Assembly (NCBI GenBank): GCA_009783695.1
Contig: WRCY01000023.1
Coordinates: 1 to 32,224, forward strand
Source of the DNA: Oscillospiraceae bacterium
GTDB taxonomy: Bacteria > Bacillota > Clostridia > Oscillospirales > Ruminococcaceae
Length of the DNA stretch: 32,224 nucleotides
Direction: 5' to 3'
Part shown: positions 1 to 32,224 of the stretch, one piece after another
Layout: every line of letters begins with the position of its first letter
Numbering within the stretch: position 1 is the first letter of the stretch
The notes under the pieces: model-generated
Seen by the model: only the letters and a program-made list of their open reading frames with translations
Databases searched by the model: none
What the model was told of the DNA's origin: nothing
Translations under genes and position numbers: made by a program

Positions 1-91
1 AGGCTGAAAATATCAAAATCATAATACCCCCGATAAAGCCTTTTATAGTGCTTGTTCGAGGGTATTCGATTTTTAGTCGTAAGACCTTTTG
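1..91 (-). other. Segment downstream of truncated spoIVA; possible start of another gene
   Basis: On the - strand this is where the missing two thirds of spoIVA would be. None of the three - frames resembles the SpoIVA middle domain. The frame of spoIVA itself stays open after the stop to the window edge but gives unrelated, late-hydrophobic sequence. A possible start ATG lies at 22-20, five bases after a GGGGG run that could serve as ribosome binding site, so a further - strand gene may begin here and leave the window. No clear terminator is visible. Confidence 0.2.
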
Positions 92-820
92 TCAAATGGG
101 TATTTCCTTAACAGGGAATTGTAAAAGAATTTCTGCGAGCACGCTTGTTATTTTCGTTTCGTCTATTTCAAGGCAGTTGAGCGGAATAACAGGCTTCTTG
201 TATTTTTCTGAGAGCTCCTCAGCCATCGCGATTGAGTGCTCGCTCTTCGGATTCTGACAGTTGAGAATAATTACGAAAGGTTTACGGATTAACTCAAGTT
301 CGCTTATTACACGCTCCTCGGCTTCTTCGTATTCGGCGCGGGGAATGTCGGTAATGCTGCCGTCTGTGGTGATTACGAGCCCGATTGTCGAATGCTCGTT
401 AATGACTTTCTGCGTACCGACTTCCGCCGCCATATTGAAAGGGACTTCCCCCTCAAACCAAGGTGTAACGACCATACGCGGAACTTCGTTCTCGATGTAC
501 CCTATTGAGCTCGGGACTATGTAACCCACGCAGTCGATGAGTCTGACGTTCATGACCGCGTTGCCCTCAAGCTCAACGGATATAGCTTCTTCCGGCACAA
601 ACTTCGGCTCGGTCGTCATTATGGTTTTTCCCGCCGCCGCCTGCGGCAGTTCATCGATTGCGCGCTCACGGCGGTACTCGCTCTCGATATTCGGGATTAC
701 GAGCGTCTGCATGAACTTTGCGATGAAGGTGGACTTACCCGAACGCACGGGCCCCACGACGCCGATATAAATATTACCGTCCGTCCTTTGCGCTATATCC
801 TGATAAATACTTGTTGTCAT
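92..820 (-). CDS. spoIVA: Stage IV sporulation protein A, ATPase domain only (C-terminally truncated)
   Basis: SpoIVA is the spore-coat morphogenetic ATPase that polymerises on the outer forespore membrane and anchors the coat. The N-terminal domain is well conserved: an IYIGVVGPVRSGKSTF P-loop, an ELPQAAAGKTIMTTEPKFVP segment, the RLIDCVGY Walker-B-like stretch, and EHSTIGLVITTDGSITDIPR. The frame ends after FPVKEIPI, exactly where family members continue into the middle and C-terminal domains; the usual length is about 490 residues against about 242 here. I chose the ATG at 820 because GGGGGAG lies six bases before it; the ATG at 826 abuts that site. It follows sipL by a short gap, so the two are probably one transcript. 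Family identity is certain; whether the short form is functional is unknown. Confidence 0.9.
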   Translation of the reverse strand: MTTSIYQDIAQRTDGNIYIGVVGPVRSGKSTFIAKFMQTLVIPNIESEYRRERAIDELPQAAAGKTIMTTEPKFVPEEAISVELEGNAVMNVRLIDCVGYIVPSSIGYIENEVPRMVVTPWFEGEVPFNMAAEVGTQKVINEHSTIGLVITTDGSITDIPRAEYEEAEERVISELELIRKPFVIILNCQNPKSEHSIAMAEELSEKYKKPVIPLNCLEIDETKITSVLAEILLQFPVKEIPI

Positions 821-833
821 TTTCATCTCCCCC

Positions 834-2408
834 TTAAACTATCGGAATCAGCAACATACTGGGAACATCCACTCTGTCGCCCTCAAGGTCGTTTTCGGTA
901 ATTATAGCCTCCGCGCTGGTGTTGTACCGCTTGGCGATTCCCCAAATATCCTCGCCGTCCTCCGCGTAATAAAGCTTTAATGCGTAGTCGGTGTTTTTGT
1001 CCTTGGGCTTTTCCTGATTCACCGTTATATCGCGGATTACATTGATTGAATTAATCAGGTAAAGGCAGGCGTTGAATGAAAGATTTACTTTTATATCGAC
1101 TCTGTTTTCGCCGCCGAGGCTGAATCCTACCTGAGTTACCTGCAGATTAGGCTCGACTGAATACTCGGAAGAAATCATCGGCACCTCGGTCACAAGCTCG
1201 AACGGCTCGCTTTTCTCGATGAATGCCGGCATACCTCCGTCAAGCGCGCCAATCGCCTGCATGGTAATCTGCCCGGTAATTGTAAGCTCGTTTATGCCGC
1301 GCGCTCTGCAGACCACGTTGCTGACTTCTGAGCGGGCATCGAAGATTTCCGCAAGATTGCCCTCGTTGCTCTCAATCGTACTTCTGAAACTCAGCGGCTG
1401 TGAAATAATATGCGGCAGCGCCTCCGCTTTTACCGTAGCAACCGTGAACGAGCTCTCGAACTCTGTGGAGTAAATGTCCGAAACAGGGGAAACGTTACTT
1501 TCAAGATGCGCGGTGACAGTGCAGTCCAGTGTTAAATCGCAGGCGAAGATTCGCGTTTCCCCCGCCTCGCCCGGACGAACCTCAAGGTCGCAGTCCATAA
1601 CCGTGAAGTTTACGAAGCAGATGTGATTTTCCGTCACGCCCTCCAAGTCCATAATCTGACTTACGGGAATCGTCGCTTCCATAACTTCGGTTCTGTTAAG
1701 GCCGTCGTCGTCCTCGTCCATGCTGCCAATTATATAGAGGGCTTTTATTTGAGCCTCGCCCTTTACGATTACTTTGTTCGCGATTACTTTGAAGTCAGTT
1801 ACTGCGATGTTGGCGTCATGATGAATTATGTTGATTGCCCCCGCGACTGACGCGCCCGTTTCTATATCCTCGCGTGAGACGAACTGGCGTGAGGTCATGA
1901 GCTTTTCGCCGCAGTAGGACAGCGCGGTTTTCTTAGTTTCAACGCCGAGCCCCTCCGCCCCTGTAATCATCTCGGTCTTGCGCGCGCACTGGACTCTGAT
2001 TTTACAGCTTACCGCACCCCGCACATCGATTCTGCGCCCGCTCGTCGCGCGGCAGTTGCAGTAATCGGTTTTAGGTGAAACGGTCACAACCGCGCTTTCC
2101 ACGGGAGCGTTTTTCACAAGGTCAATTGTCTTTGAATAGGTATAGCGCTGTTCAATGCAATAAATACGATTGCTCCCCGCGGTAAGGTACAGAACCTTAA
2201 TATAAACCACGCCGTCGCAGAAAAGCTGCGAACCCGAAACGCTGTGTGATATAATTGCCGGCGTAAGGGTGCATTTAAGTACTTTAAAAATATCGGGATA
2301 ATAGTCCGGCAGAACGTAATCAAATTCTACCCCTTGCTCCGTCTGTCCGTCAAAAACGACTTCGTTCAGAAAAACAGGCTCTTTGCTGAGATTAAGTTGT
2401 AAGTCCAT
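834..2408 (-). CDS. sipL: SipL-like SpoIVA-interacting coat morphogenetic protein (DUF3794 repeats + LysM)
   Basis: 524 residues. Repeated DUF3794/SPOCS-type segments are visible at about 18-98, 155-235 and 350-400, and a LysM domain ends the protein (about 478-523, with EDIWGIAKRYNTSAEAIITEN). This architecture and the position beside spoIVA match clostridial SipL, which in Clostridioides difficile binds SpoIVA through the LysM domain and localises the coat in the mother cell. The start ATG at 2408 is preceded by GGAGGT at normal spacing. Upstream are a 23-nt hairpin and a sigma-E-like promoter, consistent with early mother-cell expression. spoIVA follows in the same direction 13 bases downstream (or 7, if its earlier ATG is used). 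The function is inferred from architecture and neighbour rather than close sequence comparison. Confidence 0.85.
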   Translation of the reverse strand: MDLQLNLSKEPVFLNEVVFDGQTEQGVEFDYVLPDYYPDIFKVLKCTLTPAIISHSVSGSQLFCDGVVYIKVLYLTAGSNRIYCIEQRYTYSKTIDLVKNAPVESAVVTVSPKTDYCNCRATSGRRIDVRGAVSCKIRVQCARKTEMITGAEGLGVETKKTALSYCGEKLMTSRQFVSREDIETGASVAGAINIIHHDANIAVTDFKVIANKVIVKGEAQIKALYIIGSMDEDDDGLNRTEVMEATIPVSQIMDLEGVTENHICFVNFTVMDCDLEVRPGEAGETRIFACDLTLDCTVTAHLESNVSPVSDIYSTEFESSFTVATVKAEALPHIISQPLSFRSTIESNEGNLAEIFDARSEVSNVVCRARGINELTITGQITMQAIGALDGGMPAFIEKSEPFELVTEVPMISSEYSVEPNLQVTQVGFSLGGENRVDIKVNLSFNACLYLINSINVIRDITVNQEKPKDKNTDYALKLYYAEDGEDIWGIAKRYNTSAEAIITENDLEGDRVDVPSMLLIPIV

Positions 2409-2426
2409 TGCGTACCTCCGTTTTTA

Positions 2427-2449
2427 GTACTTGCTCAACGGGCAAGTAC
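2427..2449 (-). other. Perfect 8-bp hairpin in the sipL 5' leader
   Basis: GTACTTGC and GCAAGTAC pair perfectly around a 7-nt loop. The hairpin lies between the predicted transcription start and the GGAGGT ribosome binding site of sipL. No T-run follows on either strand, so it does not look like a terminator. It may stabilise the mRNA or bind a regulator. Confidence 0.5.
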
Positions 2450-2465
2450 AAATCTTAGTCTACAT

Positions 2466-2496
2466 CAATATATGTAAGGACGGGGGTCTATATGAC
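2466..2496 (-). promoter_or_regulatory. Sigma-E-like promoter of sipL-spoIVA
   Basis: Read on the - strand, GTCATATA (2496-2489) and CATATATTG (2474-2466) are separated by 14 bases. This fits the mother-cell sigma-E pattern (GTCATATT-like -35, CATACAAT-like -10, spacer about 13-15). sipL and spoIVA are sigma-E targets in C. difficile. Assigned by eye. Confidence 0.55.
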
Positions 2497-2514
2497 AAGC
2501 TGATAAAAATTTGA

Positions 2515-2543
2515 AACCTTTTTACGTTATTCGACATAATATG
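2515..2543 (+). promoter_or_regulatory. Possible sigma-K-like promoter of the Cys-rich protein gene
   Basis: AACC at 2515-2518 is followed after 16 bases by CATAATATG at 2535-2543. This resembles the late mother-cell sigma-K pattern (AC, 16-17 bases, CATANNNTA), though the last -10 base does not match. It lies in the intergenic region shared with sipL. Confidence 0.3.
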
Positions 2544-2568
2544 ATAAGAAACGAAAAGAGGTTTAATT

Positions 2569-3573
2569 ATGATTAACTGTTTATTTCCGATGCTTTGTTC
2601 GTGCTGCGGATTTAAAAGCCGCCGCTGTGTCTGCGGGTGCTGCCGGTGCTGCTGTAAATGCTTCAAGCCCTGCCCACCCCCGCCGCCGCCGCCCCCGCCG
2701 CCATGCCTTTGCCCGCGCGTAATCGGCTGGATGCGCAGCTCGGAGGAATACGAGTTCGTACCCGGCGCTCGTATATTAATAGTACCGCCCGGAGTTACCG
2801 ATGTTCCGTTTGAGGGCTGGAACTTCAATTGGGCGCGTAATCACACGCTTATTCAATACTATGAGAACGAGGAAATGTACGACGCCGCGGTTTCCGGCGA
2901 GTTCACAAGAGCCGTTTTCGGCACAGATGAATCGCTTAATGAAAAGCGCAATCCCGAAATAGGCTTCCCGTTCGTGTGGGACGGCGGCTTCCCGAATCAG
3001 TTTTTCACGGGGTATTCGACTGCTCCCGAGCCTGGCGGCTGGGCTTCATGGAATGCGTTTTTCGTACGTGACAGCCTGCTTTCTCCTGAAACAAGAGAGG
3101 ATATACCCGGGCGCTATTACGCGCAGTTCCGTTACAGTCTGAGACGCTTCACGTCCTACCTTGAGGTTGACCTTTCCTGCTACAGCGTAGATTCGGCGTT
3201 TCTTGTATCACGGTTCCCGACTAATGAACCCGACGAGTTTGTTTTCCCGCTTAACGACTCGATTTTCGTCTTCGTCAACGGCGTTCTCGCCTACTGGACT
3301 TCAACCGACCTCATCGGCAGCGGGAACGTTGCGCAGAACCGCTCCACGTTTGAGGGGATACATGGTATTTTCATGAACAGGAACATACAGCGGTTCCCGT
3401 TCACGGACGGCTGGTACCTGACGCTCGGCGGCAGCAGAAACATCGCCAACATCGCGCCGTACCTGCGAAACGGCAAAAACGTAATCGACGTGATTGCGGA
3501 CGATTATTTCGAGGGCGGCGGAATGTCAGGGATTGATATTGAATTCACGACCACACCCGAATGCAGGGATTAA
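2569..3573 (+). CDS. Cys-rich / poly-Pro protein with a C-terminal beta-sandwich-like domain, unknown function
   Basis: I do not recognise the family. The first 48 residues contain 15 cysteines in CxC, CC and CCC groupings, interrupted by ten consecutive prolines (36-45) and ending CLCP. There is no signal peptide or membrane segment. The rest (about 50-334) is rich in aromatic and beta-type residues. Stretches such as NDSIFVFVNGVLAYW and NGKNVIDVIADDYFEGGG recall the motif pattern of PA14/fibro-slime lectin-like domains. The start ATG is preceded by AAGAGGT. It is divergent from sipL with a sigma-K-like promoter upstream, so a disulfide-crosslinked coat or exosporium protein is plausible. 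That role is inference from composition and position only. Confidence 0.75.
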   Translation: MINCLFPMLCSCCGFKSRRCVCGCCRCCCKCFKPCPPPPPPPPPPCLCPRVIGWMRSSEEYEFVPGARILIVPPGVTDVPFEGWNFNWARNHTLIQYYENEEMYDAAVSGEFTRAVFGTDESLNEKRNPEIGFPFVWDGGFPNQFFTGYSTAPEPGGWASWNAFFVRDSLLSPETREDIPGRYYAQFRYSLRRFTSYLEVDLSCYSVDSAFLVSRFPTNEPDEFVFPLNDSIFVFVNGVLAYWTSTDLIGSGNVAQNRSTFEGIHGIFMNRNIQRFPFTDGWYLTLGGSRNIANIAPYLRNGKNVIDVIADDYFEGGGMSGIDIEFTTTPECRD

Positions 3574-3581
3574 TTAACCGA

Positions 3582-3622
3582 AGCATAAAACCGTTGACAC
3601 GTCAGCGGTTTTATGCTATACT
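3582..3622 (+). promoter_or_regulatory. Palindrome carrying a sigma-A promoter (TTGACA-17-TATACT)
   Basis: AGCATAAAACCG (3582-3593) and CGGTTTTATGCT (3606-3617) form a perfect 12-bp stem. The 12-nt loop begins with the -35 TTGACA (3594-3599). Seventeen bases later is TATACT (3617-3622), a near-consensus sigma-A promoter for the downstream glycosidase. The hairpin starts 8 bases after the stop of the Cys-rich gene and is followed by T/A-rich sequence, so the same DNA may also terminate that transcript. Confidence 0.7.
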
Positions 3623-3658
3623 TTATTTTATTATACTTTAAATTAAAGAAGAAAAAAC

Positions 3659-3887
3659 ATAAGAACAAAATCTTCTGAACCGGGGAAAACGGTGTTTTCA
3701 TTTCGATGCTGTTAGGAAAGGGCTTAATAAAAAGTATGAGAATAAAATCTTCTGAACCGGGGAAAACGGCGTTTTCATTTCGCTGCTGTTAGGAAAGGAC
3801 TTATTAAAAAGCTTGTAATAAAAGCTTTTAAACCGGGGAAAACGGCGTTTTTATTTCGCTGCTGTTAGGAAAGGACTTGCTAAAAAT
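3659..3887 (+). repeat. Three tandem copies (77, 76, 76 bp) of the GGGAAAACG leader element
   Basis: Units start at 3659, 3736 and 3812. The blocks beginning CGGGGAAAAC are at 3681, 3758 and 3834. Each unit carries a GAAAAC/GTTTTC-type hairpin with a 3-nt loop, then TTTCGNTGCTGTTAGGAAAG and an A-rich tail. Units 1 and 2 are nearly identical; unit 3 directly abuts the glycosidase ATG at 3888. The unit's first bases (ATGAGAATAAAA in unit 2) resemble the gene's own start (ATGGAGATAAAA), suggesting the duplicated segment included the start region. Unit 2 contains an 18-codon frame (3736-3792) with an in-frame GGG AAA ACG. This explains most of the 314-bp gap at 3574-3887. Confidence 0.9.
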
Positions 3888-4847
3888 ATGGAGATAAAAG
3901 GTTTTACATACGGATACGACGGAAGAAGGGGCGGCTTCCGCTCGGAGGATGGGATAAAATCGCAGGAGCTGCTTTATGATATAGGCGTAAACTGGATTTG
4001 CCTTGCGGTCGTGAACAGGCAGAAAAAGTTTTATTCAACAGACATAAGCTTTGACTTCAGCAAAACCCCCACAGACCGCGACATAGCTTTCGCAGTGGAA
4101 AAAGCTCACGCAAAAGGCATAAAAATCTGCCTGAAGCCTATACTTAACTCGGACGACGGCATGTGGCGGGCATACATTTCATTCCCTGACCGTAACATGG
4201 CGGAACAGGATGTATACTGGAAAAAGTGGTTCAAGAGCTACACGGTTTACATGCTGCACTACGCGGAGCTTGCCGAGGAGCTCGGCGCCGAAATGCTCTG
4301 CATAGGCTGCGAAATGTCCGGCACGGAGCAAAAGGACGAGTACTGGCGTAAGCTCATAAAGAAGCTTCGTAAAGTATATTCCGGTAAGCTCGTTTATAAC
4401 ACCAACCACGGCGACGAGGAAAACATCGCATGGTTCGACGCTCTTGATTATATCGGAACGTCTGCGTATTATCAGGTAGGCAGAAACGGCTCCGAAAAAG
4501 AAAAGATGGTTTCAGAGTGGGAAAAAGTCCGCCTGCACTTAAATGCACTATCCCATAAGTTCGGCAGGAAATACATCTTCATGGAAATCGGCTGCCGCTC
4601 CGCAAAAGGCTGCGCGGCGATTCCGTGGGACTTCTCGCACAAGGAGTATCCGTTTTCCGAGGAAGAGCAAGCCGACTTCTACGAGTCCTGCCTCGACGTG
4701 TTCACGAAAGAGCCGAACTTTGCGGGGGTTTTCTGGTGGGACTGGTCGACGTTCATTTATAATGATGAAAAAACCGCAAAGAAAGACATAGGATTCAACA
4801 TACATCTTAAAAAAGCGGAAGAGGTAATCAAAAAGTTTTATAAATAA
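3888..4847 (+). CDS. GH113-like glycoside hydrolase (TIM barrel), possible beta-mannanase type
   Basis: 319 residues, no signal peptide, so probably cytoplasmic. The pattern fits a TIM-barrel glycosidase of the GH113 type. FTYGYDGRRGGF is near the start, followed by strand-like segments ICLKPI, EMLCIGCEMSGTEQ (candidate acid/base Glu) and YIFMEIGCRSAKGC (candidate nucleophile Glu). GVFWWDWSTF sits near the C-terminus, as in retaining clan-A enzymes. The substrate could be beta-mannan oligosaccharide, but this cannot be fixed from sequence alone. A tandem leader array and a sigma-A promoter lie upstream. The AAAGGA Shine-Dalgarno is 12 bases from ATG, longer than usual. aroF follows after an 84-base gap holding another leader copy. 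Confidence 0.65.
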   Translation: MEIKGFTYGYDGRRGGFRSEDGIKSQELLYDIGVNWICLAVVNRQKKFYSTDISFDFSKTPTDRDIAFAVEKAHAKGIKICLKPILNSDDGMWRAYISFPDRNMAEQDVYWKKWFKSYTVYMLHYAELAEELGAEMLCIGCEMSGTEQKDEYWRKLIKKLRKVYSGKLVYNTNHGDEENIAWFDALDYIGTSAYYQVGRNGSEKEKMVSEWEKVRLHLNALSHKFGRKYIFMEIGCRSAKGCAAIPWDFSHKEYPFSEEEQADFYESCLDVFTKEPNFAGVFWWDWSTFIYNDEKTAKKDIGFNIHLKKAEEVIKKFYK

Positions 4848-4852
4848 TAAAA

Positions 4853-4924
4853 ATGTATAAAGCGAACTGTGACAAATCGGGAAAAACGCCGTTTAAATGC
4901 CGATTTGGTGAAGAAAGGATTTAA
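4853..4924 (+). CDS. Possible 23-codon leader ORF upstream of aroF
   Basis: An ATG five bases after the glycosidase stop opens MYKANCDKSGKTPFKC, which continues to end FGEERI-stop. The stop TAA is 7 bases before the aroF ATG, and the frame reads through the aroF Shine-Dalgarno. The same GKT codons and a similar EER end occur in the leaders of pfkA and the DUF6440 gene. No clear ribosome binding site precedes it; entry could be by coupling from the upstream stop. It may be only a by-product of a conserved RNA. Confidence 0.3.
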   Translation: MYKANCDKSGKTPFKCRFGEERI

Positions 4925-4931
4925 TTAAAAT
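4873..4931 (+). promoter_or_regulatory. GGGAAAACG leader element of aroF
   Basis: CAAATCGG (4873-4880) pairs perfectly with CCGATTTG (4900-4907), enclosing an AAAC/GTTT mini-stem. The tail is AAGAAAGGATTTAAT with the Shine-Dalgarno 12 bases from ATG. First G of GGG to ATG is 53 nt. The outer stem differs in sequence from those of other copies but sits in the same place, which suggests a conserved fold. Confidence 0.7.
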
Positions 4932-5954
4932 ATGATAGTAGTACTAAAACAGGGCGCCTCGGAGCAGCAGCGCGAAGACTTAATAGAGTGGATAAAAAGC
5001 CTTGGGCTTGATGTGCATTTGAGCATAGGAAAAATGCAGACGGTACTCGGTTTAATCGGCGATACCGGCAGCATAGACACCGAGCTTATTGAGGGGCTCG
5101 CAATTGTCGAGAGCGTTATGCGCGTCACAGAGCAGTTCAAGAAAGCGAACAGGAAGTTTCACTCTGACGACAGCGTATTTGAAATCAGCGGAGCCGGAGG
5201 GTCCGGTCCTAAGAAAATCGGCGACGGAAACTTCATGATGATTGCGGGGCCCTGCTCGGTCGAGAGCGAGGAGCAGATTTGTGCAATCGCCGAGAGCGTC
5301 AAGGCTTCGGGTGCGCAGATGCTTCGAGGCGGCGCGTACAAGCCGCGCACATCGCCGTACGACTTTCAGGGTATGCGCGACGAGGGAATCGGGCTGCTTC
5401 TAAAGGCGAAAAAGCTCACCGGACTGCCGATAGTCACCGAAATTATGGACTTATCGCATCTTGAGCATTTTTGCGAAGTAGACGTCATTCAAGTAGGCGC
5501 ACGCAACATGCAAAACATGGAGCTTTTAAAACAGCTCGGCAGAACCAACAAGCCGATTCTTCTTAAGCGCGGCTTGTCAAGCACGCTCAAAGAGCTTCTG
5601 CTAAGCGCGGAATACATCATGGCGGGCGGGAACGAGCAGGTTATTCTCTGTGAGCGCGGAATCCGCACCTTTGAAACCGCAACCCGCAACACCTGCGACA
5701 TCGGGGCTGTGCCTGTGCTGAAAGAGCTTTCACACCTGCCTGTAATCGTTGACCCCAGCCACGCCTGCGGAATCGCGCGGTACGTCAGACCGCTGACGCT
5801 TGCGGCGGTAGCGGCGGGCGCGGACGGTATAATCGTGGAAGTGCATAACAACCCCGAAAAGGCAATGTGCGACGGTCCGCAGTCACTGAAGCCCGAGGAG
5901 TTCGCGGAGCTTGTGAAAGCTGTGGAGAGGGTGCGGGCGGCGGTAAATTCGTAG
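4932..5954 (+). CDS. aroF: 3-deoxy-7-phosphoheptulonate (DAHP) synthase, AroA-I beta type
   Basis: It catalyses condensation of phosphoenolpyruvate with erythrose 4-phosphate, the first step of the shikimate pathway. 340 residues. Residues 1-70 form a ferredoxin/ACT-like regulatory domain ([18 protein letters not shown]). The catalytic barrel shows [56 protein letters not shown] and a C-terminal [17 protein letters not shown], all hallmarks of the Thermotoga/Bacillus-type enzyme. The N-terminal domain suggests feedback inhibition by an aromatic amino acid. tyrA follows 35 bases downstream, giving a short route toward tyrosine. Starts at the ATG after the leader element. Confidence 0.95.
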
Positions 5955-5989
5955 AATAAGCATTATACGACCTTAAAATGGAGAAACAC

Positions 5990-6829
5990 ATGACAATAGG
6001 AATCATCGGCTTAGGGCTCATCGGCGGCTCTCTCGCTAAAGCCGTTAAAGAAAACACAAAATATAAAGTTTTATCTTTCGACAAAAACCAAAGCGTGAAC
6101 TTACAAGCAAAGCTTGAGGGCGCGAGCGACGGCATTTTGAGCACGGAAACGCTCGCCGGCTGCGACTTCGTTTTAATCGCGCTCTACCCGAAAGCGGCCG
6201 CGGAATACATAAAATCAAACGTGAAGCTTTTTAAGAAAGATGCTATTGTAATAGACGCGGCCGGAGTAAAGAAAAATATCTGCGAAGCCGCCGCGAAGCT
6301 CGCAAAGAAGCACGGCTTCACTTTTATCGGCGGGCATCCGATGGCGGGAACGCAGAACTCCGGCTTCCGTCACTCACGCAGCACGCTGTTTAAAGGCGCG
6401 CCGATGCTGCTTACGCCTTGCCCCGATGAGAGCATAAAAACCTTGGAGAAAGCGAAGAAGCTTTTTATGGAAATCGGCTTCGGGAGCGTGGTTTTCACCA
6501 CGCCCGAGGAACACGACAGGCGGATTGCGTATACCTCGCAGCTTGCGCACGTTGTATCGAACGCTTACGTAAAAAGCCCCGCGGCATCCGAGCATAAGGG
6601 TTTTTCGGCAGGGAGCTACAAAGACCTTACGAGAGTTGCGCGGCTTAACGAGGAGATGTGGGCGGAGCTGTTCCTGGAAAACCGCGAAAATTTATTGACA
6701 GAAATCGACTTTCTTATAAACAGCCTCGGCGAGTATAAAACAGCGCTTGAAAACAATAATAATGACAAGCTCAAGGCATTGCTGAAAGAAGGCGTAGAAC
6801 GCAAGGAACGCGTGGAACGCGGGAATTAA
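5990..6829 (+). CDS. tyrA: Prephenate dehydrogenase
   Basis: It converts prephenate to 4-hydroxyphenylpyruvate with NAD(P)+, the committed tyrosine step. The start has a Rossmann motif (MTIGIIGLGLIGGSLAKA), then GGHPMAGTQNSGF and an all-alpha C-terminal dimerisation region. 279 residues without an ACT domain. I prefer the ATG at 5990 over 5978, because the bases ATGGAG at 5978 contain the GGAG ribosome binding site six bases before 5990. It is cotranscribed with aroF. No terminator follows; 8 bases after the stop a new TTGACA promoter begins. Confidence 0.95.
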   Translation: MTIGIIGLGLIGGSLAKAVKENTKYKVLSFDKNQSVNLQAKLEGASDGILSTETLAGCDFVLIALYPKAAAEYIKSNVKLFKKDAIVIDAAGVKKNICEAAAKLAKKHGFTFIGGHPMAGTQNSGFRHSRSTLFKGAPMLLTPCPDESIKTLEKAKKLFMEIGFGSVVFTTPEEHDRRIAYTSQLAHVVSNAYVKSPAASEHKGFSAGSYKDLTRVARLNEEMWAELFLENRENLLTEIDFLINSLGEYKTALENNNNDKLKALLKEGVERKERVERGN

Positions 6830-6836
6830 TAAACAC

Positions 6837-6865
6837 TTGACAAATATTTTTGCCCGTGTTATAAT
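6837..6865 (+). promoter_or_regulatory. Consensus sigma-A promoter
   Basis: TTGACA (6837-6842), 17-base spacer, TATAAT (6860-6865): a perfect match. It is pointed into the palindromic element at 6863-6944. No ORF of note follows directly, so it either drives a short RNA made of hairpins or adds to transcription of the metal-exporter operon. Confidence 0.7.
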
Positions 6866-6944
6866 AAAATCACACATCCAAACGCAAAGCGTTTGGCATC
6901 CGCTTTGCGGATGGTTTCGGTAAAGCCGAAACGGTGATTTTATT
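6863..6944 (+). repeat. Cloverleaf-like palindromic element (11-bp outer stem, three inner hairpins)
   Basis: AATAAAATCAC (6863-6873) and GTGATTTTATT (6934-6944) are perfect inverted repeats. Between them are three perfect hairpins: CCAAACGC-AAA-GCGTTTGG, CATCCGC-TTT-GCGGATG and GTTTCGG-TAAAG-CCGAAAC. The outer repeat overlaps the -10 box of the preceding promoter. A further GGCGCG-TT-CGCGCC hairpin lies at 6958-6971. It may be a mobile palindromic element or a small structured RNA. Together with the riboswitch region it fills the 398-bp gap at 6830-7227. Confidence 0.65.
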
Positions 6945-7015
6945 TCAACAATAATTAGGCGCGTTCGCGCCGTCGGCGGCTTTACCGTCGCAATCACCTG
7001 CGGCGCTTGAAATTA

Positions 7016-7024
7016 TGTTATAAT
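7016..7024 (+). promoter_or_regulatory. Extended -10 promoter for the NiCo riboswitch transcript
   Basis: TGT followed by TATAAT (7019-7024) gives an extended -10; no good -35 is seen. The expected transcription start, about seven bases on, falls at the first base of the riboswitch (7031). Confidence 0.5.
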
Positions 7025-7030
7025 ATTTTT

Positions 7031-7116
7031 ACTGAACAGCCGGCGGGTTTTATGCCTGTTGGGCGGGTCGCTGCTGCGACAGCAGGGCTGCTAAAAAGCA
7101 CCTGTGGGACGGTTAA
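7031..7116 (+). ncRNA. NiCo (czcD-type) riboswitch upstream of a CDF metal exporter
   Basis: The segment holds, in order, ACTGAACAG, a GGGCGGGTC block, GCAGGGCTGC with AAAAAGCA, and CCTGTGGGACGGTT. This matches what I recall of the NiCo/czcD motif: a four-way junction with conserved G-rich internal loops that binds cobalt or nickel. The terminal ACTG/CGGT pairing (P1) uses bases that also belong to the terminator stem, the expected ON-switch design. The downstream gene is a cation diffusion facilitator, the usual target. Assigned from memory, not by covariance model. Confidence 0.8.
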
Positions 7117-7136
7117 GTTCCACGGGTTTTTATTTT
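7101..7136 (+). terminator. Rho-independent terminator of the NiCo riboswitch
   Basis: CCTGTGGGAC (7101-7110) pairs with GTTCCACGGG (7117-7126) over 10 bp including two G-U pairs, with a 6-nt loop, followed by TTTTTATTTT. It shares bases with the aptamer's 3' side, so metal binding would prevent its formation. Confidence 0.85.
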
Positions 7137-7159
7137 ATAAAAGAGACAAAGTTAAAATA

Positions 7160-7227
7160 AAATTTTTATGAATCGGGAAAACGTTGTTTTAATTTATCAT
7201 TAATTTAAGAAAGGACTTAATTAAAAT
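7160..7227 (+). promoter_or_regulatory. GGGAAAACG leader element of the CDF gene
   Basis: GGGAAAACGTTGTTTT forms a GAAAAC/GTTTT mini-hairpin. Weak AT-rich pairing surrounds it (ATGAAT with ATTTAT). The tail is AAGAAAGGACTTAATT, Shine-Dalgarno 12 bases from ATG. First G to ATG is 53 nt. It lies between the riboswitch terminator and the gene. The GKT frame here has an internal TGA, so no leader peptide is likely in this copy. Confidence 0.7.
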
Positions 7228-8130
7228 ATGACAAGAGAAGATATAAAACTGGCAAACAAAGTCGAAATCAGAACCGTAGTGATTAATTTTATACTGACAG
7301 CCGTTCAAATCGTAATAGGCATACTGGCGGGCTCCGCTGCGCTCGTTTCAAGTGCGATACATACACTGTCGGACGGCGCGACCACGATTATAGTAATCAT
7401 CGGCGTTAACGTTGCGGGTAAAAAGTCCGATAAATCACATCAGTACGGGCACGAGCGTTTTGAAAGCGTGGCGTCGCTGATTATGGCGATGATTTTAGCA
7501 ATCGTCGGCATCGGCATCGGATACGGCGCAGTCAAGGATATTATCGGCGGCGAGTACGAGCCCATGTCGATGGAAGTTGCCGCGCTTATCATTGCAGGGC
7601 TTACGATTGCGGCTAAAGAATGGATGTTTTGGTATACCCGCGCCGCCGCCAAGAAAATAAACTCCGGCGCGCTAATGGCGGACGCGTGGCACTCGCGTTC
7701 CGACGCACTGGCGACAACCGGCGCATTCCTCGGCATACTCGGCGCAAAAATGGGCTTTCCTGTATTGGACTCGGTTGCGGGACTGATTATCTGCGCATTT
7801 ATCATAAAAACTGCTTTCGATATTTTTAAAGACGCAACTAACCAGATGGTCGATAAGGCCTGCGACCCGAAAACCTTAGAGGAGCTTGAAGCCGTGATTT
7901 CAAAGCAGGACGGCGTAATGGGAATAGATGAAATCAAAACCCGCATGTTCGGCTCGAAAATCTTTGCCGATATTGAAATAGCGGCAAACGGCGAGCTTAC
8001 GCTGCACGAAGCGCACAAGATTGCAGAAAATGTACATGACGCGGTCGAAGCCGCATTCCCGAAAGTTAAGCACTGCATGGTTCACGTGAATCCGGCAAAA
8101 AATCAAACAGACGAACAGGAGCAGCAATAA
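7228..8130 (+). CDS. Cation diffusion facilitator (CDF) metal exporter, likely Co/Ni/Zn efflux
   Basis: 300 residues with six predicted membrane segments and a cytoplasmic C-terminal domain (about 205-295). Metal-site residues typical of the family are visible: HTLSDG in TM2, HSRSDA in TM5, and HQYGHERFES in the loop between. CDF proteins export divalent metals from the cytoplasm in exchange for protons. The NiCo riboswitch upstream points to cobalt or nickel as the controlling metal and probable substrate. The stop overlaps the acetyltransferase ATG by one base (TAATG), so the two are translationally coupled. Confidence 0.92.
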   Translation: MTREDIKLANKVEIRTVVINFILTAVQIVIGILAGSAALVSSAIHTLSDGATTIIVIIGVNVAGKKSDKSHQYGHERFESVASLIMAMILAIVGIGIGYGAVKDIIGGEYEPMSMEVAALIIAGLTIAAKEWMFWYTRAAAKKINSGALMADAWHSRSDALATTGAFLGILGAKMGFPVLDSVAGLIICAFIIKTAFDIFKDATNQMVDKACDPKTLEELEAVISKQDGVMGIDEIKTRMFGSKIFADIEIAANGELTLHEAHKIAENVHDAVEAAFPKVKHCMVHVNPAKNQTDEQEQQ

Positions 8131-8549
8131 TGTTTTCAATCACCCACGCGGCTTTACAAGACAAGCAATATGTTCATTCTGTCGGAAATTATCTGTCGGA
8201 AAGTGAATGTGAGCTAAAGATAAGGGACAAAAGATGTTATGTGCTGCGCGATGATGACAAGTTAATCGGGGTTATGCGTTACAACCTGTTTTTTGATTTT
8301 ATTCCCTTTATGACTTTACTGTATCTTGACGAGCCGTACCGCAGAAAAGGTTATGGTACAAAAGCTGTACTGCACTGGGAAAATGAAATGCGCTCGCAAG
8401 GCTACAAGATGATTATGACATCTACTCAGGTTGATGAGGACGCACAGCATTTTTACAGAAAGCTGGGATATAAGGATATGGGCTCCATTGTCATGGATAT
8501 ACCGCCTTATGAGCAGCCGCTTGAAATGTTCTTGGGGAAAGCTATATAA
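8130..8549 (+). CDS. GNAT-family N-acetyltransferase
   Basis: 139 residues. The acetyl-CoA binding motif YRRKGYGTKAVLHWEN, preceded by the LLYLDEPYR beta-strand, and the HFYRKLGYKDMG C-terminal motif mark a GNAT fold. The substrate cannot be told from sequence. It overlaps the CDF stop by one base and ends one base before the dnaE start, so it is probably made with both. Confidence 0.88.
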   Translation: MFSITHAALQDKQYVHSVGNYLSESECELKIRDKRCYVLRDDDKLIGVMRYNLFFDFIPFMTLLYLDEPYRRKGYGTKAVLHWENEMRSQGYKMIMTSTQVDEDAQHFYRKLGYKDMGSIVMDIPPYEQPLEMFLGKAI

Positions 8550-8550
8550 A

Positions 8551-11500
8551 ATGACTGATTTTGTACATCTGCATGTTCATACGGAATACAGCCTCCTTGA
8601 CGGCGCCTGCCGCATAAAGGAGCTTGTTCGCCGTGTAAAGGAGCTTGATCAGCACGCCGCCGCAATCACCGACCACGGCGTAATGTACGGCTGCGTGGAC
8701 TTTTACGCAGAGTGTATTCAAAACGGCATAAAACCTATAATCGGCTGCGAGGTTTACGTTGCACCCGCCTCGCGCCTTGAAAAAACCGGAGCGCGGAACA
8801 AGCCGCCCTATCATCTTGTTCTGCTTTGCAGGAGCAACGAGGGCTATAAGAATCTTGTAAAGCTCGTGTCGGACGCTTACATCGAGGGCTTTTACAGCAA
8901 GCCCCGCTGCGACAAAGAAACATTGCGGCGCTACAGCAAAGGTTTAATCGCGCTTTCCGGCTGCCTCGCGGGAGAAATCCCGCGTCTTCTTTACGACGGC
9001 AAATATGACGAGGCGGTTCTTATTGCCCGTGAATATAATGAGATTTTTGATGATTTTTATATAGAAATCCAGGACCACGGGTTAAAAGAGCAGCGTGAGA
9101 TTCTGCCGGACCTGTACAGGCTTTCGCGTGAAACGGGCATACCGCTTGTCGCCACTAACGACGCACATTACATTACAAAAGCCGACGCGCCTGTTCAGCG
9201 TATTTTAACCGCAATCGCGACTAATACGACCATAAACGAGAAGCAGCTCGGCTTTGAAACCGATGAGTTTTACTTGAAATCCGGCGATGAGATGGCGGCT
9301 TTATTTAAAGAAGAAGCGATTTTAAACACCGTAAAAATCGCAGAGATGTGCAATGTTACTTTCGAGTTCGGCGTGTATAAGCTGCCTTATTTCAAAGCCG
9401 ATAATGTTACTGACAATGCTGCGTTTTTAAAGTCGGAAGTGCAGAAAGGGCTCGTCAGGCGCTACGGCGGAAACTACCCGGAAGAAGTGCAGAGCCGTGC
9501 GGATTATGAAGTGTCGCAGATTGAGAAGATGGGTTTTACCGACTACTTTTTAATCGTTGCAGACTTCATTGCATACGCCCGCAGAAACTCTATCCCCGTT
9601 GGGCCCGGGCGCGGTTCGGGCGTGGGCAGCATAGCCGCATATGCCCTTGGAATCACGTCAATTGACCCCATGCGTTTCGGTTTGCTGTTCGAGCGGTTTT
9701 TAAACCCTGAGCGGATTTCAATGCCTGACTTTGATATAGATTTATGTTACCGGCGGCGGCAGGAGGTAATCGACTACGTGACCGGTAAATACGGCGCCGA
9801 CCACGTCGCGCAGATTATCACGTTCGGGACGATGGCGGCACGCGCGGCAATCCGCGATGCAGGGCGGGCAATGGGACTGCCCTATGCCAAGGTTGACAGT
9901 GCGGCGAAGCTTATCTCGTTCTCTGTGAATCCGAGTATTAAAGAAGCGCTGGTACAGCAGAAAGAGCTTTCCGATATGTACGAGCGTGACTCCGAAATCG
10001 CTTCGCTGATTAACACCGCCCTTAAAATCGAGGGTATGCCGCGCCACGGCTCAACTCACGCAGCAGGTATGGTAATTACGCGCGAGCCGGTGACGAATTT
10101 TGTACCTGTTCAAAAGGGAGATAACGATACTGCCGCCGGCGGCTCACCGGTAACGCAGTATGCGATGGGACATTTAGAGAACCTCGGACTGCTCAAGATG
10201 GATTTCCTCGGTCTGCGGTACTTGACGGTCGTGCACGAAACTGCACAGGCTGCGGGTATTAACGCAGACGCAATCCCCGAAGACGACGCGCAGGTTTACG
10301 CAATGCTGTCACGCGGCGGGACAAGCGGTGTTTTCCAGTTTGAGAGCGGGGGAATGACGAATCTGCTTGTTAAGCTTAAACCCGAAAGCCTTGAAGACCT
10401 GACAGCAGCGATTTCCCTTTACCGCCCGGGGCCGATGGCTTCAATCCCGCGCTACATTGAAAGCCGCCATAATCCCGATAAAGTCCGCTACAAGCACCCG
10501 CTTTTAAAGCCGATACTTAACATGACCTACGGCTGCGTGGTTTATCAGGAGCAGGTAATGCAGATTTGCAGGGAGATGGCGGATTTTTCCTACGGCAAGG
10601 CGGACTTGGTGCGCCGAGCCATGAGCAAGAAAAAAGCCGACGTAATGCAGGAAGAGCGCGATTCGTTCATAAACGGCGCAACTGCGAAAGGCGTTCCACG
10701 GGAAACCGCGCATGAAATTTTCGACGAGCTTGCGGGATTTGCGTCTTATGCGTTTAATAAGTCGCACGCGGCGGCATACGCATATCTCGCGTACCAGACG
10801 GCGTATCTGCGCTGTTATCACTTTAAGGAATACATGTCGCGCCTCATGACCGGCGTGCTTGAGCACACGAGCAAGCTGATTGAATACATTTCCGAATGTG
10901 AGCGGCAGGGCGTGAAAATCTTGCCGCCCGGCGTGAATGAAAGCATGCTTGAATTTTCATGTGAGGGTGATGGTATTCGTTTTGGCTTGCTGGCAATTAA
11001 AAACATCGGCGCGGGCTTTATCAAAGCTATTATTAAGGAGCGCGGGAACGGCTTGTTCACCTCGCTTTATGACTTTTGCAAACGGCTGCAGGGCGGAGAA
11101 TTAAATAAACGGGCAATCGAAGCTTTAATCAAGTCGGGGGCGTTTGACAGCTTTAATCACAACCGCCGCTCCATGTCAATGGTTTATGAGGAAATTCTCG
11201 ATAAGCTTTCGCGCAGCAGAGAAACGCCCGGGCAGCTGGACCTCTTCGGGCTTGCAGGCGACAGCGACTCCGATGTTTATAAAATGCCCGACATACCCGA
11301 ATTTGAAAACATGCAGCTTTTACAAATGGAAAAGGAAAGCCTGGGGATTTATGTTTCGGGGCATCCAATTGAGAAATACGACTCATACATTAAGCTTTAT
11401 GGTTTTACGCAAATCGGCGTAATCATAAATAATGCCGCGGACGGCGACAGTATCAGTATAATCGCCATGCTCGTTTCAAAAAAGCAGTTCATAACCAAGG

Positions 11501-11931
11501 CGGGGAAAGCCATGTGCTTCGCCGAATTTGAGGATAAGACGGGTAAAATCGAGACGATTATATTTAGCGATTTATACGAAAAAGAAGCCGCAAATCTTCA
11601 CACGGGCAGTATTTACGCACTTTTCGGGAGCATATCCACCAAAGAGGAGGAAGACGCGAAAATCATCGTCAAAAGGCTCGAAAACGCAGGGAATCTGCAA
11701 GTCCGGGAATACGATACTCTCTATATTAACCTAAATTCCTCCGAAACGGGCAAATTAGCGCAGGCTGTTGAAATTCTTCGAGGTTTCGCGGGTACGCAGA
11801 AAGCCCGCATCTGCTTCTCGGACACCCGCGAGGTGAAAATGCCGAAAGGCATTTCAGGTGTAAATATAACAAAGGAATTGCTTACAGCCTTAGAAAAATT
11901 ATGCGGAAAACCGAATATTAAGTTAAAATAG
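8551..11931 (+). CDS. dnaE: DNA polymerase III alpha subunit
   Basis: 1126 residues, replicative C-family polymerase. The start at 8551 gives MTDFVHLHVHTEYSLLDG, the canonical PHP domain beginning, with ITDHGVMYG soon after. Catalytic aspartates fit positions 393 and 395 (in PDFDID) and 551 (in KMDFLGL). The finger/thumb motif GPGRGSGVGS is present, as are YRPGPM and SHAAAYAYLAYQTAYL. An OB-fold lies near 970-1040. This is the DnaE type that clostridia carry beside PolC. An extra segment at about 526-534 (within DTAAGGSPV) is encoded by a palindromic repeat also found in plsX. No terminator follows before the pfkA promoter. Confidence 0.96.
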   Translation: MTDFVHLHVHTEYSLLDGACRIKELVRRVKELDQHAAAITDHGVMYGCVDFYAECIQNGIKPIIGCEVYVAPASRLEKTGARNKPPYHLVLLCRSNEGYKNLVKLVSDAYIEGFYSKPRCDKETLRRYSKGLIALSGCLAGEIPRLLYDGKYDEAVLIAREYNEIFDDFYIEIQDHGLKEQREILPDLYRLSRETGIPLVATNDAHYITKADAPVQRILTAIATNTTINEKQLGFETDEFYLKSGDEMAALFKEEAILNTVKIAEMCNVTFEFGVYKLPYFKADNVTDNAAFLKSEVQKGLVRRYGGNYPEEVQSRADYEVSQIEKMGFTDYFLIVADFIAYARRNSIPVGPGRGSGVGSIAAYALGITSIDPMRFGLLFERFLNPERISMPDFDIDLCYRRRQEVIDYVTGKYGADHVAQIITFGTMAARAAIRDAGRAMGLPYAKVDSAAKLISFSVNPSIKEALVQQKELSDMYERDSEIASLINTALKIEGMPRHGSTHAAGMVITREPVTNFVPVQKGDNDTAAGGSPVTQYAMGHLENLGLLKMDFLGLRYLTVVHETAQAAGINADAIPEDDAQVYAMLSRGGTSGVFQFESGGMTNLLVKLKPESLEDLTAAISLYRPGPMASIPRYIESRHNPDKVRYKHPLLKPILNMTYGCVVYQEQVMQICREMADFSYGKADLVRRAMSKKKADVMQEERDSFINGATAKGVPRETAHEIFDELAGFASYAFNKSHAAAYAYLAYQTAYLRCYHFKEYMSRLMTGVLEHTSKLIEYISECERQGVKILPPGVNESMLEFSCEGDGIRFGLLAIKNIGAGFIKAIIKERGNGLFTSLYDFCKRLQGGELNKRAIEALIKSGAFDSFNHNRRSMSMVYEEILDKLSRSRETPGQLDLFGLAGDSDSDVYKMPDIPEFENMQLLQMEKESLGIYVSGHPIEKYDSYIKLYGFTQIGVIINNAADGDSISIIAMLVSKKQFITKAGKAMCFAEFEDKTGKIETIIFSDLYEKEAANLHTGSIYALFGSISTKEEEDAKIIVKRLENAGNLQVREYDTLYINLNSSETGKLAQAVEILRGFAGTQKARICFSDTREVKMPKGISGVNITKELLTALEKLCGKPNIKLK
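10126..10151 (+). repeat. Palindromic 26-nt repeat inside dnaE (copy 1 of 2)
   Basis: The core GCCGCCGGCGGCTC followed by ACCGGT matches 22385-22410 in plsX at 24 of 26 positions. CCGGCG and CACCGG form an imperfect hairpin. It is in the same frame in both genes and encodes D-x-AAGGSPV. In DnaE it lies just before the VTQYAMGHLE segment, where other DnaE proteins have a short loop. Confidence 0.7.
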
Positions 11932-11941
11932 CTCAAAGCAC

Positions 11942-11970
11942 TTGACGTTTAATTACTAATGTAGTATATT
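11942..11970 (+). promoter_or_regulatory. Sigma-A promoter of pfkA
   Basis: TTGACG (11942-11947), 17-base spacer, TATATT (11965-11970), beginning 10 bases after the dnaE stop. Confidence 0.65.
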
Positions 11971-12007
11971 AATTATGGAAAAGTTTGAAAATGGAGAAGT
12001 ATTAAGT

Positions 12008-12076
12008 TTGAAACAAAATACAACTGAAACGGGGAAAACGCTGTTTTCATACACCTTTGGTGAAGAAAGGACTTAA
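12008..12076 (+). CDS. Possible 22-codon leader ORF upstream of pfkA (TTG start)
   Basis: A TTG, 11 bases after a GGAG, opens KQNTTETGKTLFSYT after the initiator, ending FGEERT-stop. The TAA lies 7 bases before the pfkA ATG. The frame shares GKT-LF and EERT with the leader of the DUF6440 gene. Weak start and short length keep confidence low. Confidence 0.3.
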   Translation: MKQNTTETGKTLFSYTFGEERT

Positions 12077-12083
12077 TGAAAAT
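12026..12083 (+). promoter_or_regulatory. GGGAAAACG leader element of pfkA
   Basis: GAAAAC-GCT-GTTTTC hairpin, then a second CACC-TTT-GGTG hairpin, then AAGAAAGGACTTAATG. First G of the GGG before AAAACG to the pfkA ATG is 52 nt; Shine-Dalgarno spacing is 12 bases. Confidence 0.75.
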
Positions 12084-13043
12084 ATGAAGAAAATTGGTAT
12101 TTTAACAAGTGGCGGGGACGCCCCCGGCATGAACGCCGCAATAAGAGCGGTGACGAGAACCGCTCTTATGCACGGCATGATGGTTATGGGCGTACGGCGG
12201 GGGTTTAACGGGCTTATTAACGGCGATATGCTCCGGCTCGAAATCCGCAGCGTTTCGGATATAATTCAAAGGGGCGGCACGATTTTATATACAGCGCGCT
12301 GCAATGAGTTCCGCTTTGAGGAGGGTTTGCAAAAAGCGAAAGCGACCTGTATTAAAGAGGGGATTGAAGGGCTTATTATACTCGGCGGGGACGGCTCGTT
12401 CAGGGGGGGCGCAGACTTGTCGGCGCGCGGGGTTCCCTGCGTTGCGATTCCCTGCACGATTGACAACGACATAGCCATGACCGAGTATACAATAGGTTAT
12501 GATACGGCGATGAATACGGCTATGCTGCTGATTGACAAGCTGCGCGACACCACGCAGAGCCATGACCGCTGCTCGGTGGTGGAGGTAATGGGGCGTCATG
12601 CAGGGCATATCGCGGTTAACACAGGTATCGCCACCGGTGCGACGCATATACTCACCGAGGAGGTGCCGTATACTGTTGATGATGTAATCGAACGTATTCA
12701 GAACACGCAAACCACGGGCAAGCACCATTTCATCATAGTTGTGTCTGAGGGTATCGGGAACTCGCAGGACATAGCCAAGAAAATCGAGCAGGCGACAGGC
12801 GTTGAAACCCGCGCGACAATCCTCGGGCACGTTCAGCGCGGCGGCTCGCCCACAGTGCGCGATAGGGTCGTAGCGAGCCAGCTCGGGCATTACGCAGTCG
12901 AGCTGCTTAGCCAAGGTTACGGCAACCGCGTCGTTGGTATGCGGCACGGCAACATCGTAGACTACGACATACAGGAAGCGCTGTCAATGAGGAAATCGTT
13001 CGAGAACGATTTGTTCCGCATAGCGATGGAAATCAGTTTCTAA
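12084..13043 (+). CDS. pfkA: ATP-dependent 6-phosphofructokinase
   Basis: It phosphorylates fructose 6-phosphate in glycolysis. 319 residues, the same length as the Geobacillus enzyme. Motifs: KKIGILTSGGDAPGMNAAIRAV (ATP site), GGDGSFRGG, CTIDNDIAMTEYTIGYDTA (catalytic Asp region), VVEVMGRHAGHIA and GHVQRGGSPTVRDRV (substrate/effector sites). I chose the ATG at 12084, since earlier in-frame starts lie inside the leader element. The stop TAA abuts a long inverted repeat and may be part of its flanking duplication. Own sigma-A promoter at 11942. Confidence 0.96.
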   Translation: MKKIGILTSGGDAPGMNAAIRAVTRTALMHGMMVMGVRRGFNGLINGDMLRLEIRSVSDIIQRGGTILYTARCNEFRFEEGLQKAKATCIKEGIEGLIILGGDGSFRGGADLSARGVPCVAIPCTIDNDIAMTEYTIGYDTAMNTAMLLIDKLRDTTQSHDRCSVVEVMGRHAGHIAVNTGIATGATHILTEEVPYTVDDVIERIQNTQTTGKHHFIIVVSEGIGNSQDIAKKIEQATGVETRATILGHVQRGGSPTVRDRVVASQLGHYAVELLSQGYGNRVVGMRHGNIVDYDIQEALSMRKSFENDLFRIAMEISF

Positions 13044-13201
13044 GGAATCGCCAACAAATAAACTTGACGTTTGCCTTGTATTTTTGCCACCATGCTGCGT
13101 TAAATTTTCCTTAAATATCGACGGATATTCGCGGAAAATTTGCCTTGCCTGCTGACAAAAATACGGCGGCAAACCTGTCAACTTTATTTATCGGCAATTC
13201 C
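13044..13201 (+). repeat. 158-bp imperfect inverted repeat (MITE-like), flanked by TAA
   Basis: The left arm (GGAATCGCCAACAAATAAAC...) and right arm (...AACTTTATTTATCGGCAATTCC) pair along their whole length with mismatches. They meet in AAATTTTCC...GGAAAATTT around an AATATC-gacg-GATATT core. The trinucleotide TAA is present directly on both sides, which could be a 3-bp target duplication; the left TAA is the pfkA stop. Transcribed, it would form one very long hairpin, so it may also act as a terminator. It has no ORF. Either a miniature non-autonomous element or an intergenic palindromic repeat. Confidence 0.7.
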
Positions 13202-13229
13202 TAACGGATTATCCGTTAAAAATAAAATT

Positions 13230-13342
13230 ACAGAGTAGGAATCCCTGCGTTCGGATTTATCCGAGGAGTGCCGTTTGAACGGAGAGTTGTCAGACGGACG
13301 AAAAGCATTTATGCTTGCGGTAGGTTTTCCGCATCTCGCTGT
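13230..13342 (+). ncRNA. Tetrahydrofolate (THF) riboswitch upstream of folT
   Basis: The segment has, in order, ACAGAGTAGG, TGCGTT, a GGATTTATCC hairpin, GGAGTG, CCGTTTGAACGG, GACGGACGAA, AGCATTTATGCT, GCGGTAGG and CCGCATCTCGCTGT. These correspond to the conserved AGAGUAG, GCGUU, ACGAA, GCGGU and CCGC elements I recall for the THF-I aptamer, with ACAG/CTGT closing P1. The downstream gene is an ECF S component of FolT type, the classic target. Assigned from memory of the motif. Confidence 0.8.
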
Positions 13343-13393
13343 ACATGATAATTAGGAATATAACTTCAGCGGAAATATCACCGCTTAGTTGAA

Positions 13394-13460
13394 ACAAATC
13401 CCGCCGCATACGCGGCGCAGCGCTCACGGCGTTTAAAACGCTGACGCGTTTTGGATTTGT
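13394..13460 (+). repeat. Palindromic multi-hairpin element between the THF aptamer and folT
   Basis: ACAAATCC (13394-13401) pairs with GGATTTGT (13453-13460). Inside are CGCCGC-ATAC-GCGGCG and a CAGCG/CGCTG stem containing GCGTTT/AAACGC. The layout (outer stem plus inner hairpins) resembles the element at 6863-6944. No T-run follows. It separates the aptamer from the folT ribosome binding site by about 150 bases. Confidence 0.55.
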
Positions 13461-13510
13461 CATGAACTATTTCTTCTTGTTGGTGTGCAAAAATTAAGGA
13501 GGAATGGTTT

Positions 13511-14155
13511 ATGAAGTTTTTGGCGATGTTCCGCGATTCCGCAAGGGAGTTAAAAAGTCCGAGGTGTCTGGCGACAACAGGAATACTATGTGCGCTTTTT
13601 GTAGTGCTGAACATTTTTGCGCCGGGGTTCGGCGAAACGCTGCGGATAACATTCGGTTATCTCGCGCTCGCGACAATCGGAATGTTGTACGGGCCGGTTG
13701 TTGCTGTTTTAGCGGCGGTTCCCTGCGATGTGCTTGTAGGATTTTTAGGGCCGTATGCAATGATTCCCGCATTTATTCCCAACAGAATGTTGGAGGGGTT
13801 TATTTACGGCATTTTCCTGTACGGGCTCGGTTCGCGCGGGACGGATAACAACCGGGGCGCATTATGGGCGGCATGGCAGGTAATGAGAATTACTCTGTCA
13901 AGATTTATAATAATGATGCTGTGTTACTTTATAATTAATTCTTTTATAGTTTTAATTTTTATTCTGCCGCCGGGCAGGGCGGCGGAAATAATGTCGGAGC
14001 AGTCGTTCTGGGCATGGGCATGGTTTCGTTCGGGATGGAAGAATATTGCGCAGCTTCCTGTTGACTTAGTACTGATGTTCACGCTGCTGCCTGTTATAAA
14101 CAAAGCCTATCAAAGGGCGCTGCGCGGCTTTAGCAGGGAAAGGAAGAGCGGATGA
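13511..14155 (+). CDS. folT: ECF transporter S component, folate (FolT-type)
   Basis: 214 residues with about five to six membrane segments. S components bind the vitamin in the membrane and work with a shared EcfA-EcfA'-EcfT module, which is not encoded here. TGILCALFVVLNIF, ITFGYLALATIGMLYGPVVAVLAAVPCDVLVGFLGP and the C-terminal RSGWKNIAQLPVDLVLM are typical of the FolT/QueT-like group. The THF riboswitch upstream makes folate the likely substrate. AAGGAGG lies eight bases before ATG. The stop overlaps proC by four bases (ATGA). Confidence 0.88.
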   Translation: MKFLAMFRDSARELKSPRCLATTGILCALFVVLNIFAPGFGETLRITFGYLALATIGMLYGPVVAVLAAVPCDVLVGFLGPYAMIPAFIPNRMLEGFIYGIFLYGLGSRGTDNNRGALWAAWQVMRITLSRFIIMMLCYFIINSFIVLIFILPPGRAAEIMSEQSFWAWAWFRSGWKNIAQLPVDLVLMFTLLPVINKAYQRALRGFSRERKSG

Positions 14156-14952
14156 ATACGTTAGGTTTTATCGGTGCGGGCAATATGGGATTGGCTCTTA
14201 TAAAAGGCTTCTCGGCGTCGGAAGAGGCGAAGGATACTCAGCTTTTTGTCTACGACGCGCTTGCCGAAAAGAGAGAAGAGCTTGTAAATGCCGGATTTTC
14301 CGTGCTTGAAAGCGAGATTGAAATCGCAAAAGCGTGCAAATATATAGTTCTCGCCTGCAAACCTCAGCAAGTAGCCGGGCTGCTTGAGGAAATTAAACCG
14401 CATTTAACAGCCGAAACCGTGCTTATATCGCTCTGCTCGGGTATTTCCGCCGAGTTTATACGCCGTATAACGGGTACGGATACAAAGATTGTTCTCGTCA
14501 TGCCGAATATGCCTGTGCTGCTTGGCGCGGGTGCAAGCGCTATGGCTTATGATGAAACAGCAAGCGGCGAAGAAGTCGCTTTTACACGCGCGGTAATCGA
14601 AAGCTGCGGTGCTGCTGAGGTTATTCCGCTTGACAAGATGAACGAAATCATTTGTATAAACGCAAGCTCGCCCGCTTTTATTTACCTGTTCTCGAAGTGC
14701 TTCGCGGATTACGCGGTCTCGCAGGGGATTGACGAAAAAGCCGCGCTCAATCTGTTCGCAAAGACGCTTACAGGCGCGTCGAAAATGCTGACCGATTCGG
14801 GCTTCGGCGCGGAGGAACTCATTGCGCAGGTGGCTTCAAAAGGCGGGACTACGCTCGCGGGGCTTGACGCGCTGCGCTCGGGAGGGTTTGAGCAAATCGT
14901 AAAAAGCGCCTGCGAAGCCTGTACAAAAAGAGCTTACGAGCTGGGAAAATAA
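14152..14952 (+). CDS. proC: Pyrroline-5-carboxylate reductase
   Basis: Last step of proline synthesis: NAD(P)H-dependent reduction of pyrroline-5-carboxylate. 266 residues. N-terminal Rossmann motif NTLGFIGAGNMGLALIKGF; VLACKPQQ; a VLVMPNMPVLLGAGASA segment; and the C-terminal signature region EELIAQVASKGGTTLAGLDALRSGGFEQIV. Overlaps folT by four bases, so the two are coupled, though no metabolic link between them is evident. No terminator follows; a TTGACA promoter begins 14 bases after the stop. Confidence 0.95.
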   Translation: MNTLGFIGAGNMGLALIKGFSASEEAKDTQLFVYDALAEKREELVNAGFSVLESEIEIAKACKYIVLACKPQQVAGLLEEIKPHLTAETVLISLCSGISAEFIRRITGTDTKIVLVMPNMPVLLGAGASAMAYDETASGEEVAFTRAVIESCGAAEVIPLDKMNEIICINASSPAFIYLFSKCFADYAVSQGIDEKAALNLFAKTLTGASKMLTDSGFGAEELIAQVASKGGTTLAGLDALRSGGFEQIVKSACEACTKRAYELGK

Positions 14953-14966
14953 TTTTTATAAACCTA

Positions 14967-14995
14967 TTGACAAATGGAAAAACATATGATATACT
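14967..14995 (+). promoter_or_regulatory. Sigma-A promoter of infC-rpmI-rplT
   Basis: TTGACA (14967-14972), 17-base spacer, TATACT (14990-14995). Confidence 0.75.
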
Positions 14996-15001
14996 GTACC
15001 A

Positions 15002-15179
15002 GTAAATAAAAAAGCAGAGATTTCTCTCACCCGCCGGTCAGCATTGTTTTGCCGCGGCAAAAGTGTCAAGTACTTGCGAGGTCGTTTACTTAGTCTTTTT
15101 CGGGTTTTACCCGTATATTTGATTATGTTGCGCTTGAGGAATTCTCGGGCGTTGTTTTATTAGCGGAGGGAGAGTGTAG
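15002..15179 (+). ncRNA. infC/L20-type leader RNA
   Basis: A leader of about 180 nt between the promoter and infC, with GAGATTTCTCTCACCCGCC near its 5' end, a TTTTGCCGCGGCAAAA palindrome, and a CGGGT-TTT-ACCCG hairpin followed by TATATTT. In Bacillus and relatives the leader at this place binds ribosomal protein L20 and controls the infC-rpmI-rplT operon. Assigned mostly by position and general resemblance. Confidence 0.55.
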
Positions 15180-15707
15180 ATTATCGGCAACAAGGAATTG
15201 CTCATCAATAACCAAATCGTAACCGAGGAAGTGCGCGTGCAGGGCGCGGAGGGTGAAGTGCTCGGCATTATGAAGCGCACGGAGGCACAGGATATGGCGG
15301 ACGCCAAAAACTTAGACCTTGTGCTCATCGCGCCTCAGGGGAATCCGCCCGTATGCCGGATTATGGACTACGGGAAGTATCGTTTTGAAATTTCAAAGCG
15401 TGAGAAGGAGCTCCGTAAGAACCAGAAGCACGTAGAGCTCAAGGAAGTGCGCATGTCGCTTAATATCGACACCAACGACCTTAACACCAAGGTCGGTCAC
15501 GCTACGAAATTTTTGAAAGCCGGCGATAAGGTAAAGGTTACAATCAGGTTTAAAGGAAGAGAGATGACGCATCCGAAGCTCGGCGAACAGCTGATGAAGC
15601 GGTTTGTCGAGGCGTGTGCCGAATTCGGCGCGGCTGAAAAGCCCTCCAAGTTTGAGGGGCGCAACCTTAATGTTATACTTGCACCGAAAAAAGATACACA
15701 GAAATAA
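15180..15707 (+). CDS. infC: Translation initiation factor IF-3 (ATT start)
   Basis: IF-3 binds the 30S subunit and checks start-codon pairing. 175 residues with the usual two domains: LINNQIVTEEVRVQGAEGEVLG ... APQGNPPVCRIMDYGKYRFE, then HVELKEVRMSLNIDTNDLNTK ... RFKGREMTHPKLG. An in-frame TAG ends at 15179, so the frame must open at ATT (15180) or later. ATT is preceded by GGAGGGAG, and a rare start codon is typical for infC, where it permits autoregulation. The TTG at 15198 would be the alternative but lacks a ribosome binding site and removes conserved residues. Confidence 0.93.
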   Translation: MIGNKELLINNQIVTEEVRVQGAEGEVLGIMKRTEAQDMADAKNLDLVLIAPQGNPPVCRIMDYGKYRFEISKREKELRKNQKHVELKEVRMSLNIDTNDLNTKVGHATKFLKAGDKVKVTIRFKGREMTHPKLGEQLMKRFVEACAEFGAAEKPSKFEGRNLNVILAPKKDTQK

Positions 15708-15794
15708 GGAGGATTCAGTCCCTGTAATGAATTCTTATGTAGAGAGAAAACAAATTCTGTAGCTAAATGAAGCTGGAAAGGAAAGGTATTGAAA

Positions 15795-16001
15795 ATGGCA
15801 TCGGGACCAAAAATGAAGACGCACAGCGGAGCAAAAAAGCGTTTTAAAATGACGAAGAGCGGTAAAATTAAATACCGCCGTACCAACCGCATACACAGGC
15901 TCACACAGAAATCAACCAAACGTAAGCGCACGAGCCGCAAGGCGAACTACGTTGACAAGAGCAACGTCGCGGAAGTAAGAGCATTACTGCCGTATAATTA
16001 A
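15795..16001 (+). CDS. rpmI: 50S ribosomal protein L35
   Basis: 68 residues, basic, MASGPKMKTHSGAKKRFKMT at the start and RTNRIHRLTQKSTKRKR in the middle, typical of bL35. ATG at 15795 with AAAGG eight bases upstream; the in-frame TTG at 15789 is not needed. The 87-base gap after infC has GAGAAAAC about 50 bases before the ATG and an AAAGGAAAGG tail, possibly a decayed copy of the leader family. Confidence 0.95.
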   Translation: MASGPKMKTHSGAKKRFKMTKSGKIKYRRTNRIHRLTQKSTKRKRTSRKANYVDKSNVAEVRALLPYN

Positions 16002-16027
16002 TAATGTGCAATACGCTACCCAAGAAT

Positions 16028-16105
16028 TTAACAGTTTTCTCTGCGGAATCGGGAAAACGAAACTATTCAATCAGCACTGCTTAAGAAAGGACTATAGGTA
16101 AAATT
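16028..16105 (+). promoter_or_regulatory. GGGAAAACG leader element of rplT
   Basis: GGGAAAACG begins at 16051, 55 nt before the rplT ATG. TTAACAG (16028-16034) pairs with CTGCTTAA (16077-16084) with one bulge, and GTTTTC upstream pairs with GAAAAC, instead of the downstream GTTTT used by other copies. Tail AAGAAAGGACTATAGG. The GKT frame through it ends in TAA four bases before ATG. Confidence 0.6.
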
Positions 16106-16459
16106 ATGGCTCGTGTAAAAGGCGCGCTCGCTACGCGCAAGAGAAGAAATAAAATTTTAAAACAGGCGAAAGGTTATTGGGGCGGCAAAAGCAGGCTCTT
16201 CAAGACCGCGAAAGAGGCAGTCTGGAAGTCGGCGCAGTACGCTTATATAAGCAGAAGACTTAAAAAGAGAGATTTCAGAAAGCTCTGGATTACAAGAATT
16301 TCCGCCGCCTGTAAAAACAATGGCATGAATTATTCGACGTTTATAAACGGACTCAAAAAGGCTAACATCAGCCTTAACCGCAAAATGCTTTCCGAAATAG
16401 CAATCCATGACGCAGACGGCTTCGCCGCACTTGTGCAAAAAGCGAAGGCTCACGCTTAA
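16106..16459 (+). CDS. rplT: 50S ribosomal protein L20
   Basis: 117 residues. [39 protein letters not shown] start, RKRDFR-type motif, and [25 protein letters not shown] identify bL20. It binds 23S rRNA and, in Bacillus-type operons, represses translation of its own operon. Last gene of infC-rpmI-rplT. Confidence 0.96.
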
Positions 16460-16475
16460 ACTATACAAAACCGCA

Positions 16476-16501
16476 CACCGCGCCCTTAAAAAGGCGCGGT
16501 G
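16476..16501 (+). terminator. Hairpin after rplT, possible weak terminator
   Basis: CACCGCGCC (16476-16484) and GGCGCGGTG (16493-16501) pair perfectly with an 8-nt loop, 16 bases after the rplT stop. No T-run follows, so termination would be inefficient or need a factor. The ribosome binding site of the next gene lies just after it. Confidence 0.4.
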
Positions 16502-16519
16502 ATTAACTGTAGGTGTAAA

Positions 16520-17290
16520 ATGAAAAACAAAACTAAGCCTGTTGTTGTTTTTATGGTAATCTTCATTGCAGTATCGCTGTTCCCGCCCGCAGTTTTTGCG
16601 AACTCGGCAGAACCGCCGTTGTTTACTGTGATGGTGACCAACGCGCCTGAAGATTTGCAAGTGTCTTTGCGTTTTGCTGACGGAAAGCAATTTGGTGCAA
16701 ATGTTATCAGGAAAAACCCGGCAAACGATACATTTTATCATTTTTATAGCGATGGCGGTCTTTTTTATATCGGGCGCGCAGAATTAAATGAAGCAACGCT
16801 TGCCGTAACGACAGGCGGCGAAACGCTGGAATTTCCTCTGCTTGAAATACAAAATACTTACCACAGGTTCATGACTTTAAACCTTTCAAACCGCACTCTC
16901 ATACCCGGTACGCCATTAGTACGCAATACAATTCTGGTTGTTATGAGAATTGTTTTTACGTTACTGATTGAAGGTTTGATTTTTTTAGCTTTCGGTTTTA
17001 GAGGAAAAAGAAACTGGATGGTTTTTCTTGTCGTGAATTTAATTACGCAGGGTGGGTTAAATATAATCCTAAGCAATCCCGAAATGGGGAGTTACTGGGG
17101 TTTAGTCTATTTAGGACTGGAAATTATTATATTTATTGTTGAAATTATTGCGTTTACTATTTTGTTGAAAAGAGAAAAATCAAAATGGTGGCTTAAAGGC
17201 TGGAAAAAACCGCTGTACGCCATCATTGCAAACACAGCGAGTCTTATCGCGGGCGCATATCTAATCGGCGCGTTTATTGTTTACTATTAA
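16520..17290 (+). CDS. Membrane protein with signal peptide and four C-terminal membrane segments, unknown
   Basis: 256 residues from the ATG at 16520 (AGG seven bases upstream). The N-terminus MKNKTKPVVVFMVIFIAVSL followed by FPPAVFANSA reads as a signal peptide with an AxA-type cleavage site. About residues 30-130 form a soluble extracytoplasmic region rich in beta strands. Four hydrophobic segments follow (starting near NTILVVMRIVFTLL, NWMVFLVVNLI, YWGLVYLGLEIIIF, and PLYAIIANTASLI). I do not recognise the family. It stands between the ribosomal operon and the methyltransferase gene with a 17-base gap to the latter. Its third-position base use looks more AT-rich than its neighbours. Confidence 0.7.
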   Translation: MKNKTKPVVVFMVIFIAVSLFPPAVFANSAEPPLFTVMVTNAPEDLQVSLRFADGKQFGANVIRKNPANDTFYHFYSDGGLFYIGRAELNEATLAVTTGGETLEFPLLEIQNTYHRFMTLNLSNRTLIPGTPLVRNTILVVMRIVFTLLIEGLIFLAFGFRGKRNWMVFLVVNLITQGGLNIILSNPEMGSYWGLVYLGLEIIIFIVEIIAFTILLKREKSKWWLKGWKKPLYAIIANTASLIAGAYLIGAFIVYY

Positions 17291-17307
17291 TATCCGAAAG
17301 GCTCAAG

Positions 17308-18117
17308 ATGATTATTACAAGCCGCCAAAACCCCCAAGTTGCTCACTTCCGCGCTTTAATGCGCGACCGAAAAGCCCGCCTTGAAAGCGGGCTGTTTGCC
17401 GTCGAGGGTGAAAAATTATTTCATGAAGCTGTAGCCTCCGGCTTAAAACCCGAGCAAATTCTCTTAACGGAAAAGTTTTCACAAAAAAATGACAATTTCT
17501 GTAAAAAAGCCGCAAATTTATGCAATATAGACATAATTAGCGACGATTTGGCTGAATATATTTCTGATACAAAGTCGCCGCAGGGTGTGTTTTTTTCACT
17601 TCCCCTGCTTGACAAATTTTCAAAATTGAGTACACTTATTAATAGTACCGGCACGAGCCGCGCGTCTGCTTCTCAAACGACGGCGGCAAGATTTCGTGTA
17701 ATCGCTTTAGATGAAGTTCAAACTCCGGGGAATGTCGGCGCGATTATACGCAGCTGCGACGCTTTCGGAGTGGATGCGCTGCTGCTTTCGGAGAGCTGCG
17801 CCGACATACACTCGCCGAAAGTAATAAGAAGCGCGATGGGCTCGGCGTTTAGGCTTCCTGTTTACCGCGGCGGGCTCGTGGAGTTGAAAACGCTTGGCTT
17901 TACAGTCATCGGCGCGGCTTTAAGCGATAAGGCGGAAAAGCTCACGGATTTCAGCTTCCCTGAAAAGAGCGTTGTTGTAATCGGCTCGGAGGGTGCAGGA
18001 ATAAGCGCGCAGGTACTCGCTTTATGCGACAGTGAAATTTATATACCCATTAAAAATGCAGAGTCTTTGAACGCGGCGGTCGCTGCTTCGATTATCATAT
18101 ACGAAATGAGGAAATAA
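17308..18117 (+). CDS. TrmH/SpoU-family RNA 2'-O-methyltransferase
   Basis: 269 residues. Residues 1-100 form the RNA-binding N-terminal domain (ITSRQNPQVAHFRAL ... GLFAVEGEKLFHEAV). The SPOUT catalytic domain carries motif 1 (LDEVQTPGNVGAIIRSCDAFGVDALLL), motif 2 (VVVIGSEGAGIS) and motif 3 (IPIKNAESLNAAVAASIIIYEM), which form the trefoil-knot SAM site. It probably methylates a ribose in 23S rRNA or tRNA; the target is not deducible. topA begins seven bases after its stop. Confidence 0.92.
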   Translation: MIITSRQNPQVAHFRALMRDRKARLESGLFAVEGEKLFHEAVASGLKPEQILLTEKFSQKNDNFCKKAANLCNIDIISDDLAEYISDTKSPQGVFFSLPLLDKFSKLSTLINSTGTSRASASQTTAARFRVIALDEVQTPGNVGAIIRSCDAFGVDALLLSESCADIHSPKVIRSAMGSAFRLPVYRGGLVELKTLGFTVIGAALSDKAEKLTDFSFPEKSVVVIGSEGAGISAQVLALCDSEIYIPIKNAESLNAAVAASIIIYEMRK

Positions 18118-18124
18118 CACATTC

Positions 18125-20242
18125 ATGTCTGATTTAATCATCGTGGAGTCACCTGCAAAAGCAAAAACAATCGGGAAGTATCTCGGCAAAAATTTTAAAG
18201 TCATGGCTTCGGTGGGGCATATCCGCGACCTTCCGAAATCCAAGCTCGGCGTAGATATAGAGCATAATTTCGAGCCAATTTACGAGAATAAAAAGGATAA
18301 AGCCACACTCATTAAGGACTTGAAGAAACAAGCGGATAAGTCGGGTTCCGTCTACCTCGCGACCGACCCGGACCGCGAGGGCGAGGCGATTTCATGGCAC
18401 TTGGCGCATATTTTGAACCTTGACGCCGCAAAACCCATCCGCGTAACTTTCAACGAAATTACGAAAGCAGGCATTAAAGACGGTATGGCACGACCGCGCG
18501 GGCTCGACATGGGACTTGTAAACGCACAGCAGGCACGCAGAATTCTCGATAGAATAGTAGGTTATATGCTGAGTCCGTTTTTGTGGAAAAAAGTCCGCCG
18601 CGGACTGTCGGCAGGGCGTGTGCAGTCGGTGGCCGTGCGGCTTATCGTCGACCGTGAAAAGGAAATCGAGAGCTTCCAAAGCCGCGAATACTGGAGCGTT
18701 GACGCATCGCTGCTCGCTTCGGGAAGCAAGAAAGCTTTCCCCGCAAAACTCACAGAAGTTGACGGAGGGAAAATAGAACTGACCGGCAAAAAAGATGCGG
18801 ATAAAATTTTAAAGCGTCTTGAGGGTGCGGAGTTTGAAGTTTCCGCAGTTAAAAAATCCACGCGCAAAAAGCTCCCCGCGCCGCCGTTCACGACATCTAC
18901 CTTACAGCAGGAAGCTTCGCGCAAGCTGTTCTTCAACTCGCGGCGAACCATGAAGACCGCGCAGGAGCTATATGAGGGTGTCGAGCTGCCTGAGCACGGC
19001 GCAATCGGGCTCATAACCTATATGAGAACCGACAGCCTGCGGATTTCAAATGAGGCGAAGCAGGCGGCAAAAGAGCTCATTGAACAGAAGTTCGGAGCCC
19101 AGTATGTTTTTGCGGGTGAACGGGTTTTCAAGTCTAAGGCTAATTCACAGGACGGGCACGAGGCAATCCGCCCGAGCGTGCCGCATATAAGCCCCGAGCA
19201 GATAAAAGGTCACGTTTCAAGTGACCAGTATAAGCTTTACAAGCTAATTTGGGAGCGGTTCATGGCGAGCCAGATGGAAAATGCGCAGCTCAACACTGTT
19301 TCGGCGGATATTACCGCCAACGGCTGTTTGTTTAAGGCAAACGGTTTCACTGTCAAGTTCGACGGTTTTATGAAGCTGTACGTTGACGGGAGTGAAAATG
19401 AAAACTCCGATGAAACAGGCACGACGGCGCTGCCCGCGCTCACGAAAGGCGAGGTGCTCAAAGTTGAGAGCGTAGAGGGTAACCAGCATTTTACGCAGCC
19501 GCCCGGGCGCTTCACTGAGGCGAGCCTGATTAAAGCGCTCGAGGAAAACGGCATCGGCAGACCGTCAACGTATGCGCCGACAATTACCACAATCCTTGAC
19601 AGACAGTATGTCGAAAGAGCGCAGAAGCAGCTTAAACCCACGATTTTGGGGCGGGTAATCACCGATTTATTACAGGAGCACTTTGATAATATAGTTGACA
19701 CGAAATTTACCGCGCAGATGGAAACCGACCTCGACAAAATCGAACACGAGAACGAGGAGTGGACTGTGGTGCTGCGCGAGTTTTACGGCGAGTTCGAGAA
19801 GACGCTCACCAAAGCAGAAAAGGAAATGGAGGGCAAGCGGGTGAAAATCCCCGACGAACCTACCGACATTCCGTGTGAGCTGTGCGGGAAGATGCTGTCG
19901 ATAAAAATCGGCCCTTACGGGAAATTCCTCGGTTGTTCCGGCTTCCCCGAGTGCAAGCACACTAAAAAAATTGTCAACGAGGCGGGCGGCGAATGTCCGG
20001 GCTGTACGGGCAAAATGATAAGCAAAAAATCCAAAAAGGGCAAGCCTTATTTCGGCTGCGAGAATGTTAAGGACTGCGGTTTTATGACGTGGGATACGCC
20101 TGTTTCCGAGCAGTGCCCGACCTGCGCCAAGAAACTGTTCCGCAAAGGCGGCAAAAAAGGCAAGCTCTACTGCGCGGCGGAGAAGTGCGGGTATGAGGCG
20201 GAAGCGGTTGATAATGAGCAGGCGGAGGGGGCAGAAGTTTGA
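18125..20242 (+). CDS. topA: DNA topoisomerase I (type IA)
   Basis: It relaxes negative supercoils. 705 residues. TOPRIM domain at the start (LIIVESPAKAKTIGKYLG) with DPDREGEAISWHL; active-site tyrosine Tyr299 in GLITYMRTDSLRIS; GIGRPSTYAPTI in the cleavage core. Three C-terminal Cys4 zinc modules follow: CELCGK...CSGFPEC, CPGCTG...CENVKDC and CPTCAK...CAAEKC. The zinc domains contact single-stranded DNA and, in some bacteria, RNA polymerase. The stop lies in GTTTGA, which overlaps the possible TTG of the next leader ORF. Confidence 0.97.
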   Translation: MSDLIIVESPAKAKTIGKYLGKNFKVMASVGHIRDLPKSKLGVDIEHNFEPIYENKKDKATLIKDLKKQADKSGSVYLATDPDREGEAISWHLAHILNLDAAKPIRVTFNEITKAGIKDGMARPRGLDMGLVNAQQARRILDRIVGYMLSPFLWKKVRRGLSAGRVQSVAVRLIVDREKEIESFQSREYWSVDASLLASGSKKAFPAKLTEVDGGKIELTGKKDADKILKRLEGAEFEVSAVKKSTRKKLPAPPFTTSTLQQEASRKLFFNSRRTMKTAQELYEGVELPEHGAIGLITYMRTDSLRISNEAKQAAKELIEQKFGAQYVFAGERVFKSKANSQDGHEAIRPSVPHISPEQIKGHVSSDQYKLYKLIWERFMASQMENAQLNTVSADITANGCLFKANGFTVKFDGFMKLYVDGSENENSDETGTTALPALTKGEVLKVESVEGNQHFTQPPGRFTEASLIKALEENGIGRPSTYAPTITTILDRQYVERAQKQLKPTILGRVITDLLQEHFDNIVDTKFTAQMETDLDKIEHENEEWTVVLREFYGEFEKTLTKAEKEMEGKRVKIPDEPTDIPCELCGKMLSIKIGPYGKFLGCSGFPECKHTKKIVNEAGGECPGCTGKMISKKSKKGKPYFGCENVKDCGFMTWDTPVSEQCPTCAKKLFRKGGKKGKLYCAAEKCGYEAEAVDNEQAEGAEV

Positions 20243-20304
20243 AAATAAACACAAATGACCCCGGGAAAACGTTGTTTTTGTTCGTTTGTGAAGAAAGGAC
20301 TTAA
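20239..20304 (+). CDS. Possible 21-codon leader ORF after topA (TTG start)
   Basis: TTG overlaps the topA stop and follows GGAGGGGG by about ten bases. The frame encodes KINTNDPGKTLFLFVC after the initiator and ends EERT-stop, eleven bases before the DUF6440 ATG. The GKTLF and EERT elements match the pfkA leader frame. Of the leader frames this one has the best ribosome binding site. Confidence 0.3.
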   Translation: MKINTNDPGKTLFLFVCEERT

Positions 20305-20315
20305 TGGAAATAATA
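20250..20315 (+). promoter_or_regulatory. GGGAAAACG leader element of the DUF6440 gene
   Basis: A nine-pair outer helix joins CACAAATGA (20250-20258) and TCGTTTGTG (20282-20290). Inside it is AAAAC-GTT-GTTTT. The tail is AAGAAAGGACTTAATGG. First G to ATG (20316) is 53 nt, the same as in unrelated genes. Confidence 0.75.
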
Positions 20316-20495
20316 ATGACAAAAGAAAAAAGATTTGAAATCGTTTATAAGCAGGGAAAGCTGACGGGCTATAAAATAATAAAGGATACCAAGACAGGGG
20401 TTATGTACCTTTTCTTTAATGACGGGGCGTATGCAGGCGGTTTAACCCCGCTGCTTGACCCGGACGGCAAGCCGCTTGTTGACGCGGAAAGATGA
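20316..20495 (+). CDS. DUF6440-family small protein
   Basis: 59 residues: KRFEIVYKQGKLTGYKIIKD, then TGVMYLFFNDGAYAGGLTPL and LDPDGKPLV. The phrase GVxYLF...YAGGLTPLLDxDGKP is what I associate with DUF6440, small clostridial proteins of unknown role. I prefer the ATG at 20316, which fits the leader spacing seen elsewhere; an in-frame ATG at 20304 would add four residues and sits four bases from the Shine-Dalgarno. The stop overlaps trmFO (ATGA), so it is coupled to that gene. Confidence 0.8.
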   Translation: MTKEKRFEIVYKQGKLTGYKIIKDTKTGVMYLFFNDGAYAGGLTPLLDPDGKPLVDAER

Positions 20496-21817
20496 CGGTT
20501 AGTGTAATCGGCGCGGGGCTCGCCGGCGTTGAAGCCGCGTGGACACTGGCGAAACATGGCTTCTGCGTGAGGCTGCACGAGATGAAGCCGCAGAAGTTTT
20601 CACCCGCGCATAATAACGCTGACTTTGCGGAGCTGGTTTGCTCAAACTCGTTTAAATCAAACGAAACCGCAAGCGCGGCGGGACTGTTAAAGGCGGAAAT
20701 GCGGCTGCTCGGCTCGCTCGTGCTTGAAGTTGCAGAGCAGACAAAAGTAAGCGCGGGCGGGGCTTTAGCGGTTGACAGGGAAAGCTTTTCGCAGGAAATA
20801 ACGCGCAGAATCCGCGAGGTTGCGAATATAGAAATTATAACCGGTGAAGTCACCCGGTTCCCGCAGAAAAACGCAATTATCGCAACAGGCCCGCTGACGA
20901 GCGATGTTTTCGCTGATGAATTAAAAAAGAAGTGCAGATTTTTACATTTTTATGACGCCGCCGCGCCCATAATTACGCTCGAAAGCGTGGATTTAAACAT
21001 AGCTTTTTTCGGCAACAGGTACGGCAAAGGCGAGGAAACAAGCGCAGATTACCTGAACTGCCCGATGAATGAAGACGAATATAATGTTTTTTATGAAGCG
21101 CTGGTTAACGCGGAAACCGTGCCGCTACGTAATTTTGAAAATCTCACGGTTTATGAGGGCTGCATGCCGGTTGAAATCCTCGCGAAACGCGGCAAAGACA
21201 GCGTTCGTTATGGTTGCATGAAGCCTGTAGGTTTTATTGTTCCGCCGCGAAGCGGTGATATTGCGTGCCGGGGCGCCCGACCGGGGAAACGCCCTTACGC
21301 GCTCGTTCAGCTCCGTCCCGAAAACGACAGGCGCACGCTGTTCAACATCGTCGGTTTTCAGACGAACCTCAAGTTCGGCGAGCAGGAAAGGGTTTTCCGG
21401 CTTATACCCGGGCTTGAAAACGCCGAGTTCATGCGGTTTGGTGTCATGCACCGCAATACATTCCTTGACAGCCCGCGGATTTTAGACAGCAGCTTTAAGC
21501 TCAAAGGCTCCGATAATATTTATTTCGCGGGGCAGATTACCGGAACAGAGGGCTACGCGGAGAGCGCGGCGGGCGGCATCATCGCCGGACTTTCGCTGGC
21601 GCGGGCATTGAAAGGAAAATCGTCGCTCGAACTTCCGGAAACCACGATGACAGGCGCATTATTAAGATATATCAGCGATGAATCCGTCACGAATTTTCAG
21701 CCGCTCGGCGCTAACATGGGGCTTCTGCCTGCACTCGAACATCGGATTAAAGGCAAGCGGGAGCGGTATGCGGCTCTTGCCGAACGCGCTCTGCGCGACC
21801 TTGAGGCTATTTTATAG
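20492..21817 (+). CDS. trmFO: Methylenetetrahydrofolate-tRNA-(uracil-5-)-methyltransferase
   Basis: It makes ribothymidine at U54 of tRNA using methylene-THF and FADH2. 441 residues. FAD-binding start TVSVIGAGLAGVEAAWTL, then LHEMKP, FAELVCSNSFKSN, and FAGQITGTEGYAESAAGGIIAGLSLAR near the C-terminus, all diagnostic of TrmFO. Overlaps the DUF6440 gene by four bases. Its last codons run into a 12-bp palindrome shared with the convergent gene, so the two coding regions overlap by 11 bases. Confidence 0.96.
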   Translation: MTVSVIGAGLAGVEAAWTLAKHGFCVRLHEMKPQKFSPAHNNADFAELVCSNSFKSNETASAAGLLKAEMRLLGSLVLEVAEQTKVSAGGALAVDRESFSQEITRRIREVANIEIITGEVTRFPQKNAIIATGPLTSDVFADELKKKCRFLHFYDAAAPIITLESVDLNIAFFGNRYGKGEETSADYLNCPMNEDEYNVFYEALVNAETVPLRNFENLTVYEGCMPVEILAKRGKDSVRYGCMKPVGFIVPPRSGDIACRGARPGKRPYALVQLRPENDRRTLFNIVGFQTNLKFGEQERVFRLIPGLENAEFMRFGVMHRNTFLDSPRILDSSFKLKGSDNIYFAGQITGTEGYAESAAGGIIAGLSLARALKGKSSLELPETTMTGALLRYISDESVTNFQPLGANMGLLPALEHRIKGKRERYAALAERALRDLEAIL

Positions 21818-21825
21818 CCTCAAGG
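21799..21825. other. Perfect 12-bp palindrome spanning two convergent stop codons
   Basis: CCTTGAGGCTAT and ATAGCCTCAAGG pair perfectly around a TTT loop. The stop codons of trmFO (+) and the small - strand gene both lie inside. No T-runs follow on either strand, yet the position suggests a bidirectional block to transcription. Because of the symmetry both proteins end in LEAI plus one residue. Confidence 0.6.
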
Positions 21826-22055
21826 AAAAGATTGAATCCCAGCTTGAACCCGCATTTGAAACATTCAACTTCACGTTCTGCGTCAAAATCAAATTTCTCA
21901 TCAGAAAAAATACGGTATGACTTTTTTTCTTTCTTGCTAAGCGATTTTTCAAATTTAATTTCCTTTAACCCCATTTCTTTTATCCGCTTCGGGTCAATTT
22001 TTAACATATCGTGATATAGTTCGCTGAGCATGAATTCTTCGATAATACTTTTCAT
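21807..22055 (-). CDS. Small protein, DUF6809-like, repressor-linked
   Basis: 82 residues, charged, helical: IIEEFMLSELYHDMLKIDP at the start, KSLSKKEKKSYRIF in the middle, and REVECFKCGFKLGFNLFLEAI at the end. This pattern resembles small accessory proteins I associate with DUF6809 (function unknown). AAAGGAGT precedes the ATG at 2055 of this block (22055). It is divergent from the XRE regulator, with two operators around its promoter. The AT-rich module lies between housekeeping genes, which suggests acquisition. Confidence 0.6.
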   Translation of the reverse strand: MKSIIEEFMLSELYHDMLKIDPKRIKEMGLKEIKFEKSLSKKEKKSYRIFSDEKFDFDAEREVECFKCGFKLGFNLFLEAIK

Positions 22056-22078
22056 GGTTTTACTCCTTTTTAATAAAA

Positions 22079-22091
22079 TAGCTAAAAGCTA
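22079..22091. promoter_or_regulatory. Operator 1 (TAGCT-AAA-AGCTA)
   Basis: Perfect inverted repeat just downstream of the predicted start of the - strand transcript. With operator 2 it is the likely binding site of the XRE protein encoded at 22146. Confidence 0.55.
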
Positions 22092-22096
22092 CGTTA

Positions 22097-22126
22097 ATTA
22101 TAACACAGCTAATAGCTATATGTCAA
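22097..22126 (-). promoter_or_regulatory. Sigma-A promoter of the - strand small gene
   Basis: On the - strand, TTGACA (22126-22121), an 18-base spacer and TATAAT (22102-22097). Operator 2 lies in the spacer and operator 1 just after the start site, an arrangement expected for a repressed promoter. Confidence 0.65.
22107..22118. promoter_or_regulatory. Operator 2 (AGCTA-A-TAGCT)
   Basis: Second symmetric AGCT-based site, lying between the -35 and -10 of the - strand promoter. Centre-to-centre distance to operator 1 is about 27 bases. Confidence 0.55.
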
Positions 22127-22145
22127 TAGGTTTGGAGAAGTTTTT

Positions 22146-22364
22146 ATGTTATTTTCAAAAAGACTTAAAGAATTAAGATTAGAAAAAAAATTAAATCAAA
22201 GTGATGTTGGTATTATGCTGGGTGTTACACCTACACAAATATCAGACATGGAGCGCGGGAGAAGAACGACAACGCTTGAAAAGGCTGTTGAACTTGCAGA
22301 TTATTTCGGCGTGTCGCTGGATTATTTAGTCGGCAGGACGGATAAGAGGGAGGTTAATCTGTGA
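22146..22364 (+). CDS. XRE-family transcriptional regulator
   Basis: 72 residues, almost entirely a Cro/cI-type helix-turn-helix: FSKRLKELRLEKKLNQSDVG, LGVTPTQISDMERGRRTTTL, ELADYFGVSLDYLVGRTD. It has no extra domain, so it is probably a simple repressor. GGAG lies eight bases upstream of ATG. It probably represses the divergent small gene, and itself, through the two AGCT operators. The 5' part is more AT-rich than the genes around it. The stop overlaps the plsX GTG by four bases (GTGA), so plsX translation is coupled to it. Confidence 0.9.
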   Translation: MLFSKRLKELRLEKKLNQSDVGIMLGVTPTQISDMERGRRTTTLEKAVELADYFGVSLDYLVGRTDKREVNL

Positions 22365-23410
22365 AATATGTAAATGACAGCAAGGATAATGCCGCCGGCG
22401 GCTCGCCGGTGAGAGTTGCATTGGACGCTTTCGGCGGCGACCACGCGCCGGACAAGGTTATTCTCGGCGCGGCTGCTGCAGTTGCCGAGATTAATGACAT
22501 GGAAATCATACTTACAGGCGATGAAAAAACCATAAAATCGCGCATGGAAGCCCTCGGTGTTTCTGACAAAAATATCACTATCGTGAACGCAGACGGCGTA
22601 ATCGAAATCGAAGACGACCCGATGCTAATCCGCACGGTTAAAAAAGAAAGTTCAATGGGAAAAGCTTTTGGGCTTGTTGCAAGCGGCAGAGCCGATGCTT
22701 TTGTAAGCGCGGGCAGCACGGCGGCAATGGTTGTCGGCGCGACGACGCTTGTAGGACGGATGAAAGGCGTGAAACGCCCCGCGCTTGCGCCGCTTATGCC
22801 GGGAATAAGCGGTTATTATATGCTTCTTGACGGCGGTGCGAACATGGAGTGCCGCGCGGAAATGCTCGCGCAGTTCGGTGTGATGGGCAGCATATTCATG
22901 CAGAAAATCATGGGCGTGGAAAATCCGCGCGTGGGGCTTTTAAATGTAGGCAGCGAGCGGGAAAAAGGGCGCGAGCTCGAGCAGAAAGCGTATGAGGCAT
23001 TGAAAAATTCCCCGGTGAATTTCATCGGAAACATTGAGGGGCGCGACCCGACAATGAACCTGTGTGACGTGGCGGTTACGGACGGCTTCACGGGGAATAT
23101 TTATCTTAAAGCAATCGAGGGCATGGGCGCTTTCATGAAAGCGTCGCTGCGCGGGATTTTCACTGCGAGCGCAGGTTCAAAAGTCGGCTATCTGCTGTCT
23201 AAGAAAGGCGTGAAGGCGCTTAGTAAAAAAACCGATTACCGCGAGGTTGGAGGGTCGCCGCTGCTCGGAATAAAGAAGCCGGTGATTAAGGCGCACGGCT
23301 CGAGCGATGAGCGGGCGTTCAAAAATGCAATTCATCAAGCGGTGAATTTCTGCGGCGCAATAGGCGAAATTGAGGCGGGAATTGCGGCGTTGAAAGAGGA
23401 GAATCAATGA
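22361..23410 (+). CDS. plsX: Phosphate acyltransferase PlsX
   Basis: It converts acyl-ACP to acyl-phosphate for phospholipid synthesis. 349 residues from GTG at 22361, which has GGGAGG eight bases upstream. VALDAFGGDHAP, which normally starts the protein, is at residue 19. Before it is an extension (KYVNDSKDNAAGGSPVR) encoded partly by the palindromic repeat also found in dnaE. Other motifs: FVSAGSTAAMVVGATTLVGR, LLDGGANMECRAEMLAQFGVMG, GRDPTMNLCDVAVTDGFTGN. acpP, which often follows plsX in Firmicutes, is absent; rnc overlaps by four bases. Confidence 0.95.
   Translation: MKYVNDSKDNAAGGSPVRVALDAFGGDHAPDKVILGAAAAVAEINDMEIILTGDEKTIKSRMEALGVSDKNITIVNADGVIEIEDDPMLIRTVKKESSMGKAFGLVASGRADAFVSAGSTAAMVVGATTLVGRMKGVKRPALAPLMPGISGYYMLLDGGANMECRAEMLAQFGVMGSIFMQKIMGVENPRVGLLNVGSEREKGRELEQKAYEALKNSPVNFIGNIEGRDPTMNLCDVAVTDGFTGNIYLKAIEGMGAFMKASLRGIFTASAGSKVGYLLSKKGVKALSKKTDYREVGGSPLLGIKKPVIKAHGSSDERAFKNAIHQAVNFCGAIGEIEAGIAALKEENQ
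22385..22410 (+). repeat. Palindromic 26-nt repeat inside plsX (copy 2 of 2)
   Basis: Matches the dnaE copy at 24 of 26 positions and is read in the same frame. Here CCGGCG-GCT-CGCCGG is a perfect 6-bp hairpin with a 3-nt loop. It falls in the N-terminal extension of PlsX, before the conserved start of the domain. Confidence 0.7.
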
Positions 23411-24081
23411 CGGAATTCGAGAAAAAAATCGGTTATGCCTTTAAGAATAAAACACTTCTCAACGAAGCACTGACCCATTCTTCGCACGCGTCAAACAAAA
23501 AACGCGTAAGCAATGAACGGCTGGAATTCCTTGGCGACAGCGTGCTTTCGCTTATAGTGTCGAAGTATTTATTTGAGCAGCTGCGCGACATTCCCGAGGG
23601 GCAGCTGACAAAGCTGCGCGCGGGGATTGTATGCGAGGCTTCGCTCTTCGGCTTCGCGCAGAAAATTGATTTGGGCAAGGAGCTTTTCCTCGGCAAGGGC
23701 GAAGAGAACACGGGCGGGCGTGAACGCCGTTCTATTTTAGCAGATGCGTTTGAAGCGCTGATAGCCGCGATTTATCTTGACGGCGGGCATGAAAAAGCAG
23801 CTGATTTTGTACACAAATTTCTTCCGAAAAAAGAGAAATTGACAAGTGGAAAGCCGCTGCTCAGTGATTATAAAACAGTTTTGCAAGAAATCATTCAGCA
23901 AAATCCGGAGGAAAAAATATCTTATAATTTAGACAGCGAGAGCGGCGAAGCGCATAATAAAATATTTACATCGAGCGTGCTGCTCAACGACCAGCGAATC
24001 GGCACGGGCACGGGAAAAAGCAAGAAAGAAGCGGAGCAGGAGGCGGCTAAAGGCGCCTTAAAACTAATGGGTTATGAATAA
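23407..24081 (+). CDS. rnc: Ribonuclease III
   Basis: It cleaves double-stranded RNA in rRNA processing and mRNA decay. 224 residues. The N-terminal nuclease domain carries the signature NERLEFLGDSVLSLIVS, and the second acidic cluster is in ILADAFEALIAAIYLDGG. The C-terminal double-strand RNA-binding domain (about 150-222) starts at DYKTVLQEIIQ and ends GKSKKEAEQEAAKGALK. GAGGAG precedes the ATG. Overlaps plsX by four bases and the radical SAM gene by eight. Confidence 0.96.
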   Translation: MTEFEKKIGYAFKNKTLLNEALTHSSHASNKKRVSNERLEFLGDSVLSLIVSKYLFEQLRDIPEGQLTKLRAGIVCEASLFGFAQKIDLGKELFLGKGEENTGGRERRSILADAFEALIAAIYLDGGHEKAADFVHKFLPKKEKLTSGKPLLSDYKTVLQEIIQQNPEEKISYNLDSESGEAHNKIFTSSVLLNDQRIGTGTGKSKKEAEQEAAKGALKLMGYE

Positions 24082-25081
24082 AAAAACTACTAACGCAGCG
24101 ATTTTCATTCCGCACCTCGGCTGCCCGCATAAGTGCTCGTTCTGCGACCAGAATAAAACCACAAGAGCAGCGAATTCTGTGAGCACAAATGATGTCCGCG
24201 GAGTTTTGGATAATTATGCATTGTCGCTTAAACAGCGCAATTTAACGGCTCAAATAGGTTTTTTCGGCGGGACATTTACAGCACTCGATTGGAATTACCG
24301 AGAAGAATTACTTAGCGCTGCGAATGAATATTTAAAAAAAGAACCTGAGATATTCACAGGAATACGCTGCTCCACGCGGCCGGATTATATAGATGAAAAA
24401 GTTTTGCATCAGCTCAAAAAACATGGTGTAAATGCCGTTGAACTCGGTGTTCAGAGCATGGATGATGAAGTTCTGGAACTGAACAACCGCAAGCACACTT
24501 CCGATGATGTGCGAAGAAGCGCAGAATTAATTAAGACATCCGGGTTTGAACTGGGTGTTCAAATGATGACGGGACTGCTTGGCGACACGCTGGAGAAATC
24601 GTTGTATACGACTGATGAGTTAATCTCGTTAAAACCTCATACAGCGCGGGTTTACCCGACTGTGATTTTAAAAGGCACGATGCTCGGCGATATGTTTGAA
24701 CGCGGTGAATTTGACACTTTTTCGCTTGAAAGAACCGTCGAACTTTGCTCGGAAATTTACAGGAGATTTGTTGAAAATAACATAAAAGTAATTCGTCTAG
24801 GATTAAATATAAGCAGTAAAGACGAGCGGAAAAACGAGATTATCGGCGGGAATTACGGTCTTCAGCTCGGCGAGCTTTGCATAGGGCGGTATTATTTCAA
24901 AAAAATGCTTGATTTCATGCAGAAAAGCGGAGCAAAAAAGTTTCAGATTTATACCGACAGAAAAAATATAAGCAAAATAAACGGGCATAAAAGCGTGAAC
25001 AAAAATGAGCTTTTAAAGCTTGGATTTACCTATAAAATTAAAGAGAAACAGGGCGAGGATATTTTGATAGAACCTGTGTAA
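24074..25081 (+). CDS. Radical SAM protein of the Elp3/HemN-like group
   Basis: 335 residues. GCPHKCSFCDQ carries the CX3CX2C iron-sulfur cluster motif. IGFFGGTFTALD (GGTF/GGE-type motif), STRPDYID, VELGVQSMDDEVL and YPTVILKGTMLG follow as in the Elp3-like radical SAM proteins often found beside rnc and smc in clostridia. No acetyltransferase domain is present. A role in tRNA or other nucleic-acid modification is possible but unproven. It starts inside the rnc 3' end. The 77-base gap to smc shows a weak GGGGAGA block 50 bases before the smc ATG, perhaps a decayed leader copy. Confidence 0.9.
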   Translation: MNKKTTNAAIFIPHLGCPHKCSFCDQNKTTRAANSVSTNDVRGVLDNYALSLKQRNLTAQIGFFGGTFTALDWNYREELLSAANEYLKKEPEIFTGIRCSTRPDYIDEKVLHQLKKHGVNAVELGVQSMDDEVLELNNRKHTSDDVRRSAELIKTSGFELGVQMMTGLLGDTLEKSLYTTDELISLKPHTARVYPTVILKGTMLGDMFERGEFDTFSLERTVELCSEIYRRFVENNIKVIRLGLNISSKDERKNEIIGGNYGLQLGELCIGRYYFKKMLDFMQKSGAKKFQIYTDRKNISKINGHKSVNKNELLKLGFTYKIKEKQGEDILIEPV

Positions 25082-25158
25082 ATCTTAAAAAATTTAATCT
25101 GCTGTAAGGGGAGATAAATTTTTGAAATTCGTCAACGTATAGAAGGAATATAGAAATA

Positions 25159-28100
25159 ATGTTTTTTAAATCACTTGAAATTCACGGATTTAAATCTTTT
25201 CCCGATAAAACAGTATTGAATTTCGATTCAAAAATGACAGCACTCGTCGGCAGCAACGGTAACGGGAAAAGTAATATCAGCGACGCTTTGCGCTGGGTCA
25301 TGGGGGAGCAGGGCGCGAAAACTTTACGCGGCGATAAGATGGAAGACGTGATTTTTCACGGCACCCAGAAGCGAAAGCAGATGGGTTTTGCGCGGGTTTC
25401 GCTGCTGATTGACAATGCTGACCGCGCACTGGGCACCGGCACCGATGAGGTTTGCATTACCCGCAAGTTATACCGTGACGGCGAAAGCGAGTATTTAATC
25501 AACGGCATAAAGTCGCGTCTAAAGGACATTCACGAGCTTTTGATGGGTACAGGGCTTGGCCGCGAGGGTTATTCAATCGTCGGGCAGGGACGCGTCGCGG
25601 AAATTATAAACAGCAAGGGGCGGGAGCGCCGCGAGATTTTTGAAGAAGCGGCGGGCGTCACAAAATTTCTGCATAAAAAAGAGCAAGCGGAGCGTGAGCT
25701 TTCCCGTGCGAACGATAATATTCTCCGTCTTTTGGATATTTCAAAAGAGCTTGAGGACAGATTACCGGTATTAGAAAAGCAGTCAGAGAAAGCAAAAAAC
25801 GCAGTTGTTTTAATCGAAAAGGAAAAGAGAATTGAAATTTCCGTCAGTGTCGCAGACCTTAAAAGAATTGATGAAAGTATGCTTGACACTGAGAATAAAA
25901 TATTACAAAACGAGGGTGAATGTGAGCATTATGACCGCGAAATAATTCTGCTTGAGGAGCAGAATGAACATAATTTAAATGAGAAAATGCAGCTCTCCGC
26001 AAAGATGAGCGAGCTCAGCAGAATCAACGAATCTGCGCGCGATGAAATCGCGGAAACCGAAACGAGGACAGCGGTTTTCGAGAATGATATTGTGCATAAT
26101 AATGGACGCGTAGAGGCGCTTCGCGAGCAGATTGAGGGGAGTAAAAAAAGTGCGGATGAGCTTGAAAATCAAGTTGCCGCATTAAATACGGAGATTGAAA
26201 ATAAAGGCAGAGAACTGCATGAAATCAATATAAAAGCAGACGAGCAAAAAGGGCTCCTTGAACAGATTTCCGAGGAGGGGGCGGCGCTTGACGGCGATGA
26301 AAAAGAGCTCGACCGCGAGATTGCGCAGCTTACCGCAAAGCGCACGGAAGCGAGAATTTCACTGTCTAATTCCGAGCAGGCGTGGGCGGATTTAAAGAAC
26401 CAGCTCGAGGAAATTTTAGAGCAAACCGAGAGCCATGAGGGCTTGATTAATAGTTATAAAATAAAGAAAAATGAACTGCAAAAAGCAGCAGAAAAAGCAG
26501 GCGAAGAGAAGCAAGAAAACGAGAATAAGCTCAGCGGCTATTCACGACTGCTTGAATCAAAACGCAGCAGACTTGAAGAGAGCGAACAGGACTTTTCAAA
26601 ACTGCGGATTCTGCATGACCGGAAGAAATCCCGCTTCGATGTTTTGTCGGATGTTGAACGGAATATGACAGGGTATTTCAGCAGTGTTAAGGCGGTTATT
26701 TCGGCTGCAAAGAACGGGCAGATAACCGGAATTCACGGCACTGTTGCAGACATAATTAAAGTCGGCGGGAAGTATGGTGTGGCGATTGAAACCGCGCTCG
26801 GTTCCGCACTTCAAAACATCATTGTCGAAAGCGAAGAAACCGCAAAAAGATGCATACGTTTCTTGAAAGAAAACAGCGCGGGACGCGCAACGTTTCTGCC
26901 TTTAACTTCAATAAAAGGAAGAGGGTCAGAGCTGTCGTCGTTTCAGGATTTAACTGATGAGGAAGGCTATTTGGGGCTCGGCCACGAGCTCGTTTCATTC
27001 GGTGAGAAGTACAGCGAAATAATAAAATCGCTGCTCGGCAGAACAGTAATTGCAGAGGACATTGACACCGCTACATTTTTGGCGAAAAAGTATAAATATA
27101 AGTTTAAAATCGTAACACTCGACGGACAGGTTATAAATGCGGGCGGCTCGTTTACGGGCGGCTCAGTTAAAGAAACTGCAGGTATAATCAGCAGAAAACA
27201 AGAAATAGAAACGCTTGGCAGGGAGCTTGAAAAGCTTAGCGAGAAGCTGACGCATGCAAAAAGCGAGCACGCAATGCTTATTGCGGAAGTAAATAAAATG
27301 GCAATCGAAACTGAGGGCTTTAAAGAAAAGGCTGCGGGATTATTAAACGAGGAAGTTAAGCTTTGCGCGGAAATCGGCGGCATTGAGAATTTAATCGCAC
27401 AGTGCAAGGAGCAGGCGGAAAACGCGCAAATCATAATTGACCGCAACAAAAGCCAGATGGCGGCGCAGGAGGCGCTGATTCAAAAGTGCGGCGAGATTCT
27501 TGAAGAAACGGCTTGCGCGATTAAAGAGAACGAAGAAAAAGCCAATAAACTCGGCGTTTTACAAGCGACATCGGCAGAACGCAGGAACAAGGCAAGCGAT
27601 GAAATAGCGAGCTTAAACTTGGAAACACTGTCTGTAAGAAAGGATATAGAAAGCCTTGAACAGCAGATTCAAAGTATACTTGAAAACAAGCAGCGGCTCG
27701 GCGAAGACAGCGGAAATCTCGAAAAGGAAATTGAGAATTTAAATGAAAAAAATATAGAGCTCGGTGAATTAATCAGGCAGAATAAGCAAAAAATAGAGCA
27801 AATCACTGCAAGCTTTTCGGGAAACCGCGGAGAGATAGAGCAGTCTGCGGTACGCATCAGTGACATTGAAAGAAAAATCGCGGAAATCAATAAGGAAATC
27901 CGTGAAAAAAGCGCGGAAAAAGAGCGTTTTTCTAATGCGCTGGTTCTTGCAAAGGAGCGCAAGTTTACCGCCGAGGCGGACATAAACAGAATCAAGGACG
28001 AGCTTTGGGAAAAGTACGAGCTCGCGCCGAGCGAAGCGGCGGAGCTTGCCGAGCCGATTGCGAACATGAGGGCGGCGAAAACAGAGCTCGTCGAGGTTCG

Positions 28101-28743
28101 TAAGGCAATCAGCGCGCTCGGAAACGTGAATTTTGCGGCGATTGAGGAGTTTATTGAAGTTGGCGAGAGATATAAAATATTACACGAACAGCTGAGTGAT
28201 GTTGAAAATTCAAAGGCTGAACTTGAACGGTTAATTTCAGAATTGACCGTAAACATAAAAGAAAAATTCCTTGAAAGCTTTAACGCGATTAATTATCAGT
28301 TCGAGCGGGTTTTCACGGAAATATTCGGCGGCGGGAAAGCGAGATTGGAGCTTACTGACCCCGATGATGTGCTCGGCTCGGGGATTGAAATTTTCGCTGC
28401 GCCTCCGGGTAAGGTAATCAAGAATTTAATCTCGCTTTCGGGCGGCGAGCAGGCGATGGTTGCGATAACAATTTACTTCGCGATTCTGCTGCACAGACCG
28501 ACGCCGTTCTGCATGCTTGACGAGGTTGACGCCGCGCTTGACGAGGTGAACATTATCAAGTACGTGACTTATTTGAAACGTTTTTCAAAACGGACTCAGC
28601 TTATGCTGATTACGCACAGGCGCGGGACAATCGAGGGCTGTGACGTGCTTTACGGGGTTTTTATGCAGGAGAAAGGCGTTTCAAGACTGCTCAAGCAAGA
28701 GCTTGCTGACGGCTTTGAAGAATATGATGTGGAGATAATTTAA
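25159..28743 (+). CDS. smc: Chromosome segregation protein SMC
   Basis: 1194 residues. It is the ATP-driven condensin that loads and extrudes DNA with ScpA and ScpB. N-terminal head with Walker A (GSNGNGKSN, Lys37) and RGDKMEDVIFHGTQKR. Two long coiled coils surround a hinge at about 515-680 (IHGTVADIIKVGGKYGVAIE ... GGSFTGGS). The C-terminal head has the signature LSGGEQ near 1093 and Walker B FCMLDEVDAALDE with Asp1121-Glu1122. AAGGA lies 11 bases from ATG. ftsY follows with a leader copy between. Confidence 0.97.
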   Translation: MFFKSLEIHGFKSFPDKTVLNFDSKMTALVGSNGNGKSNISDALRWVMGEQGAKTLRGDKMEDVIFHGTQKRKQMGFARVSLLIDNADRALGTGTDEVCITRKLYRDGESEYLINGIKSRLKDIHELLMGTGLGREGYSIVGQGRVAEIINSKGRERREIFEEAAGVTKFLHKKEQAERELSRANDNILRLLDISKELEDRLPVLEKQSEKAKNAVVLIEKEKRIEISVSVADLKRIDESMLDTENKILQNEGECEHYDREIILLEEQNEHNLNEKMQLSAKMSELSRINESARDEIAETETRTAVFENDIVHNNGRVEALREQIEGSKKSADELENQVAALNTEIENKGRELHEINIKADEQKGLLEQISEEGAALDGDEKELDREIAQLTAKRTEARISLSNSEQAWADLKNQLEEILEQTESHEGLINSYKIKKNELQKAAEKAGEEKQENENKLSGYSRLLESKRSRLEESEQDFSKLRILHDRKKSRFDVLSDVERNMTGYFSSVKAVISAAKNGQITGIHGTVADIIKVGGKYGVAIETALGSALQNIIVESEETAKRCIRFLKENSAGRATFLPLTSIKGRGSELSSFQDLTDEEGYLGLGHELVSFGEKYSEIIKSLLGRTVIAEDIDTATFLAKKYKYKFKIVTLDGQVINAGGSFTGGSVKETAGIISRKQEIETLGRELEKLSEKLTHAKSEHAMLIAEVNKMAIETEGFKEKAAGLLNEEVKLCAEIGGIENLIAQCKEQAENAQIIIDRNKSQMAAQEALIQKCGEILEETACAIKENEEKANKLGVLQATSAERRNKASDEIASLNLETLSVRKDIESLEQQIQSILENKQRLGEDSGNLEKEIENLNEKNIELGELIRQNKQKIEQITASFSGNRGEIEQSAVRISDIERKIAEINKEIREKSAEKERFSNALVLAKERKFTAEADINRIKDELWEKYELAPSEAAELAEPIANMRAAKTELVEVRKAISALGNVNFAAIEEFIEVGERYKILHEQLSDVENSKAELERLISELTVNIKEKFLESFNAINYQFERVFTEIFGGGKARLELTDPDDVLGSGIEIFAAPPGKVIKNLISLSGGEQAMVAITIYFAILLHRPTPFCMLDEVDAALDEVNIIKYVTYLKRFSKRTQLMLITHRRGTIEGCDVLYGVFMQEKGVSRLLKQELADGFEEYDVEII

Positions 28744-28784
28744 TAAACGAGCTTGTTAAATTTCGGTTTAAGATTTAAAATAAA

Positions 28785-28849
28785 TTGCACACAACCGGGG
28801 AAAACGAGTATCTCATTTCTCGTTAGTGCAAGAAAGACATGGTAAAAAG
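28785..28849 (+). promoter_or_regulatory. GGGAAAACG leader element of ftsY
   Basis: TTGCAC (28785-28790) pairs perfectly with GTGCAA (28826-28831), and AACGAG pairs with CTCGTT inside. Both stems differ in sequence from the other copies while keeping a stem in this place. First G of the GGG before AAAACG to ATG is 52 nt. A GKT frame (KINCTQPGKTSISF...) ends in TAA four bases before ATG but has no obvious start. Confidence 0.7.
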
Positions 28850-29773
28850 ATGGGTTTATTCAGTAAAATAAAAGAGGGATTAAGCAAGACCAAAAGCGCG
28901 TTTTCTGATAAGGTTGACGGCATTATCGGCGCGTTTACTAAAATTGACGACGACTTTTTTGAGGAGCTTGAGGAAATTCTGATTCTTTCGGATTTGGGTG
29001 CGCGAACCGCCTTCGATATTTGCGAAAGGCTGCGTGCGGAAACAAAGCGCGGGCGGCTTACCGAACCGCGTGAAATAAAGCTGCTTCTGCGCGATATAAT
29101 TGCTGAATTAATCGATGGCGGGAGCGAGCTTTCTCTCACAACAACGCCGTCTGCAATTCTTATAATCGGCGTAAACGGTGCGGGAAAAACCACTACAATA
29201 GGGAAGCTTGCCAATAACTTGAAAGCAGACGGCAAGCGTGTTTTAATAGGCGCGGCGGACACGTTCCGAGCAGCGGCGATAGAGCAGCTCGGCGAGTGGG
29301 CGGAGCGCGCCGGCGTGGATATTATCAAGCATAAAGAGGGAAGCGACCCCGCATCTGTGGTTTTCGACGCATGCAAGGCGGCTGTCGCGAGAAAATCCGA
29401 TGTGCTTATAATCGATACGGCGGGGCGGCTTCATAACAAAAAACATTTGATGGACGAGCTTAAAAAAATCATAAAAACATTAAATCAACAGCTGCCCGAA
29501 TGTGCAGTGGAGACGCTGCTGGTGCTTGATTCGACGACGGGGCAAAACGCGGTAAACCAGGCAAAGCTCTTCGGTGAAACCGCCGATATAACAGGCATAG
29601 TGCTGACAAAGCTTGACGGAACTTCAAAAGGCGGGATTGTGATTCCGATTAAAAACGAGCTCAGAATCCCTGTGAAATTTATCGGCGTGGGCGAGAAGAT
29701 TGACGACCTGCAGCCGTTTGACGCGATAATGTTCGCGGATGCGCTGCTTGGTTTCGGTGACGAAAGAGTTTAA
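28850..29773 (+). CDS. ftsY: Signal recognition particle receptor FtsY
   Basis: GTPase that docks SRP-ribosome complexes at the membrane. 307 residues, a short form without a long acidic A domain. N domain at 1-90; G domain with P-loop GVNGAGKTTTIGKLA at about 107, DTFRAAAIEQL, VLIIDTAGRLHNK, VLDSTTGQNA, TKLDGTSKGG and KFIGVGEKIDDLQPF. The start ATG at 28850 directly follows the leader; the GTG at 28826 lies inside the leader stem and is unlikely. Typical smc-ftsY order. Confidence 0.96.
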   Translation: MGLFSKIKEGLSKTKSAFSDKVDGIIGAFTKIDDDFFEELEEILILSDLGARTAFDICERLRAETKRGRLTEPREIKLLLRDIIAELIDGGSELSLTTTPSAILIIGVNGAGKTTTIGKLANNLKADGKRVLIGAADTFRAAAIEQLGEWAERAGVDIIKHKEGSDPASVVFDACKAAVARKSDVLIIDTAGRLHNKKHLMDELKKIIKTLNQQLPECAVETLLVLDSTTGQNAVNQAKLFGETADITGIVLTKLDGTSKGGIVIPIKNELRIPVKFIGVGEKIDDLQPFDAIMFADALLGFGDERV

Positions 29774-29844
29774 AATAAAATATATGTTGATAGGTAAGGC
29801 GTTATTTTAATTTCTTGTTAGCGGAGAAAGGGTTTAATGAAAAT
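29774..29844 (+). promoter_or_regulatory. Divergent GGGAAAACG leader element of rdgB
   Basis: The block reads GGTAAGGCGTTATTTTAATTTC, in place of GGGAAAACGTTGTTTTAATTT in the CDF leader, with no gap needed to align them. The tail is GAGAAAGGGTTTAATG. First G to ATG is 52 nt. In the GKT frame the changes give Gly-Lys-Ala with Gly and Lys kept by synonymous changes. The upstream TTTAAAATAAAA also matches other copies. Confidence 0.55.
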
Positions 29845-30420
29845 ATGAAAAGGGAAATAGTTGCGGCTACTAACAATAAAGGCAAGCTTGCCGAGTTTAA
29901 AAAGATTTTACAATCACATGGGTTTAAAGTTTTATCGCTCACGGAGACGGGAATAAATATTGTTCCCGAGGAAACGGGGACTACCTTTGAAGAGAACGCA
30001 CGCATTAAGGCGCGTGAGATTTTTACACTTGCCAAGAAGCCGGTAATAGCGGACGACAGCGGGCTTGAAGTCGATTATCTGAACGGTAAGCCGGGCGTTT
30101 ATTCGGCGAATTACAACACAGCATGGCTTCTTGAAAAACTTAGCGGTGTACCGCGGGAGCGGCGTGCGGCGCGGTTTGTCTGCTGTCTTTGTTACATTGA
30201 CGGGAGCGGAAACGAAAAGTTTTTTTGCGGAACTTGTGAGGGATATATCAGTTTTGAAAGTAAAGGCACGAACGGCTTCGGTTACGACCCTGTCTTTGAA
30301 GTTCGCGATGGAGTTACAATGGCAATGCTCACCGATGATGAGAAAAATGCGCTCAGCCACAGGGGGAACGCTTTGAAGAGGTTCGCGGAGTTTATAAGGA
30401 GAACGTCATGTTCAGAATAG
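29845..30420 (+). CDS. rdgB: XTP/dITP pyrophosphatase (RdgB/HAM1)
   Basis: It removes non-canonical purine nucleoside triphosphates. 191 residues. KREIVAATNNKGKLAEFKKI at the start (phosphate-binding SxNxxK-type loop), EETGTTFEENARIKA, IADDSGLEVDYLNGKPGVYSA and GTNGFGYDPVFEV are family signatures, and LSHRGNALKRF ends it. The ATG at 29845 follows the leader; an in-frame TTG at 29815 lies inside the leader. Overlaps nadD by 13 bases. Confidence 0.95.
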   Translation: MKREIVAATNNKGKLAEFKKILQSHGFKVLSLTETGINIVPEETGTTFEENARIKAREIFTLAKKPVIADDSGLEVDYLNGKPGVYSANYNTAWLLEKLSGVPRERRAARFVCCLCYIDGSGNEKFFCGTCEGYISFESKGTNGFGYDPVFEVRDGVTMAMLTDDEKNALSHRGNALKRFAEFIRRTSCSE

Positions 30421-30995
30421 GAATCTTCGGCGGTTCGTTCAACCCGCCGCACAACGGGCACATCAGTATCGCCGTGCAGGCGAAAGAAGAGCTCGGTCTT
30501 GATAAAATGCTGATAATGCCCACAGGGACTTCTCCGCATAAAGGCAAGGCGGCGATGGGCTTCAACACGCGCGAGTATATGTGCCATCTGGCTTTCAACA
30601 GGCTACCGGGCTTTGAAGTCACGGATATAGAGGGCAAGAGAGCAGGGCATAGTTATACAGTTGATTCCCTGCGGCTGCTCAAAAAGCAATATCCGGCAAG
30701 CGCGCAGTTTTATTTGTTAATCGGCGCGGATATGCTGTTTTACTTCGACCAGTGGCATAAGTACCAGACGATTCTGAACGAGTGCCATGTCATTGCCGCA
30801 GCGCGCGAGCATGGGCAGTACACGGACATGACCGAATACGCGACAGAAATCGGGAAAATAAAAGTATTGAATCTTGAGGTTACAAAGGTTTCATCAAGCG
30901 AAATACGCGAGAAAATCGCAAAAGGTGAAGATGTGCGCGACCTTGTTCCCGAGAAAGTTTTAAACCTGATTAAGGAGAAGCAGTATTATTTGTGA
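30408..30995 (+). CDS. nadD: Nicotinate-nucleotide adenylyltransferase
   Basis: It makes deamido-NAD from nicotinate mononucleotide and ATP. 195 residues. RIGIFGGSFNPPHNGHISIA holds the GxFxPxHxGH nucleotidyl-transferase motif; FYLLIGADMLFYFDQWHKY and VSSSEIREKI (SSxxIR) follow. AAGGAG is seven bases before ATG. Its stop overlaps the ATG of the following HD-domain gene by one base. Confidence 0.96.
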   Translation: MFRIGIFGGSFNPPHNGHISIAVQAKEELGLDKMLIMPTGTSPHKGKAAMGFNTREYMCHLAFNRLPGFEVTDIEGKRAGHSYTVDSLRLLKKQYPASAQFYLLIGADMLFYFDQWHKYQTILNECHVIAAAREHGQYTDMTEYATEIGKIKVLNLEVTKVSSSEIREKIAKGEDVRDLVPEKVLNLIKEKQYYL

Positions 30996-31570
30996 TGAAC
31001 AAGTACATTGAATTAATCAAAGGCAAACTTTCCGAGGAACGGTTCACACACAGCATTATGACTGCCGATATGTGCCGCGAGCTCGCAGAAAATCACGGTT
31101 ATGACCCGGAAAAAGCATACCTCGCCGGGCTTCTCCACGATATATGCAAGGAGGAAAGCGAGACGGAGTTAAAGCGGCTGGCGTTCTCACACTCACTCGA
31201 AAGTGCGAACCGGAGTTTAGACCCGCTCGAAAAGGAAATCCGGAAACTCTGGCACGCGCCCGCAGGAGCCGTATATATCTGCGAGGTTTTGGGAATAAAC
31301 GACACGGAGCTTATCTCGGCTGTCAGATTCCATACAGTCGGCAGGGCAGCGATGTCAAAGCTTGAAAAAATAATCTACCTCGGCGACTTAGTCGAGCGGA
31401 GCAGGGAGTACCCCGATATTGAAAAGTACCGCGAATACGTGCTTTTTGACTTAGACCTCGGAATGTACGAGGCGCTCAAGTGGTCAATCAGTGAATGTTT
31501 AACTGAGAAGAAGCAAATATCGCGCTATACTTACGAAGCATATAATTATTACGTTAAAAAGAAAGGTTAA
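30995..31570 (+). CDS. yqeK: YqeK-type HD-domain hydrolase (diadenosine tetraphosphatase)
   Basis: 191 residues from ATG at 30995 (GTG at 30992 is an alternative). The HD motif is clear: RFTHSIMTADMCRELAENHG, AGLLHDICKEE, WHAPAGAVYICEVLG, AVRFHTVGRAAMSKLEKIIYLGDLVE. YqeK proteins hydrolyse Ap4A symmetrically. The nadD-yqeK-rsfS order is standard in Firmicutes. It has no strong ribosome binding site of its own, so it probably depends on coupling to nadD. Confidence 0.93.
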   Translation: MNKYIELIKGKLSEERFTHSIMTADMCRELAENHGYDPEKAYLAGLLHDICKEESETELKRLAFSHSLESANRSLDPLEKEIRKLWHAPAGAVYICEVLGINDTELISAVRFHTVGRAAMSKLEKIIYLGDLVERSREYPDIEKYREYVLFDLDLGMYEALKWSISECLTEKKQISRYTYEAYNYYVKKKG

Positions 31571-31572
31571 TT

Positions 31573-31929
31573 ATGGAGAACAAAGAACTTTTAAAAACAG
31601 CAGTAAACGCACTTGACAGCAAAAAAGGAAAGAATCTGCAAGTGATTAAAGTCGGGGACTTGACGATTCTTGCGCATTATTTCATTCTCGCGAGCGGAGG
31701 CAGCTCCACGCAGGTAAAGGCTCTCGCAGACGAGGTTGAGCACAGGTTAAAAGAAAAAGGCGAGAACCCCAAGCGTACAGAGGGTTATAACGGCGCAAAC
31801 TGGATTGTGCTCGATTATATTGATGTGGTAATTCATATTTTTCACGAGGAAACGCGGGAATTTTATGATTTGGAGCGGCTTTGGCAGGACGGCGAGTTTT
31901 TAAACGCCGAAGAATTTCTTGAAAATTAA
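31573..31929 (+). CDS. rsfS: Ribosomal silencing factor RsfS
   Basis: 118 residues. It binds ribosomal protein L14 and prevents joining of the subunits when nutrients are limiting. KTAVNALDSKKGKNLQVIKV, YFILASGGSSTQVKALADEVE, GYNGANWIVLDYIDVVIHIF and REFYDLERLWQDG are family hallmarks. AAAGG lies six bases before the ATG, two bases after the yqeK stop. Confidence 0.96.
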   Translation: MENKELLKTAVNALDSKKGKNLQVIKVGDLTILAHYFILASGGSSTQVKALADEVEHRLKEKGENPKRTEGYNGANWIVLDYIDVVIHIFHEETREFYDLERLWQDGEFLNAEEFLEN

Positions 31930-31938
31930 AAAAATTGC

Positions 31939-31967
31939 TTGACAAAGAATTGCATTTAATGTATAAT
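31939..31967 (+). promoter_or_regulatory. Consensus sigma-A promoter of rpsU
   Basis: TTGACA (31939-31944), 17-base spacer, TATAAT (31962-31967), beginning ten bases after the rsfS stop. A leader of about 130 nt (31975-32103) follows; I see no recognisable regulatory motif in it apart from the GAGGGAGGG ribosome binding site at its end. Confidence 0.8.
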
Positions 31968-32103
31968 GTTAGAAGTGCAATGCTGCGCAGTGTGCATAAA
32001 ACCGATTAAATTCTGCATAACTGTTGTTCGCGGCTGAAGCTGCGGGCGGTTTAAAAAGCTAATAGTGTATTATATAAATCCACCAACAGAGGGAGGGATA
32101 AAT

Positions 32104-32224
32104 GTGGCTGAAATTCGTTTGGGAAAGAACGAATCTTTGGACACGGCTTTAAAGCGTTTTAAGCGCTCTTGTGCCAGAGACGGCGTTCTCGCCGAAGTGC
32201 GCAAAAGAGAGCATTACGAAAAGC
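32104..32224 (+). CDS. rpsU: 30S ribosomal protein S21 (partial, runs off window)
   Basis: The GTG at 32104 opens [20 protein letters not shown], then [20 protein letters not shown] to the window edge, the usual start of bS21. GAGGGAGGG lies a few bases upstream. The ATG at 32102 is in the wrong frame. About 40 residues of the expected 58-60 are present. A strong promoter of its own lies upstream. Confidence 0.95.

Follow-up and report, generated by a model that had tools for sequence, protein, structure and literature searches.

The ten leader copies in the window, by which we mean the whole 32,224-nt stretch of DNA analysed, are members of a repeat family of about 80 nt with hundreds of copies in the genome of the window (G000), that of a gut bacterium. 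The repeat is laid out as AAGTTTGAAA..., a core GGGGAAAACG and a terminal AAGAAAGGACTTAATGAAAAT. We consider it very probable that the copies form a family of small mobile repeats that lack a conserved open reading frame (ORF) and insert before start codons, each bringing a Shine–Dalgarno sequence (SD) of its own. Sequence comparison shows the position and orientation of the copies, the empty sites, the displaced SDs, the young near-identical copies, the arrays and the retention of the SD in terminal copies. From these we infer that translation starts from the SD of the repeat, that the effect on the host is near neutral and that a copying machinery is aimed at start codons.

Copies in the window and across the genome

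A preliminary description of this DNA had placed ten copies before eight genes, with the first G of a GGG block (or of GGTAAGGCG at rdgB) 52, 53, 53, 52, 55, 53, 52 and 52 nt from the respective start codons. All ten were located, that G was placed for each, and the distances were correct on reading the sequence. The proposed gene identities agreed with Pfam, which gave GH113, DAHP synthase, cation efflux, PFK, ribosomal L20, DUF6440, SRP54-type GTPase and Ham1. The copies are:

3654..3731, forward strand: array copy 1 of 3, before the GH113 gene; GGG at 3683 (boundaries approximate)
3732..3808, forward strand: array copy 2 of 3, before the GH113 gene; GGG at 3760
3809..3887, forward strand: array copy 3 of 3, with AGGAAAGGA before the GH113 gene (start 3888); GGG at 3836
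4849..4931, forward strand: copy before the aroF-like DAHP synthase gene (start 4932); GGG at 4879 (5' end approximate)
7149..7227, forward strand: copy before the cation efflux gene (start 7228); GGG at 7175 (5' end approximate)
12004..12083, forward strand: copy before pfkA (start 12084); GGG at 12032
16019..16105, forward strand: diverged copy of the CGAAACTATT type, before rplT (start 16106); GGG at 16051 (5' end uncertain)
20235..20315, forward strand: copy before the DUF6440 gene (start 20316); GGG at 20263
28770..28849, forward strand: copy between smc and ftsY (start 28850); GGG at 28798 (5' end approximate)
29766..29844, forward strand: strongly diverged copy before rdgB (start 29845); GGTAAGGCG at 29793 (profile E 0.0017)

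In the close relative G023 the GH113 orthologue is without the repeat and its leader ends in AAAGAGGTAACGAC before the ATG; the aroF orthologue also lacks it, with a leader ending in CGAAAGGATTTAATAAAA, and pfkA has GGAGAAGAAAT immediately before the ATG and no repeat. The copy at the cation efflux gene, which lies directly downstream of a NiCo riboswitch, is absent from the G023 orthologue, and no repeat was found at the ftsY start in G012, G017, G023, G053 or G056. A displaced native SD, GGAGAAG (11993–11999), stands 4 nt upstream of the 5' end of the pfkA copy, and a GGAGG sequence (20224–20228) lies 6 nt upstream of that of the DUF6440 copy, which also contains the topA stop codon TGA (20240–20242). 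At gathering score, Rfam returned only THF and NiCo riboswitches in the window, neither overlapping a copy; a search of 3600–4960 at E≤5 gave two chance-level matches far below gathering score (one of them STnc430, E 3.7, over the array). The earlier view that no named motif fits therefore holds for the window copies against Rfam 15 at curated thresholds. The pfkA copy had no match in phage and plasmid collections; copies of the repeat are also borne by a phage-like contig.

The preliminary description had called for a genome-wide search, and further copies proved abundant. With up to 3 mismatches, the single pattern GGGAAAACGNNGTTTTNATTT occurs at 309 places in the whole genome (175 forward, 134 reverse) versus 4 for the reversed pattern. 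The 9-mer GGGAAAACG by itself is only mildly enriched, for it occurs 27 times in the window (≤1 mismatch), and 100 shuffles averaged 13.8 occurrences and reached 22 at most. With a profile made from 56 strict copies, 298 hits at E≤1e-3 were obtained in a 748-kb sample, comprising the window and 40 further stretches, in which repeat density is biased upward because some contigs were picked for strong hits. Once those close to a contig end or lacking a clear core had been set aside, 296 hits were usable; 97 are followed by a tandem copy and the other 199 are array-terminal. An ATG opening a frame of at least 50 codons lies 40–73 nt from the GGG in 180 of the 199 terminal copies, and such an ATG was found at 20% of random positions. 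In 94 of the 180 the distance has its commonest values, 52 or 53 nt, 16 more form another peak at 44 nt, and spacing varies among older G000 copies. With genes called as simple ORFs, 177 genes in the sample carry the repeat (frames open for 50 codons or more); the number of predicted ORFs with 80 codons or more is 695.

Empty sites and displaced Shine–Dalgarno sequences

Occupancy was compared at orthologous starts. Between G000 and G023, 98 starts comprised 25 occupied in G000 only, none shared, none in G023 only and 73 in neither. The corresponding counts against G012 were 11 in G000 only, 4 in both, 2 in G012 only and 35 in neither, and against G053 they were 4, 0, 3 and 18. These tables count hits at E≤1e-3 in the fetched DNA of the relatives; a diverged copy such as that at rdgB, with its E of 0.0017, falls below this cut and goes uncounted. 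The rdgB start, which in G053 bears a copy of that genome's own subfamily, is one of the three counted as G053-only, G000 having its diverged copy there. The four starts where G000 and G012 each have a copy may reflect inheritance or independent insertion. G023 gave 1 match at E≤0.001 among 150 candidates scored in the genome (whole-genome model counts being capped by the 150, 122, 18 or 16 candidates scored per genome, depending on the search). Repeat-rich and repeat-poor carriers are interleaved within one clade; G000, G012, G053, G020 and G006 are carriers, and G023, G017 and G056 poor ones.

The fetched G012 loci contain 17 full-length copies, of which 15 lead directly into a start codon triplet (L087 and L095 among them lie in arrays); of the other two, L092 is an array member and L166 has no evident gene. 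Thirteen of the 15 are exactly 80 nt long. Compared pair by pair across their different loci, they are 98.8% identical at the median and 90% at the lowest. When flanks were aligned with G023 in eight pairs, the best alignment in five put the end of the flank 0–4 nt ahead of the start codon in G023 (10–17 of 20 letters matching), two were flanked by another copy and one was unalignable.

Among the 95 first copies in G000 with a pattern-matched 5' end, to which the count is confined, 54% have a native SD (GGAG, GAGG or AGGA) within 18 nt upstream of that end, compared with 7–16% for the same motifs in four bins farther upstream (nearest two bins, p 1.5e-10). The equivalent values were 70% of 23 first copies versus 9–13% in G012 and 56% of 9 versus 0–22% in G053; in G006 it was 1 of 6 copies. 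This displacement of the native SD to just upstream indicates that the repeat inserts between the native ribosome binding site and the ATG and brings a new one, AAGAAAGGA, which is an ordinary SD. Retention of the signal within arrays was examined in the 260 of the 296 copies that passed the same kind of filter. AAAGG is retained in 93% of 171 terminal versus 76% of 89 non-terminal copies (p 0.0003), and the GGGGAAA core in 74% versus 81% (p 0.28); the counts entering these exact tests, and that for the displaced SD, were rounded from printed fractions.

The empty sites in relatives, the displaced native SDs and the near-identical dispersed copies support one suggestion of the preliminary description, namely a mobile cassette supplying a ribosome binding site. 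A new copy would enter in sense orientation, after the spacer of the native SD and directly before the ATG, without target duplication, shifting the native ribosome binding site upstream by some 80 nt, where it would no longer be used. The AAGAAAGGA of the repeat would then replace it, and because it takes over, the gene should stay translated. Once in place, a copy may multiply by tandem duplication, with only the last copy of the array serving the gene. By landing between SD and ATG with a replacement SD, the repeat could reach core genes (rplT, ftsY, pfkA) at little apparent cost. In that case a mobile element would have rewritten translation signals across much of the genome after the sister species split.

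Structure, reading frames and alternative explanations

The other suggestion of the preliminary description was a genome-wide translational control element. The copies might accordingly be host-owned cis-regulatory leaders, in which a protein, small RNA or metabolite binds GGGGAAAACG and controls the translation of a large regulon, selection for co-regulation having spread them; we regard this as unlikely. The core is conserved in the subfamilies of different species, and among unrelated copies its mismatch is 0.23 versus 0.47–0.65 in the rest of the repeat, partly since that core anchored the hits. Such better preservation is not accounted for by simple decay of dead copies and speaks against a mobile repeat, as do the 19 of 199 terminal copies with no gene, the variable spacing of older G000 copies, the four starts occupied in G012 as well, the single displaced SD among the six G006 copies and the failure of our searches to find a mobilising gene. 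Natural copies have a small excess in predicted fold energy over half-swapped ones (−10.81 versus −10.04 kcal/mol, sd 0.16), distributed over several weak pairings. Three helices were tested, with two controls, and the single one to stand out was the pairing of the 5' TTGAAAAT with ATTTTCA after the core. It exceeded permuted partners (z 3.8, 0/1000), which gives this pairing modest support and speaks for a regulatory leader; by eye, the same pairing is kept with other letters in other species, for example TTGAAAGT with ACTTTCAA in G006. The covarying outer stems and the GAAAAC-NNN-GTTTT mini-hairpin of the preliminary description were not borne out: the outer stem was marginal (z 2.0, 25/1000 permutations) and the mini-hairpin showed no excess over swapped partners (z 0.6). 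RNAalifold found no base pair in 85 copies, and none of 1978 column pairs in 144 non-redundant copies exceeded z 3.5. Column covariation in a 45-row family alignment did not rise above shuffles, which counts against a regulatory leader. So does the almost wholly different occupancy of the same genes in close species, with rich and poor carriers side by side in one clade. Moreover, the target genes in the window are unrelated, a phage-like contig has copies, and the core is kept equally well in non-terminal copies.

True members of the type of the mycobacterial interspersed repetitive units (MIRUs), with a short ORF in the repeat whose stop overlaps the gene start so that translation is coupled, are suggested by the G012 subfamily, where the tail ATG and a gene starting ATGA give ATG-AAA-ATA-TGA with a 4-nt overlap onto the start, and ATGA follows 16 of 21 young copies; this subfamily may thus have a 3-codon ORF. 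We nevertheless find this explanation very improbable, as the repeat has its own SD and its tail ATG is not conserved in G000, where G occupies that column in 36% of copies (ungapped alignment). A conserved ORF through the repeat was rejected, the long frame being open in 74 of 169 non-redundant copies versus 65.3 (sd 4.9) after column shuffling, and its stop giving a 4-nt overlap with the gene start in just 4 of 150 cases (150 of the 177 genes being used). There is next to no chance that the copies represent a generic A-rich SD consensus of the lineage, alike by convergence. The ordinary SD, the similarity of the G023 aroF leader to the repeat tail and the occurrence of the 3' tail, sometimes, on its own agree with such a consensus; an 80-nt length with an upstream core does not, and the 309 places against 4 for the reversed pattern, the differences in occupancy (with a single match in G023) and the near-identical copies at different loci refute it.

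Candidate mobilising enzymes and likeness to known repeats

For a mobile repeat, the machinery was sought in the incomplete genomes with the RVT_1 reverse transcriptase model only, and with a Y1 transposase model. RVT_1 had no match in the carriers G000, G020, G006 and G045 or in G003 and G056, one each in G012, G053 and the non-carrier G017, and two in G023. Y1 transposase was absent from G000, G012, G053, G006 and G045 and present once in G020 (E 2.5e-5). Neither followed carriage of the repeat in these genomes. A longer autonomous version was sought through half-element hits and none was recognised by eye. Terminal inverted repeats, looked for in one G012 copy, scored no better than 6 of 16 matches whatever the offset, and among 15 copies target duplications of 3–8 nt were observed 0 times and of 2 nt once (1.0 expected). 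Without terminal inverted repeats and target duplication, the repeat matches no standard transposition class. It is conceivable, if rather doubtful, that the repeat is copied through RNA, its target being picked on the mRNA or the open transcription complex at the translation start; since the translation start would itself be the target, insertion could be base-exact at the ATG without any other DNA target. Such a repeat would be a bacterial SINE-like element directed to translation start sites.

Like riboswitches and ribosomal-protein leaders in Rfam, the repeat sits in the 5' leader beside the SD, but its window copies have no Rfam match at gathering score, covariation gave no clear fold apart from the one pairing with modest support, and occupancy of the same genes varies between close species. 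It is also small and interspersed, as are MITE-like elements and the pneumococcal BOX, RUP and SPRITE repeats. The latter are judged parasitic and enriched between convergent genes, and MITEs are given terminal inverted repeats and target duplications (PMC3049150); the G000 repeat, however, sits before start codons and has neither. Titles and opening lines of abstracts contained no description of an 80-nt start-codon repeat family, and a text search of PMC9137090 gave no match.

The nearest precedent is provided by MIRUs, for whose insertion at start codons PMC12548453 cites Supply et al. 1997. They raise the same question as the present repeat, namely how a three-base start codon is struck with single-base precision. 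Two papers describe MIRUs as short, apparently mobile repeats inserting at start codons in an arrangement that spares expression, with an ORF coupled to the gene at −4 nt (PMC12548453), and as minisatellites with copy number variation and tandem arrays (PMC3635867). Start-codon insertion and tandem arrays are shared with the G000 repeat (a start follows 180 of the 199 terminal copies, and another copy follows 97 of the 296). The likeness is one of description between unrelated lineages; where MIRUs have a coupled ORF, the G000 repeat has no conserved long ORF and carries an SD instead.

Copies of the repeat in the window and its source genome

Re-reading of the window, together with a check of its genes, bore out the ten copies, their spacings to the start codon and the identities of the eight genes given in the preliminary description. 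The window makes up contig C23 of the Oscillospiraceae bacterium genome G000 (2.23 Mb), in which the pattern GGGAAAACGNNGTTTTNATTT, with up to three mismatches, occurs at 309 places vs 4 for the reversed pattern. A profile made from 56 strict copies and searched against the window and 40 further stretches of G000 gave 298 matches (E≤1e-3) in 748 kb, a sample biased to contigs with strong matches. Two riboswitches also lie in the window:

7022-7114: NiCo riboswitch, ahead of the cation efflux gene
13229-13343: THF riboswitch, ahead of the open reading frame at 13511

The cation efflux gene has both its riboswitch and a repeat copy upstream.

The unit, of about 80 nt, opens with AAGTTTGAAAATAAA; after a variable stretch come the core TGAATCGGGGAAAACG with its GGG and then NTGTTTTCATT or AAACTTTTCATT, and a second variable stretch leads to the tail GTGAAGAAAGGACTTAATGAAAAT, which the ATG follows. 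Within the G000 sample, 97 of 296 copies have another copy directly downstream, and the array period is 74-82 nt in 81 of 87 adjacent pairs. A start codon lies within reach of 180 of the 199 remaining copies (at 52-53 nt from the GGG in 94), and 19 have none. These 19 orphans, one of them on the minus strand of locus L032 at 15478, include one followed by a terminator-like hairpin. In an array at about 17260-17560 of locus L045, every unit has a core and a TTGAAA..TATAAT-like promoter, with no Shine-Dalgarno (SD) sequence in the units read.

Pairing was assessed on 171 copies by permutation within subtypes, two control pairings giving z 0.6 and -0.1. The mini-hairpin proposed earlier did not rise above permutation (z 0.6) and the outer stem was marginal (z 2.0, 25 of 1000 permutations); alignment-based tests gave no sign of the covariation expected of the stems. 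The sole pairing clearly exceeding permutation joins the 5' TTGAAAAT to ATTTTCA 3' of the core (z 3.8, 0 of 1000 permutations). With alignment tests negative and a single pairing above permutation, no fold is therefore claimed.

Probable insertion at start codons

Seventeen full-length copies were collected from the related genome G012 (Oscillospiraceae bacterium Pal332_bin19). Among the thirteen that measure exactly 80 nt and run into a start codon, pairwise identity is 98.8% at the median and 90.0% at the minimum; by eye, their flanks appear unrelated. The G012 copies have an abrupt left boundary, AAGTTTG, and are bounded on the right by ATG; the start codon triplet directly abuts 15 of the 17 (two of them in arrays), the other two being an array member and a copy without an evident gene. 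Neither a target duplication nor a terminal inverted repeat was found at the G012 copies. Two unlinked copies (L095 and L098) share a palindromic repeat upstream, with a short deletion in one.

Empty sites are found in relatives. The smc-ftsY gap holds the repeat in G000, and none was found in the ftsY leaders of G012, G023, G017, G053 and G056, with FtsY of G023 and G012 being 91% and 90% identical to that of G000. Among 98 orthologous starts of G000 and G023, none is occupied in both, 25 in G000 only, none in G023 only and 73 in neither; with G012 the corresponding numbers are 4, 11, 2 and 35, all at a cut of E≤1e-3 that misses diverged copies such as the one ahead of rdgB. The G023 orthologues of the window's GH113, aroF, cation efflux, pfkA and ftsY genes are empty.

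Insertion of a copy between native SD and ATG must leave the old SD immediately upstream of that copy. In G000, GGAG, GAGG or AGGA occurs within 18 nt 5' of 54% of 95 first copies, compared with 11, 16, 7 and 8% for the four 18-nt bins beyond. The motif likewise precedes 70% of 23 copies in G012 (9-13% in farther bins) and 56% of 9 in G053 (0-22%); G006 has no such enrichment, with a displaced SD at only 1 of 6 copies. At pfkA, 4 nt separate the old GGAGAAG from the copy downstream of it, and in G023 GGAGAAGAAAT abuts the ATG; at the DUF6440 gene GGAGG lies 6 nt upstream. The repeat's own AAAGG is retained in 93% of 171 terminal vs 76% of 89 non-terminal copies (p 0.0003, on counts rounded from reported fractions), the pattern to be expected were a gene served by the terminal copy of its array alone; the core shows no such difference (74% v 81%, p 0.28).

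Either the insertion mechanism or selection for SD spacing, or the two together, can account for the exactness at the ATG. We favour a real insertion preference for ATG, with selection still possibly acting, because among the young full-length G012 copies no gene start deviates from this spacing.

Some copies are cut at the 5' end and keep the SD tail alone (L091, L096, L153, L198, L200 and L201), some of them preceded by unrelated hairpin repeats; such copies may have been truncated on insertion or have lost the missing part afterwards. The topA reading frame ends on a TGA that belongs to the repeat's AAGTTTGA (window 20235-20242), so the original 3' end of topA seems to have been replaced upon insertion.

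Distribution and known repeats

Within the genus, a sequence model of the repeat (R1) matched 9 of 60 genomes at E≤0.001. With 150 candidates scored in each of 15 genomes, the richest were G000 (at least 200 matches), G006 (150), G012 (133) and G053 (123), followed by G020 (at least 70), G045 (30), G003 (6), G056 (3) and G023 (1); G017 and five others gave none. A broader model, R2, matched 6 of 40 genomes in the genus (at least 135 in G000, 127 in G006, 113 in G012, 68 in G020, 13 in G003 and 1 in G023). In shallow searches of wider samples only G000 matched, with R1 (247 genomes, 126 genera) as with R2 (295 genomes, 148 genera). G053 has a subfamily of its own, with an extra hairpin in some copies; at L151-L153 the hairpin CTTCGTTT..AAACGAAG is inserted between core and SD.

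An FtsY tree covering 29 genomes (lacking G006 and G003, and rooted for drawing only) places the eight closest genomes in one clade that mixes rich, poor and empty ones, with the almost empty G023 nearest to G000 plus G012. The best match in G023 is a diverged copy ahead of an open frame that we take to be ATP synthase alpha. Across the genomes compared, which are incomplete, neither reverse transcriptase (RVT_1 model) nor Y1 transposase presence was seen to track carriage of the repeat.

According to PMC12548453, mycobacterial MIRUs are apparently mobile and insert at start codons, their open reading frame being coupled at -4 nt. On that description the logic is the same but the means is another: the present repeat has an SD, and no conserved long frame was found in it. 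We file it as a variant of the MIRU kind, itself not a MIRU.

Within one IMG genome, copies also occur on two viral contigs. The phage-like 9.3-kb contig L205 (IMGVR_UViG_2820453354_000003) has ten matches at E≤1e-4 between 1353 and 8121, some of them grouped in a three- or four-copy array, and 9 of its 10 tested reading frames match phage protein families, including major head, head-tail adaptor and major tail proteins.
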